Below, in pieces: positions 1 to 64,000 of a stretch of 64,000 nt of DNA (position 1 is its first letter; every line of letters begins with the position of its first letter). The notes beneath the pieces are model-generated. The model saw only the letters and a list, made by a program, of their open reading frames with translations, was not told the origin of the DNA and did no database searches. The translations under genes were made by a program, and so were the position numbers. This DNA is from Prorocentrum cordatum (taxonomy: Eukaryota > Sar > Dinophyceae > Prorocentrales > Prorocentraceae), in contig CAUYUJ010016479.1 in the NCBI GenBank assembly GCA_963575745.1, positions 61,001 to 125,000 of the forward strand. Reading direction: 5' to 3'.

Positions 1-231
1 CTCCTTCTGCTTGTCGGCCTCCTTGTAGTGTTCGCTGCTCAAGAGATGCTCCTTACTGCGGCAGTGTTTCTGGCAGACCTCGCACCACCAACACCACTCC
101 GTGTGGAAGTGCGCCCAGCGCATCCAGGGACACTCACGGGCACGAAAGGGCTTAGAAGTGTCTTCCGTACTGGGGCCACTGTTGCAGGGCTCGAACGGGG
201 ACGGCCATCTGACAAGGGGACCACCGTTGTT
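1..231 (-). pseudogene. Gamma-protein zinc-finger fragment, copy D, cut by the window edge
   Basis: The minus-strand frame ending at base 231 reads 77 uninterrupted codons to the window edge. It aligns with the N-terminus of the gamma protein in A (16024 leftward) and B (41825 leftward). Shared pieces are NNGGPLVRWP (NNQGPL in B), CPWMRWAHFH (CPWMRWVYFH in B) and the finger CEVCQ...H...H. The finger is C-x2-C-x8-H-x5-H (residues 50, 53, 62, 68), the U1/matrin C2H2 spacing that B also has and A has lost. No ATG is seen upstream in this frame; the upstream sequence is tandem repeat. The rest of the copy would lie beyond the left edge. It is the best-kept version of this finger in the window. 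Confidence 0.65.
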
Positions 232-339
232 ACCCGCGGGGAAACGCGAAGCGGGCAGAAGTTCGACGAGGATCCGGCCGAGGCGACGAGATTTTCCCAG
301 GACAGGAAGACGAAAGGCACGACGCTGCGCAGCTCGTCT

Positions 340-1990
340 CGATCGCGCCCACGCTGCTGCTCAATGTCATCGTGGTGCCCACCGTGGAGGCAGCCGTGGA
401 CGGCGCCCTGCTCGAGGCCGTACTGGTCGTGGCCGTGCTGCCCGAGGTCGCACTGCAGGTCGTCTGAGACGTACTGGAAGGCAACGAAACACTGGAATCC
501 AAGGGTGGAAGATGCAGTTGTGCCACTGGCCACGCTCGAGCTGGTCGTCATGCTGCTGGTGCCGCTCGTACTAGCCGTCGAAAAACTGGTCTCGGCCAGC
601 GTGGCCTGAAGACCTTGACGAACCGTCAGCTTCGTGCCACCGCTCACCGTGGTGCTGGCTGGACGGGGCTGCTCGACTGTGTTGCACTCGAAGTCGTACT
701 GCTCGACGTTGCGCTGCCCGACTCGACAACGCCCATGCTGGAGCTCATGTCAACGTGGAGCTCACCGTGGAAGTGGCCGTGGACGTTGCACTGCTCGCGA
801 CCGTACTGGTTGTGACCGTGCTGCTCGAGGTCGTTCTGTTGGTCACCTGAGAAGTACTGCAAGACAGCGATGTACTGGAAGTCAAGCTGCGGACCTTGAA
901 TTTGTGTTGCTGGCCACGCTCGAGCTAGCCGTCGTGCTGCTGGTGCCGCTCGTACGAGCCGTCGAGGAGCGCGCCGCGGTCACCCTAGTATTGAATGACC
1001 CTGACGTATCCGTCAGCGTCGTGCCGCTGCCCGCCGTAGCGCTGGCCAGCGTGGTGCTGCTCGACTGTGTCGCGCTCGAAATCGTGCTACTCGACGTTGC
1101 GCAGCTCGTCTCGACCCCGCTCACGCTGCTGCTCAATGTCGACGTGGAGCCCACCGTGGAATGGCCGTGGGCGCCACACTGCTCGAAACCGAGCTGGTCT
1201 TGACCGTGCTGCTCGAGGTCGCGCTGCTGGTCGTCTGAGACGCACTGCTAGGCAACGGGGCACTGGAAGTCCAGGTGGTGGACGATGTAGTTGTGCAGCT
1301 GGTCACGCTCGAGCTAGCCGTCGTGCTGTTGGTGCCGCTCGTACAAGCCGTCGGAGTACTCGTCTCGGTCACCGTGGTTTGAATGACCTTGACGTATCCG
1401 TCAGCGTCGTGCCGCGGCTCACCTTAGCGCTGGCTGGCGCGGTGCTGCTCGACAGTGTCGCACTCGAGGTCGTGCAGCTCAACGCTGCGCTACTCGTCAC
1501 GACCACGCGCACGCGGCTGCTCAACGTCGTTGTGGAAGTAGCCGTGGACGTCGCGCTGCTCGAGGTCGTAGTGGTCGCGACCGTGCTGCCCGGGGTCGCG
1601 CTGCTGGACAGCTGAGGCGTACTGCGAGATAACGGTGCACTGGAAGTCGAGGTGGTGGACGATGCAGTTGTGCTGCTGGACGCGCTCGAGCTGGCCGTCG
1701 TGCTGCAGGTGCCGCTCGGACTAGCCGTCGAAGAACTCATCTCGGCCAGCGTGGTCTTGAATGACCTTGTCGGTGGTGTTGAATGACCTTGTCGTATCCG
1801 TCAGCGACGTGCCGCTGCTCATCGTAGTGCTGGCCCGCGTGGTGCTGCTCGATAGTGGCGCACTCAAAACGCACTGCTCGACATTGTGCTGCCCGTTCCA
1901 ACCTCGTCCACGCTGTTGCTCGTTGTCGTCGTGGAGCTCACCGTGGAGGTGGCAGTGGACGTCGCACTGCTCGAGACCTGACTGGCCAGG
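340..1990. repeat. Tandem array, about 385-bp unit, four copies
   Basis: Landmarks recur about every 385 bases. CACGCTCGAGCT-type segments followed by GTGCTGCTGGTGCCGCTCGT occur near 530, 920, 1305 and 1683, each followed about 90 bases on by GACGTATCCGTCAGCG-like sequence. Both strands stay open for long stretches (Val/Leu-rich on plus, Ser/Thr-rich on minus). The unit is not a multiple of three and the open frame changes from unit to unit, so the frames are by-products of composition rather than a gene. Partial units recur at about 2330-2475 and 3030-3185. Confidence 0.7.
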
Positions 1991-3190
1991 ATACGGCGAA
2001 ACACAACGTGTCTGCCAGGATTGCCAGGATACGGCGAGCCACAACGTGTCTGCCAGGGCGGCCAGGGTAACGACTAACGGTCGTACTGTCAGGGTGTACT
2101 GGAGAGCACCGAGCTGGGGCCCCCCCCCCCCGCGCGACTAACGGTCGCACTTTCAGTGTGCATTGGAGAGCTCCGAGCAGGGGCGCCCCCTCCATCACGA
2201 CAAACGGTCGCACGGTCAGTGTGAAACACAAAACGCACCAGCGGGGAAACGCGAAGCGGGCAGAATATCGACGAGGACCCAGCCGCGGCGACGAGTGCCC
2301 CAGGGCACGAAGCCGAAAGGCCCGACGCAGCGCAGCTCAGCTCGCCTCGAACGCGCTCACGCTGCAGCACGCTGAAGTCGTGGAGCCCACCGTGGAGGTC
2401 GCCGAAGAAGTCGCACAGTTCGCGACCGGACTGGTCGTGGCCGCGCTGCCCGAGGTCGCGCTGCTGGTCGACTGAAGCGCACGAGCGGCCGCACAGGCTG
2501 GTGGAGGGCGGGGCGGCAGGCGGCAAATCTGTGACGGGAGCGGGAGCGCCATCCAGGCGTCCACCGCATTGCTGCCCCCAGGGCGCTGAAAGGAATAAAG
2601 AGCCAAAAGGGGTGTCCGCCTGTTCTGTCGCACTGCCAGACTTGTCCGCTGAACTTCGCGCCTGCCAGGATAGCCAGGATACGACGTGTCACAGCGCGTC
2701 TGCCAGGGCTGCCGGGGTAATTAACGACTAACGGTCGCACTGTCAGTGTGTATCGGAGAGCACCGAGCTGGGGCACCCCCTCCCGCGCGACTAACGGTCG
2801 CACTTTCAGTGTGTATATGAGAGAGCACCGAGCAGGGGCACCCACACCATCACGACTAACTGTCGCACTGTCAGTGCGGAACGCAAAACACACCCGCGGG
2901 GAAACTTTTTTTGGTCGCAGCCACCAGCGAGCGCGCAAGCGGCGAGAGGAGGAAACGCGAAGCGACCAACATTTCAACGAGGATCTGGCCGCGGCGACGA
3001 GAGCGCCCCAGGGCGCGAAGTCGAAAGACCCGACGCAGCGCAGCTCGCCTCGAACGTGCTCTCGCTGCAACACGCTGAAGCCGTGGAGCCCACCGTGGAG
3101 GTGGCCGTGTAGGTCGCACTGCTCAAGACCGGACTGGTCGTGGCCGCGCTGCCCGAGGTCGCGCTGCTGGTTGACCGAACGCACAGGCGG
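1980..3190. repeat. Duplicated block with six hairpin repeats
   Basis: About 1980-2480 and 2655-3190 are two versions of one block. Each starts with TGCCAGGAT.GCCAGGATACG, then carries three hairpin repeats separated by GGAGAGCACCGAGC.GGGGC, then CGCGGGGAAAC and a partial 385-bp unit. Hairpin arms lie at 2070-2084 (ACGAC/GTCGT), 2134-2148 and 2787-2801 (GCGAC/GTCGC), 2197-2211, 2724-2738 and 2852-2866, with loops TAACG, AAACG or TAACT. The second block has an extra TTTTTTTGGTCGCAGCCACCAGCG segment (near 2906). Confidence 0.7.
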
Positions 3191-3298
3191 CCGCGCAGCC
3201 AGGTGGAGGGCGAGCTGACGGCCTTCCACGGCTTCTTGCCCTTCCTGGGTGCGCGGCTGTCGGCGTGGCCCTTCGCCGCCTGGCGCCCCCTGCCCACG

Positions 3299-3616
3299 CC
3301 GTCGCTGCGGCCCAGGCATCGCTGCCGCAGCTGAGCCCAGTCAACGCCGAGGCCCAGCACGTCGCTCATGGCCGGCGCATCGCAGTTGCAGCTGCGGGGG
3401 GAGGACAAGAAGCTGACGCAAGTTTGCTGGTCGTGCCAAAACAGGTCGAGAGCGCCATTGGTGCCGGGCGAGGCGTGCTGCTTGGCGAACGCGTGCCAGG
3501 CGCCTGTGAACATGGCCTCCAGGGTGACTTGAAACCGCTTTATCGTCTAGCTTGCCATGGGTCTCCCCGGGGAGGTCCAGCGGGGCGCCGCCAATCTTAG
3601 CCTTGTACAGCTGCTG
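3299..3616 (-). pseudogene. Gamma C-terminal domain fragment, copy C
   Basis: Minus-strand frames here give QLYKAKIGGAPLDLPGE, then after a frame change near 3540 FTGAWHAFAK, QTCVSFL and LGLGVDWAQLRQRC. These match the C-terminal domain of A (MYTCTIAAADVE, FNGIWHAWVK, QTCADFL, LRLGVNWAAVRDKH) and B (MYKVRLGTVELE, DIDWNKIRANY). It is thus the 3' coding end of a third element. The function of the domain is unknown. The upstream frame 3341-5185 may be the rest of the same protein; downstream lie repeats that lead to copy D. Confidence 0.6.
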
Positions 3617-5185
3617 TCCCGCGTCGGGGTCCACGGGATCTGGCCATTGGCGCGCGGCGGGCATCGCTGCCCAAGGCGGGGGGGTCGGTGGCTGGCCCTT
3701 GGCGCGGCGGCTGTTGCTGCTTATGCTGCTGCTGCGGCTGCTGGTGCGTCCGCCGCCTGTTGTCTGCCGTCTGCCAGACCCGCCAGCGCGCTCGGCGTCG
3801 CTGGGGGCCATGCGGGTTAGTGCGGGCCGCACGGTTGACCGCCAGGCAGGGGTCGGGTCGCCTTCGGTAGCTCGGGCAGAGAGGGGCGCTGCGCCGTGGA
3901 GTGCGTGGACAAGCCCTTTTCGCTGGCGTGCGCCGTTGGACTGACGCCCGCCATCGCTCGCAGTCGCGCCCCCATCTGCCGCCGCGAGACTATCGCCAGA
4001 TGAGGGGGTACTGCCAGTTGTACCAAGTGCAATCACGTTCGCCGACACCGCTCCTGTCGCCGGGGCGCAAGTCGCCTTCTCTGACGAGGCCCGGGCTTCT
4101 GGATGGGAGGACGGAGGTTCGCCGTCCACTCGGGTGGATTCTCTTGCAGGGGGAGGAAGCCGAGTGGGCGCGAAGGGGCTTCTCTCGACGAGCTGGCGGA
4201 TGGCTTCGATGTCTTGCCTCTGCAGGGCTGGCCCGTGGCCCCCCGGCGGGGGGCCTTCGCCGACCGCGCCAGAGGCGGCGGCGGGCGGAGTCACAGCGGG
4301 GAGTTGCGGCGTCACGCCCTCGCCAAGGTGCAACGACAGCCCCAGGCTCTCCAGGTAGTGGGCGGTCACCCACACGGGCGGGGGCCTCGGGGGCGTCGGC
4401 CGGAGCGTCTGCGCCGGTCGCGAAGACGCGCCCATCTGTAGCCCGCGCGCACATCCAGGAGTCAGGCGCGCCGTCTGGGCGGGGGCGCCCTGGGTCGCCG
4501 TCGGTCGCGCCCCCATTTTTGTGGGGAACGTCTCCAAGCGCGGGCGTGTCCTCTGCAGCGCTCCCAACTGTAGCCGCGATGCTGTCTCCAGGAGGGAGCG
4601 CGTTTTCGGGCGCATTTTCGGCCTCCACCGCGGCGCTGCCGCAGGGGCGCTGAGAGGAGCGAGGAACAATGCGGGTGTCCGCCTGCCAGTCCTCAGCAGG
4701 GGGAGGGGCCGACTCGCCGTGGCTGGCTGAAGCCCCATCGATCTTCCCGCCCACCCTTCCCACTTGAGGCCTCCTATGGGGTTGCCAGGGTTACTACTAT
4801 CTGTCGCCCTTGCAGAGTATCTCGGACGATCGATCGAAGCCCCAGCCGCATGTGCGTCCGCCTGCCGGTCTCCAGGAGGGTGGGGGCGACGAGCTGCGGT
4901 GGACGACCGCGTGTTCACCCTCGAACCCTCCCTGAAGACTGTTGCAGCTAACGGCCGCACTTTCCCGCGCGCACTCTGAATCTCTACTTTGCGAGGAAAA
5001 CCTCCGAGCGCGGGCGCGCCCTCTGCAGCGCCCCCAATTGTCGCTGGGCTGCTGCCTCCCGGAGGGGGCGCGCTGTCGAGCGCCTCTCCAGCCTCCACCG
5101 CGCTGCTGCCCGAGGGGCGCTGATAGGAGCGAGGGGCCGCGTGGGTGTCCACCTGCCGGCCTCCAGGAGGGGGAGGGGGCGACAT
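3341..5185 (-). CDS. Open frame, Pro/Ala/Ser-rich, probable linker part of copy C
   Basis: A 614-codon open frame rich in Pro, Ala, Ser and Thr with no recognised domain. Its last third runs into the copy C C-terminal domain (QLYKAKIGGAPL) before a frame change near 3540. Low-complexity linkers of the same kind precede this domain in A (9113-10495) and B (34922-37105), so position argues for a decayed gamma protein. Its N-terminal half is built from the 300-470-bp tandem repeat and includes hairpin repeats read as protein (KVRPLAATVFRE). Length may partly reflect GC bias. No confident start codon. Confidence 0.35.
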   Translation of the reverse strand: MSPPPPPGGRQVDTHAAPRSYQRPSGSSAVEAGEALDSAPPPGGSSPATIGGAAEGAPALGGFPRKVEIQSARGKVRPLAATVFREGSRVNTRSSTAARRPHPPGDRQADAHAAGASIDRPRYSARATDSSNPGNPIGGLKWEGWAGRSMGLQPATASRPLPLLRTGRRTPALFLAPLSAPAAAPRWRPKMRPKTRSLLETASRLQLGALQRTRPRLETFPTKMGARPTATQGAPAQTARLTPGCARGLQMGASSRPAQTLRPTPPRPPPVWVTAHYLESLGLSLHLGEGVTPQLPAVTPPAAASGAVGEGPPPGGHGPALQRQDIEAIRQLVERSPFAPTRLPPPARESTRVDGEPPSSHPEARASSEKATCAPATGAVSANVIALGTTGSTPSSGDSLAAADGGATASDGGRQSNGARQRKGLVHALHGAAPLSARATEGDPTPAWRSTVRPALTRMAPSDAERAGGSGRRQTTGGGRTSSRSSSISSNSRRAKGQPPTPPPWAAMPAARQWPDPVDPDAGQQLYKAKIGGAPLDLPGETHGKLDDKAVSSHPGGHVHRRLARVRQAARLARHQWRSRPVLARPANLRQLLVLPPQLQLRCAGHERRAGPRR

Positions 5186-5835
5186 GCTGTGGCAGACTGG
5201 CAGACGACTGCCTGTTCACTCTCGAGCACTCCCTGACGACTGTGGCAGCTAACAGCCGCACTTCCCAGTAGACACTCCTGAGTCTTTATTTTTTGAGGAA
5301 CGTCTCCGACCGAGCGCGGGCGCGCCCTCTGCGGCGCTCCGAACTGTCGCCGGGGTACTGTCTCCAGGAGGCGACGCACTGTCGAGTGCCTCTCTGGCCT
5401 CCACCGCACTGCTGCCCCAGGGGCGCTGATGGGAGTGAGGATCACGATCTGCAGACGGATCCCTTCCCACTTGAGGCCTGCTGGGGTTGCCAGGGTCACG
5501 ACGAACGGTCGCCCTTTCAGAATATGACGAACGAAAAATCGAAGCCCCAGCCGAATGGGCGCCCGCCCGCCGGTCTCCAGGAGTGGGAGGGGAAGACAGG
5601 CTGCGGCAGACGACCACATGTTCACTCTCGAGCAGCGCCTGAATACTGTAGCAGCTATCGGCCGCGCTTTCCGTGACACACTCCTGAGGCTCCAATTGGT
5701 GAGGAAAGTCTCCGGGCGCGGGCGCGCCCTCTGCAGCGCTCCCAACTGTCGCCTGGGCACTGTCTCCAGGAGGGGGCGCACTGTCGAGCGCCTCTCCGGC
5801 ATCCACCGCACTGCTGCCCCAGGGGCGCTGATGGG
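4640..5835. repeat. Tandem repeat, units of about 300-470 bp, with hairpin repeats
   Basis: The marker GGGGCGCTGA.AGGAG recurs near 4646, 5113, 5419 and 5821. The unit also carries GCGGGCGCGCCCTCTGCAGC, a CTCCAGGAGGGGG segment and a hairpin repeat. Hairpins: 4944-4958 (GCAGC/GCCGC), 5245-5259, 5498-5512 (ACGAC/GTCGC) and 5651-5665, plus a worn one near 4793. A related marker at about 2580 suggests an older unit further left. Confidence 0.65.
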
Positions 5836-5879
5836 AGTGAAGAGCCGTATGCGTGCCCGCCTGTCGGTCTCCAAGAGGG

Positions 5880-6185
5880 CGGCCTTAGGGCTGGCAGTCG
5901 GGCTGGCCGCGGGGCTGGCCGTCGGGCTTGCCGTCGGGCTGGCCGTGGGGCTGGCAGTCGGGTTGGCCGTGGGGCTGGCTGCTGGGCGGGCCGCGGGGCT
6001 GGCCGCCAGGCTTGCCGTGGGGCCGGCCGCAGGGCTGGCAGTCGGGCTGGCCGTGGGGCTGGCCGTCGGGCTGGCCGTGGGGCTGGCCGTGGGGCCGGCC
6101 GCGTGGTTGGCCGTGGGGCTGGCCGTGGGGCTGGCAGTCGGGCTGGCCGAAGGGCTGGCCGAGGGGCTGGCTGTCCAGCGCCAGG
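5880..6185. repeat. 12-bp tandem repeat GGGCTGGCCGTG
   Basis: About 25 imperfect copies of a 12-bp unit (GGGCTGGCCGTG, GGGCTGGCAGTC and variants). Because 12 is a multiple of three, all frames stay open: plus reads Val-Gly-Leu-Ala, minus reads Gly-Gln-Pro-His/Asp like a collagen-type repeat. Nothing shows that either is translated. Confidence 0.85.
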
Positions 6186-6210
6186 CCAGGAGGGGGCCCG
6201 CCAGGCACCG

Positions 6211-6690
6211 TCACCGCAGCGGCGGCGGCGGCCGCCGCGCGGGAGAAGGGCGGCCGCCGCAGCCCACAGGCCTGCGGCAGCCGCCGCGGCGGCGGCCTCG
6301 GCGGCAGCGCCCGCGGCGCCAGCGGCACACCAGGCGCTGGCGGCGGCGCCCGCGTTGTCCCTGGCGCACGCGGCGCGGGCAACGCCAGCGGCGCCCGCGG
6401 CGGCCGCAGCGCGCACCGCGCCAGCGGCAGCAGCGGCGGCACCAGCAGCGCCAGAGGCGCCCGCGGGCGGCGCCAGCGGCGGCCACGGCGCCAGCGGCGC
6501 CAGCGGCGTCCGCGGCGGCCCGCGCAGAGGCGTCCGTGGCAGCGGCCACGGCGGAGGCCGCGGAGGGCCCTCCCTGCGCCGAGGCCCGCGGCAGGCCGCG
6601 CGCGGCCGCGGCGCCGGCTGCGGAGGGGCTGGCGGCGCGAGTGGCGGCCGCGGCCTTCTGCTGGCGGCGCCGAGCTGCCGGCCTCTCCAT
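6211..6690 (-). CDS. Possible Ala/Arg-rich protein behind a relict spliced leader
   Basis: From the ATG at 6690 the minus strand is open for 159 codons (start MERPAARRRQQKAAAATRA). Alanine and arginine dominate and no domain is recognised. The only reason to favour this frame is position: 43 bases upstream ends a sequence resembling a tandem relict spliced leader (6733-6768), as expected for a reinserted trans-spliced mRNA. The region is so GC-rich that other frames on both strands are also open, and there is no independent sign of coding. Confidence 0.25.
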   Translation of the reverse strand: MERPAARRRQQKAAAATRAASPSAAGAAAARGLPRASAQGGPSAASAVAAATDASARAAADAAGAAGAVAAAGAARGRLWRCWCRRCCRWRGARCGRRGRRWRCPRRVRQGQRGRRRQRLVCRWRRGRCRRGRRRGGCRRPVGCGGRPSPARRPPPPLR

Positions 6691-6732
6691 CGCGCGCGGG
6701 CCGGAGCGCGCGCCGACCTGAGTCAGGGGCGG

Positions 6733-6768
6733 CTTCGAGCCGACATGGCTTGAGCCAGGGGGGTACGG
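6733..6768 (-). other. Possible tandem relict of the dinoflagellate spliced leader
   Basis: On the minus strand 6768-6749 reads CCGTACCCCCCTGGCTCAAG. It is followed at once by 6748-6733, CCATGTCGGCTCGAAG. The dinoflagellate leader begins CCGTAGCC, has an ATTTT core and ends GGCTCAAG. In recycled cDNAs a full leader is followed by a second copy lacking its first six or seven bases, which is the layout here with changes in the core. A CTGGTGGGGGTACTTTTT motif abuts it at 6771. The match is imperfect, so chance cannot be excluded. Confidence 0.45.
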
Positions 6769-6770
6769 AG

Positions 6771-6810
6771 CTGGTGGGGGTACTTTTTGGCTCGCGAGCG
6801 ACGCAGACAG
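6771..6810. repeat. Recurrent CTGGTGGGG-T-rich motif, copy beside the relict leader
   Basis: CTGGTGGGGGTACTTTTTGG. The same motif starts at 7285, 32287, 32366, 33322 and 60352. Here and at 60352 it lies directly upstream (minus strand) of the SL-like sequence. Confidence 0.6.
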
Positions 6811-8190
6811 CTGCGCGCCGTCGAAGAAGTCGCGAAGCGGAAAAGAAGGCCGGGCCACTACGCGGACAGCGCAAAAGGGGCGAAGACAGAAAGAGGCGAA
6901 AGAGAAAGAACAAGCGGAAGAGGCGAAAGAGAAATAATAAAGACGCGAGGAGCGAGGCGAAAGAAACACGGAGGAGAGGGACGAACTCGCCGCAACTCAG
7001 GCACAGGCCACGTCGAGGACGAAGCCCCTTGCCGAGGAGCCGGAACTTGTTGTGAAGCGTCATGTCAGCCGAGGCGCATTGGGGGGGGTAGCGAAGGGGC
7101 CACGGACGCGGACCGAAAGCGCAAGCGCCGTCACATCCAACAGGCCGTCTCCAGGGCCGCGTAATCAATCCGCATGGCCGACGCCATCCAGGAGCCACAA
7201 GGGGCAGGGACACACCCTGGTGGCGACGAGGTGACAGAGCCAATGGGGCAGCCCAGCGCCGACAGTGACGTACCAAGCAAGCAGCTGGTGGGGATACTTT
7301 TTCGGTCGCGGCCGCCAGCGAAGAGGCAGGCGGCGGGCAGGGTGCCCGGGCCAACGGGCAAGCCTAATTAGCTACAAGAGTCGCACTAGCCGGCCGGCCC
7401 ACTCACAAAGCAGCCGCGAGGCTGTGGGGGAGCTGACGGCTGACGGCGGGGGGCATCCTGGGAAGCTCGGGCACGTGCAGTGGACAAAATGTCGAGGAAT
7501 TCGATGCCTGCCGTGAGGCACGACCCACACAGTGACATGACGTGTACCTGAGCAACCGCGTCCGTCATGCTGAATGGGGGCAGGTGCGAGGCCCGAGGAG
7601 CGAGTCGCCAGTGGGGCGCCAGGCTCCAAACGTCCCAACGACGTGTGCTAGCCAGGGGGGCTGAGCTGCCGAAGAACGTGGTGCGACGCAACCTGCCGGA
7701 AGCGGGTAGATGAGCCCGGGGTGACGCAGCTGCTGCGAAGGGCTGAACCACTCCGCGGCGATCTCAACGCCCGCCAGTCCACCAGGAAGTGCATGAGGGA
7801 CACCAGGCCGACTGCGAGCCGGGCCCGTGCGCAGCGGCACGGCGCCGGGCCCAGGGCGAGAGGAGAAGGCCAGGCAGGCGTGGTAAGCATCGCCAGCGAG
7901 GCAGGGGAATCCAGAGGTGCTGCGCTGGTGGTGGCGCTGCCGCCTGAAGTACGCCAGAAGGACAGAGGGACAAGCTTATCCTCAAATACACAGAGTTGGC
8001 TGTACCTCCCGGGGCACGTGTGGCGCGTGTCCAAGCAAGTGTGCAACGTTGCAATTGGGTGGGGCGACCTGGGGGAAGCTGCGCTGAAGCAGGCACGAGA
8101 GCCGACGATCACCATGATCCGACCCTGCCCGCCGCTTCCGCACTTCCCCGCAAGACCCGGGGCCGCCCTCCATCACGCACAACGTGGGCC
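6811..8190. other. No recognised gene
   Basis: About 1.4 kb between the relict leader and the 3' flank of element A. It is purine-rich on plus at 6830-6970. Open frames exist on both strands (the largest from 7721 on plus and 8115 on minus), but none has a recognisable motif or composition different from its shadow. One copy of the CTGGTGGGG motif lies at 7285-7320. Confidence 0.5.
7285..7320. repeat. Recurrent CTGGTGGGG-T-rich motif with inverted ends
   Basis: CTGGTGGGGATACTTTTT, then CGGTCGCGGCCGCCAGCG. In this copy GCTGGTGG at one end can pair with CCGCCAGC at the other (one G-U pair), so the unit could fold as a hairpin of about 38 bases. Confidence 0.6.
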
Positions 8191-8191
8191 T

Positions 8192-8631
8192 CCAGGGTCG
8201 CAGCTAACCGCCGCTGAAGGTGGGGGACCTTGCCACGGACAGCGAGGGACAAGGGCGGCCCTGGGGAGGGGGGGCAAAACCAACGGCGTCTGTCGGCACG
8301 CCTGGCGAGCCCCGGGGCCAAGGGCAGGGGACGCCCGCCTGGCCCGAGAGGGGAGAGGCGAGGGGAAGCACCTCAACGCCCCTCGACCGGGCCCCAGACC
8401 CGTGTGTCAGGGGACATGGCCATTCTCGAGGGTCCTCCAGGGTCGCAGCTAACCGCCGCTCAAGAGCAAATAGTATCGGATGATGGGTCCTTCGAACGGG
8501 GTTGACGCCGTGTGATGGTGCGGTCCTGAGTGCACCTCCTGTCATGCTGAATGCTAGTCTGCCAACGCGGAGACTGGCAACTCTAAGGGGATGGTGGGTA
8601 TTGGTCCTCCAGGGTCGCAGCTAACCGCCGC
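8192..8631. repeat. Three hairpin repeats in the 3' flank of element A
   Basis: Near-identical copies of TCCAGGGTCGCAGCTAACCG with arms GCAGC/GCCGC and loop TAACC at 8200-8214, 8445-8459 and 8617-8631. The same sequence (ACAGC arm) sits before the gamma start codon of element A at 16036-16050, tying these copies to A. The 8632-9112 interval between them and the A stop has no other feature I recognise. Confidence 0.75.
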
Positions 8632-9112
8632 AGAAGTCTGTAGTGTGACAAAACTGTGACCTCGCTAGGTCGAGCTCGCCGCCAGGCAGGCCGGGGGGGG
8701 ATGCTGTGGCCCACCTCGGGCCCCTGGCACGCGGGCCGGCTGTCGTCGTCGGACAGCAAAGTCTACGAGCCCGGGAGGCCTGCCTGCGCGAGCCAGGCGG
8801 GCCCCGCCGTGCCAGAGAGGGTGAGATGTCGGGTGCTGGCGGGGGGAGTCCCTCCGCGTCAGGCCCGAAAAGGAAGATGGTGGTCCACTTATCCAGCGTG
8901 GGCTGTCTAGCTAAGCTGCGCCGTGGGTGAGATGTGGGGGTAGCCTTCGCCCCAACGACGGAGGGTGGCCCCGGGCATTGCGGCCTGAGCCGGGCGCAGC
9001 GAGGTGAAACGAGCCCCTTCGGGGCAACGGGTGGCTGGAGGTGGTGGGAGCAGGCTTCCTTGGGCAAGTCCCTACCAAGGTCGACGTTGAGGTAGGCCGT
9101 GTCGGGAGCACG

Positions 9113-10495
9113 TCAGCCTTGGGTGTCGGAGTCACTCTTAGCCCACCAGCGGGCGCGCTTGTCCGAGTCGCGGTCGTTCCCTCTTGGGGAGTATCGCTCG
9201 CCCCTGCCTTTCCAGTCGGAGTCCGTCCATGGGGTTTCTCGCCGATCCCACGAGGTCCATTCTTGCCAGCCCTGCCACTGGCTGGGGGTGGCAGTACCGA
9301 TGGCTCCAGCCCAGGGGTCCTGTGCAGCCGCAGGCGCGGCAGCTCGGCTCTCGGCTGCCCATGGGGCAGGCTTGTCGCGGCTGCTGTAGTCGCGCGGGGC
9401 GAGTGCGTGAGCGTCATGCCGCACGGAGTTCATGTGCTTGTCCCTAACTGCAGCCCAGTTTACGCCGAGCCTGAGTTCTCGGTCCATCCGATATGCATCA
9501 TGGCCGGCGTTGTTCCATGCCTCCAGGAAATCCGCGCACGTCTGGGGTGTGTTCAGTTTGGGATTGCTCTTGTAGCCTCCCTTGGGGTCCTGACTCAGGG
9601 CAGTCCGTTTAACCCACGCATGCCAGATGCCATTGAAAGCGCCTCCCAAAGTCTTTTGCAGGCGCGTAATCTTGTCCTGGATGGGTTCGCTCCTTTCCAC
9701 GTCTGCAGCTGCAATAGTGCATGTGTACATGGGGCCGCAACCCATGGGGTCGTTAAGGTTCTCGTAATATGGCTGGGCACCCCTGTCGTCCCTCCAGGGT
9801 GCCCCGCGGATCTCCGTGCGCATGGGGTTACCCCCTGGTGACTTGGCGGCACGCCCTCTCCCGTCTTCAGTGTCTTCCGAGGCTGGGCGGTCGCGTCCCC
9901 GGTCCCATGCAGTGCGGTTGGGCGCGCGGTCGGCCCTGGCTCCCGCGCAATCCCAGGATGATCCGCTTCCCCTTCCGGAGCTGTCTTTGGCACTCCGAAG
10001 TTCCAGGGCGGCTGCCCAGTCGACGGTCTGCGAATGGGGGGTCCAGGCCTTGCCACTTGGGGGCGCATCCTTGAAAGCACCTAGGGCCTTAGGGGGTCGA
10101 AGAGGTCTGCTTCTTCGTCTTCGTCCGCGGCTGGTGGCTGGTTCTGGGCTTGTGGCCAATGCGCTTCCTGGCTCGTCCCCCCAGACGGGCGCACCCTGTT
10201 CGCCCTGAATACTGCATGCCTGCTCGCACGGGCCCTGCACTTCCGCGGGCGGGTCGTTGTCCCCATCGTCGCCGGGAGTCTCTTCATCTGCCCTGGGGGA
10301 GCGGCCTGGAGGTGCCACTTGCTCACGAGCTCGGCTGTCCGATGGGGGGGCGTCTGCTGCCTCGCCGGGCCTGTTCAGCCAATATGCCGCTGGAGAGTTG
10401 GCCGTGGTTGCGTACTCCGTGGCAGTCTGAACTGGGTCTAAGTTCGCCAGTGATTTGATGGTGCCGTCGGCGAGGGTCGTGGGGTCCATGTCCAC
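9113..10495 (-). CDS. Element A gamma protein, C-terminal part
   Basis: A 460-codon frame, Pro/Ser/Arg-rich at first, then a conserved block from about residue 255 (PMYTCTIAAADVERSEP) to residue 350 (LRLGVNWAAVRDKH). This matches element B (34922-37105) and fragment C. The tail is Trp/Arg/Asp-rich (WQGWQEWTSWDRR; B has WGTWSSWQGEWRDGW), as in nucleic-acid-binding tails, but the function is not known. The frame is continuous with 10499-11239 except for one TAA at 10499-10501. The most upstream Met here is probably internal rather than a true start. Confidence 0.6.
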   Translation of the reverse strand: MDMDPTTLADGTIKSLANLDPVQTATEYATTANSPAAYWLNRPGEAADAPPSDSRAREQVAPPGRSPRADEETPGDDGDNDPPAEVQGPCEQACSIQGEQGAPVWGDEPGSALATSPEPATSRGRRRRSRPLRPPKALGAFKDAPPSGKAWTPHSQTVDWAAALELRSAKDSSGRGSGSSWDCAGARADRAPNRTAWDRGRDRPASEDTEDGRGRAAKSPGGNPMRTEIRGAPWRDDRGAQPYYENLNDPMGCGPMYTCTIAAADVERSEPIQDKITRLQKTLGGAFNGIWHAWVKRTALSQDPKGGYKSNPKLNTPQTCADFLEAWNNAGHDAYRMDRELRLGVNWAAVRDKHMNSVRHDAHALAPRDYSSRDKPAPWAAESRAAAPAAAQDPWAGAIGTATPSQWQGWQEWTSWDRRETPWTDSDWKGRGERYSPRGNDRDSDKRARWWAKSDSDTQG

Positions 10496-10498
10496 GAG

Positions 10499-11239
10499 TT
10501 ATTGCAGTAGGGTGCTGCGCCTGTGGCGAAGAGGACACGCGCCTCGCTGCTCGGCAAGGTTGGCTGCGCATGCCTGCCACTTGCTCGCATGCATCACGTT
10601 GGCCCTCGTCAGGTGGGACACCACCCGTGCCGCTGCAGCCCGCTGGCTGTCCCATGGGATACCAGGGGGATGGCAATTGTCGGGGATCGTGCCCCCATAG
10701 ATGTTGACCAGGAAGAGGCGTAGACATTGGGGGGACCAAGACTCCTCGCTGGTCTTGTCGCCCGGTATCCCGTCGCCGTATTCCGCCACGTACTCCATCC
10801 ATTCCCTGTAAATGGTGGGGTTCCACTCAAACAGGAACTTGACCAATGAGCGTAGGGCGCTATGCGAATCCTGTCCTGCGAGCCCAGAGGTAGAGTGGGT
10901 TGGTAGGGCGGGCCCCATCGGCGGGGAAATGTAAAAGAACAGGGACTTGATGTCCCGAGCGACAGCGTCTTGCCCACTGCTCTCACCATCGGGGTCAGGC
11001 TGGCCGGTGCTGGTAGGGAGGGACGGCTCTCCGGCTTGGGTAGCTGGCTTTGTGTAGACGTCTGGGGCTGCGGCGTTGGCGCAGTCCGGGGTGAGGTAGA
11101 CGGCGATGTCGTGGCGCTCCACTACCACTTCCGCTATCGCTTCCCGCTTGCCTGGTGCCGTGGGGTAGATGCGCGAGGACTGCCGGTCGAGAATGTAGTC
11201 GAGCGTACCTGGGGCCACGTTCCAGGCTGGGTCCAGAGG
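10499..11239 (-). pseudogene. Element A gamma protein, middle part, ends at an in-frame TAA
   Basis: Same frame as 9113-10495. It begins with WNVAPGTLDYILDR, which matches WNIGPATLDHILDR in B, then continues into a region B lacks (FLFEWNPTIYREWMEYV and VNIYGGTIPDN). The TAA at 10499-10501 separates it from the conserved C-terminal part. The junction with the frame upstream (11134-12207) is a frame change near 11240. The extra block may be a conserved domain lost from B or an insertion in A. Confidence 0.55.
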
Positions 11240-12207
11240 GCGGGCATGAGGTCCATTGGCGGTAGACTGGTAGTGTCGTCGGCAGGTGTTTCGGGCTCTG
11301 GGTTCCACAAGAAGCAGCCTAGCGCTGGGCGGGTCACTGCCCACTCCACCAAGGGTGATCCCGCTGGGCAGGTGTCGCACAGGGCAGAATAGGTTCCGGT
11401 GAGGTGTGACTCGATACCGAGCCTCCCGTGTGTCAGTTTGTGAGCAGGTAGGGTCGTGCCAGCTACGCGGGGGCTGTGAGCTGGGGGGACTTTCATAACG
11501 AGGTCGCACAAGCTGGCAGGGGTCGGAGCCGTATCTGGACGCCCATATCCGATCGGGAGCCGGGCCAAGGAAGGGAGTGTGCGGGACTTCTTTTGGCGAC
11601 GTGGCTCTTCCATTATGCCCCGATAGTACTGCAGTCGCATCGGTGGCGACCTCTTGTGGCCGCAATCGCACGAGGCGAGGGGGTTCTCGATGCCTCTCCT
11701 TTCCACGGATTTGATCCAGCATTGCGCGCAGAGCCACCTGCAGCTCTTGCCTCGCAAGTACGCCTGAGAGCGGTTCTGTGCTAGGAGGTCCCTCGTGTCA
11801 TGGTCTTCCCAGGTGCCGGCCGTGGACTTGAGTCCTCTTTTGTGGCAGTCGACCCCGTCGCAGTCGAAGCGGCCGCTTCCAAGATCGCCGCCGAACCTGT
11901 CGTCGGCCACCCTTGGCGGGGTAAGAAGAGTTCCGGGGGCCGGGGAGGCCGGGGAGTCTTCGTCGAGCCGCCTGTTGGACATGGCGATGCCTCCTCCGAT
12001 GTACTCCAAGTCTGTCATGGCGTCTGGGCATCCGAGTCCTGCCTCTGACCCGCTGAGCTCTTTGTGGAGGGTGCAGATGGAGCACTTGCTCTTGCCCAGG
12101 GAACTGATCACGGCAAGTTGGACTAGCGCCTCCAGCACCGTCATGGGGGCTTCCAAGGGGAGCTTGCTGCGGGGACGGCTAAGCTCTTGTCGTTCCAGGG
12201 GGCGCAA
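11134..12207 (-). CDS. Element A gamma protein, zinc-knuckle region
   Basis: Aligns with the start of the 34922-37105 frame in B. Conserved pieces: APMTVLEALVQLAV, CSICTLHKELSGS (C-x2-C), WLCAQCWIKSVE (C-x2-C), CDTCPAGSPL (C-x2-C) and ALGCFLWNPEP. Several spaced Cys pairs suggest zinc binding; no named family is recognised. It lies between the helicase and the C-terminal domain. Useful alignment stops near 11240, where the frame moves. Confidence 0.6.
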   Translation of the reverse strand: MRPLERQELSRPRSKLPLEAPMTVLEALVQLAVISSLGKSKCSICTLHKELSGSEAGLGCPDAMTDLEYIGGGIAMSNRRLDEDSPASPAPGTLLTPPRVADDRFGGDLGSGRFDCDGVDCHKRGLKSTAGTWEDHDTRDLLAQNRSQAYLRGKSCRWLCAQCWIKSVERRGIENPLASCDCGHKRSPPMRLQYYRGIMEEPRRQKKSRTLPSLARLPIGYGRPDTAPTPASLCDLVMKVPPAHSPRVAGTTLPAHKLTHGRLGIESHLTGTYSALCDTCPAGSPLVEWAVTRPALGCFLWNPEPETPADDTTSLPPMDLMPALWTQPGTWPQVRSTTFSTGSPRASTPRHQASGKR

Positions 12208-12288
12208 GGAACCACACCAGGGCTGCCCACGTCATGTTGTAGACAAGGCTGCTGGCGTCTATGCCCAGTTCTACGTCGCAGCAGAACC

Positions 12289-13401
12289 CTAGGTGACTCT
12301 ACGCCTTATGGTCGAATAGGCCCGGCTGTCTTGGTGTATCGGCCATGGAGAACTGGTGGGGGTGCAGGCCAGAGACAGTGCACATGACCACCCCCATGGC
12401 GGGGTCCTCGACCAGTTTCTGCAGGCTGTTGCGGATGGCATCGCCAATGCAGGTCCATGAAAATTCTGGGTCCAGCGGAGCTGCGATCTTGTCGGCAAGT
12501 TTTTCTCCATTGAGGCTCGGGCTTTCACTATCGCGTGGTCGAGCCCCTTGATGACTTCGTCACCTGCGTGTGAGGGGGATTCCAGAATCCAGGAGGTGAG
12601 GTCCGCGATGGGGTCGAACGCCTCGTCGACAGTGAGGGCCCACCGACTGCCATTATGTTCCGGGTGCTGGGAGCGTACCCACAGCTTGGCGAAGCGACCG
12701 TACTCGGAGAGTTCACGGAGGCGGGATCCTGTGGCTGTGGCAAACACCCTTCCGTCGCCGATGATGATCACGTTGCGCGTCGCTCTGGTGATTGCAACGT
12801 TCACCCTGTTGGCGTTGTCCATAAATCCCCAGTCGTGCCATCTGTTGGACCTGGTTGTCAGGAAGATGACCAGGTCTGCTTCGCCGCCCTGGCTGGAGTC
12901 AATAGTAGAGGGGGTAAACCTGCCGCTTGCTAGGTGTTCCCCCGCGACGCGCCGCACGCCTGGGAACTGCATGGAGATGCATGTGAGTCTTGAGTCCTCT
13001 TGCTCGAAGACGCTGGCGTAGTCGCCTGGGTCGGGTGGGCGTGGTAGGGGGGTTTGCGGCGGGGCCATTGCCTTTGCCTGTCTTGTCTTTCCCTTTCCCT
13101 TTGCCTTTGGCCTTGGACTGTCTGAGTGTGCCGCTGACACTGCTGGAGCTCTGGGGCCACCCGTTCTCGAGGATGGCACACTGCAACTGGTAGCCAATGA
13201 CCACCCGCGCCGTGACTCCTTCCTCCATTGCGGGGAGAAGGGCGCGTATGATGTCCACCGTCTGCGCTGCTTCCAGTAGGTTGGCGTATCCTGCGTGTAG
13301 CTTGGATGTGACCTCCAGGGAGGGTTGTCGACCAGTAGAAACCGGTGCCGCTCTTCTGCGGGTTGCTTGCCTGGGTCCAGGTTACTCAGCATCTTGTGCA
13401 T
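12289..13401 (-). CDS. Element A helicase, C-terminal motor half (motifs V and VI)
   Basis: Contains TIDSSQGGEADLVIFLTTRS (motif V) and NRVNVAITRATRNVIIIGD (motif VI), as in the Upf1/senataxin/IGHMBP2 group of SF1 helicases. B has RLNVAITRAKRN. Between about 12950 and 13280 the homologous reading is in another frame (VTARVVIGYQLQCAILENGW), so there are at least two compensating frame changes. The segment between motifs III and IV is shorter than in B, and the YRMHP motif is missing. The conserved arginine of motif VI (TRA) is present. Confidence 0.65.
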   Translation of the reverse strand: MHKMLSNLDPGKQPAEERHRFLLVDNPPWRSHPSYTQDTPTYWKQRRRWTSYAPFSPQWRKESRRGWSLATSCSVPSSRTGGPRAPAVSAAHSDSPRPKAKGKGKTRQAKAMAPPQTPLPRPPDPGDYASVFEQEDSRLTCISMQFPGVRRVAGEHLASGRFTPSTIDSSQGGEADLVIFLTTRSNRWHDWGFMDNANRVNVAITRATRNVIIIGDGRVFATATGSRLRELSEYGRFAKLWVRSQHPEHNGSRWALTVDEAFDPIADLTSWILESPSHAGDEVIKGLDHAIVKARASMEKNLPTRSQLRWTQNFHGPALAMPSATACRNWSRTPPWGWSCALSLACTPTSSPWPIHQDSRAYSTIRRRVT

Positions 13402-13490
13402 GTCGTCGCTGCTGGCGTGGACGGCACGCGCTAGCTCCTTGAGCCTGTCGTTGTTTCAGGGTCTGAACTCCTGCCGTGGTAGACCCTTGA

Positions 13491-13871
13491 CTAGGGGCCT
13501 TTGACGATCAAAGATGGAGAGGCACGGCCCCTGGTCTGCTGCCTTTCTGGAGATGACAGTGGGGGGAGCTGCTTGGGGTCATCGACCAGCACTAGATGTC
13601 CTCCTGAGCGGATGACGCTGTCCAAGAACATGGCCGCCATGAGCTCGTGCGCCTGTCCTGCCTCGTCTATGATGAGAAGGACGACTGGGGCGGCCTTCTT
13701 TAGTGCTTCGGCAGACTCGTGCGCGGCGATGACGGTCTTGGCGTCTTTGAGCAGCTGGGCCCTGAAGGCAAGGAAGTCCTTGGAGGGTGATCCGCCTTCG
13801 TAGGGGAGCCTGCCGTTAGCCTTATGGTAATTAGTGCCCTCCTGGGGTGAGCCCTGCCAGCTCCTTCGCAA
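13491..13871 (-). CDS. Element A helicase, motifs II and III
   Basis: Reads VVLLIIDEAGQAHEL (Walker B, DEAG, typical of Upf1-like helicases) and LVLVDDPKQLPPL (motif III, better kept than in B). Upstream, TPGGHYRNA-type sequence and HESAEALKKA match EGHYRNAHGEFP and HEASEALGQK in B. The frame ends before the next helicase motif because of a deletion relative to B. Confidence 0.65.
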   Translation of the reverse strand: MRRSWQGSPQEGTNYHKANGRLPYEGGSPSKDFLAFRAQLLKDAKTVIAAHESAEALKKAAPVVLLIIDEAGQAHELMAAMFLDSVIRSGGHLVLVDDPKQLPPLSSPERQQTRGRASPSLIVKGP

Positions 13872-15741
13872 CCGTAGAATCCTTGGCTAGGCGCACGCAC
13901 TTGGAGGGGGGCCCCGAGTTGGAGGCCAGCTTGTTGTTTCTATGAGCGGCGAGTAGGGCCAATGCTGGTTGGTCGGCGGCTGCGTTGGATCCTGCGGCCA
14001 GGGCAACCGACAAACCGGGGAAGAGCGCGTCTGCCCATGCGTCCATGGTCGCAACCGAGAAAATTGCATTGCCTGTACCAGGGGGGCCGTGTACGATCGT
14101 CACGTGATGGCGGGTGAAGGCTGCTAGAGCCCTTGTGGCGTCGCGGTTGAGACTGTGGCGCTTGGCGCCGTCCTCCAGGGATTTCTGTGCCGGGAGGTCG
14201 CGAGCGCGCTGAAACACCTGACCGGTGGCGCCCTCCACCTCTGCGTCGGTGAAAGGGGGGGCGGCTGGAAGCCCGGCGGGGTGAGTGGGCATCGCAGAGA
14301 CAGCACCGGGCGCAGGTAGATCGGTACAGGGGAGGCGGGCCTCCAGGGTGGCTGTGGCACGCGCCTTGAGAGCCTGCCCGCACCTGGCGGTGTTGGAAGC
14401 GTCGTTGGCGATGGACTTGTCCCCTCTGTCAGCTGCACGGAAGGTGAGAAGGTAGGTGGTGACGTCCAGAGGGGCACCGAAGAGGTCGAGGGGGACCTGC
14501 TGCAGCTTGTAGATCTCGGTGATTGCTGCCGAGATCCTCCAAAACTGGATCTCGGAGGGCGCCCTGTCCAACCTATAGAATGGTTCGCCAACGTAGCTGG
14601 GTCGGTCGATGCTGTCATCTGCGTGGAAGTCCGCGAATTTACCGGCATTGTAAACGACGATGCATTCGTTGCTGGGGCACCTGGAGCCCGGTGGAAGTCC
14701 CAACGCCTGGCAGTCGCCAGGTGGGATTGTGCCTCCAAGGTCGGGAGGCCATTGTAGCTTGACGGCAGCGACTTGGTCCACCGCTGGGCTGGTGAGGCTG
14801 AGGAGGAGGACGTGCGCGTCCTGTCCCGCGTCCTGGCCTTTGAGGGGGACCCTGAACCCTGAGGGCCATTGTAGATGCAGTAGCTCTTTCCCGTCACGAG
14901 GTGGAAAGGCGCTCCTCAGCTGGAATCGGCCAAGGATAGCGCACTCTGAATTCTGGTCGACGCGGGTGACGGATACTCCCAGGGCGCAGCTGTGCCTTCT
15001 GATGAGGTCTGTCCTGGCCTTGACGGACCCGCCCCAGACGGCCTCAGTCGCCGCCATGCATTCGGCCCAGGCAAGTCTTTCGAGGGCCCGTCCTCTCTGC
15101 CTTAGCTCCTGCGGCCAGTGCGGTGGGAGCGGGGCGGCTTGCGGGATGTCTCCTAATGGTGCGTGTAGACGGAACTGGGCGCTTCCACAGCTGGCGGGGA
15201 CGGAGTATAGCAGCCTGACAGCATCGGCCGCCGTCATCGCCGGCGACTCCAGTCTTACCTTCCGTACCCCTGGTGGGGACGTGTCTCCGTGGCCGAAGCC
15301 TGCTTCTCCCTCTGGTGCCTCCGTGCGCGGTCTATAGGCGGAATCCTGGGACGATGCCCTGCTAGAGGCGTCGGGCATGTCCTCTCCTGCGGGGTGTCTG
15401 CATGGGGGATGCGGGTTAGTGGCGGTGGTGCGGCCAGAGGTGCCTCTGTCACGGGGCCCTTTCCGTCGGTCTCGTGCCACTGCTGGTCCCCCATGCCCAG
15501 GCTCGCCTCGACTGCTGGCGAGGTCGCGTTCCCGGGGAGTGGATGGTGTTTGAGGGGGTGACACAGTGGAACGCGTCGTCCCTGAGAGGAAAGTTGAGAG
15601 GTACGTGATCCCAGTCTTCTGGGAAGAACCAGCCAGGGAGAAAAGCCAGCCCGCGCCCCTTCTCGGGCGCCGTTGGCTTCCACCCGGGCCATGAGAACCT
15701 CTTGATGTCGCAGCCGTGGGTGTGGTCATATTCCCCTCCAT
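13831..15741 (-). CDS. Element A gamma protein: N-terminal region and helicase Walker A
   Basis: A 636-codon frame. Residues about 170-450 match the pre-helicase region of B (for example LGLPPGSRCPSNECIVVYN against LGLSPSDRYPSNWCIVVYN). Residues 549-563 read IVHGPPGTGNAIFSV, the Walker A of an SF1 helicase with the nucleotide-binding Lys replaced by Asn (B has TGKTTFSV). Residues 580-590 (ALAAGSNAAADQP) are motif Ia. ATP binding is probably lost in this copy. It overlaps the zinc-finger frame at its start and changes frame to 13491-13871 at its end. Confidence 0.7.
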   Translation of the reverse strand: MEGNMTTPTAATSRGSHGPGGSQRRPRRGAGWLFSLAGSSQKTGITYLSTFLSGTTRSTVSPPQTPSTPRERDLASSRGEPGHGGPAVARDRRKGPRDRGTSGRTTATNPHPPCRHPAGEDMPDASSRASSQDSAYRPRTEAPEGEAGFGHGDTSPPGVRKVRLESPAMTAADAVRLLYSVPASCGSAQFRLHAPLGDIPQAAPLPPHWPQELRQRGRALERLAWAECMAATEAVWGGSVKARTDLIRRHSCALGVSVTRVDQNSECAILGRFQLRSAFPPRDGKELLHLQWPSGFRVPLKGQDAGQDAHVLLLSLTSPAVDQVAAVKLQWPPDLGGTIPPGDCQALGLPPGSRCPSNECIVVYNAGKFADFHADDSIDRPSYVGEPFYRLDRAPSEIQFWRISAAITEIYKLQQVPLDLFGAPLDVTTYLLTFRAADRGDKSIANDASNTARCGQALKARATATLEARLPCTDLPAPGAVSAMPTHPAGLPAAPPFTDAEVEGATGQVFQRARDLPAQKSLEDGAKRHSLNRDATRALAAFTRHHVTIVHGPPGTGNAIFSVATMDAWADALFPGLSVALAAGSNAAADQPALALLAAHRNNKLASNSGPPSKCVRLAKDSTVAKELAGLTPGGH

Positions 15742-16024
15742 TAGTCAAGGTCCACAGGTTACCCGCGGTGATGAAATCCTGGGTGTCGGGCCATCCGTTG
15801 GCCCACTGCCTGGTGCCTTCGTTCCAATGGTCCCACTGGAGCAGGTGCTGACAAAGCTCACACCACCAGCACCATTCGCCGTTGAAATATGCCCATCGCA
15901 GCCAGGGGCACTCGCGCGTACGGAAAGGGAGGAGGCCGTCAGTCAGTGGGGGGCCCTCTGGGCGGCATGCCTCGCAGGCTGGCCAGCGAGCTAGTGGCCC
16001 TTGATTGCTTTTGCGTCTGCCCAT
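15449..16024 (-). CDS. Element A gamma protein start, degenerate C2H2 finger
   Basis: The ATG at 16024 begins MGRRKSNQGPLARWPACEAC, matching MPKNNQGPLRRRPSCLPC in B at 41825. The start is supported because both frames begin at the same homologous point, directly after a hairpin repeat. Next come CPWLRWAYF and WCWWCELCQ. The two histidines that complete the finger in B and D are missing here (DHWNEGTRQW), so zinc binding is doubtful. The homologous frame continues in 13831-15741 after about residue 110. Confidence 0.6.
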   Translation of the reverse strand: MGRRKSNQGPLARWPACEACRPEGPPLTDGLLPFRTRECPWLRWAYFNGEWCWWCELCQHLLQWDHWNEGTRQWANGWPDTQDFITAGNLWTLTNGGEYDHTHGCDIKRFSWPGWKPTAPEKGRGLAFLPGWFFPEDWDHVPLNFPLRDDAFHCVTPSNTIHSPGTRPRQQSRRAWAWGTSSGTRPTERAP

Positions 16025-17150
16025 CCTCCAGGGTCACAGCTAACCGCCGCTGAGAGTGATTTGGATAGCCGGGGTGCCGCGGCCCGCTGCTGGGGGGCCT
16101 CGGTGGGCGGGGCGATCGATCGATCAGCGGCCAGGAGCGGAAGGGGGAGGAGGAGGGGGAGAATGGGGGATTTTCCAGGCGGAAGGCGGCGGCGGCACAA
16201 ACCGTTGGGTCGCAAAGGTCGATGCCTAGACCTTCCACGATTGGGAAGTGGGCAGGGAGGGCGCTATGGGCTCCTGCCCACTGCATGTGAGTGTGGACGG
16301 CGGGTTCGCCGACGTTGCGCAACGCATCCGCCCAGAACACCCCCAGGGTGGTAAGGCTGTCTGCTGCTTTATTAAGGCGGCGCCTCACGGCCTGCCAGGA
16401 AAACACCCAGCCGATGCTCTCTGCCTGGGCGAGTGCGCTCTCCATTTGCTGGGCCAGGTTTAGCCTCCTGTACCTGGCTGCTCCGGCACCGTATCGGATG
16501 GCTGCGAGGTTGTCGCCGACAACCCTGGCGGCCCGTAGGGAGCCATTGAAGTGGGGGAGGAGTGCGAGGCCCGCGCGGCAGCCAGCAATCTCGGCCATCT
16601 GTGCACTGCTGCATCCGGGGAGCGCTACAATGGCAACAGCCACTATTCTGGGGGTGCCTGTCGCTGGGTCGTGGTGCCACAAGAGTGTGCCGGCGCCTGA
16701 GACCCTGGTGCGACCGTCGATCTTCCGGGCGCCGCCGTCGAAGGTGACCTCGCAGGGCCACTGGGTGCTGTCGGTGTCTGGGAAGGGGGAGCTCCGGACG
16801 GTTACTTCGTCTCCCGGTTCGAGGTCGGTGTTCGCCGTCAGCCTTGTGGTGTGCGCGCGGCACTCCCGGCAGCATGCTGAAGTCCAGCTGGCCGTGGGAT
16901 TGTTGTCAGTCCTGGGGCAGGGGAACCAGCCCCGGCCGGGCAGCATCCATCCCGCACGCATCTGGCTGGCCAGGATACTGCGAGCTTGTCTCCTGCTCGG
17001 CAGTGGCCAGTGACGACCGGGAGCCTGCGCACCTCTCCTCCTGCGCGTCGCGCGTGGCGGGTCATGTGTGGCCTGGCGGCTCCGCATATTGTCCTGTCCC
17101 GGATTGGGAGCGGGTGGCACGTGGGGCAGGTATCTTGCGCGATTGTCCAA
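15939..17150 (-). CDS. Element A RNase HI domain, end of the beta protein
   Basis: Residues 134-272 form an RNase HI. The acidic residues are in place: EVTFDGGAR (D138), AQMAEIAGCRAGLAL (E187), RVVGDNLAAIRYG (D213) and LNKAADSLTTLGV (D264). It resembles the plant/archaeal type found in LINEs, where it removes the RNA strand during reverse transcription. A Cys-rich WTSACCRECRAH precedes it. The reading upstream (RARRAGGEVRRLPV) is in another frame (16838-17611), so a frame change lies near 16900. Past residue 290 the frame runs through the hairpin repeat without a stop. Confidence 0.8.
   Translation of the reverse strand: MDNRARYLPHVPPAPNPGQDNMRSRQATHDPPRATRRRRGAQAPGRHWPLPSRRQARSILASQMRAGWMLPGRGWFPCPRTDNNPTASWTSACCRECRAHTTRLTANTDLEPGDEVTVRSSPFPDTDSTQWPCEVTFDGGARKIDGRTRVSGAGTLLWHHDPATGTPRIVAVAIVALPGCSSAQMAEIAGCRAGLALLPHFNGSLRAARVVGDNLAAIRYGAGAARYRRLNLAQQMESALAQAESIGWVFSWQAVRRRLNKAADSLTTLGVFWADALRNVGEPAVHTHMQWAGAHSALPAHFPIVEGLGIDLCDPTVCAAAAFRLENPPFSPSSSPFRSWPLIDRSPRPPRPPSSGPRHPGYPNHSQRRLAVTLEDGQTQKQSRATSSLASLRGMPPRGPPTD
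16028..16050. repeat. Hairpin repeat abutting the gamma start codon of A
   Basis: CCAGGGTC, arm ACAGC (16036-16040), loop TAACC, arm GCCGC (16046-16050). On the minus strand the repeat ends CCTGGAGG and the ATG of the gamma frame (16024-16022) follows at once. Element B has a hairpin repeat in the same place. Confidence 0.7.
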
Positions 17151-17354
17151 ACGGCCGTCTCGTCCGGGTTGTCGGGCCTCGGTGGTTCGTCGCCGTCGTC
17201 ATCGTCGCCGTCGCCTTGCTGATCGGCGTCCGCGGCGACGATGCCCTGGAGGATGAGTCTCGCCGCGCCACTGGCGTCGAGGGGGGCGGAGGATAAGTTG
17301 ACGCAGTGTCCGAAGGAGGTCTGGTGAAGAACCTTCGCGAGAAGGGGCCGGTGG

Positions 17355-19583
17355 TCACCGCTGCAGGATGGCCAGGGCCTGGGATTCAGGATGGTCCGGG
17401 CCCCGGGCGGCGTTCCAAGCCAGGGCGGCGGCTGGGCACCAGTGCCACACGTGTTCTGTCGACGCCTCCCCGAGCCCGCACAGAGGGCACTGACCGTATG
17501 GACCCGCTCTGGTGGGGGCACGCAGGCTGTCCTGGGTCTGGGCGCAAGCTTCCGCTTCGCCCCAGAGTTTGAGGGGCAGGGCGTTAGGAGCGAGCAGCTG
17601 CCAGAGCGCAAAGGCGCGCGGGCCGGGGCCTACGCATCCAGCGCGCGAGGCGTCGCCCTCGTCGCCGGGCCCGGCTGTGATCCAGACGTACTTGGCGTGA
17701 GTCCCGCAGGGGCATTGATGCGGCCGTCGCTCGGCCGCTCCTCGCCGTCTCGCGGAGCCTGGTAGGCCGTTGCAGAGTACGCGGATGACGTGGTGAGCCT
17801 CAGTGAAGGACGCGCAGTGGCGATGCAGGCCCCACTCCTCTCCGTTCGAGGGGTGACACCTTCTCTTTTGACTGGTTTCCGTGAGCCACTTGGTGAAGAG
17901 AGGGCCGTGCATCTGTGCCCATGCTGCGGCGTAGATCGCTTTCCCGAGGTGCTTTCCTTCCAATAGCTCGGGTCGCTCACATGCGCGATTGAGCGTTGGC
18001 GCAACCTTGCGTTCCGTGGTGACTCTGGGTCTGGGCCTGAGCGTCTCTGGTTGCTGCGCGGCTTCGGATGCCCACTTAAGTAGTTTTTTCCACCGGTTCC
18101 TGGCGCGCTTTCTGGCTGGCTTGGGCCCCCAGAAGTCATTCAGGGCGCGTGCTCTGGCTGCGACGGGCCGCGCCGTAGCTGCTGGGCACCGCGGGGCGCC
18201 AGGCACTTGGAAGCGCATGCCTAACCCCGTGAGGATGTATTCTGGGATCCACGAAGCTGCGGCGAGCCCGAACGCGACCCTGAGCTGCGCGCGAAGTGCG
18301 CGCTCTTGCAGGACATCGGGGGCGGTGCAGTGAGCGGCGTCGAGGACAAGGGAGACCAGGTAAGAGTTCCATGCCGCGGCGGCGCGGGCGGGGGACATCT
18401 TAGCTAGGTGGAGGGCCATGGCTCTGTCTCTCATCTTGGGGAGGGGCCGCTCCCATGTCCCTCTTGTGAGGGCGTCCGCTCGCGCCTTAGTGAGCTGCTC
18501 ACCAGGGGGGGGGGGGGGTTGTTCGCCCTCCGCTGCGCGCGAGGCCACCGCGGCGCCGAGGCATGGCCACTGGCCCCGCACGGAGGAACTCCCGAAGGGG
18601 GTGTAGTCCATGAGGTTGCGCCACCATTCGTGGCGACCTGCGGGGACCAGGGCTGTTTTGAAAGTGCAACTGCAAGGGCGCTGAAATGGGACGCATGAGC
18701 CGATGGCATGCTGGTCCACGCCTCCCGTGAGGAGGGCCAGAATAAGTTCGCCTGGAAGCCCGGTGATCAGGACACTGTCACCGTCTTGCTCAAAGTGGAC
18801 TGGGACCTCCTCGAGAGCCTCCCTGAGGGCTTCTGAGCCTGCGGTCCGAATTCCTCTGCAACGGTGCGCTTCGACTAGGAGACCGGCGGCGCGCGCTGCC
18901 CAGGGAAGGGCAATGGCGGCGCGCAGCGTCTGCTTCATTGAGCTGAGCAGCGCTGCTAGGTTATCGACGTATGCGGGGTCGTCGTCGGCGGTAATGCTGG
19001 AGAGAGCGGAAATGAGAGGGTCGTAGCCCATGCACCACAGGAGGGGGGAGGCGGTGCCTCCCATCCCAACGGACCGGAGGAGGCGTCGCTCTGGCCCCTT
19101 GCACTGTCCTTTGCAGGACTGTACCCTTCGCCCGCTGATGAGAGAGTTCAGGGCGCGCAGGAGCCAGGGGGGCAACTTCCATTTGTGAAGGAGGCTTCCC
19201 ATCCACTGTGAGGAGATTATTTCAAAGGCTTTGTTTTGATCGCAGAAGATGACAGCTGTGCTCGGGGCCTCTCCGACTCGAGAGGCCGCCGTGTCGATAT
19301 ACCTCTCCATGGTGTCCGCGTGCCTGCCAAGCAGGGCCTGCCAGGCAGGGCCAGGGTCTGGGGGGGGGGCTTGGGAACTGTCCCCAGGTGGCTGGTAACC
19401 TTGGCGATGTTGGGCCCGCATTGCCCTCCTTGTTTGGCGGCCTGGTTGGGGCTCAGGAGTGGTTCCACTGCTGGGCCAATCAGATCGGCAAGGGTGGCTC
19501 CGTAAATTCGTCGAAGGCATGACGGCAGCTGGAGTGGTCTCATGTCGTTGGGGCGCTCCGCGCCGGCCTTCTTGCCAATCCAC
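17355..19583 (-). CDS. Element A LINE reverse transcriptase, motif A to zinc knuckle
   Basis: A 742-codon frame. Motif A is AVIFCDQNKAFEIIS (about 110-124), motif B GMGGTASPLLWCMGYDPL (173-190) and motif C AYVDNLAAL (204-212). Motif C should be YVDD; the Asn codon (18962-18960) replaces the second catalytic Asp, so the enzyme should be dead. The thumb and connection follow, then a C-x2-C-x8-H-x4-C knuckle (CPLCGLGEASTEHVWHWC) near the end, typical of LINE RTs. The N-terminal RT motifs are in another frame (19217-19663). Ends at TAG in-frame before the RNase H linker. Confidence 0.8.
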   Translation of the reverse strand: MDWQEGRRGAPQRHETTPAAVMPSTNLRSHPCRSDWPSSGTTPEPQPGRQTRRAMRAQHRQGYQPPGDSSQAPPPDPGPAWQALLGRHADTMERYIDTAASRVGEAPSTAVIFCDQNKAFEIISSQWMGSLLHKWKLPPWLLRALNSLISGRRVQSCKGQCKGPERRLLRSVGMGGTASPLLWCMGYDPLISALSSITADDDPAYVDNLAALLSSMKQTLRAAIALPWAARAAGLLVEAHRCRGIRTAGSEALREALEEVPVHFEQDGDSVLITGLPGELILALLTGGVDQHAIGSCVPFQRPCSCTFKTALVPAGRHEWWRNLMDYTPFGSSSVRGQWPCLGAAVASRAAEGEQPPPPPGEQLTKARADALTRGTWERPLPKMRDRAMALHLAKMSPARAAAAWNSYLVSLVLDAAHCTAPDVLQERALRAQLRVAFGLAAASWIPEYILTGLGMRFQVPGAPRCPAATARPVAARARALNDFWGPKPARKRARNRWKKLLKWASEAAQQPETLRPRPRVTTERKVAPTLNRACERPELLEGKHLGKAIYAAAWAQMHGPLFTKWLTETSQKRRCHPSNGEEWGLHRHCASFTEAHHVIRVLCNGLPGSARRRGAAERRPHQCPCGTHAKYVWITAGPGDEGDASRAGCVGPGPRAFALWQLLAPNALPLKLWGEAEACAQTQDSLRAPTRAGPYGQCPLCGLGEASTEHVWHWCPAAALAWNAARGPDHPESQALAILQR

Positions 19584-19663
19584 ACTAGTAGGTCGACTGA
19601 TGGGCCCAGCACGGTGTCCAGAAGGGTAGGGTTGAGCTCCGCGGCGTGCCAGGCCTGTGCCAT
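19217..19663 (-). CDS. Element A reverse transcriptase, N-terminal motifs
   Basis: Reads SVDLLVWIGKK, NDMRPLQLPSCLRRIYG and VEPLLSPNQAAKQGGQCG, which match B (NDMRPLQLPTCLRRLHG, IEPRLSPNQAAKRGGQCG) and correspond to RT motifs 1-2 of LINEs (the RPI...LSPNQ.GF...R pattern). Homology stops about residue 95, where the frame moves to 17355-19583. The same frame extends upstream through PSGSAPGIDGKPYE (RT motif 0) to about 19980. Confidence 0.7.
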   Translation of the reverse strand: MAQAWHAAELNPTLLDTVLGPSVDLLVWIGKKAGAERPNDMRPLQLPSCLRRIYGATLADLIGPAVEPLLSPNQAAKQGGQCGPNIAKVTSHLGTVPKPPPQTLALPGRPCLAGTRTPWRGISTRRPLESERPRAQLSSSAIKTKPLK

Positions 19664-19919
19664 GAGGCAGGCGACGAACCTGGCTCCGGGGTGGTAGGCC
19701 TCGTAGGGTTTCCCGTCAATCCCCGGAGCGCTTCCGCTGGGGGTGAGGACGATGGAGGCAATCTTGCCCCACCTGCGCTGGGGTCTATTGGGGGCGTTGA
19801 TGCCGGGGTGCCGAAGGAAGTAGTGGTCAAGGGGGCGTGGGGCGGAACCTGGGAGGGGGAGCGCAATGTGCCAGATCGCACTGCGGCTGTCCCACAGGAC
19901 GCGGTCGACCTGCTCAGGC

Positions 19920-21017
19920 CTATCGTGCCGAGAGCCTGTGGTGCCACGAACTCCGAGGATGGCGTGGGTCTTCTTGTAGATTTCTCTTCCAGTCCTGTAG
20001 TGGGCGGCCAGGGGGGCCCGCTCCGCGCCCGGTCCCCTTCTGGGCTGGTGTTAGTCTGGCCGCCCTCCTCTGCGCTGTTTCTGCGTCCCACCTTCGGAGC
20101 CAGCCGCCGGCTGTCTCGGGGGTGCGGTACTGCCCATCCCGCCCGTGCTCATGCAGCCACGCGGCCAGGGTGCCCACGGGGCGTGTTGGCCCGTTTCTCT
20201 GTGTGGCAGCTGCCGGGAGGAGGCCCAGCGAGGCCCGGGCCCTGTTCTTTCTCCATCTGTTCCACCAGACCTGCAAGGCGGCGGACAGCGCGTGTCTCCC
20301 GAAGCGCATCAGGGTAGGGAGAACGGGCGGGATGGGATCTGCGCTGTCCTCAAAGAGTTCGGGGGGGTTGAGGGCCTGGCGCCTGTCGTCGGCGATGATT
20401 TCACTGTCGTCATTGTCGACATGTCTGTCCGGGAACCCCCCAGGGCTCGCGGGTCTGACCCAGTCCACTGGCTGGATAAGTCCTGTGAGGTTGACGGGGG
20501 GAACCTTGAAGGCGAGTTCCAGGTAGGAGAAAATTTGCCCGAGGTCAGCGTGCGCGGCGGTAGGAAGGTTCTTGAGGTCACCCGCCTTCACGGTGTAATC
20601 ACTTCGGGCCCTGCGGGCCCCTTGGGGCTCCAAGTGAAGGAGAGCATGGTCGGACAGAGTTGGCTCCCATGCTTTGCGGACTTCGTAGGCGTAGGCCTGC
20701 AGAGTGGGGCGCGCAAGCATGTCAATATGTGATTCGTTGTCTTTGTCGGTTCTGGCGGGACCAGTCGCGCGCACTGTTACGGACCCGGCGCTGGCAAGCA
20801 CGTCCTGTAGAAGAGCGACAGATTCTACCTCTCCATCCCGTGGGCCCTCAAGTTGGAGGCTAACGTCACCGCCCCAGTAGGTGTCGAGATTTTCCCACCG
20901 CTCGGTCGCATTAGCGATCTCGGAGAGTGTCTCGTCCTTTCGTGATGGTGGGAGGTATATGGAGAGACGACCCGAAACCTGTGGTCGCCTTGGCGGACGA
21001 TGGCTGCGATGGCGCAT
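19920..21017 (-). CDS. Element A endonuclease C-terminal half and linker
   Basis: Contains SIYLPPS, YWGGDVSLQL (GDxN motif), DNESHIDMLAR and TLSDHALLHLE (catalytic SDH). These are the last four conserved motifs of an APE-type endonuclease, the enzyme that nicks the target to prime LINE integration. The linker that follows (WWNRWRKNRARASLG, RPVGTLAAWLHEH, RRWDAETAQRRAARLTPAQ) matches B. A frame change near 21010 separates it from the N-terminal half and another near 19990 from the RT. Confidence 0.75.
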   Translation of the reverse strand: MRHRSHRPPRRPQVSGRLSIYLPPSRKDETLSEIANATERWENLDTYWGGDVSLQLEGPRDGEVESVALLQDVLASAGSVTVRATGPARTDKDNESHIDMLARPTLQAYAYEVRKAWEPTLSDHALLHLEPQGARRARSDYTVKAGDLKNLPTAAHADLGQIFSYLELAFKVPPVNLTGLIQPVDWVRPASPGGFPDRHVDNDDSEIIADDRRQALNPPELFEDSADPIPPVLPTLMRFGRHALSAALQVWWNRWRKNRARASLGLLPAAATQRNGPTRPVGTLAAWLHEHGRDGQYRTPETAGGWLRRWDAETAQRRAARLTPAQKGTGRGAGPPGRPLQDWKRNLQEDPRHPRSSWHHRLSAR

Positions 21018-21971
21018 CCCTGGACTATCTCTTCCTGCTCCAGGAGGGTGACGCCGCGGGGGAGGAGGGTACCAACTCCCCCGGCGAGTCCTCCCGCAGG
21101 TCCTGGGTAGCCCGGAGAGGCATCCAAGGTGCGTGCAGGGAACATGGTTCTCCAGACCTCGGTTTCGTGCTCAGGCCAATGTGTTTCTTGCATCCAACCA
21201 ATACGGTTGTTCATAGTCGTCTGGGTCAAGACGGCGTGCTTAATTTGGTTCTTGGAGGCAGTGCAGCTCCGCAGGTACCTAACGTTCCAACTGGCGAGCC
21301 GGGGGAGGTTGCTGGCGGGGGCGGTATCAAGTGCGTGGATCAGATCCTCAAGGGTGCGTGTGCCGCAGAGGGTATCCCAGGTGGGCTGGTTCCAGGGGTC
21401 ACTGTGGAGGAGACTCCAGAGGCCACGAGGGCCACGAAGCTTGCGCCGACTGAATGCCTCAATGGCTGATTTAAGGGCGTGGCAGGCGGATAGCCAGGCC
21501 CGGGCACGGGGCCCAGGGACCAGCTGGTGCCTGGGGGGAGACACCAGCGCCTGGTGCAGCGTTCCGGGGCCGTCCGTGGAGTCTAGGGGAGCGGCGACAT
21601 GGGGAAAAGGCCGTCTGTCTGGAGCAGCCGCTCTGCTACGTCGTCCGGGAGGGGGAGCTTCCTGAGCTGTGCCCATGGGCATTGCATTCCTGCGAAAGCC
21701 CCGGCTGCTCCCCATCCCTGTGCTCTGTTCACGCGTAGGGGCTGGTGTGCTGGTCTCTCCACCTGGGCACCCCCTGGCCGTTGCCCGGAGCGCGGATACT
21801 ATCCTTCGCTGTAAGCAGCGAGGGTCAAAGTGGATGCCAACTGCTTCGTAGAGCGCCCTGTCTTGGATGCCGAGCGCTCGGTAGTAGCCGGCTAAGCCGA
21901 CGGCTCTCGCTCTTTCGTCGGCAGCGGGGGGCCTCAGCCCGCGTGCCCTTCCTCTCTCTCTCTTTTTTTTT

Positions 21972-22036
<65 letters not shown>

Positions 22037-22093
22037 GCCATCACCAGGGTCCGTCCTTTTGAGCATCCAGGGAAGCGCTGTTCGGCTCCGCAT
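20825..22093 (-). CDS. Element A (Glu-Arg)n linker and endonuclease N-terminal half
   Basis: The frame runs through the GA microsatellite as repeated Glu-Arg and Lys, then ERARAVGLAGYYRALGIQD and FDPRCLQRR, which match B. LPRLASWNVRYL and GWMQETHW (catalytic Glu) are the first APE-endonuclease motifs. GGLAGGVGTLLPRG and CAIAAIVRQGDHRFRVVS follow before the frame moves near 21010. In both elements this linker joins methyltransferase and endonuclease. Confidence 0.72.
21952..22028. repeat. (CT)n/(GA)n microsatellite inside element A coding
   Basis: CT dinucleotides with a 14-base T run at 21963-21976. On the minus strand the tract encodes Glu-Arg and Lys. Element B has a GA tract at the same protein position (47296-47364). 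Confidence 0.95.
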
Positions 22094-22151
22094 TCTGCGA
22101 ACACACCTCGCGCCCCGTGCTTCAGCTCATTCGGGTTTCAGAGGAACCATC

Positions 22152-23162
22152 TCAGATTGCTGTCTTCGTCGTACAGGAGGCAGAGTAGGTGGGTCTGGTA
22201 TAGCTGCTCGGGAGGATCGAGTCGGGGTCTCCTAGGAGGGCCCTGGATCGTGTCCAGGTGGGGATCCTTCCGTCTGGTCTGAAAGCCCATCTGGGTTCCC
22301 AAGGACTAGGAAGTCGTGGGTAGGAGATAGTATCGGTTGGGGGTGGGAAGTTCCCAAAACAAGCCCTTTCTCTCTGGCTGGCGACCGAGTCTCCTGCGCT
22401 CATCTTGACTGCCCAATCGAGGTTCAGGTCCCCCATGGCTGTGCATATGGCCTTGCGGTGGGCTGCGGGCATCGAAACGACGTTCCCCACCGGAACCAAG
22501 ATCGTGAGGTCGGGCCTTCGTTTGCTCGCCAGGTACCAAGCTACTGGGACCGCATAGAAGCAGCAGGACAGGGTGCCGGCCAGACCGTCGTTCCCTGCGA
22601 ACTGTCCTACTGCGGATAGATTGCTGCAGGGAGGGCCTGCCACGATGAGCAGTGTGCTGCCCCGTTTCAGGGAATCGAAATGTTTTTCCCATTGCGCCCT
22701 GTTGTCAAGAGGGCCCCGCTGGCGGAAGAGGTCCCACACGTCCGCCGCGAGTTGCTTGTGCGGAGGGCCTCCGTCTAGAAGAGGGTCGGGCGTTACGTTC
22801 TACCTTCGTGCGACTGCCTCAGCTGCTTCCCTGTTGTGCTCGGCGAAAACTGATGACGGAAATCTGTGACTGGCTCCGAGTTTGTGAACAATGTCGCCAA
22901 TGGCGAGTCTAGCGAGCCCCCACCCATCGAAGAGGGACACGAGGCGCAGACGAGTGCGCCTCCCAAGCTCGCTGGTGCTCGCAGCCTGTCCTCCTGGAGG
23001 CACGACTCCGGCCTGCTGTGTGAAGTCGATTTCTGTTGCCTCTTCAACCCGCACTCTCCCCGCAATATCGCCAGTCGCGTGCTCTGGGCCTAGTCTGGCG
23101 GCGCCCTGCTCTTGTAGGGCCCTGAGAGTCTCCAGGATTCGATTATTGTCCAGCCCGGCCAC
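22152..23162 (-). pseudogene. Element A Dnmt3-like cytosine-C5 methyltransferase, one in-frame stop
   Basis: A single frame with one TAG at 22800-22802, where B has Trp (RRW). Motif I is LVSLFDGWGLARLAIGDI (22943 leftward). Motif IV is VAGPPCSNLSAVG, with the catalytic Cys at 22628-22626. The motif VI region reads VGNVVSM, where Dnmt3 has ENVVAM, so the Glu is Gly here. Motif VIII is VASQRERACFGNFPP, like the Dnmt3 HRARYFWGNLPG region. A C-terminal SYQTH.LCLL block matches B. The usual motif IX-X region is not recognised. It would methylate DNA; in an element it could mark or hide copies. Catalytic core better kept than in B. Confidence 0.72.
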
Positions 23163-23757
23163 TTGGCATGCGGCCAGGACGCCACAGGCGAGAGTCCTGT
23201 GTCACGGTCTCTGAGCTGGGCCCATAAATGTTGCAGGACGTCCGTAGGTTGTGGTGCTGCAGTGGGTTCCATGGGGGGCTGTGCCTGAGTTCTGGGTCTT
23301 GCTCTTCTTAGCCCCCCACCTGGGCCTTGCGCCCCGGGGGCGCTTCGTATAATTCCCCTGGCTGGTCCGCTGTGCCTGCCCGCCGTCGGCGGGACCTCCC
23401 ACATGGCCGCGAGCGATCGTGCGTTGTCTTCCTCGGGTCTTGTCGCACCTAGCCTCCCTCTGGAATAACTCCTTGGTCCCATTGGGCCGGCCTGCCTGTC
23501 GGTTTCGGCTTCTGGCGTGTTGTCTCCTGGCTGCGGGGTGCTCTGGTTCTCTGCTGTGCCGGCTCCTGTGTTCTAGGGTGCGGGGATGTTATTGCGGGCA
23601 CCCCTAGTAGCTGGGGCTGCTCCCTAGTAGCCACTTCTTCTTGACCTCTAGGGGGGGTTGTGCGCGGTGGAACCATGTCTTCTGAGCGCCCAGGGCCCTG
23701 GGGAGGACTGTCTGGGCGGGGCTGATTGCTTCGGAGGTTGGGCCAGGATGAGTCGAC

Positions 23758-24399
23758 TCAGGCCCTGAGCCGGTTGGTGTCCGCTCTGCCATCCCTGACG
23801 GCGGGGTCCGGCAGGGCTTCCATCCCGGCCGAGAGGATGGCGTCGAGTGCTTCGTTGGTTAGTGTCTGGAAGGGGGCCCGGCCCGGGGGCCTTCGCCTCC
23901 TGTGACGCCCCTCGTGCTGGCCTGTATCATTGCGCAAGCTGCATCTGCTGTGAGCGCTGCTGTTTGTGAGCGAATCCTTCGAAGATCTGCCTGTAGGGTT
24001 TCTGGTGCCTGGTGGGGGGTCGGTGTCCCAATATGCAACAAAAGGAACCAGCAGCCTGTCGGTTAGGTGGAATATCGTCAGCACCTGCCTGACTTGCCTT
24101 TCCAGCTGGGGCATGGCGGTGCCCCATGCCACGGCACTGAGCACGGTCCTCCATCTGTCGCCGTCTGGGCACCCTTGTCCTTCCCGGCGCGCGGGGGGGC
24201 CGAGGGGGCCTAGTATCTCCGCTGCGCGGTTTAGGAGTGCGGTCCAGCTGGATTCCATGCGCGGCGGGAGGTACGGCCCCGACCTGGGGGTGCCCCCCCT
24301 GCCAAGTGGGTCGCTGTCCCTTCTCCGGGGCGCACTGTCGGGCGGAGGTCTCATTCTCGGCTCGGTGCTGAGGGTAGCTTGTTCAGTCCGGGGGGGCAC
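23758..24399 (-). CDS. Element A segment upstream of the methyltransferase, unknown
   Basis: Conserved with B (48564-50174): DPLGRGGTPRSGP, AVAWGTAMPQLERQVR, TDPPPGTRNPTGR and, in a neighbouring frame, AALTADAACA. Two compensating frame changes (near 24010 and 23870) are inferred. The rest is Pro/Arg-rich. No domain is recognised. Confidence 0.5.
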   Translation of the reverse strand: MPPRTEQATLSTEPRMRPPPDSAPRRRDSDPLGRGGTPRSGPYLPPRMESSWTALLNRAAEILGPLGPPARREGQGCPDGDRWRTVLSAVAWGTAMPQLERQVRQVLTIFHLTDRLLVPFVAYWDTDPPPGTRNPTGRSSKDSLTNSSAHSRCSLRNDTGQHEGRHRRRRPPGRAPFQTLTNEALDAILSAGMEALPDPAVRDGRADTNRLRA

Positions 24400-26186
24400 C
24401 TGGGCCCTGAGCTCTGCCCACGGGTCTGGTGGTTTCCCTCCGTCGCTTGCCTGTGAGGGTCTGTATCCGAAGCAGGCTGCTGAGCGGCCCCTGCGCCTGG
24501 GGTTGCATGCTGAGGGAAGAGGGCCTCCTGGACAGGGGCGGTGTGAGGGTCAGTTGGAGGGGAGTGGCCTTGTTGGCCGTCTGCGCCCCCGGCCATCCGC
24601 GCTTCTGGGCGGGGGGGCGGTGGCGCGCCGCTGCCGTCTCCGTCCAGGTTCGTCCCGGCGCCCCGGGGGGTGCTGCGCTCGGGGCGCATGGGGGTGTTGC
24701 TGCCTTGGGCGGGGGTGCCAGGAAGTGGTCTGTCTAGGGAGGTGTTCACGTTGTCCTGGCTCGGGTTGTTGGGGTGCTGCCCCTCGCTGGCGCCGGCCGA
24801 AGTTTGTGCAGGCGCGGGGGGCGCGGCGGGCTGGACCTGCTGGGCGGGATTGGGGGATGGGTTTTCCGGAGGTTGGGGGGTGGGGTTGTCTGGTGTCTGC
24901 GCGCTGACTGTCTGCACCGTCGTGAGAGGTCTGCAGGGGGTCCGGCTGCGTCTTGCCTGGGCTGCCGCCTCTCGTGCTGGACTGGCGCCCCCGTTGTCAG
25001 GGGGGGTGGTTCGGGGGCCCCTGGCTGCTCTTCGGGGTCTGGGGACTCTCCCCGGGTCGTGGCGCAGTCTTTCCTCCTGTGCTGCATTGCGTAGCCTGTC
25101 GGCGAGGGCCGACAACATTTCCGCGGTGCCGGGAGCGAGCACGTGGGTGGTGGAGCCGTCGGTCTCTGCGCCCCTGCTTCCAGGGGCCTCCATCCACGGG
25201 TGGTGTGCAGTGTACGTGGGATCTGGTTCTGGAGGGAGCCACTGAGCGAATGGGAGCTGCCTAGAGGTTTCCTCCCTTATTCCCAACTCACCGATGAGCT
25301 GAAACACGTGGTCTCTGTCCAGGGTGCTCGGGCCAGCCAGCTGGAGAATCCAAATGGCGGCAAAGAGGTCCCAGTTGTACCTAAGGATCGATCTACCCTC
25401 TTCCTGCCGTCGTTGTCCCAGAACCAGCCTGGTCTGCATGCTTCTCGCGAGGTCATGGATGCTCTGTTCTCTGACGCAGGCCAAGAATCTCCCGAGCATG
25501 CCTCGGGCACAGAGGACTGCGTCGTTCTCGGCCCTCACGAGCTCTGCTTCAGGGCTCGTGTGAGAGCGATTCCTGCTTGTGAGCACTTCCGCCAGGTTAG
25601 GGTAGGTCCTGGGGCGGACAGGACCCAGATGGGGCTCAACTGCGGCTCGCCTTCTGGGGGGAAGAGAGGGGCTGGTGGATTGGCTGGTATCGATCTCCAG
25701 GTCTGTCGGCACAGGCGCACGGGCTGGCGTGGCGTCGAGTTTGGCCAGGTGCACCGGGCCGTGCGCTAGCTGCAAGGTCACTCTGGCTTGTGGGCGATCC
25801 GCGCCGCGGTCGACAGCTCTCAGGTCAGCTTCGGCCGGCAGCCCGACTGTGACCCACGTAGGGTTCGATGTATACAGGTGCCCGCTTTCGCCGCTGCTGG
25901 TCACGCATGCCACTCCGCCTGCGGCGATCGCAGCGGTTAGGTATCCCCCGGGGTGGAGAATTGTGCTGAAATCCCGCAAGCCCTCCTTGTCTTCTGTAGG
26001 TCTGCGGCGCGTCGTTGTGTTCCGGCTGCTCATGGCGGCGCCAACTTCACGTAGCCAGTCTTCGCAAATGGTTGGGGGTGAGGCCCTCGTGTTGGCTGGG
26101 AGTTCCCGGCCCTCTGCTCCAGTTGGTAGCGGCCACGCTCGTGTGTGCGGTCTCGCCCCAGATGAGCCAATCGTGGATGAGAACAT
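24351..26186 (-). CDS. Element A alpha protein, conserved block of unknown function
   Basis: A 611-codon frame. The first half matches B (50662-52575): LRDFSTILHPGGYLTAAIAA, SNPTWVTVGLPAEADLRA, AENDAVLCARGMLGRF and ILRYNWDLFAAIWILQLAGP, then LIGELGIREETSRQLPFAQW. This last block is the best conserved of the unknown parts (about residues 285-340). The second half is Pro/Gln/Ala-rich and variable. No family is recognised. It follows 26211-27467 in the same frame, with only stop codons between, so the two were probably one reading frame. Confidence 0.6.
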   Translation of the reverse strand: MFSSTIGSSGARPHTRAWPLPTGAEGRELPANTRASPPTICEDWLREVGAAMSSRNTTTRRRPTEDKEGLRDFSTILHPGGYLTAAIAAGGVACVTSSGESGHLYTSNPTWVTVGLPAEADLRAVDRGADRPQARVTLQLAHGPVHLAKLDATPARAPVPTDLEIDTSQSTSPSLPPRRRAAVEPHLGPVRPRTYPNLAEVLTSRNRSHTSPEAELVRAENDAVLCARGMLGRFLACVREQSIHDLARSMQTRLVLGQRRQEEGRSILRYNWDLFAAIWILQLAGPSTLDRDHVFQLIGELGIREETSRQLPFAQWLPPEPDPTYTAHHPWMEAPGSRGAETDGSTTHVLAPGTAEMLSALADRLRNAAQEERLRHDPGRVPRPRRAARGPRTTPPDNGGASPAREAAAQARRSRTPCRPLTTVQTVSAQTPDNPTPQPPENPSPNPAQQVQPAAPPAPAQTSAGASEGQHPNNPSQDNVNTSLDRPLPGTPAQGSNTPMRPERSTPRGAGTNLDGDGSGAPPPPRPEARMAGGADGQQGHSPPTDPHTAPVQEALFPQHATPGAGAAQQPASDTDPHRQATEGNHQTRGQSSGPRCPPGLNKLPSAPSRE

Positions 26187-26210
26187 TCTAAGGGTGGCGT
26201 GATGAGGGAT

Positions 26211-27467
26211 TCAGGGGCCCGGGCGCATGTGTCTGATTTGAGGGGGTCCTATTTGTGTGCCTCGCCGGTCGAAGGATGTGATCTCGAGGATCTGCGGTTG
26301 GACCGCCCTTCTTGGGGCTTGTCGAACGGTTTCTTGTGCGAGGGCCTCGATGTGCTCTTGCTGCTCGGGAGGCGCCCCTCCGTCCCGCCTCGATTGCTCT
26401 CTCGAGGGGTTGGCCGGAAAGATCCGCATCACCTGCGGACCGACCGTTACGCAGCTCGTCCCGCAAAAGGCGGCGGCCATGGTGCCAGCTGCTACTAGCC
26501 TGACCCTCACCTGCGCCATGTGTCTGTAGTCGCCGGAGTCGGGGGCCCATGCGAACACTGTGGATATCTGCTCTACGGCTCCAGTGCCACTGGTGGTTTC
26601 TATGGCGTCTATGACGCATTGGTGTCTGGATTGCCCGAGGTCGGCTAGGTTCCATCTGAAGTGCAATCCATCCTCGGGGTCGGCCAGTCTGGCGAACGAG
26701 GGACCCCCGTCCCAGCTGCCTTCCAAGAGGATCCTCCTGGGACTGAGGGCGGGGGAGTTGCGGCCGTTGCCAAAGATTATAGGGAGCTCTTCCCTAAGGT
26801 GTCTCAGGATCGGGGCTGCTATTCTTTCTGGGGTTTTCAGAAGGGGCAACCCTCCTCCACGTAGGCCAACCCTGTATCCAAAAGAAGCTGCTGCGTCCGA
26901 GGCGATGGAGTGGGCTAGGCATGTGGCCGCATTCAGGACCGGGACGTGCACCGAGTCCAAGGTCTCTTTGGATATCCACGTGCAGCCGCTGTTGTTTGTG
27001 ATCAGGGCCAGCTGCGCAGCGACTTGCAGCTCCTCCAGGGGTAAATCGCGGGGAGCTTGCATGTCAGTGGGCCTGGCGGGTCGGCATCGCACGACGTGGT
27101 GGTAGAGCGGTTGAAGTCCTTCCTGTAGCAGAATTTCGTTGTTCGGGAGGGTAATTTTGGTGGTGGCCCAGTCTGCTCCGAGCGCGTCGTGCCCAGCTGA
27201 TTCTAGGTTCCGCTGCCACCTGGTTATTTGCGCCACTACGGCGTCGTTACGTCGATCCGGTGCAAGTATGTGTAGGGCGTCGCTGGTGTCTGCGTTGTTG
27301 CTCCCCCAGTGGACCACGATGGAGGGGGGAATCTGCGTCCTTTGGGGGCTGTCCGTCACGTAGAACTGAGCTGCAAGCAATTGCCTGAGCGGGGGTGCCA
27401 TCTTCCCGGTTCGCACCGGGTTGCCAATGGGGGCTAGGTGCGCGATTAGGCTGGCCGGAACCCCCAC
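26211..27467 (-). CDS. Element A alpha protein, conserved segment of unknown function
   Basis: Matches 52136-52981 plus the start of 50662-52575 in B. Shared pieces: IPPSIVVHWGSNNADTSDAL, TPERIAAPILRHLREELP, ILLEGSWDGGPSFARLADPE and RRAVQPQILEITSFDRRGTQ. The segment is intact here but frameshifted in B near 52400. No catalytic motif is recognised. Same frame as 27474-28091. Confidence 0.6.
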   Translation of the reverse strand: MGVPASLIAHLAPIGNPVRTGKMAPPLRQLLAAQFYVTDSPQRTQIPPSIVVHWGSNNADTSDALHILAPDRRNDAVVAQITRWQRNLESAGHDALGADWATTKITLPNNEILLQEGLQPLYHHVVRCRPARPTDMQAPRDLPLEELQVAAQLALITNNSGCTWISKETLDSVHVPVLNAATCLAHSIASDAAASFGYRVGLRGGGLPLLKTPERIAAPILRHLREELPIIFGNGRNSPALSPRRILLEGSWDGGPSFARLADPEDGLHFRWNLADLGQSRHQCVIDAIETTSGTGAVEQISTVFAWAPDSGDYRHMAQVRVRLVAAGTMAAAFCGTSCVTVGPQVMRIFPANPSREQSRRDGGAPPEQQEHIEALAQETVRQAPRRAVQPQILEITSFDRRGTQIGPPQIRHMRPGP

Positions 27468-27473
27468 TGGGAG

Positions 27474-28091
27474 TTAGCTAAGGCAGTGAGCTATGGGGTC
27501 AGGGCCCCCTGGAGTTGGGACACCCTGCGTCGCTAAGGCAAGAATTTTGCAGGAGCCTCCGACGGAGCCGGCGGCAGCCAGCGCTGCTTGTATTTGGGTC
27601 GCCTGGGCGTTCGCGATCAGCACGGTGGGGATCATTTGTTGTCTGTATTCTGCTTCTGCTTTGGAGCGGACCAGTTCCCTGATGTGCTCGTATGCGCTGG
27701 GACCCGCCATAACCAAAGTGGTCCCTGTGCTGTCTGCGTCCCTATTGCCTATTAGGGACCTTCGCGCGATAACCAACTCAGCTCCCACTTCTCTGACGGC
27801 GGCCATAAGGAGGGAGACTGGAAAGGGGGGTCCCTTTCGTCTTTCTTCCTCAGGTGGGAACCTGGCTAGCAAGGTCGCCCATCTCGAGTGGGTGATTAGG
27901 GGGGCCGAGCGCGTCCTTTCCTGTCGGGGCGGAGGGGCGGGGGCTCCTCTTCCTCTCCCAGGGGCCCCGTCTTCGCGTGTAGGGTGGCTAGCCGAGCCTT
28001 CCTGGTCAACTTCCATGTTGGGTGGTGGTGCGGGGGAGGGCCTGTGTAACACAACCTGGTCGTGTATCCTCTGCATATCCCGTACTGTCAC
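27474..28091 (-). CDS. Element A alpha protein, segment after the RING finger
   Basis: Starts MTVRDMQRIHDQV, matching LSDMRSIHAHV in B, and continues with HSRWATLLARFPPEEE, LMAAVREVGAELVIARRS and VMAGPSAYEHIRELV, all with counterparts in B (52810-54342). The middle is Pro/Arg-rich. Function unknown. It ends about seven bases before the next frame of the same phase. Confidence 0.58.
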   Translation of the reverse strand: MTVRDMQRIHDQVVLHRPSPAPPPNMEVDQEGSASHPTREDGAPGRGRGAPAPPPRQERTRSAPLITHSRWATLLARFPPEEERRKGPPFPVSLLMAAVREVGAELVIARRSLIGNRDADSTGTTLVMAGPSAYEHIRELVRSKAEAEYRQQMIPTVLIANAQATQIQAALAAAGSVGGSCKILALATQGVPTPGGPDPIAHCLS

Positions 28092-28162
28092 GCATGCGTT
28101 CGGCCTTCTGATGGTGACCAGGTCGGCTCGTAGGCAGTCCAGCTCCGCAGCCGGCGCGTGCG

Positions 28163-28522
28163 CTACGGACGCGAGCTCGCGATACGTGATTGGGGGAGCA
28201 TGGGTGCGAGAAGCCCGTCTCTTAGTTGCAGACTCCCTGGGTGGTCAAGGGGTGCTGGGGCTCCATGGAGGAGGGCTGAGATGCTGCCTCTGTCGTTAGC
28301 CCTGCAGTGGGGGCATCGGATTGGCATCGAGCCCCCTCCCTCCCTGAAGAGTTCTGGCTGGCTCTGCCTCCATTGTTCTAGGCAGTGCTTGTGGAACCTG
28401 TGCCCACAGAGTACTAGAACTTCAACCGTTCCTTCAAGATCCCCAGTGCAGATGGAGCAGACCTGCGGGTCGTCTCCTGCGTCCCATCCTGGCATAGGTT
28501 CGGGGTCGCCTGATCTTAACAC
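28163..28522 (-). CDS. Element A RING-H2 finger
   Basis: Residues 22-73 hold C-x2-C-x13-C-x1-H-x2-H-x2-C-x22-C-x2-C: CSIC, then LCGHRFHKHCLEQW, then RCPHC. This is the C3H2C3 RING-H2 pattern with the usual Trp after the sixth ligand, as in ubiquitin E3 ligases. All eight ligands and their spacing are identical to those in B, so the domain has been kept under constraint. It is flanked by alpha-protein segments in other frames (28434-29051 upstream, 27474-28091 downstream). Confidence 0.75.
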   Translation of the reverse strand: MLRSGDPEPMPGWDAGDDPQVCSICTGDLEGTVEVLVLCGHRFHKHCLEQWRQSQPELFREGGGSMPIRCPHCRANDRGSISALLHGAPAPLDHPGSLQLRDGLLAPMLPQSRIASSRP

Positions 28523-29051
28523 CCTTTCTGCATCCCAGGGGGGGGTCTGCGGCGTTTGAAATGGAGGTGCCCAAGCTTTCTATGAGGAGGCGGGTCGTGG
28601 ACGATGCTTCTTGCTCCGTGAGGCATGCCCTGAGGCCCGCGTTCCGCAGGAAGAGACGAGTCTGCTCGTTCCCGAACGGAGTGTATGCGTTGGGGGCCTG
28701 GCCGCCTCCTTCACCTGGGATGTCTCTGATGTCGTTGGGCGTGTGAATGCCGGCGAGTTGCAACAACCTGGCGAGGACATCGTAGGGTCTAGTGTCGATG
28801 CCCCGCACCTGCAACACTTGTCGTAGGAGGGCGATGTAGTGCGGCGCGAGACATAGCCATATGGCGCGGGCTATCCAGCTTCCGGGCTCGAGGTGTGGTC
28901 GTGCTTCTCTCAGAAGCCCTTCTGCCAGGAGCTGGGCGTCCGCCCCGCTGATGGAGCTGCGATCAATGTTGTGCTGTCTCGCTCTACCACTGGCTTCGTC
29001 GTCTCTCTGTGTTGCGTCCAGGCTCGGATGAGAGCCTCCAGAGCGTCCCAT
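28434..29051 (-). CDS. Element A alpha protein, segment before the RING finger
   Basis: VRGIDTRPYDVLARLLQLAG and HTPNDIRD match VRALDSRPYDVLYRWMTRNE and HTPEDLVA in B; RLLIESLGTSISNAADPP matches ALIESLGDGLSQLSHPP. The last 30 residues belong to a frame change into the RING frame. No domain is recognised. Confidence 0.52.
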   Translation of the reverse strand: MGRSGGSHPSLDATQRDDEASGRARQHNIDRSSISGADAQLLAEGLLREARPHLEPGSWIARAIWLCLAPHYIALLRQVLQVRGIDTRPYDVLARLLQLAGIHTPNDIRDIPGEGGGQAPNAYTPFGNEQTRLFLRNAGLRACLTEQEASSTTRLLIESLGTSISNAADPPLGCRKGVKIRRPRTYARMGRRRRPAGLLHLHWGS

Positions 29052-29287
29052 CTACGACCTGCCGGGGCTGGGGGCCTGGTCCAGCTGTCGGTGCCTTCTC
29101 CTAACATTTGCCTGATGTCGGCGTGCCAAAGAGTTGTCGTACCTTGAACGCTGCCATCCGCTTCGGGGGGTGCGCGGCGCCCTCCCGGCCCCCCGCTGTG
29201 CCTGGAGTTATTTCGGGCGTTTGTTCTCGCTGCGCGGGCCCTTTCCCCGTTCTCTACCGCCCCCCGGTCGCCTGTCAGTATGCCCTC

Positions 29288-29959
29288 CTAAATGTAGCCG
29301 AAGGGGTCGAGCCAGCTCATCGTTTGCTCCTGGAGTTCAGGGTTGATATATCCTCCGGGAAGGGGGGGGTCGATCTCTCTCCCGGACAAATGGGAAAGGG
29401 TCGCGGCGTCTCCGGCGAGGCGGTTGTGGGCTTCCTGGAGGGTTGCCATGCCCGCCGCGCGCCAGCGGCCTGCTGCGCGTGCCACAATGTGGGTGGATAT
29501 CTCAGCGGCACCGAAAACTCCCTCTGAGGACGACTCCCAAATGAAGGGAACGAGGATTCTGCTCCAGGTTATGTTGCTCGGCACGGTGTCATTTGCGACC
29601 TGAGCGCGGACGCCCAGGATTTCTTGCAGTAATCGAATAGCACTGTTCCTTCTTTCGGGTGATATCTGTGCACCAAGGCTGGGCCAGCGTTCCTCGATGG
29701 TCTGGTTGTCGGCCCCTCTGGTCGTGTTCCCCGATTGTTGGGGGGCCCCGCTGGATACTGGAATGCCCCTCTCGTGGAATCGGGTGCGAAGCGTTATGGC
29801 TAGGCGCATCGCTGTGCCGCAGGAACTGCCCGGTGCGAGGTGGTCGGCGATGTGCCTCCCTTCCCTCCTGGCGTTGGCGATGAGGGCAGAGCAGGCCATC
29901 TCCGTTGCTGCCGCGTCCACGCCCTGGGCGTCGGGTGGTTGTCCGTCAGTGGATATCAA
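29288..29959 (-). CDS. Element A alpha protein segment, unknown
   Basis: Matches the C-terminal part of 54525-58052 and then 54392-54946 in B: WSRILVPFIWES (WSSILVPFYMGH in B) and GGYINPELQEQTMSWL (GGYIAPQLQERMMLHL). A TAG near 29288 ends the frame; homology resumes in another frame at 29051. Function unknown. Confidence 0.55.
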   Translation of the reverse strand: MISTDGQPPDAQGVDAAATEMACSALIANARREGRHIADHLAPGSSCGTAMRLAITLRTRFHERGIPVSSGAPQQSGNTTRGADNQTIEERWPSLGAQISPERRNSAIRLLQEILGVRAQVANDTVPSNITWSRILVPFIWESSSEGVFGAAEISTHIVARAAGRWRAAGMATLQEAHNRLAGDAATLSHLSGREIDPPLPGGYINPELQEQTMSWLDPFGYI

Positions 29960-30295
29960 TGACCCCTAGCGCTTGATCTAAAAAGCTCCCTCCTATCTCA
30001 GCCTGGGATGTTGTTGAGGCGCATTTGGAACCTCATCCTCAGACCGTCCGCGTTGATTCCTGCCCCGGCTGGATCGAGGCACCGGGCCGGCACCGCCATG
30101 CGCGGTAGCTGGGCGAGACATCCGGGGACCCAGTAGTTGGCGGTTTGCGGAGGTTTCCATAATGCGGTCGCGGATCCGCGCCGTTGCTTCAAGGGCCCAG
30201 CCGCGTGGAGCGCCACAGAGTCTGGATAGGGCACCCACTGCGGCTCTGAGCGTCGGCTCGTCGCCGAGACTCGAGCCCCTGTCCGCAGACGCATG

Positions 30296-30883
30296 TCATA
30301 AGTCATTCGGGCTGTCCGTCATGCGTCGCCGCGCCGCCAGCAGCTCCGCGACGAGCCATGCGGGGGAGTAGCTGGTGGTCTCTGGCAGGAGGTGCGGGGG
30401 ACAGATGTGGCTGGCTATGGGCGCGTATCGAGCGCCTACTCTGGCCAGCTGGTAGGAGAGCTGGGTGCCCAGTGCATCGAAGGGGTGTCCTGGGGCCTGG
30501 AAGCTGTCGGGGTAAAATCCATCGACTGCGAGGCACCATGGGGTGGCTAGCCTGTGGCAAACGATGCACATGGGGCCCTGGGGGCCCCGTATAAGCCAAC
30601 AGCCACAATGCCCGCACCTGGTGGAGGGGTGGAAGAAGTCTCTGAACATTATCCTGTGGGACGTGGCGTTGAGGGGCCAGGGTTCCTCGGGCGCCTCGTT
30701 GCCTTCCAGCATGACTCCTGGCACGCCCGGGGGGCGCGACCCCGCGCCCGGCATGGCGGAAGCCGCCCATCCGTTGGGCCCTGTGCCGCACTGACCTCTC
30801 GATAGGACATCGTCGCCCGCGTCGATCCATTGCCCTCTGTCGACGGCCCAACTTCTGACCTCCCTGTGGTCTGGGAAGTGCAC
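30296..30883 (-). CDS. Element A alpha protein, zinc ribbon region
   Basis: FRDFFHPSTRCGHCGCWL and MCIVCHRLATPW give C-x2-C-x12-C-x2-C, the same as in B (residues about 583-605 of 54525-58052). HFPDHREVRSWAVDRGQW upstream and GARYAPIASHICPP downstream are also shared. It is probably a small zinc ribbon; the partner is unknown. Flanking frames are out of phase. Confidence 0.6.
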   Translation of the reverse strand: MHFPDHREVRSWAVDRGQWIDAGDDVLSRGQCGTGPNGWAASAMPGAGSRPPGVPGVMLEGNEAPEEPWPLNATSHRIMFRDFFHPSTRCGHCGCWLIRGPQGPMCIVCHRLATPWCLAVDGFYPDSFQAPGHPFDALGTQLSYQLARVGARYAPIASHICPPHLLPETTSYSPAWLVAELLAARRRMTDSPNDL

Positions 30884-30969
30884 TCGATTCTGGCGATGCT
30901 CGTGGGCGAGGTAGCGGCAGACTTTGAATCAGAGGTCGTGGTCTGGGTCCATTTCCCGCGTATCTGGGG

Positions 30970-31292
30970 CGGCATCGTGCCTCCATCTAGCGAGGCCAAG
31001 CGTGGAGTCTGGGAGGAAGTCGTCTGAGGGATCCCTCATGCCGATGTCCATGCATAGAGCTGCGTAGTGAAGGGCGTCGTACTCCAAATGCGCTGCGAAC
31101 ATTTCAGCGTCGCTTGGGTTATCGCAGTCGAGCCGCTCTGTCTCGATGTCGGGGTCCTGTGCCAGGCTAGCGTGCCGAAAGGCCAGTGCCTGGGCTGGGT
31201 CTGGTCCTACCCCTCCTAGTCTTGCCTCGTGGTCGGCACCTGTTATGGACCGGACTAGCCAGGATAGGTCGAGCTGGGCCAGACCTGGACCA
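30970..31292 (-). CDS. Element A alpha protein, N-terminal conserved fragment
   Basis: Reads DLSWLVRSITGADHEARLGG, VGPDPAQALAFRHASLAQDP and YAALCMDIGMRDPSDDFLP, which match B (HTWLVWSITGGDYEGRLGG, VQPDPVQVLAFRFASITHDP, AAHYCDIGMELPSGYDTD). A frame change near 30970 leads into the zinc-ribbon frame. Unknown function. Confidence 0.52.
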
Positions 31293-32286
31293 ATGGCGAA
31301 ATGTTGTCGCTCGGGCCCTTGGCCCAGCCGCTCACCGCGCTCGGGGGAAGCCCTGAACGGGTCAGGTACGCCTCCCAGTGGTTGGGGCCACGGCTCAAGC
31401 CCAGGGTGCCCGGGGGGGGCGGTTCCAACAGAAGTGCACCAAGAAGTCCAGCCCTAGGCGCATCGCTTGGGTGCGCACACCGACTGCGGGCGCCAATTCC
31501 CCCCAAAGGCCCACACGCGGTTCGTGGTGGGCTGCGAGCGCCGCGAGGGTGCCCCTTCGACCGGTTTCTCTGGGGTCTGCTACTCGGGGGCCGTGGTATG
31601 GCCCGTCTGCCTCCCGGCTTCCGCACCGTCGCGGGTGGTAGCGTGGTCTAGCGAAGCCGGGATTGTAACGGTAGTTAAGGGTTGAGCGCCTGATGGGTGA
31701 GCGCTCCCTTTCTGAGCTGTCCGATTCGTCCTGCCAGAATCTAGCGTTGTCCGGGGATGAGCAGGGGCGGTAGCCTCCCTGCCCGCTTCGGCTTGAGCCC
31801 GGGGAAAGCGGTGGAGGTGAGAGGAGGCCTGGGGCTCCCGTCTAGCGGCGCAGGTGCCGCTGCCTGGGGCGCCTCCATTAGGCTCCCCCTCCTCGGGAAG
31901 GACCTCTCCCCTGATCACCCCCATCGGGCTGCTGTGGTCCTCCTGGTCCGACTGGATGGAAGGGGGCGTAGGGGAGATGGTGTGGGCTCCACTGGGAGCG
32001 AGCGCCTGGGTAGGCCTGCCGTTCCTGTCACTTGGGGGGCTCCCTGGCTCTCCGGCACGGTGGGCTGTCTGTGCGGCTCCTGATGTGCAGAGGCCTGCCG
32101 CTCCTAGCCTGGCGCGCTCGAGGCCGCTCTCACTATCAGCTCCCCCGTGGCAGGGGCAGCCTGTGTCTGGGGGGGGCCTGGGGCCATCTCATCTGCTACT
32201 CCTTCTGTCTCCCTGCGCATCTCACCCGGCCCCTCGTGCGCGCGTCCGCGCCTAGAGGGGCTGCGCGCGCAGGTGATTGCCTCTGG
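31293..32286 (-). other. Element A 5' region, Pro-rich, no recognised domain
   Basis: The equivalent part of B is a leader with six hairpin repeats. No hairpin copy is seen here. Short Pro/Thr/Arg-rich open frames (31580-31924, 31255-31626) show no clear match to B. Confidence 0.4.
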
Positions 32287-32400
32287 ACTGGTGGGGGTGC
32301 TTTTTTGGTCGGCGGCTCCGAGGCAGCGGACAGGGAGCGGTAGGCGTCGTCTGGGCCAGCAGGCACTGGTGGGGATGCTTGTTTGGTTCGCGGCTCCAAG
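32287..32400. repeat. Two copies of the CTGGTGGGG-T-rich motif at the 5' edge of A
   Basis: Copies start at 32287 (CTGGTGGGGGTGCTTTTTTG) and 32366 (CTGGTGGGGATGCTTGTTTG), 79 bases apart. Each is followed by GGTCGGCGGCTCC or GGTTCGCGGCTCC, so a unit of about 80 bp is duplicated. The motif flanks the SL-like sequence of B, which makes this a plausible 5' edge of element A. Confidence 0.6.
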
Positions 32401-33300
32401 GCAAATGTCAGGGAGTGGACGCAGCGTCCGGGATGCGGTACGGAGCGAGTTTGCGAACCCAGCCGTCAAAGTCGACAGCCGTCCGCACCTGCAAGGCATG
32501 CTCGCAGTTGCACAACTACATCAGCAGACAAACGCACATAGGCGCAGCAGCGAACCGACGGGCACGGGCTACAAGTGCGAAGACAGCAGAGTGAGTCGCC
32601 GATGCGGCGCCAGACTCGAGCTGACAGTGCGAAAGCGAGCGAGCGACCAGCACACACAAGGCGAAACCATGTACAATGGTGAAGCACGAACTCACTGACG
32701 CCACAAGGTGGGTGGACCACGTAGCAGCCTTCAGAAGACGAAACTCTGATGTGCACTAGCGAAGTGACCGCCTGCAGCTGAAGCCAGTGCGCGCACACCG
32801 TATCCGACACACGCAGTTCGGGGGCATAACGATGCGAAGAACTGACACGAGCTGTGCAGACTGCTCTGCAAAAAGAACGACCGCGAACAGCGGAAGGCTT
32901 CACTGCAAGGCCGCTCCCGGGGCAAGGCCAGCATCAGGCGTCGCCCACTGTATGGCTGTCGGCAGCGACCAGCATCTGCCTGCCGGAGCCAGTGCGTGCG
33001 CATCCTCACCGACACAAGCCGTACGGGGGATCAACGAAGCAAAGTACCGGCGAGCTGATGTCCAGGGCTGCGCTGAAGAGGCGACCAAATGTTGCAGGCC
33101 CGACCAACCACTGCGGGGTCGCACTCATCCAATGAGGTGGCTGAATTGAGCGCCAACCGGCAGCGTAGACCACAGGTGTGCGTACTTGAATGAGCCGTCT
33201 CCAGCCAGTAGCCAGCGTATGCACATCGTACCCGGCTCACGAAGTTCGGGGGCACAACGATGCGTGTGCTGGCGAGGTGGTGGCCTGGGCTGCAAACCTG
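32401..33300. repeat. Spacer with tandem repeat, about 205-bp unit, three copies
   Basis: CCAGTGCG.GCGCA...TCC, CCGACACA and then TTCGGGGGCATAACGATGCG-like sequence recurs near 32785, 32990 and 33209. Minus-strand open frames through it (for example 32466-32903) are Cys/Ser-rich and unrecognised. No gene is called. Confidence 0.6.
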
Positions 33301-33319
33301 CGTCAAGCCGTGCGACACG

Positions 33320-33388
33320 AGCTGGTGGGATACTTTTTTATATAAAAAAGAAAAGAACAAACACAAAAAAACAAAAACAAAAAAAAGC
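33320..33388. repeat. CTGGTGGGA motif followed by a long A-rich tract
   Basis: CTGGTGGGATACTTTTTTAT is followed by a 50-base A-rich tract with interspersed C and G on plus. Read on minus it is a T-rich tract leading to AAAAAAGTATCCCACCAG. It could be a poly(A)-type tail of a plus-strand insertion or a pyrimidine tract before an AG acceptor on minus; I cannot tell which. Confidence 0.5.
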
Positions 33389-33599
33389 CGCAGGCGGAAG
33401 CGCCAGCGGCGGAAGGTCGCGAACGGGCCGCGGACGCGACTAAATTACCTAACGCGCGCAGGGCCGCGGACCAGGCGGCTCGCGGCAGCGTCCAGGGGGC
33501 CGAAGCCGATGCAATCCAGGTGCCATGACAGCCCCTGAACGGGCATGCAGGTGCGTCCAACAGGCCTGAGGTAGGCACCGAGACCACCTAGCGCAGCCA

Positions 33600-34371
33600 A
33601 AATGGCGCGAGAACGTTCCAACGTCCAGGTGCGGACAAGGGAACGACCCGAGGGCGTCAGCCCCAGCCTGTCGGGTAGCACAGACGACGAGGTGGTAAGT
33701 CCAACGAGGATCCCGACGGCGGCAGCGAGCCGCGGCGCCAGAACGACATCAAGGTGTATCCATGTTCCGAGAAGACTACCACACCGAGATGTTTCGGCCC
33801 AGACCCAGCGGGTGGAAGGGCACCTGATGCACGCTACCCGTCGAAACGCGGCGTGTGCACACCACAGTGTCACAGTGCAGTCCAAGGGGACGGAGAGCAC
33901 AGGCGAAACGAGACGGTGTATACCCAGGCAAGTCCCACAAAGCCACTGATCCAGGGTCGCGGTAGGAAGCCGTCCAGCAATGGGAGTCCAGAGGGCACCG
34001 ATCCACGGAGCCTGAAGGGCACCACAGGCTGACTGGGAACAAGGACCAACGGAAAAAGTTGACGGCGAGCCAGTCGCAACGCAAGAAGCGCATCCAGGGT
34101 GTGGAGCATGAAGACAAGACAATACATCCACAACTGAGATGCGACGGCCCAGATCCGACGAGTGGAAGGGCGTAGAAGAGCACGATGCACGGCATACCTC
34201 GAGGAGTATGCACATCTAAGGTGGCCCAACGATACCCAACCGAGTCGTCTAGCACAGAGGGGCGAGGACGCCTTGTACCCGAGACGTGTCCCTCAGAGCC
34301 AATGGATCCAGGATGACGGCGGAAGGCCGTGCTTCTTGTTTGAAAGGTCCAGGGTGACGGCGGAAGGCCGA
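33600..34371. repeat. Tandem repeat, about 350-bp unit, with hairpin repeats
   Basis: CGGCCCAGA.CC..CG.GTGGAAGGGC recurs near 33797 and 34148, and GTCCCACAAAGCCACTGATCC near 33931 has a counterpart near 34287. Each unit ends in a hairpin repeat: worn at about 33953, clear at 34308-34330 (ACGGC/GCCGT, loop GGAAG) and 34349-34371. These lie in the 3' flank of element B, as similar copies do in A. The 34372-34921 interval has no other feature. Confidence 0.62.
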
Positions 34372-34921
34372 TCGTTCGGTTAGAAAGCCCAGGGGGAAGC
34401 CAGTGGTCAGGCGAGCCGTGGCCCACTGACAGGCCGGGAGGGGTAACGGTGAGACAACTACAGTAGGGCCTGTGGCCGCGAGTCCACTGCGGGGAAGCGG
34501 TGGACGGTATTACCGAAGCGCGCACCTGGATTCAAAGGCAGGAGGTGCGCGCATCGGGTGGGGGGCGGCAGAGCGCCGCGATTAGGGGCCCGCGGCGCGG
34601 CCTGGGCAGCGTCCGCCGGGATGCAGGAAGTGAAACAAGGCGGGGAGAGAGGAGCCGAGTGACGAGAGGGTGTCGGCCACCGGCGGAGAAAGGCAGTGAT
34701 GCCAGTGGCAAGTGGTCTGCAAGATGCGCGGTGTCACGCACGGAGCAGACGGCATTACCGAACGGCACCCCAAGGCCAAGGGTGAGAGACGGTGCCGCTC
34801 AGGGGAGGGGAGGCAGAGTTGCCCCAGGTTGAGGGAAAGGGCGGCAGAGGGCCGCGGTGGCGCGTTGTGAAGCGCAGGTGGTGGCGCGGGCGCTGGGGGG
34901 CGGTGAGGGCAGAGAGGGAGT

Positions 34922-37105
34922 TCAGTCTCTCCAGCGGAGTCTCTTTTCCTCTCGATCATCCCGATCATCAGGGTAACCTCCGCCGCGCTTGCCACCCGCC
35001 TGCCAGTGATCCTCACGCCATCCGTCGCGCCACTCGCCCTGCCAACTGCTCCAGGTGCCCCAGGAACTTGTCGCACGGTCGCGCCAGCCCGTGTGGCGAT
35101 AGCCGCCTTTGCTCCCGTCGTCTGTCTGGGAGTGACGCAGGTAGTTGGCTCGTATCTTGTTCCAGTCGATATCATAGCCAAGCCTCCTGTTCATCTCGTA
35201 GGCGTCGTACCCGCAGTCCTTCCAGGCCTCTAGGAAGTTGATAATATCCGAGGGCATGTGTAGTTTCGGGTCGGACTTGGGCGCCCTCCATCCAGGGAGC
35301 AGGGTACGCTGCGTGTTCGCTGTCCACAGTGCGCAAAAGACTGCTCCCAGCTGCGACTGAAGCCTGGATATGCGACTGGCTGGTGTCTCGTCGGGACGTT
35401 CGAGTTCGACGGTGCCCAGCCTGACTTTGTACATTGGGCCGCCTCCATCAGGGCAGGACAGCATGTTGAGTGCGTCCTGCTCCGAAGAGCCAGTATGGCG
35501 AGAGTAATGGGGTCTGCGCTCAGGGGGCGTCGGGGTGGGCGCGGGAAAGCGCTCGTACCGCGAGCCGCCACCGTCGCTGGTCCTCTCGTGCCTCGCGGGG
35601 TCTCGAGCTGGGGCCCTCCTGCGATCGGCGTAGGGCGTGTCTTCTGCAACTGAAGTCGCGGTATTCTCGCGGCTGGTGTCAGAGCTGCCCGCCGACGGGC
35701 TACGCTGTGGGCCATCGCCGCCTGAGCGATTATCCTCGCCCTCCTGGGCCGACTCGGAAGGCGTGGGAGGACGGGCGGGTCCATCCTCTTCGTAGTCGGG
35801 CTCCATCTTGTGAAGGGGGAGCCCGTCTTCCGCGCCTTCACCGCTGTCGTCGTCGGGCGGATCATGGTGGCCCATGCGTGAGTCGTTGTCCACTGAACCC
35901 TGAGACCTGTCTGCGTCGGCCGCCATGGGAGTATCTGGCCTGTCGTCGCCACCAGAACACGCGCCAGATGGCGGGGACCCTGCCAGGGAGGTGATCTCTG
36001 GCGCCGCGCCAGAGCTGTCTGCGGGGCTGGGTCCAGGGGGATTGCTTGCTCCGACCTTGGTGAATTGGTCCTGGGCCTTGGCGTCCTCGCCAAGCCACGG
36101 GAGGGAATCCACGATGTCCACATGCGCCTCGAACCCAATCTGGCTGCTGAGCGGGGGAAGGGCCGGAGGTTCATCTGGATACAGCGGCCTGAAGTCGCGA
36201 TCCAGGATGTGGTCCAGGGTGGCCGGGCCAATGTTCCAAATCGGGACCAGACAGCGCCGGCAGCACCAAGTAGCGTTCCATTGGCGCCCCCACCAGGCCA
36301 GGGCACGCTTATCGATGGGGGGCAGCCCATGTTGCTCGGGAACTCCTATGTCTTCAGCCGGCTTCCATATGAAGCACCCCAGCGGCGGAGAGCCGGGGTC
36401 CCAGACCAGGAGCGGGGCCCCCTGGGGGCAGGTGTCGCACCGCGCGGAGTAGGTCCGCGTTTGAGCGGCTTTGATGCCGAAGCGGTCGTCCCGGATCCGG
36501 AGGACCGGAATGGTGGTATTGGCACACTCGGGGATCTTCATGCCTGTCGGTTCCATGAGGAGGTCATCTAACTGCCTCGTGTCCGCCAGGGGGTTGCAGC
36601 CGTAGCCGACCGGAAGGAGTCCCAGGGAAGGGAGGACACTCGCTCTGTCGTTGCCGGTCCCCGATGTCTGCTGCTCATGTTCCCTGATTATGTCGGTGAG
36701 CTTCGTTCCGGCAGGCGTAGGGAAGCCATTGTCCTCGAGGTTCCGTATCCAGCAGCCAGCGCAGTACCAGCCCATGTTGGCGCCGTTGATGTACGCCTGA
36801 GGTCTATTCTGAGCGACCATCTGGCGCGTGCTGTCGGAGATCCAGGTACCTTCAGCGGCAGTCAGGTGGTCCTTCCCGCAACTGTCGCACGTGCATCTGT
36901 TGATCTTCTTTTTGAGCGCGAGCCTTTCGTCGGGGATGAACGGAGGGTCCAGTCTGGTGCCCGGGGCCGGTGCCGGCGGTGGAGGGGCATTGAAGTCGGT
37001 CTGGGACAAGGAAAGTCGGCCGCCGATGTAGGAAAGGCCCGCAACCCTGTCGTCGGGACCGAGGGAGGCGTCGGAACCAGCCAGTGCGACGTGTAGTGGA
37101 CACAC
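34922..37105 (-). CDS. Element B gamma protein, zinc knuckles and C-terminal domain
   Basis: A 727-codon frame. It has CTCDSCGKDH and WYCAGCWIRNLE (Cys pairs, residues 71-118), CDTCPQGAPL and WCCRRCLVPIWN. A long acidic Ser/Pro/Asp-rich linker follows (about residues 345-540), then the conserved C-terminal domain from GGGPMYKVRLGTVELE (about 550) to LGYDIDWNKIRANYL (about 655), and a Trp/Arg/Asp-rich tail ending RLRWRD. The same C-terminal domain is in A and in fragment C. Multiple zinc sites and a basic-aromatic tail suggest nucleic-acid binding, but no family is recognised. Reading upstream is in another frame. Confidence 0.65.
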   Translation of the reverse strand: MCPLHVALAGSDASLGPDDRVAGLSYIGGRLSLSQTDFNAPPPPAPAPGTRLDPPFIPDERLALKKKINRCTCDSCGKDHLTAAEGTWISDSTRQMVAQNRPQAYINGANMGWYCAGCWIRNLEDNGFPTPAGTKLTDIIREHEQQTSGTGNDRASVLPSLGLLPVGYGCNPLADTRQLDDLLMEPTGMKIPECANTTIPVLRIRDDRFGIKAAQTRTYSARCDTCPQGAPLLVWDPGSPPLGCFIWKPAEDIGVPEQHGLPPIDKRALAWWGRQWNATWCCRRCLVPIWNIGPATLDHILDRDFRPLYPDEPPALPPLSSQIGFEAHVDIVDSLPWLGEDAKAQDQFTKVGASNPPGPSPADSSGAAPEITSLAGSPPSGACSGGDDRPDTPMAADADRSQGSVDNDSRMGHHDPPDDDSGEGAEDGLPLHKMEPDYEEDGPARPPTPSESAQEGEDNRSGGDGPQRSPSAGSSDTSRENTATSVAEDTPYADRRRAPARDPARHERTSDGGGSRYERFPAPTPTPPERRPHYSRHTGSSEQDALNMLSCPDGGGPMYKVRLGTVELERPDETPASRISRLQSQLGAVFCALWTANTQRTLLPGWRAPKSDPKLHMPSDIINFLEAWKDCGYDAYEMNRRLGYDIDWNKIRANYLRHSQTDDGSKGGYRHTGWRDRATSSWGTWSSWQGEWRDGWREDHWQAGGKRGGGYPDDRDDREEKRLRWRD

Positions 37106-37820
37106 TGAGCATTCGCCCGTGTCCAGGCAGGTCAGATGCTGCCAGGACGATCCGTTCGAGAACGATCATCGGCGCTTGCAGCTGGAAGTCCTGTCTGTCC
37201 ATCTCGCTCCAGGTCTGCGGGCAGCCGGCTTCCTGCGCAGCCGGGTGGTGATGGGCCAAAGCCACGAGCTTGGAGATGTGCGGTAGCACTGCCTCGATGC
37301 GACTGTGCAGGTCGGCCAAGTCTTCCAGGGTGAGGCTCCAGGTGCTGGCGAACCGGCTTCGGAAGTCCTGGTGGACCTCTTGCCAGGGTAAGCAGAACCC
37401 CAGAATGGCTTCGATGACGTCCCCGGCCTGCTCTGCGTGAGAGAAAGGCCATAGAAACACTCGCGGCTCACGGAGCATCAGCATCATGACCACCAGAAGC
37501 GAGCGGGCCTTGCAGGAATCCATGGGCTGGCCGTCGGCGTCTAAGAGTCCCTGACGGAAATCTTCCATCGAGGAGCCGCACCCCCGGATGATGTCTCCCA
37601 GCCCGGTCATTCCAGGGTGCTTCCGGTGTCTGCAGCAGTCCTTGGTAGCGGAGCTCCAAGCCTTGGGGACCTGACGGAAGAGTCCTTTGGTAGTACACTG
37701 GCGGCGCTTCCACAGTGTTGCACGCCTGCCGCTGGCGTGAGGCAACGGGGGTAGGGAGTCGTCGGGAATGGCGTAGCTCGCATCCCTCCAAGGCCGAGCG
37801 ACCAGACCATTGCTGCCCAT
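36852..37820 (-). CDS. Element B gamma protein, region between helicase and zinc knuckles
   Basis: The useful part runs from the start to about residue 237: LLVVMMLMLREPRVFLWPFS, VIEAILGFCLPWQEVHQDF and APMIVLERIVLAASD. The last piece matches APMTVLEALVQLAV in A. Alpha-helical character, no recognised domain. After about 37110 the homologous frame is 34922-37105. Confidence 0.5.
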   Translation of the reverse strand: MGSNGLVARPWRDASYAIPDDSLPPLPHASGRRATLWKRRQCTTKGLFRQVPKAWSSATKDCCRHRKHPGMTGLGDIIRGCGSSMEDFRQGLLDADGQPMDSCKARSLLVVMMLMLREPRVFLWPFSHAEQAGDVIEAILGFCLPWQEVHQDFRSRFASTWSLTLEDLADLHSRIEAVLPHISKLVALAHHHPAAQEAGCPQTWSEMDRQDFQLQAPMIVLERIVLAASDLPGHGRMLSVSTTRRTGWFRRLPRSRRQGCGPFLHRRPTFLVPDRLQCPSTAGTGPGHQTGPSVHPRRKARAQKEDQQMHVRQLREGPPDCR

Positions 37821-38908
37821 AGCGTGTTGTAGACTAGATTGGTCGCGTCGAGCCCGAGAGACATGTCAAACAAGAACCCCAGGTGCGACCAAGCCTTGCG
37901 GTCGAGCATGCCCGGCTGCCGCGGTGTGTTGGCCAACGTGAACTCGTGAGGATGCAGCCCGGACATGAGGTAGATGAGCACGTGGAAGGCCGGCGTCGAG
38001 AGGATATCGTGGAGCCCTCCCGAGATTAGCTTGCCCTGGGTGTCCCAGTCGAAGCTCTCTTCCAGGGGTGCATTGAACCGCTCGGCGAAGCAGGTGGCCT
38101 GGGCATCGCGCGCTTTCTTCTTGGCGACGTCCAGCTCGTTCTGTCCTTTCTCCCCCTTTGCGACGCTGCCCCATGCAGGGGGCGAGGGAATCCATGCGGC
38201 AAGGTCCTGGAGTGGGTCGAAGCTGTCGTCAATGTCCAGGGAGAGCCTGCGGCCCACGGGGGTGCTGCCACGAAATTGGACCCAGAGGCGAGTCAGTCTC
38301 CCGTACTCTGAGAGCACGCGAAACTGCGACCATGTGGCGTTGGCGAACATGCGACCGTCTCCCAAGATCAGGATATTCCGCTTGGCCCTGGTGATTGCCA
38401 CGTTCAGGCGCTTGGCGTCGTCGACGAAACCCCAGTTGTAGCTGCCGTTGCTCCGGGTAGTTAACACTATTACGATGTCCGCCTCGCCTCCCTGGCTGGA
38501 GTCGATTGTCGTGAGTTTGAGAGCCCCAGTGCTCATGTGCTCGCCCGCCACCTGACGTAGTCCAGGGAAGTTAGAGCTGATGGCAGTGTTAGCATTGTCG
38601 TCTTCCCGGAACACCTGTTGCCAGCGGTGAGTGTCCACCCTGTGGCCTTGGGGGGGATGTCCAGGGCCAGGAATATCCTGACCACCGCGTCCAGGACCGT
38701 CTTTCCCCTTGCCGGGCTGCCCTTTGGCGCCCTCTGGTGTTGCGCAGAACGCCGGTGAGGTGACGAGAACCCTGCGGCCATCCGTCCATGAGAATGGCCG
38801 TCTGGAGCTGGTAGCCGACCACGATTCTGGCAGTGGTGCCCTTGTGGAGCTCCGGTAGCAGGGCGAGCACAATATCCACGGCTTGGGCCGCCTCCGGAAG
38901 ATTGGCAA
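37607..38908 (-). CDS. Element B helicase, motifs V and VI
   Basis: LTTIDSSQGGEADIVIVLTT (residues 132-151, motif V) and AKRLNVAITRAKRNILILGD (165-184, motif VI) are close to Upf1/senataxin consensus. Homology upstream includes FPGLRQVAGEHM and downstream LSEYGRLTRLWVQF, all shared with A. The first 100 residues are a frame-changed stretch. These motifs couple ATP hydrolysis to movement on RNA or DNA; in an element they could unwind structured template. Confidence 0.75.
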   Translation of the reverse strand: MPIFRRRPKPWILCSPCYRSSTRAPLPESWSATSSRRPFSWTDGRRVLVTSPAFCATPEGAKGQPGKGKDGPGRGGQDIPGPGHPPQGHRVDTHRWQQVFREDDNANTAISSNFPGLRQVAGEHMSTGALKLTTIDSSQGGEADIVIVLTTRSNGSYNWGFVDDAKRLNVAITRAKRNILILGDGRMFANATWSQFRVLSEYGRLTRLWVQFRGSTPVGRRLSLDIDDSFDPLQDLAAWIPSPPAWGSVAKGEKGQNELDVAKKKARDAQATCFAERFNAPLEESFDWDTQGKLISGGLHDILSTPAFHVLIYLMSGLHPHEFTLANTPRQPGMLDRKAWSHLGFLFDMSLGLDATNLVYNTLWAAMVWSLGLGGMRATPFPTTPYPRCLTPAAGVQHCGSAASVLPKDSSVRSPRLGAPLPRTAADTGSTLE

Positions 38909-40193
38909 AGCCTGGTTGTAGCTCGGAGGTGACCTCCCAGGAGGGCGTGTGCACCATTAGGAAACGGTGCTTGTCTGGGCCCAGCGGAGGGTCCAGGGGC
39001 TCAAGGGTGGCGCGGAGGTCACTTTCGTCGGAACCGGTGAGAGTAGCCAGCTTTGCCAGTCGTCCAGGTTCCCACGCACGGATGTCTCTCCAGGGGATGC
39101 CCTCAACTATTGGCCGCTCTCTGAGCGGATCCAGGATGCCAGACTTCATGCCTTTCCTGTAGTAGGCTGCGTTCGGGAACGCGAGTAGCTGCGGATGCAT
39201 CCGATAGCAGATTGAAAGGTGAACTACTGAAGACTCCTGGCCGCGGAGTGCGTGGAACATCCTGCCGAAGATGCTGACGCAGAGCCCTAGTTCGTTCGCC
39301 AGTCTGGAGAGCACTGTGGGGGGCAGCTGGTTGGGGTCGGCCCCTCCGCTGTTAATCAGATTTACCATGGACATGAGCGCGTGGAGCTCAGTGGCTTGTC
39401 CGGCCTCGTCGATGACTAGGAGGACGATTTGGGGGCTGTCCTTTTGACCAAGTGCCTCTGACGCCTCGTGCGTGGACATGATTATCCTGGCCTGACGTAG
39501 CAAGCTCGCCTTGTAGGGCTTGAAGCCCTGGTTCTTGTCCCCGTCCTGGAAGGGGAACTCGCCGTGGGCGTTTCTGTAGTGACCCTCGGGAGTAAGGTCA
39601 ACAAGTGCCTCGTTGACCCGGTCCTTCCTTGCCAGGCGCACGAACTTGTCGGGGAAGCCCGTGTCTTGGTCGAGGCGCCGCTGACGTTGTGCCTCGATCA
39701 TTGCCAGAGCTGGTTGGTCGACCGCCGTGTTGGACCCTGCTGCCAAAGCGACAGCGTGTCCAGGGCGTAGGCAGGAACCCCACATGTCCAGGCAGGCAAC
39801 TGAGAAGGTGGTCTTGCCAGTTTCAGGGGGTCCGTGCACAAGAACAGCATGGTGGTTCAGGGTGGCACGCAGGGCGCTGATCGCATCGCCGTTCGGCCTG
39901 TGCTTGTCGATAATCCTGTGGAGCGTGTCCACGCTGGGAGTAGGACGCACTCTCTGAAAGACGGAGCCAGTCGCATCGGAGATTTCGTCGCCAGAGAACG
40001 CCTTTAAGCCTTGGGGGAGAGGGGGTGCCTGCAGCAACGTGCCGTCTTCGACTGCTTGCAAGTGGTCGGCGTCTGGGACGTTCCGCTCAAGGGTGGCCTC
40101 CGCCCTGGCTCTAAGGCTCAGCCCCAGGGAACGCATGTGTCCCAAGTCGTTGGCCAAGGTTCGATCCGACCGATGGGGCGTGAACAAAGGCAA
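38589..40193 (-). CDS. Element B Upf1/senataxin-like SF1 helicase, N-terminal motor
   Basis: Walker A VHGPPETGKTTFSV (119-132; the usual GTGKT has Glu for Gly but keeps GKT), motif Ia ALAAGSNTAVDQ (149-160), Walker B VLLVIDEAGQATEL (257-270), motif III NSGGADPNQLPPTVL (281-295, shortened from the GD..QLPP form) and motif IV SICYRMHPQLLAFPNAAYY (327-345). The DEAG box and YRMHP place it in the Upf1/SETX/IGHMBP2 group of SF1 helicases. The C-terminal motifs are in 37607-38908. It is one frame shift from a whole motor. Confidence 0.78.
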   Translation of the reverse strand: MPLFTPHRSDRTLANDLGHMRSLGLSLRARAEATLERNVPDADHLQAVEDGTLLQAPPLPQGLKAFSGDEISDATGSVFQRVRPTPSVDTLHRIIDKHRPNGDAISALRATLNHHAVLVHGPPETGKTTFSVACLDMWGSCLRPGHAVALAAGSNTAVDQPALAMIEAQRQRRLDQDTGFPDKFVRLARKDRVNEALVDLTPEGHYRNAHGEFPFQDGDKNQGFKPYKASLLRQARIIMSTHEASEALGQKDSPQIVLLVIDEAGQATELHALMSMVNLINSGGADPNQLPPTVLSRLANELGLCVSIFGRMFHALRGQESSVVHLSICYRMHPQLLAFPNAAYYRKGMKSGILDPLRERPIVEGIPWRDIRAWEPGRLAKLATLTGSDESDLRATLEPLDPPLGPDKHRFLMVHTPSWEVTSELQPGFANLPEAAQAVDIVLALLPELHKGTTARIVVGYQLQTAILMDGWPQGSRHLTGVLRNTRGRQRAARQGERRSWTRWSGYSWPWTSPPRPQGGHSPLATGVPGRRQC

Positions 40194-40690
40194 GCAGGTA
40201 CGTCAGAGGTGAAAGCTGGTGGCCGAACAGATCCGCTGGGTTGGCGCAGGTAGTAGATCTGTTCCAGTGCCGAGCATTGCCGCCAAAACTGGATGTCAGA
40301 AGGGGCTTCATCTACACGATGCCAGGGGAGATCGTCGCTAGGGGGGCGTCTCGCCTCGGTTTCGTCTTCGTGAAACTGCCCGCTCTTCGCGTGGTTGTAG
40401 ACGACGATGCACCAGTTTGAGGGGTACCTGTCGGAAGGGCTGAGACCTAGCGCTTGAGCATCCCTGGGATGGATGTGACCGCCCAGGGCGGGAGGCCACC
40501 AAACTGAGACGTCAGCGATCTTGTCTACCGTCGGGCCCGTGACTGAAATGTAAAGCCACCTGCTCTCCCTGTCACGTTCCAGGGGTCTGGTCGCGACCTT
40601 GCACATTGAGGGCCACTCTAACAACAGAAATTCCTTACCGACGGGTAGGCGCATGGCGTTCCGCAGCCGAAAGGTGTCCAGGTCCTCCAA
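40118..40690 (-). CDS. Element B gamma protein, pre-helicase region
   Basis: MRLPVGKEFLLLEWPSMCKV, LGLSPSDRYPSNWCIVVYN and AKSGQFHEDE match A (FPPRDGKELLHLQWPSGFRV, LGLPPGSRCPSNECIVVYN, AGKFADFHADDS). The segment lies between the finger and the helicase. Function unknown. It changes frame to 38589-40193 near 40190. Confidence 0.52.
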   Translation of the reverse strand: MEDLDTFRLRNAMRLPVGKEFLLLEWPSMCKVATRPLERDRESRWLYISVTGPTVDKIADVSVWWPPALGGHIHPRDAQALGLSPSDRYPSNWCIVVYNHAKSGQFHEDETEARRPPSDDLPWHRVDEAPSDIQFWRQCSALEQIYYLRQPSGSVRPPAFTSDVPACLCSRPIGRIEPWPTTWDTCVPWG

Positions 40691-40922
40691 GCTCGTATTG
40701 GCATCGATCCTGGTGACGCGAACTCCGAGGGCACAGTTACCCCCTCTGGCTAAATCCTCTCGCGTGGAGCCTCTGCCGTCGTCTACCGTCTCGACCGAGG
40801 CTTGGCTTTCGACCCAGACGATCCTCCTTAACGCTTGCCCTCGGTCCTGGAGGGAGTACGGCCATTGTGAGGGGAGTCGGACGGCATTGATTAGTTCCCC
40901 GAGCGCTGCCTTGGGGTGGACT

Positions 40923-41017
40923 CTAGAGTGCGGGGAGTCCAGCGGAACCGAGTAAAGGTTGGCGACATATGAGGCTGCCTGCGTGGCCAGTGAGTCTTCC
41001 AGGGCAGCTGGACTTGT

Positions 41018-41065
<48 letters not shown>

Positions 41066-41825
41066 CGATCTCCGTCTCGCTGCCCTCGGCCAGCTGGACT
41101 GTTCGCTGCTGGCAGGGTGGGCTGCAGGCAGGAGGAGGGTGAGACGGCGGGGGCGGAGGGGGAGGTAACCCAGAGGAGCCTGCGGCCTGTCCAGGTGAGG
41201 GGGGTAGCCAGATGGACGATTTCGCCCGCATCCTGTTCCCGTCGCCGTCCTCGGGCTGTCTAAGGCCCTCCTTTGCGGCGCCCAGCCTGTCCATCATGTG
41301 CGAACGAACCTTCTCTGGCTCCACCCTGGTGCCTCCTGGGCAGTTGTATGTCGACGGGTCGTCCCAGAGGGGGTAGGTAATGGGCACGTGCAGCGCATCC
41401 TCGGGGATTGCGATGCCAGGTAGCGAGCGCACCCCGTCGCGGGTAACCAAGGGCTGGACTAGTTTCCAGCCGCGCCAGGCCAACCGCGTGACAGACACCT
41501 GGTGGGTAGCGTCGTAGGGGTTCCCTCCGCACATGCACCAAATATTCCCAGGAGTGGTGAAGGTGTTCGGGTCTGGCCGCCCGTCCTGGTACCGTTCCAC
41601 CGACATGTCGTAGTGCTTCGCGCTTAGGATGTGTTCAGTGTCGTCGACGGGCTCCTGGCAGATCTCGCACCAGTGTCGCCAACCGCCGTGGAAGTAGACC
41701 CAACGCATCCAGGGACAGAAGCGGGCCAGGAAGACGCGCGTGCCCGCGCGCATTGGCGGCCCTTCGTCACTGCACGGTAGGCAGGAGGGCCGGCGGCGGA
41801 GGGGGCCCTGGTTGTTTTTGGGCAT
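40923..41825 (-). CDS. Element B gamma protein start, U1-type C2H2 finger
   Basis: The ATG at 41825 (MPKNNQGPLRRRPSCLPC) is homologous to the start in A and again follows CCTGGA of a repeat. Residues about 35-75: CPWMRWVYFHGGW, then CEICQEPVDDTEHILSAKHY, which is C-x2-C-x8-H-x5-H as in U1/matrin fingers. FTTPGNIWCMCGGNPYDATH and PLWDDPS follow and match A. From about residue 215 the frame is Pro-rich and passes through a GA tract as Ser-Leu repeats, which probably is not the original reading. RNA or DNA binding is inferred. Confidence 0.65.
41020..41062. repeat. (GA)n microsatellite inside the element B gamma region
   Basis: A pure GA tract of about 43 bases on plus. It has no counterpart in A at this site, unlike the tract at the methyltransferase-endonuclease junction, and here the opposite strand carries GA. 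Confidence 0.95.
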
Positions 41826-41828
41826 TGT

Positions 41829-41868
41829 CCAGGGTGGGAACCTGTCCAGGATGGCAGCGGAAGGCTGC
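41829..41868. repeat. Hairpin repeat upstream of the gamma start codon of B
   Basis: CCAGG at 41846, arm GCAGC (41854-41858), loop GGAAG, arm GCTGC (41864-41868), a fully compensated stem. A worn CCAGGGTGGG at 41829-41838 lies between it and the ATG (41825-41823), so the start codon again follows CCTGGA on minus. Confidence 0.7.
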
Positions 41869-41996
41869 GCTTCTTGTGATGGCAGTGACGCTGCGACCCG
41901 CCAGGACCTTAGTGTGTCGCGGCGGGGGGGCGATCAGAGAGGGAGGAGGGGGGGGGATTTTCGAGGGCATCAACGAACAGCGCAACTTGGTCCAAG

Positions 41997-42956
41997 TCAC
42001 AGAGGTCGATGTCCGCGGCAGGAAACAGGGGGGGGGGGGGGCAGCTGGGAGCCCTCCCAGAAGACCCAGGAAGTGACGGCTAGATCGCCGGCGCGACGAA
42101 GGGCGTCGGCCCAGAAGACACCTAGCGTGGCAAGACGGTCAGCTGCTTTGTTGAGGCGACGACGCACGGCCTGCCATGTAAGTGTCCATCCGGCTTCGCT
42201 GGCTTGCCGAAGGGCGAAGTCCATCTGCTGTGCCAGGTGGAGCCGGCGATAGCGGCCCGTGCCGGCTCCGTACCGGATGGCGGCAAGACTGTCGCCGACC
42301 ACCCGGGCGCCTCGGAGGGTGGTGTCAAGGTGGGGGATCAGGGCGAGTCCCGCTCTGCACCCAGATGCCTCCGCCGTCTGTGCATTGTCGCAGCCCGGGA
42401 GGGCAACAACGGTAACCGCGACGACGCGCGGATAGCCGCGGTGCGGGTCGTGTTTCCAGAGGACAGCTGCCGCCCCGGAGACCTTGTCGTCTCCCCCAAT
42501 TCGGCGAGCTCCCCCGTCGAAGGTGAGCTCGAAGGGCCATTGAGCCGCATCGGCAGCGGGGAGCGGGGAGTCTCTGACGGTGATCTCCTCGCCAGCTTCC
42601 ATGTCCCTGCTGGCTCTGAGCACCAGGGCATGCAGGTCGCAGACTCGGCAGTAGTTCTTGGTCCAGAGGGCACTGGGGGACCTGTCTGTCCTGGGACAAG
42701 GGAACCAGCCCAACCCAGGCGGCATCCAACTCGCTCTGGTGTCGCCCGTTTGGAGAACGGCGAGCCGGTCCCCACTCCGCACGATCCTGGTCGCGACAGG
42801 GAGGCGCCGGATTTCCCCTCCAGCGCGTGGACCTTGTCTGCCGAGATGCGGACCAGCGGCCCAGCAAGTGGACGCAAGTCCTCGGGCAAAGCGTCGTCGC
42901 CAAGGAGGGGCCAGAGGGAGGCCTCTCCGGTCCAGGGCCCGAGGCGCGAGTCGCAC
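41997..42956 (-). CDS. Element B RNase HI domain
   Basis: ELTFDGGARRIGG (D147), NAQTAEASGCRAGLAL (E196), RVVGDSLAAIRYG (D222) and LNKAADRLATLGV (D273) keep all four acidic residues. A conserved WTKNYCRVCDLHA precedes it. The frame before residue 45 shows no match, because relative to A a stretch including the RT zinc knuckle is missing here. It stops at 41997, with about 170 bases to the gamma start. Confidence 0.8.
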   Translation of the reverse strand: MRLAPRALDRRGLPLAPPWRRRFARGLASTCWAAGPHLGRQGPRAGGEIRRLPVATRIVRSGDRLAVLQTGDTRASWMPPGLGWFPCPRTDRSPSALWTKNYCRVCDLHALVLRASRDMEAGEEITVRDSPLPAADAAQWPFELTFDGGARRIGGDDKVSGAAAVLWKHDPHRGYPRVVAVTVVALPGCDNAQTAEASGCRAGLALIPHLDTTLRGARVVGDSLAAIRYGAGTGRYRRLHLAQQMDFALRQASEAGWTLTWQAVRRRLNKAADRLATLGVFWADALRRAGDLAVTSWVFWEGSQLPPPPPVSCRGHRPL

Positions 42957-44008
42957 CAGGCCTGACCGCGATTCCGTTGTCCAGCGGTGAGCCAGACTCT
43001 ATTGGCCATCCTGCCGCAGCCGCACTGGTGGGGGATCCTGTCAGCGACGCTTCGTCTACGCGCGGATCCAGGTAGTCCGTTTGCCAGAACGCGGAGGACG
43101 TGGTGCGCCTCGGTGAAGGAGGCGCAGTGCCCGAGAAGGGACCATTCCGCACCGTCTGTTTGAGCCCACCTACGCTCGTGGCTGGTTGTGGAGAACCAGG
43201 AGCTCACCACGTGCCCGTGGAGCTGCGTCCAGGCCGCGACGTAAACTACGCGCCCGAAGTAGCGGGCCCGGCGCCTAGAGGGCTCTCTCAAGGCGCGATT
43301 GAAGAGGTCAGCGGCCCTGGCGTCGGTCAGCACCTTGGAGCCGGGCCTACGCGGCTCATCCCGAGGGGCGAAGTCCCGCGCCCATTTCACGAGTTTGTTC
43401 CACCTTCTCCCCGCCTTATGTCTCGCCTGTAGGGGCCCCCACAGGTCGTCAAGGGCGCGCGCCCTGGCCGCGATCGCACGCGAGGTAGCAACCGGGCATT
43501 TGGGGCAGCCAGGGACTTGGAAGCGGATGCCCAGACCAGCGAGGATGTTGTCTGGGATCCAGGAGGCAGAGGCAAGACCAAGGGCTGCCCGCAGGTGTGC
43601 TCTGAGTGCCCTTTCTTGCACGGTGTCAGGGAGGGAGTAGTGGGATGGGTACGGGATGAGCGCGATGAGGTAGGTGTTCCAGGCGAGGGCGGTTTTAGTG
43701 GGAGACATGCTTGCAAGGTGGAGGGCCATGGCCCGGCCCCGTAGCTTGGGGAGGGGTTTGCCCCAGGTGCCGGCGACGAGGGCGTCGAGTTGTCCCTTTG
43801 TCATTCTCCCCCTGGGCGGTAGATTTTCCCCTTCGGCAGCCCTAGATACGATGCAGGCGCCGAGATAGGGCCACTGGGGGCGGACGGCGGATGAGCCGAA
43901 AGGGGTGAAGTCCATGGCGCGTCTCCACCAATCGTGGTTGCTGGCGGGGACCAGGGCCGTTAAATTTGCACATGCATGGGCTGGTCCAGGGAGAACACTG
44001 AGCCGCAA
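42338..44008 (-). CDS. Element B reverse transcriptase, thumb and C-terminal region
   Basis: Matches A after motif C: RAMDFTPFGSSAVRPQWPYL, RGRAMALHLASMSPTKTA, SASWIPDNILAGLGIRFQVP and CASFTEAHHVLRVLANGLPG. The C-x2-C-x8-H-x4-C knuckle present in A is absent. After about residue 395 the frame is a shadow of the RNase H region. Confidence 0.65.
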   Translation of the reverse strand: MRLSVLPGPAHACANLTALVPASNHDWWRRAMDFTPFGSSAVRPQWPYLGACIVSRAAEGENLPPRGRMTKGQLDALVAGTWGKPLPKLRGRAMALHLASMSPTKTALAWNTYLIALIPYPSHYSLPDTVQERALRAHLRAALGLASASWIPDNILAGLGIRFQVPGCPKCPVATSRAIAARARALDDLWGPLQARHKAGRRWNKLVKWARDFAPRDEPRRPGSKVLTDARAADLFNRALREPSRRRARYFGRVVYVAAWTQLHGHVVSSWFSTTSHERRWAQTDGAEWSLLGHCASFTEAHHVLRVLANGLPGSARRRSVADRIPHQCGCGRMANRVWLTAGQRNRGQAWCDSRLGPWTGEASLWPLLGDDALPEDLRPLAGPLVRISADKVHALEGKSGASLSRPGSCGVGTGSPFSKRATPERVGCRLGWAGSLVPGQTGPPVPSGPRTTAESATCMPWCSEPAGTWKLARRSPSETPRSPLPMRLNGPSSSPSTGELAELGETTRSPGRQLSSGNTTRTAAIRASSRLPLLPSRAATMHRRRRHLGAERDSP

Positions 44009-44366
44009 TACTGGAGCCGGCAGCGCGACTGATCATTTCCAGGAGGAGCCCGGCAGGCAGGCCTGTGACAGTTGTGGTGGTGCCATCATCGCTGAAGTCC
44101 ACTGGGGCGCTGTCCAGGTACTGCATGATGTTGATACCGGATGGGGCTGCAATGCCCCTGCACTGGTGGGCTTCGACGAGGCGCCCCGCCGCTCTTGCGA
44201 GCCAGGGCAAGGCGATGCCGGCACGCAGTAATTGGGCGGTGGCGCCCAGCAGGGCAGCGAGGTCATCCACGTAAGTCGGATCGTCCGCCCCGGTGATGTC
44301 GGCCAGGGCGCCGATGAGAGGGTCGTATCCTAGGCACCAGAGGAGCGGGGAGGCGGTGCCTCCCAT
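43842..44366 (-). CDS. Element B reverse transcriptase, motifs B and C
   Basis: MGGTASPLLWCLGYDPL (motif B) and TYVDDLAALLG (motif C, residues 31-41; YVDD codons at 44273-44262) are intact. They sit between frame changes near 44450 (after motif A) and 44000. The catalytic pair is kept here and mutated in A. Confidence 0.72.
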   Translation of the reverse strand: MGGTASPLLWCLGYDPLIGALADITGADDPTYVDDLAALLGATAQLLRAGIALPWLARAAGRLVEAHQCRGIAAPSGINIMQYLDSAPVDFSDDGTTTTVTGLPAGLLLEMISRAAGSSIAAQCSPWTSPCMCKFNGPGPRQQPRLVETRHGLHPFRLIRRPPPVALSRRLHRI

Positions 44367-44433
44367 TCCGATAGACCGTAAGAGCTTCCTTACTCTGCTT
44401 TTGTACCTACCTTTGCAGGTGCGTGCGCTCCTG

Positions 44434-47046
44434 CTACCGACGGCAGTCCACGGAGTGCAGGAGCCAGGTCGGGAGCTGCCAACGCCTCGCCAGCTGCCCC
44501 ATCCACTGCAGGGATATGCGCTCGAAAGCTTTGTTTTGATCGCAAAAGAGAACAGCCGTGCTCGGGGCAGGGCCTAGTTGCCGAGTGGCGTCCAGTATAT
44601 AGCGGTCAACAGCTTCTTGGTGTGCGCCAAGCAGGGCGGTCCAGGAGGGCCCGGGTTCGGTGTCGGGGACGGGATCCAGGGCAAGATGGTTGGTGGCAGC
44701 GGTGATGTTGGGACCGCATTGTCCCCCGCGCTTGGCAGCTTGATTGGGGCTAAGCCTGGGTTCAATCACAAGGCCAAGGCAATCGGCAATGGTCGCTCCA
44801 TGCAGTCTCCGTAGGCAAGTGGGGAGCTGCAAGGGACGCATGTCGTTAGGACGCTCTGCGGCCGGTTTCTTGCCGACCCAGACCAGAAGGTCGACGGAGG
44901 GGCCAAGGACCAGGTCCAGGAGCCCTGGGTTCAGTGCCGCGGCGTACCAGGCTTGGGCGAGGAGTCCAGCAACAAAGCGCGCACCGGGATGATACAGCTC
45001 GTACGGCTCACCGTCAACACCGGGGGCGCTGCCGCTAGGCCCGAGCACGAGGGAGGCAATCCTGCCCCACTGTGGGCTGGGAGAGTGTGGGAAGTGCCCC
45101 GTGTCATTTTGTCTGAAGTACTCGTTAAGGATGCCGTCCGCTGTAGGGGGGAGAGGAGGGGCGGTTTGCCAGATCGGACTCCGGCCCCGCCAAAGGACGT
45201 CGTCAACTTCCTTGGTGCGCTCCTTCCAGCTTCCATCTTCGTCGCGCACTCCAAGGATGGCATGCGTCCTGACGAAGATTTCTCGCCCCGTCCGGTAGTG
45301 AGAGGCAAGCGCGGGGCGCTCCACTCCGGGGCCCCTTTGCGCGGGCGTGAGGCGGGTGGCGCGTCTCTGCGCTGCGTCATGGTCCCACCTTCGCAGCCAG
45401 AGGGCAGCCTGCTGAGGTGTTAAGTCGTTGCCGTCCCACTCGTATTCCGCGAGCCAGGCAGCAAGTGCTCCCACCGGGCGCGTAGTGAAATCCGTTCTTA
45501 TCGCGGCCGCAAGCAGGGTCCCTGGCGAGAGGTTGGTTTTGCTTCTGCGCCACTTCCTCCACCAGTCCTGTATTGCGGCTGACAGAGCGTGTCGACCAAG
45601 CGTGAGGAGGGCGGGCAGAAGCGGGACGGTGTGGTCATCACCCGGATTAGGGGCCGGGGGAGGAGTGGAGGGTTCCTGCTCTCTTTCCCCTTCGCCGTCG
45701 TCGTTGTCGCAGTGACTGGCTGGGAATTGACCAGGGGTGGCCGGGCGAACCCAGTCGGCGGATTGAAGGAGGCCGGTCAGGTCGATGTCCGGCAACTCGA
45801 AGGTGCGCTCAAGAAAGGAGTACAGAGTCCTTAATTCAGCGTGCGCCTCCCTTGGGAGTAGGCGGAGGTCGCCCGCACGAATGGTGTTGTCCCGGCGATT
45901 TCTGGGGGCGCCCTGCGGCTCCATGTAAAGGATGACATGGTCGGAGACTGAGGGTTTCCAGGCCTTTCTGACCCCGTAGGCACCGAGCTGACGAAAGGGG
46001 CAGGCAACGATGTCGATCTGTGATTCATTGTCCGCGTCCACTCTTGTGGGGCCATCGCAGTTGCAGACGCTTGAACCAGTCAGTGAGAGCAGGTCAGCCA
46101 GGGCCGCTGCCTCCTCTGCTTCACCGTCCCTGGGATTGTCCAACTGGATGTTGACGTCCCCTCCCCAGTATGTAGGGGTGTCGTCCCACCTTTCGATGGC
46201 TTGCCTGATGGCATCAATTGTTTCGGCTTTCCTGGAGGGAGGTAGATAAACCGAGACCAGGCGGTAGGTGCTGTCACCTCGGCTAATGGTGGCTGCAACG
46301 GCACATCCGGGGACGAGGTCTTCCGCCCGGAGGAGCGCGGTGCCGTGAGGAATGATGATCGCCACTCCGCCGGCGCAACCCCCGGCTGGTCCAATGTAGG
46401 CTGGAGAGGCGACAAGTGTGCGTGCGTGAAACATGGTGGACCAGACGGCCGCCTCGTATTCTGTCCAGTGGGTCTCCTGAATGAGTCCGATCCTACCGTT
46501 GGTGGTCATCTGCGTCAAGAAGGCATGCTTAATCATGTTCTTGTGAGCAGTCGTGCTTTTGAGGTACCTAACGTTCCAACAGCCCACCTTGAGTGAACCG
46601 ACTTGCGTGGCGTTGGAGATGGCATCGATAAGTGAACGAAGGGAAAGGGCCCCGCAGAGATCCGCCCAGGTGGGGTTGCTCCAGGGGGTAGTGTGTAAGA
46701 AAGCCCAAAGGGCTCGCGGTCGCCGGACGGTGTGGTTACTGTGCAGGGCGAGGGCGCGGCTCAGGGAGGAGCAGGCTAGTTGCCAAGCTCTGGCTCTCGC
46801 CCCCGGAACGAGAGTTGCGAGCGGGCGAGACCCAAGGGCGAGATGAAGCGTCACTGGGTCTTCAGGCGAGTCTAGGGGAACGGCAACCCTTGATCTAGGA
46901 GCTGTTGCTGCAGCCTGGCTCGGACTATGTCGTCTGGACAGGGGTTCCCGGCGAGCGGCGCCCAAGGGCAGTTCCTGTCGGCAAAGCTGCGTGCCTGTCT
47001 CCACGCGGCCCAGATCTGGCCCTCTGTCGGAGCTTCGTGCTGGCAC
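44434..47046 (-). CDS. Element B APE endonuclease and N-terminal reverse transcriptase
   Basis: An 870-codon frame with the whole endonuclease: GCWNVRYLK (155-163), GLIQETHW (187-194, catalytic Glu191), RLVSVYLPPSRK, YWGGDVNIQL (293-302), NESQIDIVA (340-348) and VSDHVILYME (367-376). A linker is conserved with A. The RT starts near residue 660: GSAPGVDGEPYE, NDMRPLQLPTCLRRLHG, LSPNQAAKRGGQCG and motif A VLFCDQNKAFERIS (832-845). It stops after LPTWLLHS by a frame change into 43842-44366. Clear APE-type LINE enzyme. Confidence 0.82.
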   Translation of the reverse strand: MPARSSDRGPDLGRVETGTQLCRQELPLGAARREPLSRRHSPSQAAATAPRSRVAVPLDSPEDPVTLHLALGSRPLATLVPGARARAWQLACSSLSRALALHSNHTVRRPRALWAFLHTTPWSNPTWADLCGALSLRSLIDAISNATQVGSLKVGCWNVRYLKSTTAHKNMIKHAFLTQMTTNGRIGLIQETHWTEYEAAVWSTMFHARTLVASPAYIGPAGGCAGGVAIIIPHGTALLRAEDLVPGCAVAATISRGDSTYRLVSVYLPPSRKAETIDAIRQAIERWDDTPTYWGGDVNIQLDNPRDGEAEEAAALADLLSLTGSSVCNCDGPTRVDADNESQIDIVACPFRQLGAYGVRKAWKPSVSDHVILYMEPQGAPRNRRDNTIRAGDLRLLPREAHAELRTLYSFLERTFELPDIDLTGLLQSADWVRPATPGQFPASHCDNDDGEGEREQEPSTPPPAPNPGDDHTVPLLPALLTLGRHALSAAIQDWWRKWRRSKTNLSPGTLLAAAIRTDFTTRPVGALAAWLAEYEWDGNDLTPQQAALWLRRWDHDAAQRRATRLTPAQRGPGVERPALASHYRTGREIFVRTHAILGVRDEDGSWKERTKEVDDVLWRGRSPIWQTAPPLPPTADGILNEYFRQNDTGHFPHSPSPQWGRIASLVLGPSGSAPGVDGEPYELYHPGARFVAGLLAQAWYAAALNPGLLDLVLGPSVDLLVWVGKKPAAERPNDMRPLQLPTCLRRLHGATIADCLGLVIEPRLSPNQAAKRGGQCGPNITAATNHLALDPVPDTEPGPSWTALLGAHQEAVDRYILDATRQLGPAPSTAVLFCDQNKAFERISLQWMGQLARRWQLPTWLLHSVDCRR

Positions 47047-47295
47047 CCGGAGATGTTTTCGTTCCTACTCCAATCCAGTATGGCGGTCGCAAGTCTGCGC
47101 TGTAGGCATCTCGGGTCCAGGTGGGCTCCCACGGCGTCGTAGAGTTTCTTTCCACTGACGTCCAGGGACCGATAGCAAGAGCCCAGTCCCACTGCTCGGG
47201 CCCGCTCCTCCAGATATGGGATCCTGAGTCTATTTTTTCTTCCGTGGGCCAGGAGCCATCCCGCCCAGGCCCTCGCTTTTCCTTCGCTGGCGAGG

Positions 47296-47368
<73 letters not shown>

Positions 47369-48592
47369 GTGGCAGACGAGCGTCAGTCCTTCCGTGCAGC
47401 CCAGGAAGTTGCGCTCGGCTCCGGTCTCTTGAAGAATGTTTCTGATGCAATTCCTGGTGTCGACGAGGGTGCGGAGGAGCCATCTGTGGCTGCTGTCCCC
47501 ATTGCATAGCAAGCAGAGGGGATGTGTCTGGTAACTGCAAGGGACGATTGCCTCCAGGGACTTGGCAGGAGCCTTGGACTGGGTCCAGGGAGGGATGTGC
47601 CCGTCAGGTCTGTAAGTCCATTGCCTTTCCCAGGGACTGGGGAGCCGAGGGTGCGTGACTAGGTCCTCCGCAGGAGGGCAATTACTGACCCACAATCGGT
47701 CCCTCGGGCTGGCGACTGTGGCCGCAGAATCAATGCGGACCGCCCAGTCTGGGGGGAGGTCCCCCAGTGCAGTGCACATCGCCTGCTTTTGTGCCTGTAG
47801 GATGGTAGCTGGACATTCGCAGCATATTATGACGTGGACGTCCGGGCGGAGTCTGCGGGCGGCGTTCCACAGGAGCGGCACGGCGAAGAACTGCGCTGTC
47901 TGGGAACCCGCGAGTCCATCTAGCCCTCCGTGCTGGCTGGCTGCAGAAAGGCTGGCACCTGGGAGCCCCGCTGTGATGACGAGTAAGCTTCCAGGGTCCA
48001 GGGTTCTGAGGTGGTCGGTCCAGGGACTCAGACCGTCGTCCTCCCTCAGGAGGTCCCACACATTGGCTCCCAACCTGATGTGCGGTGGTCCTCCATCAAA
48101 GCGCGTGGCAGTGTCCCGGTCCCAACGCCTCTCCACCCGAGCAGCAGCTTCGTCGCTGAACTCGACGAACGCGGAAGATCTGAACCGAGAAGTCGCGGCG
48201 ACTTTGGCTAGGAGGTCGCCTACCGCAAGTCTCGCCAGGCCCCATTCATCGAAGAGTGATACAAGATGGAGACTAGTTCCCACAGTGGCACTCGGGCCAG
48301 GTCGGGGGTTGACTATGCGTGCCCTCGTCTGCTGGGTGAAGTCATACGTCCAGGCCTCCCCATGTCTGGGATCACTGATGGGGTGGAGCCTGAGGTGTCC
48401 CGCGATGTCCCGCGTGCCGTCGGGGGAAACGCTGGAAACGAGGCCATCCTGCTGGAGGGTCCTTAGTGTGTTGATGATCTGCGCATTGTCCAGGCCCGCG
48501 GCCTGGTACGCGGCAAGCGTCGTGTCAGCAGGTGTGACTGGGGAGAGGCCAGTTCGCCCGTCCCTATGCCGCTCCCAAACCTGCTGAAGCAT
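46925..48592 (-). CDS. Element B Dnmt3-like methyltransferase, catalytic site lost
   Basis: Residues 108-360. Motif I HLVSLFDEWGLARLAVGDLL, then SSAFVEFSDEAAARVERRW (motif II). Motif IV reads ITAGLPGASLSAAS, so the Pro-Pro-Cys of A is Leu-Pro-Gly and the nucleophilic Cys is missing. Motif VIII is TVASPRDRLWVSNCPP. A conserved AMCTALGDLPPDWAVRIDS matches AICTAMGDLNLDWAVKMSA in A. A C-terminal SYQTHPLCLL block follows. The frame then enters the GA microsatellite; real homology continues in the neighbouring frame (46872-47540) with EERARAVGLGSCYRSLD. Fold kept, catalysis not. Confidence 0.72.
47296..47364. repeat. (CT)n/(GA)n microsatellite at the methyltransferase-endonuclease junction of B
   Basis: About 69 bases of CT with one TTT interruption. 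On minus it reads Glu-Arg repeats in two of the three frames. Same place in the protein as the tract at 21952-22028 in A. Confidence 0.95.
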
Positions 48593-50174
48593 GTCGGCAG
48601 GCTGGGGGGCGGCCGTGGGCTCTTCTGGTAGGAAGACAGTGGGTCGGGGCCGCGGCCTGCGGATCCGTGCGCCCTCCGCACTCGCCGGTCTGGACGCCCG
48701 CCTTGTGGTACCTCTTCCTGCGACCCCGGTGAGAGGGCCCTCCCCATGGGCGGGAGCGTTCCCAAAGGTCGACCAGAGTTCTTGGGTGGGGAGATCTGCT
48801 GTCTGGTCGGGTGGACCTTTCCCTGTCTGTGTTGCCCGCAGCCCTGCGTCGTGTCACACCGCGTAGTGTGGTCCTGCGCGTGCCGTCATTCCTTCCTCTG
48901 GGTGGCCGGTGGGTCGGACTCCCACGGGCCCTGTCAGCCGCGGTAGTCTGGGGCTGGGTGCTGGGCGCTACAGGTCGCGGTCCGGTCGAACTTCGACGAC
49001 GGGCACGTCTGAATTGCCCGCCGTCGGCTGCGCTCACGGCAGTGCTGGCCGGGGCATGTGCAGGTCTGGGAGTGCCGGCGCGCCGGGCGGTGCTACCGGT
49101 ACTGCGTAGGTTCCTTGGAGAGGCCTCCACCGTCTCGCTCAGGAGATGGTCCCAATCATCCGAGAAAGGCGGGCCCGCACCCGCGCGCAGGATGGTGCGG
49201 GGCATGGCTGGCGTCAGGCTCTGAAAGGGGGCGTCTGGTGTCGACACACTGTCCGAGCGTGAGGCCGGACCGCCTGCGAGTTGCCTCAACTGAGCGCAGG
49301 CCGCGTCTGCAGTCAGAGCTGCTTGGCGTGAGTTTATCCTCCTGCCGGCGGGGTTGCGCGTGCCCGGAGGTGGGTGGGTAGTCCAGTAAGCGCCGAAGGC
49401 GTCTGGGATTCGCGTGGCGAGTCCAAGCTCTTGGTGAAGGTCTCTAACAGTTTTGTCCAGCTGGGGTATCGCTGCCGCCCATGCGATCACACTGAGCGCT
49501 TGGTTCCATTCGGCTTCGGAGGGGGGGGGGCCTGTGCCGTCTGAGGCATGTATCTGCGCCAGTCTGAGCGCACGCGCCATGACTTCATATTCCCGTCTCC
49601 AGTCCGCGCCCATGCAAGGGGGGAGCTCAGGCCCAGCTCGCGGTGTGTCTCCTCGCCCCAGGGGGTCGTTGCAAGTGCTAGGCGCCGTGCCCGGCGGCGG
49701 TCTCCTGCTCTGGGCTGTCGCCGGATCCGTGGGGACCCGTGGAGGTGCGTCCTCGTTGCACGCCGCGCCCCCCGCGTCTGTGGTGCTGGCAGCCGGGGCC
49801 GTACCCCGAGCCTCCTCTGTACTGTCGAGAGTCGCGGCTCCACACCCTCCGGTCGATCGCAGCTCAGCGTTGGTGTTTGCTTCGTCCTGAGAGATCCGTG
49901 GGCTCCCAGGGGTGTTCACGCCGATGTGTCTCTCGGGAGGTTCCGCGGGGTCAGGACTATCTCGTCTCACAGCTTCAGCACCGCTGCAGGCTGTGGAGGG
50001 GACTTCGCCTGCGCCCAGGCTCGGCGTGGCGGCGCAAACCGGGGCGTGTGAACGTGCTGGCCCCTCTCTGGGTGTCGCGGGGATCGCAGAGGTCGTCCGG
50101 GGTGGGAGTTGGACGGTGCTGCCAGCCCGGGTAGCGGCCTCGTCCGATACTCCTTCGCCGACCAGTCTGGCCAC
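48564..50174 (-). CDS. Element B segment upstream of the methyltransferase, unknown
   Basis: A 536-codon Ala/Pro/Thr-rich frame. Conserved with A between about residues 170 and 330: DPLGRGDTPRAGPELPP, VIAWAAAIPQLDKTVRDL, THPPPGTRNPAGRRINSR and AALTADAACAQL. The rest is variable and may be disordered. It could be the start of the beta protein or the end of alpha. No domain is recognised. Confidence 0.5.
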   Translation of the reverse strand: MARLVGEGVSDEAATRAGSTVQLPPRTTSAIPATPREGPARSHAPVCAATPSLGAGEVPSTACSGAEAVRRDSPDPAEPPERHIGVNTPGSPRISQDEANTNAELRSTGGCGAATLDSTEEARGTAPAASTTDAGGAACNEDAPPRVPTDPATAQSRRPPPGTAPSTCNDPLGRGDTPRAGPELPPCMGADWRREYEVMARALRLAQIHASDGTGPPPSEAEWNQALSVIAWAAAIPQLDKTVRDLHQELGLATRIPDAFGAYWTTHPPPGTRNPAGRRINSRQAALTADAACAQLRQLAGGPASRSDSVSTPDAPFQSLTPAMPRTILRAGAGPPFSDDWDHLLSETVEASPRNLRSTGSTARRAGTPRPAHAPASTAVSAADGGQFRRARRRSSTGPRPVAPSTQPQTTAADRARGSPTHRPPRGRNDGTRRTTLRGVTRRRAAGNTDRERSTRPDSRSPHPRTLVDLWERSRPWGGPSHRGRRKRYHKAGVQTGECGGRTDPQAAAPTHCLPTRRAHGRPPACRHASAGLGAA

Positions 50175-50661
50175 GGAGGGTGGTGCCGTACTTTGCTCTA
50201 GTGGTGCCGTCTGCCGTCGAGGTTGCGCTCCCGGTGCGGTGAGTGTCGGGTTGTCGTTGGCCTCTCCGCTGGGGTTTGCGTTAAGTCTGTGGTGTCACCG
50301 ACGTGGGGAGCCCGGGGCTTGCAGGTGCGGCTGGCGGTCTAGGGCCTGCCGCAGTAGGTGGTCTGGCGTCACTTGCTTGCATACCTGCCACGTCCGCCTC
50401 ATTGTTCGCCCGACTGCGGCTTCTGCGCTGGCTCGTACCTGGGTTGTCCGTGGGTCTGTCCCCCGCTCCGGCGGTTCTGGGGGTCTGTGAGGTACCTCTC
50501 CTTCCCCGGGTGACTCTCCCCGGGTCATGGCGCTGTCGCTCCTCCCAGTGTAGGTTGGACAGCCTGTTGATCAGGGCGTCCAGGGCATTCGAGACACCTT
50601 CCGGGACTGGGAGCGCCGTGGTGGCGTCTACGTCTGCACCTCTGGATCCAGGGACCTCGAG

Positions 50662-52400
50662 CTAGGGCTGGTGGGCTGAGTAGGTGCCGCCAGGCTCAGG
50701 CGCGAGCCATTGGGTGAAAGGGAGCTGTCTCGTAACTTCTTCTCGGATCCCGAGCTCTCGTATGAGTTGCCAAACGTGGTCTCGGTCCAGGCTCCCCGGG
50801 CTTGCTAGTTGCAGGATCCAGATGGCGGCGAACATGTCCCAGTTGTATCTCTGCATGGGCCGGCCCTCGAGTTGTCTGCGGATTTCGAGGGCAATCCGGC
50901 GTTGGACGCCGCGCGCCATGTCGTGCACTGCTTGCTCCGGGACCACGGCAGCGTATCTACCCAGCATCCCCCGCGCGATGCGGACCGCATCTTCATCGGT
51001 TCTTACCAGTTCGGCTGGGGGCGGCCTGCACGCACGCACTAGGACCTCGGCGAGCTCCGGAAAGTGAGTGGGTCTGGCGGGTCCAGGGAGTGGGTTGAGC
51101 GAAGCCGAGGTACGTCTAGGAAGTGGCTGTTGGGAGGGAGCGTGGACCCCCAGCCCCACTGAAGCGGGAGTTGGTGTGGCTGCGGGAGCGGAGTCCAGGC
51201 GTGCAACGTGGATGGGGCCCGCGGCAAGCTGAAGTTTGAGTCTCGCTTGTGGTCTGTCGGCACCCCTCGTGGCTGCCCTAATGTCCGCGTCCGCAGGGAG
51301 GAGCACCGTCACCCAGGTGGGGACCGAAGTGAAAAGAAACCCTGCCTCTCCGCTAGTGGTGACCTCAACGGCCCCGCCAGCCGCTATTGCGGCGAGTAAG
51401 TATTCTCCAGGCTGTAGGACGGTTTCGTAATCCCGTAGGCCACTCCCCTGCGACATGCTAGGTACCGTATTGGGCGCGCTCCTGCTCATCGCCCTGGCGT
51501 TCTCTCGGAGCCAGTCCCCCGTGATGATAGGTGGGGCAGCTCTGGTGTTGGCTGGGTGTGAGGTACCGTCCGGGCCATCCGGGAGTGGCCAGAGTCGAGT
51601 TAGTAGCTGGGCGTTCGCTGAGCCGACCGATGCAGAGAAGAGCTGTAGCGTACTGTGTCCAGGGAGCCAAGCGTCAGGGCGCATGCTGCGTGGGCGAATT
51701 TCTCCCAGCTGCGTCCCGTGCCTGTCAAGAGTGGTGATCTCGAGGACTTGGGGCTGAATGGCGCGTCTGGGGGCCTGTCGTACAGAGATGCTGGCCAGCA
51801 CGTCCACATGCTCTTGCAGTTCCCTGGATGTCGCAGCCGCTCTGTGCATGGGGTCCCTGCTAGGTGTGGCGGGGAAGATCCTGACCGTCTGGGCTCCGAT
51901 CACAATACAAGTGGTGCCCACAAAGGCTGCTGCCATGGCGTCGGCCGCAGCTAGGCGTATGCGAACTTGCGTCATGTATCTGTAGTCAGAGACGTCTGGG
52001 AACCAGGCGTATACGGTGGAAACCTGTTCGACTGTGCCAGGACCAGTCGTGGCCCCTACGGCTTGCAGGACGTCCTCAGGCCGTGTTTGTCCCATGTCAG
52101 CGAGATCCCATCTTAGGTGGAAGCCTTCCTCGGGGTCAGAGAGGCGCACAAATGAGGGTCCTCCATCCCACGGTCCTTCCAGGAGGACGCGGCGCGGTCC
52201 TAGTGCCATGGAGGAGGAGGCGTCCCCAAAGACCCGCGGAAGCTCGTCTCGGAGGTGCCTCAAGACGGGGGCGGCAATCCGTTCTGGAGTGGAGATCAGG
52301 AGAAGCCCCGTCCCGCAAATTCCGACTCTGTGTCCCATAGCTCCAGCTGTTGTGGAGGCTACAGAGTGGGCTATGCAGATCGCTGGGGGGAACTGGGATG
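50662..52400 (-). CDS. Element B alpha protein, conserved block of unknown function
   Basis: TPERIAAPVLRHLRDELP, VLLEGPWDGGPSFVRLSDPE, RRAIQPQVLEITTLDRHGTQ, LRDYETVLQPGEYLLAAIAA, MQRYNWDMFAAIWILQLASP and LIRELGIREEVTRQLPFTQW match A in order, across what are two frames in A. A TAG at 50662-50664 ends it; the same phase then continues LEVPGSRGADVD, matching MEAPGSRGAETD in A, so this is a single nonsense change. Function unknown. Confidence 0.62.
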
Positions 52401-52981
52401 TGTACAGAGTCACTTGTCTCGTGTGTTCTCCAGACGCATGCCGTCTGGTAGGCCAGCATGGTGGTTTGAGCTGCCGCCTGCAGATTATCCAGGGGGGCAC
52501 GTACGCCGTCCTCACAGCTCGTGGGTCTCGAAGCTCTGCAGCGGAGGACGTGGTGGAAGAGCATCTCGAGTCCATGGCATCTCAGGAGCTCGTCCCGGGG
52601 GAGCTGCACTCTCGTGGTGACCCAGTCGGCTGCGATCATCCCGTTGTGGGATCGCCATAGTTCATCCCTCCACCTCATGATCTGCGCAACGACGCCGTCA
52701 TTGCCGCTCTCAAGGGTTAGGATGTGTAGCGCATCAGAGGTGTCCCCATTCCTTCCACCCCAGTGCACAACTATTGACGGGGGTAGGATCGCGCGCAGTG
52801 TCCTGCCCTCTAGGTCGAACTGAGCGGCGAAGAGTTGCTGCATTGGTGGGCTGGGCTTGCCTGTTCGGTAGAGGTGTCCAATCGGCACGAGATGGGTAAT
52901 CTTGCTGGCGGCTCGGTATCCCCACTGCGCGTTTGCCAGGGCTGCGAGCTCGACCGGATCCGGTCCTCCAGGTGACGGCAC
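52400..52981 (-). CDS. Element B alpha protein segment, unknown
   Basis: MPSPGGPDPVELAALANAQW, ILPPSIVVHWGGRNGDTSDA and HHVLRCRASRPTS match A (26211-27467). A frame change near 52400 leads to the next segment and one near 52980 separates it from the RING-containing frame. Confidence 0.55.
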
Positions 52982-54342
52982 TCCCTCGGTGGCCAGGGCG
53001 ACGAGACAGCATGGCTGCCCGCGGCGGTAGCTGCCGTCAGGGCGGCATCCATGTGTTGAGCTAGGGCATCTACCACGAGGATTGTTGGGGCGGCGCTCCC
53101 CTGAGGCTGGTTCCTGCGCTCCGAGACTACTGCTTTGATCTGCTCCCAGGCGTCTGGGCCTGCGAGGGCAAAGGTGACTCCAGTCTCGTCCGCTACACGT
53201 TCGCCGAGGTAGGTGCTTCTGGATATTACCAGATCGGCTGCAATGTCTCGGACGGCCGCTGTGAGCAGCCCTACCGGGAACCGCCCAGGTCCCCTCCTCA
53301 TGGGTTCATCCTCTGGGGGGTTCCGTCCCAGTAGCAGTGCCCATCTTCCGAAAGTGATTCGCGGGGCTTGCCGTATCCTATCTGTCCTGTTGGTGGGACC
53401 AGGGGGTCGCTGCGGAGGCGAGGTCCCAGGTCCCTGCGTGCTGTTGTGGGCGTCGTCGGAGTCCATGCCGCTTCCACCGTTCCCGCCGTCAGGTGGGGTC
53501 CCATCCACTTCCATCGGGTCATGACGTGCCTCCTGCGCGGTTCTCCTCTCCGCAACGTGCGCGTGGATGCTGCGCATGTCTGAAAGTGTGACGTATGTGT
53601 GGGGACGTCGGATGGAGAGTGTTTGTGCTCTGAGGCAGTCCAGATCTGGGGCCAGGTGCCTGAAGGCATCGGCTAACTCTTGCAGGCTCAGGAAGGGCTG
53701 CAGTGGGAGTAGGGTCCCGTCGCGGAGCTGTAGGAGGTCTGGAGGTACCGCAATGTCCGCGGCGTCGGCATCTCGTGGTCGGTCTGGAATCCTTACGGAG
53801 ACGCTACCCCTATCGACGGAGCGGCATATGGGACAGTTCACTGGGAAGCATCTTCCGTGGGACAGGGCCTGCGCTGGCTGGCTAATCCTCCACTGTCTTA
53901 GGCATTCGGCGTGATACAGGTGGCCGCATGGTACCAGGGCTTCCGCGAAACCTAGGATGTCCTCGCTGCAGATCATGCATCGAGGGGTTCCTACCTCCCG
54001 GTCCCAGGGAGGAACTTCCACGGCGTCCATGCTTTCCGGAGGGAGCCTGACACTGTCCCCAGGAGGGTGGCTGAGTTGGGATAAGCCATCCCCCAGGCTC
54101 TCGATGAGGGCTCTGGCGGACATGCTGGCGTCGAGGTGCGTCAGACTAGCTCCTTCACTGAGGTGGGATATGAGGACCTGGATTTGTGAGTTGCTGAGGT
54201 CGGAGTATGGAGCTAGATCGGCATCCGGGAAGTCCCTCCGAAGGCAGGCCACGAGGTCTTCCGGCGTGTGCATCTCATTCCTGGTCATCCAGCGGTAGAG
54301 AACGTCGTAGGGTCGGGAGTCCAGGGCCCGCACAGTCAGCAC
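52810..54342 (-). CDS. Element B alpha protein with RING-H2 finger
   Basis: A 510-codon frame. RING-H2 at residues 122-173: CMIC, then PCGHLYHAECLRQW, then NCPIC, with C-x2-C-x13-C-x1-H-x2-H-x2-C-x22-C-x2-C, identical in spacing to A. Upstream VRALDSRPYDVLYRWMTRNE and downstream LSDMRSIHAHV, TFGRWALLLGRNPPEDE, AVRDIAADLVISRS and ALAGPDAWEQIKAVV all have counterparts in A. The finger suggests ubiquitin-ligase activity, perhaps acting on host chromatin or silencing factors; that is inference. Homology ends near residue 455 at a frame change. Confidence 0.75.
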   Translation of the reverse strand: MLTVRALDSRPYDVLYRWMTRNEMHTPEDLVACLRRDFPDADLAPYSDLSNSQIQVLISHLSEGASLTHLDASMSARALIESLGDGLSQLSHPPGDSVRLPPESMDAVEVPPWDREVGTPRCMICSEDILGFAEALVPCGHLYHAECLRQWRISQPAQALSHGRCFPVNCPICRSVDRGSVSVRIPDRPRDADAADIAVPPDLLQLRDGTLLPLQPFLSLQELADAFRHLAPDLDCLRAQTLSIRRPHTYVTLSDMRSIHAHVAERRTAQEARHDPMEVDGTPPDGGNGGSGMDSDDAHNSTQGPGTSPPQRPPGPTNRTDRIRQAPRITFGRWALLLGRNPPEDEPMRRGPGRFPVGLLTAAVRDIAADLVISRSTYLGERVADETGVTFALAGPDAWEQIKAVVSERRNQPQGSAAPTILVVDALAQHMDAALTAATAAGSHAVSSPWPPRECRHLEDRIRSSSQPWQTRSGDTEPPARLPISCRLDTSTEQASPAHQCSNSSPLSST

Positions 54343-54391
54343 CGGCTTGAGGAGGGGGGAGTAGTGTGGGGCCAGGCAGAGCCACAGGGCT

Positions 54392-54946
54392 CTAGATCCA
54401 GGGACCCGGTTGTCGATCTACCCTGTGTTCCAGGAGCATGCTTTGTGCGAGGCACTGTGCCTGGTCCCCATTGACAGAGGTCCTTTCTCCGGGGGCCGGC
54501 ATGGTACCTCTGCCTGCCTCCTCTTCATCCCGCTGCCTGGCGTCGAGAGTGCGTATGAGTCTGTCCAGGAGCCCTTCTCTGGTACTGCCAGCCGGTAACC
54601 TGCCCTGGGGAGTAGCGAAGCTTGCCCGGTTGAGCATCTGTCTTATATCCGCGTGCCATGGCGTGGTTGTGCTTGCGGCTTCCACAGTTTCGGTTTCTAC
54701 TCCAGGGCGTGGTCTGCCTTCGCTCGCGGGCCCGCTGTTCCTTGGGTTTGACCTCGGTCCGGTACTGGCCATTTGCGCCCGAGTCCTCGTTCCAGCCTCC
54801 ACCGCCTGCCGATCTCCAGACAGGATGGCAGTCTGAAGGAAGCCGCGTGCATCCAGGTGCAGCATCATTCGCTCCTGGAGCTGGGGTGCGATGTAGCCGC
54901 CTACCTCGGGGGCCTCGAGCGAGGCACCAGCTGCCCTGGACGCCAT
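54392..54946 (-). CDS. Element B alpha protein segment, unknown
   Basis: VGGYIAPQLQERMMLHLDA matches GGYINPELQEQTMSWLDP in A. The homologous phase extends upstream to about 55090, where 54525-58052 changes frame. The remainder is Ser/Thr/Arg-rich, ending in PGPWI near a conserved PGSWIARAIWL-like point of A. Confidence 0.5.
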   Translation of the reverse strand: MASRAAGASLEAPEVGGYIAPQLQERMMLHLDARGFLQTAILSGDRQAVEAGTRTRAQMASTGPRSNPRNSGPASEGRPRPGVETETVEAASTTTPWHADIRQMLNRASFATPQGRLPAGSTREGLLDRLIRTLDARQRDEEEAGRGTMPAPGERTSVNGDQAQCLAQSMLLEHRVDRQPGPWI

Positions 54947-57900
54947 ATCTGCTTCGGATGCGAGTGCTAACTGGGCATCCCTGTAGGAGCTGACGCCTCG
55001 CGTTCTCCACCAGGCTGCTGCATGTTCGATAATAGCGGTGCTGAGGTTGCTGCTCCTGAAGGCTAGTTCGAGGACATTTCGACCTCTGTTGGTGGATGTG
55101 CCCCATATAAAAAGGGACCAGGATACTGCTCCAACGCATGCCAGGGGTGGCGGAGTTGCTTGCGACCCTCTCCCTGATTCCCCTCACCTCCTCGATGAAT
55201 GCGTCTCGCTGCGACCGCTCCGCCTGAGAAAGCCCCTCCTCCAGGACTGGGGGGGGTCTTTGGGGAGGCCTGGCAGCTACCCCTTCTAAGCCCGCGTGGC
55301 TGTCCCTGCCGCTGCGGGGGTTGTCCACGTCCATGGGGGCGTGCCCTTCGCTAGGGCGCCTAGAACGCTCTTGGTCCTGCCCCCTGCTGTCTGCCTCCAG
55401 TCGTCTGAGGACGGCGTCCGTGACGAGGTTTCCCAGGGGGGTACCCTGCCCAATTTGGGGATGTATTGGGCGCCAGTCAGTCCGTGCGGCTGCTTGCAGC
55501 GCCCTTCTCATTGCTTCTGCTGTTTCAGAGTGGGGGCTGTCTCTATTGTGCCACCAGCGTCTGCTGAGATCGGTGTGATCACGTGCGTCGCTTATAGCGC
55601 GGTCAAGGTGGTCCCCGCCGATGGTGTATCTTAGCCAGCAGAGGTCGTCCAGGTGCACCCGAGTGTTCGGTCCAATGGGAACGGATGTAGTTGTTCTGCT
55701 GGGTAGTGGGGGCCTCCGGTATGTTTGTGGGTGAGTGTCTGTGCCGCCGTGGTAGAGAGAGGGAGGGAACCACCCATCGAGCCGACCATCGGGGTGGGAC
55801 CTGATGATGTGCCGAATCTCCTGGCAGGCGTTTAAGGCCCAGGAGCCTGGCGCTGAGCAACGTAAAGCCAGCGAGATCGACGCTGTGCGGAGTTGCCAAT
55901 CGCTCCCGACCTCTTCGAGGCCTCCTGAGTCTTCGTATGACCAGATTTCAGGTAGGCCTGCAGCGTGGGCCACCATATGCCTCCAGGCTCCCAGGAGTTC
56001 ACCCACAAGCCACGTTGGGGTGAAGTCGGAGGGGCCAGGCGGTGTGGGGGAGTACAGGTGCTCGGCGATTGGGGCGTATCGCCCGCCCGCTTTGACGAGC
56101 TGAATCAGCAGAGTCCCGCCCAGGAGGTCGAGGGCGTGCCTGTTGGGTGGCTGGCCAAGGTCTGCTCCTGGGTGACTCTGAGGTGAGGCGTCTGCTCGCG
56201 GCTCCTCTGGGTTGTAACTCCAAGGGATGGCCAGTCTGTGGCAAGTGATGCAGGTTTGTCCTGTGGGATCTCGGAGCATCCAGGTGCCACAGAAATTACA
56301 TCTCTCTCCTGGGCAGAAAAAGTCCCGCAGTCGTAGTCTGTGAGCTGTGGTGGACCATGGCCAAGCGTAGTCGCTACTGTCGCTTCCTTGGATGGAGACT
56401 CCAGGGATGCCCGCGGAGCTGGCGGGCATCCCCGAGAGGGCGGCCTCTACCCATGGGACTGGGCCTCTACCTGCTTGTCGTCTCGAGTGCACGTCACTTC
56501 CCATACGCTCGAGGTTCCCTCTCGTGATGGCCCACTGCCTGACGTCCCCGTGGTCCGGAAAGTGGACTACGTTTTGCCTGCGCTCGTGAATCAGGACTCG
56601 ATGGGCGCAACCCATGACCTCGTCATCCATGGGGTCCTGCGTCCCGTCTGCTCGGTTGGGGCCACCGATGTGCAGAGGGGCAGAGTCCTCAGGGGATCTG
56701 GTGGGCATGAGCATCCTATCTGTGTCATATCCGCTCGGCAGCTCCATTCCTATGTCGCAGTAGTGTGCAGCTGCGGCCATGGCAACGTACTCGAGCCGTG
56801 CTAGTTGCCTCCCAGTCACTGAGGGGCTGGCTGCGTCCATTCTTTCACTCCTTATACCGGGATCATGAGTAATGCTCGCAAAGCGGAAGGCGAGGACCTG
56901 GACTGGGTCCGGTTGAACGCCTCCCAGACGCCCTTCATAGTCTCCTCCAGTGATGGACCATACCAGCCAGGTGTGGTCCAGAATAGCGAGAATTGGGGCT
57001 GAAGTGGCGACCTCGGAGTAACGTCCAGGGAGGGCTCGTTCTACGGGAGCCGTGCGCATGGGGCTGTGAGCTCGCATGCCTGGGTGGCCTGGGCGGTGCC
57101 TCCTCCACGCGTGGTGTATGAGGAGCTCCAGGTTGCTGGTCTCCCGAGATGTTCTCGGCGCTCCGCGTTTGGGGACCTCGCGCCATGGCCCCTCAGTGTG
57201 CACAAGGTGCCGGCGTAGGGCCCTCATGGTGCCCCCCCTGCCAGAGATCCTGGCGTCTGCAACGCGCGGGCCACAAATGGGTCCGTCCGCCTCCCGACTG
57301 GCCGCCCAGTCAGCATTCGCGTGCCCAGTGGCGTCCAGCCACCGTGCGTGGAGGTCCGCAGCGCTTTGCCCCCTGCTCCTCAGCGCTTGGCTGTGGTCGT
57401 CAAGGTCTGAGGGGGTGGGCGGGTTCTCCATTCGCAGATCATCTTCCAGGGCGAGATCTGGAGATGGGTAGGAGGGGGGGTCCGTGAGGACGGGACCCCT
57501 GTGTGCCGCGTGGCTGACCTCGAGGGGAGCGCCGCTGTTCGTCCAAAGGAGGGGCCCCCGCACTCTACCCTGTGACGAGTAGTCAGGCCCACGACGGCAT
57601 TCACCGAGCGCAGTGTTAAGAAACTCGAGCCCAGGGGGCAGGTCGGCATGGGAGAAGTCGGGGGAAGAGCTGGTGGGCGAGGGAGGAAAGGCACGAGGAG
57701 GTCCTTCCGCCGGGATCGGAGACCTTGCCCGATCGATCGGATCGACATGAGGAGCGGCCCCGACCGCGGGATCGAAAGCAAACCTGGGGACGCTGGGCGA
57801 ACGAGGATGCCCGTCAGGCCCTCCAACGGCCAACAAACCCATGGCAAGACAGAGGCGATCGATCATCCCTGTGGAGGAGGGCGCCTCCCTGCGATCACTG

Positions 57901-58052
57901 GAGCCGGGGCCCCCCGACTCTCGCACCCCTCCCTCAGGCGCGAGGCGAGGCCCGCGGCCTGCTCCTGGGAGGCACCGGGAGGCCGCGGTATCAGCGCGCA
58001 TACTGAAGGCGCTGTCCCGTCCCGCCTCTGTGGGGGCAGGGTCACAGGTCAT
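54525..58052 (-). CDS. Element B alpha protein, N-terminal part with zinc ribbon
   Basis: The longest open frame of the window, 1175 codons; reliable to about residue 985 (near 55090). A disordered N-terminus is followed by HTWLVWSITGGDYEGRLGG (about 355), HFPDHGDVRQWAITRGN (about 500) and the zinc ribbon RCNFCGTWML...TCITCH (about 582-602, C-x2-C-x12-C-x2-C). GGRYAPIAEHLYSP and WSSILVPFYMGH follow. All match A. The Met at 58052 lies 68 bases after the last hairpin repeat of the leader and is a reasonable but unproved start. No enzyme motif is seen. Confidence 0.62.
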   Translation of the reverse strand: MTCDPAPTEAGRDSAFSMRADTAASRCLPGAGRGPRLAPEGGVRESGGPGSSDRREAPSSTGMIDRLCLAMGLLAVGGPDGHPRSPSVPRFAFDPAVGAAPHVDPIDRARSPIPAEGPPRAFPPSPTSSSPDFSHADLPPGLEFLNTALGECRRGPDYSSQGRVRGPLLWTNSGAPLEVSHAAHRGPVLTDPPSYPSPDLALEDDLRMENPPTPSDLDDHSQALRSRGQSAADLHARWLDATGHANADWAASREADGPICGPRVADARISGRGGTMRALRRHLVHTEGPWREVPKRGAPRTSRETSNLELLIHHAWRRHRPGHPGMRAHSPMRTAPVERALPGRYSEVATSAPILAILDHTWLVWSITGGDYEGRLGGVQPDPVQVLAFRFASITHDPGIRSERMDAASPSVTGRQLARLEYVAMAAAAHYCDIGMELPSGYDTDRMLMPTRSPEDSAPLHIGGPNRADGTQDPMDDEVMGCAHRVLIHERRQNVVHFPDHGDVRQWAITRGNLERMGSDVHSRRQAGRGPVPWVEAALSGMPASSAGIPGVSIQGSDSSDYAWPWSTTAHRLRLRDFFCPGERCNFCGTWMLRDPTGQTCITCHRLAIPWSYNPEEPRADASPQSHPGADLGQPPNRHALDLLGGTLLIQLVKAGGRYAPIAEHLYSPTPPGPSDFTPTWLVGELLGAWRHMVAHAAGLPEIWSYEDSGGLEEVGSDWQLRTASISLALRCSAPGSWALNACQEIRHIIRSHPDGRLDGWFPPSLYHGGTDTHPQTYRRPPLPSRTTTSVPIGPNTRVHLDDLCWLRYTIGGDHLDRAISDARDHTDLSRRWWHNRDSPHSETAEAMRRALQAAARTDWRPIHPQIGQGTPLGNLVTDAVLRRLEADSRGQDQERSRRPSEGHAPMDVDNPRSGRDSHAGLEGVAARPPQRPPPVLEEGLSQAERSQRDAFIEEVRGIRERVASNSATPGMRWSSILVPFYMGHIHQQRSKCPRTSLQEQQPQHRYYRTCSSLVENARRQLLQGCPVSTRIRSRYGVQGSWCLARGPRGRRLHRTPAPGANDAAPGCTRLPSDCHPVWRSAGGGGWNEDSGANGQYRTEVKPKEQRARERRQTTPWSRNRNCGSRKHNHAMARGYKTDAQPGKLRYSPGQVTGWQYQRRAPGQTHTHSRRQAAG

Positions 58053-58119
58053 GTCTTCCCTCTGCCAACGATCCCTGGGTTGAACGCCGCGCGCCTCTCT
58101 CTGCGTGCCGTCGTCCGGT

Positions 58120-59858
58120 CCAGGGTAGCGACGGAAGGTCGCGCGTTCTGTGTGTATCGCGGGGGGGAGAGCCTCATCCCCTCCTTGAGTGTGGTGCCTA
58201 GCGCTCTCGTCTCCAGTGGGTCGACTGGAGGCGGCAGCGCTGGGGTGCGCATGACCACCGCGCCCCGGCCAACCCCCGTGGGGGTAGGGTCCCTGTTCCT
58301 AGCTCCCCCGTCCGTCTGTTCCCTGGGTCGCAAGCCTTGGGCGTCATCCAGCCTTCCGCCATCCGCTCCAGGGTAGCGACGGAAGGTCGCACGGTTTGGG
58401 TGTATATCAGGGATGTCTGCATCCCCCCTTCTCCAACATTATGCCTGCCGCTCTCGGGTGCGCGGGGGCGGTCAACTGCTGCGTCGGTGGCGGGATGCCC
58501 TTCACGGGTGGAAGGAGGGGCTCCGCCGCTTAGCTCGCCAGCGGGGACGGCCTCGCCCAGCGCGGGCACGCCCAGGGGGGGGGGTCGGCGGTGGGTTGGC
58601 GCGAGCCTTGACGGGGCGTGCAGGGGCTGCAGGCAGCGGCTTGCCAGCGCCTGTTGCCTATGCCCATCGTGAGTGTCCCCCGAGGATATCAGCTCCCTGT
58701 TCACGACATCCGAGTCGACCTGCCCCCTGGGAAGACCGCGGCGGATGTTCGTCTGTTCCTCGTCGGTTGTCCTAAGCGCGACAGGATCCGCGGGAGAGTT
58801 TTGTGCCGAAACGGGGCCCTCTCCCCCCGTGGCCCCGGCAACGCCTGGGGTCGTTTCACTCGGCCCGACAGCGCCTGGAGCGAGGGAAGTTGGACGCCCT
58901 GCAGTGGGCATGGGAGCGGCGGAGGTGGGAGAGGCGGTTGGGCTAGACAGGAGGGCTTCGTGCCCGAGGTCATCGCGTCCAGGGGAGCGGCGGAAGGTCG
59001 CAGCGTCGGGTTGTCCTCTGCCAACGTTGCCGCGACCATCCTCCGCGGGGGTCAGCTCCCTGGTGCATTCTACCCCTACACACCGTTCCCTGGGCTGAAC
59101 ATCGCGGGCGTTCCTCTGCCCGTCGCGGTCCGCTCCAGGGTAGCGACGGAAGGTCGCACGTTCTGTGTGAATTGTGGGATAGCCGCACTACCCCCTCCTT
59201 CAATGCCACGCCTGCCGCTGTCAGGCTCCTGAAGGCGGCCTGGAGTGGTGTCAGAGGCGAGGTGCGCGCCGCAACCTGAGGACCTGTCTTCCATGCTCGA
59301 AACGTTGCGGGGAGCAGCCTCACTCGGGGCGGTCGCATCCAGAGAGGGGGGCACGGCGGAGCGAGGGCAAGAGCCCCTAGGATGCGTGACGGGGCCGAGG
59401 CGACGCGACGGCCCGTCTCCCCCCGCTTCGCCTTCAGGGGCGCCTGCTGGGGGTGTCGGGTCCATACAGTCCCCATCCACGCCATCGAGGTCTCTGCGTC
59501 GGGAGCCGAGGGCAACTCCCAGCTCGTCGCGAGACTGTCCGAGAGGAGGGGGGTTCGTGGGAGAATAAACTGCTTCAGGAGTGGGCCCGTCGGCCCCTGT
59601 GAGCCTAGTATCGCCATGGGCGGTCCCACTGTGCCCAGCGCTGCCTGGAGAAAAGGAGATTGGGCGTCCAGCCGTGGGCAGAGGAATAGTGGGGGTAAGG
59701 GAAGGGTAGCTGGGCGGGAGGGCCTCATGTCTGACAATACCTCCAGGATGGCGACGGAAGGTCGCGCTTTCAGTGTGAAACGGAGGGCTGAACGTATCAA
59801 CCCCGTCAACCGCTGCGCATCCGTCGATCTCAAGTCCAGGGTAGCGACGGAAGGTCGC
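58120..59858. repeat. Six hairpin repeats of the GGAAG class in the leader of B
   Basis: Stems at 58128-58142, 58376-58390, 59143-59157, 59751-59765 and 59844-59858 (all GCGAC/GTCGC), and 58987-59001 (GCGGC/GTCGC, one G-T pair). Each is preceded by CCAGG and most are followed by a CGTTCTGTGTGTAT-like tail and a C-rich segment, so the full unit is about 60-80 bases. All have the same orientation. Confidence 0.85.
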
Positions 59859-60143
59859 ACGTTCGGTGTGTATCACAGTGCTGAGGGGATCAGCCCCTCC
59901 CTCCGATTGGCTGGGGATGATTTGTCCTCGCGTGCCCGAAGCATCGGCCGAAGCGCTCCCATTCCAGGGAACAGAGAGCGACGCTTGCCCCGGCGGGATG
60001 GTGTCCTGAGATCCAGGGCGAGTCTGTCCAAAGTCATTCGGCCCAGTGGTCCCGAGGCCGACATCGGATGATGCGGCTCTTTCCCCCGCAGGGATGACAG
60101 GATCGTCGCCGATCGATCGCAAGCTATCAGGCCGACCATCCAT
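59076..60143 (-). CDS. Element B 5' open frame, Pro/Ser/Gly-rich
   Basis: From the ATG at 60143 (MDGRPDSLRSIGDD) the frame is open for about 355 codons. It is disordered in character and includes two hairpin repeats read as HTERATFRRYPG and HTESATFRRHPG. It is the first sizeable frame after the SL-like sequence. There is no match in A and other frames are also open, so it may be a leader without protein product. Confidence 0.35.
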   Translation of the reverse strand: MDGRPDSLRSIGDDPVIPAGERAASSDVGLGTTGPNDFGQTRPGSQDTIPPGQASLSVPWNGSASADASGTRGQIIPSQSEGGADPLSTVIHTERATFRRYPGLEIDGCAAVDGVDTFSPPFHTESATFRRHPGGIVRHEALPPSYPSLTPTIPLPTAGRPISFSPGSAGHSGTAHGDTRLTGADGPTPEAVYSPTNPPPLGQSRDELGVALGSRRRDLDGVDGDCMDPTPPAGAPEGEAGGDGPSRRLGPVTHPRGSCPRSAVPPSLDATAPSEAAPRNVSSMEDRSSGCGAHLASDTTPGRLQEPDSGRRGIEGGGSAAIPQFTQNVRPSVATLERTATGRGTPAMFSPGNGV

Positions 60144-60330
60144 GAGGCAGCGGTCCTGACCCGATCTGAGCCACGGGCCGCTGAGCCCGTCTGCGCGGCG
60201 GGCTGGCGTTCGCGATGGCTGGCGCGCCCGGTGCCGGAGGGGGTCCAGGGCCGCGGGCCCCCGGCGCAGCGTCTGGGCGCCCCCTTGAGCGGCGGGAGAC
60301 TGCCCCGGAGAGGGCAGGCCCACCAGACGG

Positions 60331-60366
60331 CTTGAGCCAGAGGCTACGGAACTGGTGGGGATACGC
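60331..60366 (-). other. SL-like sequence at the 5' edge of element B, with flanking motif
   Basis: Plus CTTGAGCCAGAGGCTACGG (60331-60349) is, on minus, CCGTAGCC then TCT then GGCTCAAG: both ends of the dinoflagellate spliced leader with a core two bases short. CTGGTGGGGATACGCG follows on plus at 60352, the same motif that abuts the relict leader at 6768. It is in the right place and orientation to mark the 5' end of a trans-spliced element transcript that was reverse-transcribed. Confidence 0.5.
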
Positions 60367-60949
60367 GAAGCGTGAAGAATTGACCATGGGCGGCACCAAC
60401 CTCTGACCAAGTAGGATCCCTCTAGGCAAACCGAACTGAAGAATGAATTCGTGAAGGTCAACGAAGGCCAGCCGAAAACCACCGTCCCCCCTGGCCCCCC
60501 GACCCCTCGAGGATGTCACGGACCAGAACGCCTTCGGCCGAGGCACAAAGCACTCCTAGACTCCCACGGAGCCGCGGGGAACCCACAAGCACCCTAGCTC
60601 ACAAGGGGCCCGACAGGGGAGAGTTTTGAAAACCAACGCCGGTGTCCGCACTTCACAGCTGCGGGGCGCGATGGGCTGGGGAAGCCGCAAAGAGTCAGAA
60701 TGTCAAAAGGCATGTCAGATGAAGTGCGCCTGGCGGTGGCGGCGGCGACGGCGAATGCTGTCCGCGCGCCACACGGCCCTCATTTGATAGGACATCCGAA
60801 ATGGCACAAGACCAATTCGAGGGCACCAGGGCACGAGGACAAGAGGACGCAAGACCGCTGCGAGCCTTGCGGGGGGGGACCTTTTCTCAAATTGTTTAAG
60901 ATAAGTCCACACAGACTTGCAACCACCATTCTTGGGCGTTCTGGCGAGA
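60367..60949. other. No recognised gene
   Basis: Unique-looking sequence. A plus frame from 60700 (170 codons, MSKGMSDEVRLAVAAATAN) runs into the 63-bp repeat; no domain and no support beyond openness. Confidence 0.4.
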
Positions 60950-61125
60950 ATGCGCCACGTTGCCGCCTCGTTCCCGCCCACCGCGCTTGTGGGATCCGCC
61001 GAGGTTTCGCCACGCTGCCGCCCGTTACCGCCTCGTTGCTGGCCACCGCGCTTTGGGCGTGCCGAGAATTCGCCACGTTGCCACCCGTTGCCGCCTCGTT
61101 GCCGCCTTGTGCAATCCCGCATCTG
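60950..61125. repeat. 63-bp tandem repeat, nearly three copies
   Basis: CGCCACG.TGCCGCC..TT.CCGCCTCGTT starts near 60954, 61009 and 61072; the clearest full unit is 63 bases long. It is a multiple of three, so frames stay open on both strands. Confidence 0.7.
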
Positions 61126-61196
61126 GGGGGGGCACGAGAAGCGTCAAGAATGCGGAAAGCTAGGTCCTTTGTTGTAGAGCCGAGCTTTCTGTCCGC

Positions 61197-61258
61197 ATTT
61201 CCCACCACATAGTTTCCACCACATGGCTTCCACGACATAGCCTCCACCACATAGCTGC
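61197..61258. repeat. 15-bp tandem repeat TTCCACCACATAGCC
   Basis: Four imperfect copies: CCACCACATAG, TTTCCACCACATGGC, TTCCACGACATAGCC and TCCACCACATAGCTGCC. Confidence 0.8.
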
Positions 61259-61589
61259 CACCGCAGCATGAGGATATATTTCCAGCGTGTCAAAAGCGTC
61301 CCCTACAGCTGCTGCCACACGGCCAGCGCCAGCCTCTGGAGAGAGGCGCGCCCTCCGGAATGCACTGCAACTCCTCTCCAACCTCCTCCACTCGTCGATG
61401 CAAGGGCGCCGGCTTCTCCTCGGGAGTGGGGTCCTCAGCCGGGGGGGGCCAAGTCCTCGTCCTCCTCCAAAATCATGGTAACGTAGCGTCCACCACCAGA
61501 ATGCAAGCACTCATTGATTGGGGCGGCCCATGCTGGCAAGCATGGAACAATGGAAAGTGATGGGATGAGGGGTAGGATGTCCCATGTGG

Positions 61590-61890
61590 CGCGAGCGCAT
61601 ATATCTTGTCCTCCTCCCCTTTTCCACTCTCTTCGTCGTCCTCTGCCCCTCTTACTTCCTCGTCCTCCTTCTCCTCCTCCTCCTCTTCCTCCTCCTCCTC
61701 CTCCTCCTCTGCCCCCCTTGCCCTCTTCCTCCTCATCGTCCTTCTCCTCCTCCTCCTCCTCCTCCTCCTCTTCCACCTCGTGCTCCTCCTCCTTCTCCTT
61801 CTTCTCCTCCTCCTCAGCCTCCTCCTCCTCTGCCCCTGTTTCCCTCTTCCTCCTCGTTATCCTTCTCCCCTCTTTTCCCCCCTTCCCCTA
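61590..61890. repeat. CTC/TCC-rich pyrimidine array
   Basis: Long CTC, TCC and TCT runs on plus (purine on minus), with interruptions. Frames through it give poly-Ser/Pro on plus and poly-Glu on minus. The 61300-61590 interval before it holds nothing I recognise; a minus frame there ends RYVTMILEEDEDLAPP, which is less repetitive but unidentified. Confidence 0.85.
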
Positions 61891-62714
61891 CCCTTCTCCG
61901 ACGACGACGCCGACGCCGGCAACGACGAAGACGACGGAAGCGGCGGCAGCGGCGACGGCGCGCTGGCCAGCCGGCCTGCCGCGCCAAGGCCGTCAGCTGG
62001 GCCGCGTCCAAGGAGGTCGCGTGGCGCCCGCCGTCCTGGCTGGGCCCTGGCCTCTCCAGAAACGCTGCCGCCGCCGACGCTGCACTGTTTCCCGTCGATG
62101 GCCGAACGCGCCCAAAGCTCACTTGATAGCGGAGCAACAAATGGGGAAACAGTTAAGCTGCGCGGAGCTCGGAAACAAATGTAGATGTGTCTACTGCTCC
62201 TTCTTCTTATTCTTTTTCTCTTCCTCTTCTTCTTCCTCTTCAATTTAAGCCGCCTGGCTTCTGCAGCCCGCCCGCCTGCTCTCGGGGCGGGGCCCGACTT
62301 CGCGCGTCGCGCCCCAGGCCCCACGACGTGCGATTACCTTCGTGCCCTCGCGAGGCCAACTCAGAGAAGGGCGGCTGCTCCGCCCAGGCCGCGAAGCGCG
62401 ATGGGCGACCCAGCCTTTGCGACGCGGGCTGTGGTGGGCACACCTCTGGTAGCTGGTAGCGTCGGGCAGGCGGCGCTGGCGACTCGAGCGAGGCAAAGCG
62501 GCCTACAGCGTTACGGATGCGGGCACCTAGACGTCCAGGCGCGGACCTCGTGGCCATCTTGATCGGTTCTCCAGGGGAGCGTCTTCGCTTGGATTTCGCT
62601 GGTGCGCAATGAGGAGCGACGGAAGGGGGCGACACCAGGAGGCAGAGCGGTCATATACCACTGTCGCAACACCCCGAACCACTGATATTATTTTGAGGGA
62701 GTCCACCATTATCC
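61891..62714. other. No recognised gene
   Basis: GC-rich sequence with a GACGACGACGCC-type patch at 61898-61935 and a TTCTTCTTATTC pyrimidine patch at 62200-62245. Open frames on both strands are unrecognised. Confidence 0.4.
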
Positions 62715-63012
62715 CACCATCCTTCCCCTCCTCCTCCTCCTCCTCCTCCTCCTCCTCCTCCTCCTCCTCCTTCTCCCCTCCTCCTGCTGCTGCTGCTCCT
62801 CCTCTATTCCCTCTCCTGCCCCCTCCCCTTCTCCCTCCCCTTCCCCCCTCTCCTCGTCCTCTTACTCCTCCTCCTCCTCCTCCTCCTCCTCCTCCTCCTC
62901 CTCCTCCTCCTCCCTCCTCCTCCTCCTCCTCTCCTCCTCCTCCTCCTCCTCCTCCTCCTCCTCCTCCTCGTCCTCCTCCTCCTCCTCCTCCTCCTCCACC
63001 CCCTCCCCCTCC
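62715..63012. repeat. (CCT)n/(CTC)n array of about 300 bp
   Basis: Nearly pure CTC/CCT triplets with short breaks (GCTGCTGCT near 62785). Strong purine-pyrimidine strand bias; could form triplex DNA. Encodes poly-Ser/Pro on plus, poly-Gly/Glu/Arg on minus. Confidence 0.95.
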
Positions 63013-63187
63013 CATCAGGCACTGGGTCGTCCTCACAGGTTGCTCCGGCGTCAGGTGCCCAGAATGCGTCAACGTACTTCTGGAGGTTGGCCTCTCTCCC
63101 AGGGGCAGACAGCTCAAACACCGACCAAACTTCAGCCACGTCTTCCTCCTCCCTCCGACCTCCGTCTTGCTTCTGCTCCAACTTCAC
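62990..63187 (-). CDS. Possible short coding exon next to the CCT array
   Basis: The minus frame reads EEEDVAEVWSVFELSAPGRE and then QKYVDAFWAPDAGATCEDDP, which has mixed composition unlike the repeat around it. No Met or splice context can be judged and no family is recognised. It may be an exon fragment or chance. Confidence 0.2.
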
Positions 63188-64000
63188 CTCCTCATGAATA
63201 TTCCTCTTCCTTACTCCTTCTCATCCTCTTTGTGCTCCTCCCTAACACCTTATTATCCTCCTGTTCCTCGTCTTCCTCTCCTTTCTCTTTCTGCCTTCCT
63301 TTCCCACCTCCTCTTCCGCCGCCTCCTTCCCCCTGTTCCTCCCTCCTCCACCCCCCCCTTCCAGGCCCGAACCGTGGCCGCAGCTCTGTTGTCCCCTTCA
63401 GCTCAATCTGCTATCCGACTTGGGCCCATGCGCGCCCCCTCGTCGAACCAGTTTCCAATTCACTACGGCGACCGCGACTGGCCACCCCCGCCGCTGGTGC
63501 TGCCTCCGCTGCCGCTGGCGCCGGTGGGGCAGCTGGTGCTGCCGCCCATGCTCCTGGCGTCGCTCGCTGGTGCCGCTTCGTGCGGGTGGCCACCCCCGCA
63601 AGTGGCGGCCCGCCAGAGACACCTCCGCCAGGGCCGCCCCAGCCAGGGACGCCGCCTGCAAGGCCGCGCCTGCCGTGGAGTGCTCCCTGGGCCATCTGCG
63701 CCACCTGCGCCACCGACCCCTGGGCGCACCGCCGCCGCCGCCGCCTGGGCCACTATTGTTGCCTCCTCCCTGGACGCCGCCTTCAGCAGTGATCCAGGCT
63801 CCTGGCTGCACGCGGAAGGCTGCGTTCCCAAGCGTCCCCTTCAGCGTCTGCGTGGGCCAGTCAGCGCTGTGTTCGCAGCCACCTGCAGTTTCTGATCCAG
63901 CTCCACTTCACACTGAGGTTCCTGCTGGTCCACGCCGTCTCAAATCGTTGTCCCCATGCTCCTGTTATAGCGCCCCCCCGGAAACATCGGGACCTTGCTC
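63188..64000. other. No recognised gene
   Basis: Pyrimidine-rich to about 63370, then GC-rich with Gly/Ala/Pro-rich frames on both strands (63398-63831). The last 130 bases are more mixed but hold no recognisable motif. Confidence 0.4.

What the first reader, a model, noticed from the sequence alone, without database searches (positions are those of the whole stretch)
8190..60349. Two giant, head-to-tail LINE-like elements carrying methyltransferase, RING-H2 and Upf1-like helicase cargo
Seen: the same order of about ten domains in two diverged copies, each about 23-25 kb. Known: LINEs are usually 4-8 kb with endonuclease, RT and sometimes RNase H; retroelements with Dnmt3-type domains are known from Symbiodinium. 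Inferred: a larger assembly that also carries a RING-H2 finger, zinc ribbon, C2H2 finger, SF1 helicase and conserved unknown blocks, perhaps to unwind template and control host chromatin or protein turnover. Conservation of all parts between diverged copies argues the cargo was selected, not picked up by chance.
Basis: partly seen in the sequence, partly recalled or inferred. Interest (0 to 1): 0.92.

Follow-up and report, generated by a model that had tools for sequence, protein, structure and literature searches.

The report
Giant 27-kb LINE with helicase cargo
A single-celled alga, probably a dinoflagellate, carries many scattered copies of an unusually long "copy-and-paste" genetic element, about 27,000 letters against the usual few thousand, that bundles its copying enzymes with a helicase, a RING finger and a methyltransferase-like part and seems to land at one particular target sequence.

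Summary
Confirmed and extended. The window holds two decayed, head-to-tail, collinear copies of one element on the minus strand (copy 2 60350-33386; copy 1 about 32283-7300). The host genome (4.13 Gb; probably Prorocentrum cordatum, inferred) carries many more: domain order and spacing recur on dozens of contigs. Ends are sharp: 33 of 39 other 5' matches begin in one 7-base span, and 32 of 39 other 3' matches end within two bases. Six copies pair both ends at 27.1-27.4 kb. A near-empty site and repeats at both ends suggest site-preferring, target-primed insertion.

Order: 5' end resembling the dinoflagellate spliced leader; ORF1 (zinc ribbon, RING-H2, conserved unknown block, C5-methyltransferase-like block); ORF2 (APE-type endonuclease, RT, RNase H); ORF3 (Sen1/Upf1-type SF1 helicase); simple tail. 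Cargo is constrained about as strongly as the RT (dN/dS 0.22-0.50 against 0.34; whole element 0.47).

The methyltransferase rests on one profile comparison (P 0.0004, probability 34%); Pfam, PDB and AlphaFold gave nothing, and 6 of 7 copy-2-like sequences lack its catalytic Cys.

It is a non-LTR retrotransposon, far longer and more laden than typical LINEs. Cargo roles are inferred.

The parts
60352..60364 (-). Probable 5' target-site duplication GTATCCCCACCAG, preceded by recurrent target sequence (60365-60381)
   Evidence: 33 of 39 other matches start at 616-622 of the query (window ~60381); near-empty site in L002
60331..60350 (-). 5' end of copy 2: sequence resembling the dinoflagellate spliced leader, TCCGTAGCC..CTGGCTCAAG
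   Evidence: (also in C248); the spliced-leader sequence compared with is recalled, not from a call
58053..60330 (-). 5' leader of copy 2 with five hairpin boxes (stem-CTTCC-stem-NANCCTGGA) and internal repeats
47390..58052 (-). ORF1 region of copy 2 (about 3,550 codons if ancestrally one frame, inferred): N-terminal unknown, zinc ribbon, RING-H2, conserved block, C5-MTase-like block
53821..53982 (-). RING-H2 finger of copy 2 (by eye also in copy 1, about 28.3-28.5 kb, ligand residues kept)
   Evidence: PF13639 5.7e-7, residues 146-199 of window:52810-54417; alignment
50665..52383 (-). Conserved ORF1 block of unknown function, 57-60% identical to copy 1 (25197-26927)
   Evidence: no relative at E<=0.001 among the 8,000 candidates scored
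47531..48265 (-). C5-methyltransferase-like block, catalytic Cys replaced (GLPGAS); copy 1 at 22200-22949 has PPC
   Evidence: (P 0.00042, probability 34%), control 138 (P 0.84); not found in 37, 81, 82
47296..47365 (-). (GA)n run at the ORF1/ORF2 junction; same place in copy 1 (21976-22032)
41997..47240 (-). ORF2 region of copy 2: APE-type endonuclease, reverse transcriptase (YVDD), RNase H; start approximate
41845..41868 (-). Hairpin box just before the ORF3 ATG (loop CTTCC); homologous box in copy 1 at 16027-16050 (loop GGTTA)
34922..41825 (-). ORF3 region of copy 2: Cys-rich motifs, Sen1/Upf1-type SF1 helicase (38.0-40.2 kb); open frames of 2,320 and 2,331 aa around the helicase in two other copies
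33386..34921 (-). 3' UTR of copy 2 with hairpin boxes; sharp 3' end
   Evidence: 32 of 39 other places end at query 1064-1065
33334..33385 (-). Variable T-rich 3' tail
   Evidence: tails differ in the three copies read
33322..33333 (-). Probable 3' target-site duplication GTATCCCACCAG
8678..32283 (-). Copy 1: older, more decayed collinear copy (coding part); by eye RT motif is YVDN and the Walker A lysine is lost
7298..8677 (-). Copy 1 3' UTR with three GGTTA hairpin boxes, probably ending near 7298 before GTATCCCCACCAG (7285-7297)

Best explanation
It is a giant (27 kb) three-ORF non-LTR retrotransposon family of a dinoflagellate-like genome. Shown: the same ordered set of domains recurs at fixed spacing on many contigs, both ends are sharp, the 5' end resembles the spliced leader, the copies read end in variable simple tails before a recurrent sequence, and most cargo blocks show purifying selection. 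Inferred: the RNA is trans-spliced, so its 5' end is the spliced leader; ORF2 protein nicks a preferred target at ...TATCCCCACCAG and primes reverse transcription from the 3' tail, leaving a 12-13 bp duplication; the hairpin boxes are RNA signals recognised by element proteins, with the loop changing largely together within a lineage; the ORF3 helicase aids reverse transcription of a 27-kb GC-rich RNA or counters host Upf1-like factors; ORF1 proteins (RING-H2, methyltransferase-like) act on host surveillance or on the new DNA.
For: Collinearity and constraint; Pfam domains and Sen1/Upf1 matches; recurrence and spacing (62, 66, 68, 74, 77; RING region 80); a copy 96% identical to copy 2 over 17.5 kb whose match stops at the 5' end; sharp 5' and 3' ends and six end-paired copies of 27.1-27.4 kb, two of which, C3950 and C15140, also hold all four searched blocks; tails and end repeats; near-empty site and matching flank; dN/dS 0.47 overall, RT 0.34, helicase 0.22, 0.25, 0.50, RING 0.36, methyltransferase-like 0.33; EEP-RT relatives P0001-P0005 elsewhere, 29-41% identical.
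Against: RT and endonuclease score under Pfam cut-offs in the window copies and found no PDB sequence match. The methyltransferase is unsupported by Pfam and PDB (37, 81, 82), hhalign gave only 34% probability, and the fold failed (127, pLDDT 35). End repeats were read in few copies: the 5' repeat fully only in copy 2 (where the two differ by one C) and C248 (whose 3' end was not read). The near-empty site departs from the pattern by 2 bases in its left half and 4 in its right half. No expression data. ORF boundaries are inferred from decayed copies. Two of 24 dN/dS blocks exceed 1. A helicase-only unit lies just left of the window. The DNA between the ends of the six end-paired copies was not read.
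Confidence: 0.87

Rival explanations
1. A LINE and neighbouring host genes were duplicated together as a tandem segmental duplication, so the cargo is not part of the element.
For: The two window copies are adjacent, same orientation, about 25.5 kb apart; highly expressed dinoflagellate genes often lie in tandem arrays (PMC2488372, abstract and passages).
Against: The same order and spacing recurs on dozens of contigs; 5' flanks of the other matches are unlike the window's; sharp ends lie 27.1-27.4 kb apart in six copies.
Confidence: 0.03
2. Three mobile units (an ORF1 unit, a LINE and a helicase unit) that share a target and often insert head to tail, looking like one element.
For: A helicase-only unit lies at window -6985 to 231; a hairpin box sits at the ORF2/ORF3 junction.
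Against: Constant internal spacing; 96% identity with C248 running from the 5' end through ORF1 and the RT, and on through RNase H and ORF3, broken only by a 478-bp length difference and a 4-kb insert; six end-to-end pairs of one length. The helicase-only unit may be a 5'-truncated copy.
Confidence: 0.07
3. A large DNA virus or Polinton-like element with a captured RT.
For: Size and cargo resemble such elements.
Against: No capsid, PolB, packaging ATPase or integrase family was listed for the 30 ORFs scanned with Pfam (the first listing failed and was mended); a viral contig scan with the EEP-RT ORF, which finds close relatives only, found none; LINE-like tails.
Confidence: 0.02

Closest known systems
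SymbioLINE-Dnmt of Symbiodinium (PMC5890265, passages)
   Same: LINE with a C5-methyltransferase in ORF1, upstream of an endonuclease-RT ORF, in a dinoflagellate
   Different: The passages I saw name no helicase, RING or third ORF, and the word helicase does not occur in its main text. Here the methyltransferase-like block is much more diverged and often lacks its Cys
Insect TRAS/Jockey LINEs with an SF1 helicase (PMC6338049, passages)
   Same: LINE carrying an SF1 helicase
   Different: Those helicases are of RNA-virus origin; here the helicase is Sen1/Upf1-like in a large region of its own
Terminons, giant Penelope-like elements of rotifers (PMC6431247, passages)
   Same: Giant retroelements with extra ORFs; head-to-tail arrays
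   Different: Penelope-type RT, at telomeres; here an APE-type endonuclease and a preferred internal target
Site-specific LINEs such as R1, TRAS, SART, and telomeric HeT-A/TART (recalled)
   Same: Sequence-preferring insertion or head-to-tail clusters
   Different: Much shorter (recalled), other targets; the target here is an unidentified recurrent sequence

Membership tests
Non-LTR retrotransposon (LINE) | Reverse transcriptase | tested here: met
   RVT_1 weak in copy 1 (0.0013, under cut-off); YVDD and FCDQNKAF seen by eye in copy 2; homologue P0002 has EEP plus RVT_1 9.6e-6, also under cut-off
Non-LTR retrotransposon (LINE) | APE/EEP endonuclease upstream of RT | tested here: met
   Exo_endo_phos_2 2.6e-5 in copy 2 (under cut-off); PF03372 over cut-off in homologues P0001, P0002, P0003, P0005
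Non-LTR retrotransposon (LINE) | No long terminal repeats | tested here: met
   No self-match over 100 bp joins the two ends of copy 2; only 33-39 base similarities, the hairpin boxes
Non-LTR retrotransposon (LINE) | Variable simple-sequence 3' tail | tested here: met
   Tails differ in the 3 copies read at the 3' end: copy 2, C3950, C15140
Non-LTR retrotransposon (LINE) | Target-site duplication | tested here: inconclusive
   Repeat read in full at both ends only in copy 2, with one C different; partly in C3950 (CTTAT variant at both ends) and C15140
Non-LTR retrotransposon (LINE) | Target-primed reverse transcription | not testable with these tools
   Needs biochemistry
Non-LTR retrotransposon (LINE) | RT groups with a named LINE clade in a tree | not tested
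SymbioLINE-Dnmt | C5-methyltransferase in ORF1, EEP-RT in ORF2 | tested here: inconclusive
   Order fits; methyltransferase supported only by profile comparison
SymbioLINE-Dnmt | RT groups with SymbioLINE RTs | not tested
   Those sequences were not at hand
Terminon / Penelope-like element | Penelope-type RT, with or without GIY-YIG endonuclease | tested here: not met
   APE-type endonuclease instead; no GIY-YIG hit listed; RT type itself not put in a tree
LINE with viral-type SF1 helicase | RNA-virus type helicase (Viral_helicase1) | tested here: not met
   Best PDB match Sen1 1.3e-17, Upf1 about 5e-13; Viral_helicase1 only 0.051, under cut-off

The most novel reading that the evidence does not exclude
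The longest LINE lineage known: a 27-kb, spliced-leader-capped, target-specific non-LTR retrotransposon that brings its own Upf1/Sen1-type helicase, RING ligase and methyltransferase-derived protein, and whose repeated RNA hairpins (loop changing nearly in concert within a lineage) are the self-recognition code that lets its proteins copy and insert so long an RNA.
Probability: 0.4. Interest if true: 0.92.

Novelty: new variant of a known kind. Interest (0 to 1): 0.82.

Why it matters
LINEs are usually compact (a few kb, recalled), and reverse transcription often stops early. A 27-kb family with several end-to-end copies would show that target-primed reverse transcription can finish very long RNAs, and it offers a candidate reason: an element-encoded SF1B-like helicase. 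It would add a second dinoflagellate LINE with a methyltransferase-like part, suggest that a retroelement can use the host's spliced leader as its 5' end, and give a defined target sequence on which these ideas can be tested. Whether such an element is in print was checked only in listings of open-licence papers: LINE + helicase + RING finger + dinoflagellate (2 papers, neither about such an element by title), giant and Terminon terms (15 of 558 shown), and 'giant/longest LINE' phrases (15 of 238 shown, all unrelated, mostly 'giant linear'). That is weak evidence of absence.

Tried and rejected
Pfam and PDB searches of the methyltransferase-like block gave no significant match; AlphaFold gave pLDDT 35 and no fold search was made (127). 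A viral contig scan with the EEP-RT ORF found no relative (17). A homologue search with the conserved ORF1 block found none among the 8,000 candidates scored (59); with the helicase it found 14 proteins, 26-40% identical, all with general SF1 helicase domains (106). PDB searches with RT and EEP-RT ORFs found nothing. Rfam: nothing in the window at gathering scores (47); one chance-level match near the near-empty site (142). A HeT-A-like 5' tag model for the conserved bases before the spliced-leader-like sequence, and element-owned 13-bp terminal repeats, were dropped once the near-empty site was found (141) and because C3950 has the variant CTTAT at both ends (124).
Full report
What is there. 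The window is GC-rich (60-72% in 2-kb steps). ORF-against-ORF comparison and a frameshift-tolerant codon alignment show two collinear copies on the minus strand, 32283->8678 and 58058->34421. Over 7,251 gap-free codons identity is 47.8% and divergence by codon position is 0.42/0.34/0.62, so both descend from a long-coding ancestor kept under selection after they split. The alignment was chosen to maximise protein similarity, which favours such a pattern somewhat. Both are now broken: copy 1 with 36 frameshifts and 20 stops, copy 2 with 15 and 12.

Domains. Copy 2: RING (PF13639 5.7e-7), Exo_endo_phos_2 (2.6e-5, under its cut-off), RNase H (PF13456 7.5e-5), AAA_11 1.5e-20 and AAA_12 9.1e-18. 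Copy 1: AAA_11, AAA_12 and a weak RVT_1 (0.0013). The helicase's best PDB match is Sen1 (1.3e-17); Upf1 chains follow at about 5e-13. By eye (motif names recalled) the RING ligands, the endonuclease ETHW, GDV and SDH blocks and the helicase DEAG and TIDSSQGGE blocks are in both copies. Copy 1 has YVDN for YVDD and has lost the Walker A lysine; copy 2 has GPPETGKT.

Methyltransferase. Pfam and PDB searches failed and AlphaFold was useless. Against E. coli Dcm alone hhalign gave P 0.02. Against a profile of five sequences (Dcm, three phage proteins annotated as methyltransferases, and one phage stretch found by similarity to Dcm but annotated as hypothetical) it gave P 0.00042 but a probability of only 34%, with the PC and RER regions in register. 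The conserved ORF1 block as control gave P 0.84. The PC cysteine is in copy 1 (PPC) and, among seven copy-2-like sequences in which the motif was read (copy 2, C248, L036-L040), in one, L038. So it is probably a C5-methyltransferase relative, often without its catalytic residue; a Dnmt3 type was not tested.

Recurrence. The window is C15630:61001-125000 of a 4.13-Gb, 21,875-contig genome. Size, and about 4.15 Gb stated for Prorocentrum cordatum (PMC10449503, start of abstract in the listing), suggest that species. Searches of this genome scored 81 helicase places of 3,329 candidates, 69 ORF1-block places of 7,023, 69 methyltransferase-block places of 231,383, probably inflated by the GA run, 52 EEP-RT places of 3,485 and 81 RING-region places of 5,057. 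Only the best candidates are scored. The co-location count used four of these, without the RING region; second pieces of the same place were dropped (1 helicase, 6 methyltransferase, 2 RT) and the window's own pairs are included. Shared contigs, and pairs in the right order on one strand within 20 kb: ORF1 block-helicase 31 and 26 (25 spaced 12,319-12,912, one 7,516; 1 opposite strand, 4 other); ORF1 block-methyltransferase 32 and 30 (2,628-3,826; 1 opposite, 1 other); ORF1 block-RT 25 and 23 (5,223-5,818; 1 opposite, 1 other); methyltransferase-RT 20 and 20 (1,634-1,789); methyltransferase-helicase 29 and 26 (8,651-14,237; 3 other); RT-helicase 23 and 21 (6,153-12,467, 16 of them 7,237-7,360; 2 other). 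Chance would give about 0.02 pairs. Seven contigs hold all four blocks. Listed places lie almost one to a contig, but copy 1 itself was not listed, so diverged neighbours elsewhere cannot be excluded.

Ends. A query across the 5' end matched 39 other places; 33 begin at query 616-622, window about 60381. A query across the 3' end matched 39 other places (13 second pieces set aside); 32 end at query 1064-1065, window 33386. Eleven same-strand pairs of the two lie on one contig: six of 27,096-27,417 bp (about 30 bp of recurrent 5' target sequence included), two of 31.5-31.6 kb (C248 holds a 4-kb low-complexity insert), one of 19 kb and two 57 and 67 kb apart. The DNA between the ends was not read in the six. 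C248, read to 478500, is 96.2% identical to copy 2 over 17.5 kb and its match stops at the 5' end.

Target. In copy 2 the element begins TCCGTAGCCTCTGGCTCAAG, close to the dinoflagellate spliced leader as I recall it, preceded by GTATCCCCACCAG. Past the 3' end come tails that differ in the three copies read, then (G/CT)TATCCC(C)ACCAG, then unlike flanks. C3950 has the variant CTTAT at both ends; its 5' repeat was read only that far. In L002 both halves of the target lie together without the element (left half 2 mismatches, right half 4), and the right half matches C3950's 3' flank. L002 is a locus with another RT family, and the site lies about 350 bp past its open frame.

Selection. Between copy 2 and C248 dN/dS is 0.47 over 24 blocks: RT 0.34, helicase A, B, C 0.22, 0.25, 0.50, RING region 0.36, conserved block 0.42, methyltransferase-like 0.33. 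Two blocks exceed 1: ORF1 N-term c (1.13) and ORF3 37.1-37.8 kb (1.25; there the chosen frame has 5 and 4 stops and may be wrong). No significance test was made and changes per block are few. Neutral decay after insertion is included, so constraint while active was probably stronger.

Hairpin boxes. On the minus strand 13 of 140 CCTGGA sites have a perfect 5-bp hairpin just upstream, against 3% of random positions. With the exact spacing 11 of 222 such sites on the whole contig qualify on the minus strand, all in these two elements, and 1 of 125 on the plus strand. The seven boxes of copy 2 have loop CTTCC and the four of copy 1 GGTTA; one pair sits at the same place before the ORF3 start codon. 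In C248 four boxes have CTTCC and the ORF3 one has CATCC, so concert is not perfect. I infer an RNA signal that evolves with the lineage.

Relation to known kinds. It meets most tested features of a LINE: EEP, RT, no long terminal repeats, simple tails; the target duplication is likely but thinly sampled. Single cargo types have precedents: methyltransferase in SymbioLINE-Dnmt (PMC5890265, passages), virus-derived SF1 helicase in insect LINEs (PMC6338049, passages), ubiquitination-linked domains in the giant LTR element Burro and head-to-tail Terminons (PMC6431247, passages). The combination of size, three large ORFs, Sen1/Upf1-type helicase and spliced-leader-like 5' end appeared in none of the search listings I saw (titles and starts of abstracts only).

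Noticed in passing
window 7-231 and contig C15630 54015-61231: A third, helicase-only unit (ORF3 relative, most pieces 31-67% identical) in the same orientation just left of the window, beginning near the ORF3 start; a C-terminal piece lies at window 3313-3543 and others at contig 31460-33262.
   Followed up: partly
contig C15630 minus strand 132484-130177: The two halves of the target sequence flank a stretch of about 2.3 kb whose 3' end matches that of copy 1 (CGCGACCGAAAAA), possibly a truncated or non-autonomous relative.
   Followed up: no
window 2079-4953, minus strand: Hairpins with a third loop type (CGTTA) in the left flank, near 388-bp tandem repeats at 320-1769.
   Followed up: no
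window 42862: Copy 2 lacks about 480 bp between RT and RNase H that C248 has; copy 1 also has extra sequence there.
   Followed up: partly
L001-L008: Other RT families in this genome with long open frames, 834 to 1,347 aa around the RT in these eight loci.
   Followed up: no
L002 3242-3290: The preferred target is itself a recurrent sequence of unknown nature; no Rfam family.
   Followed up: partly
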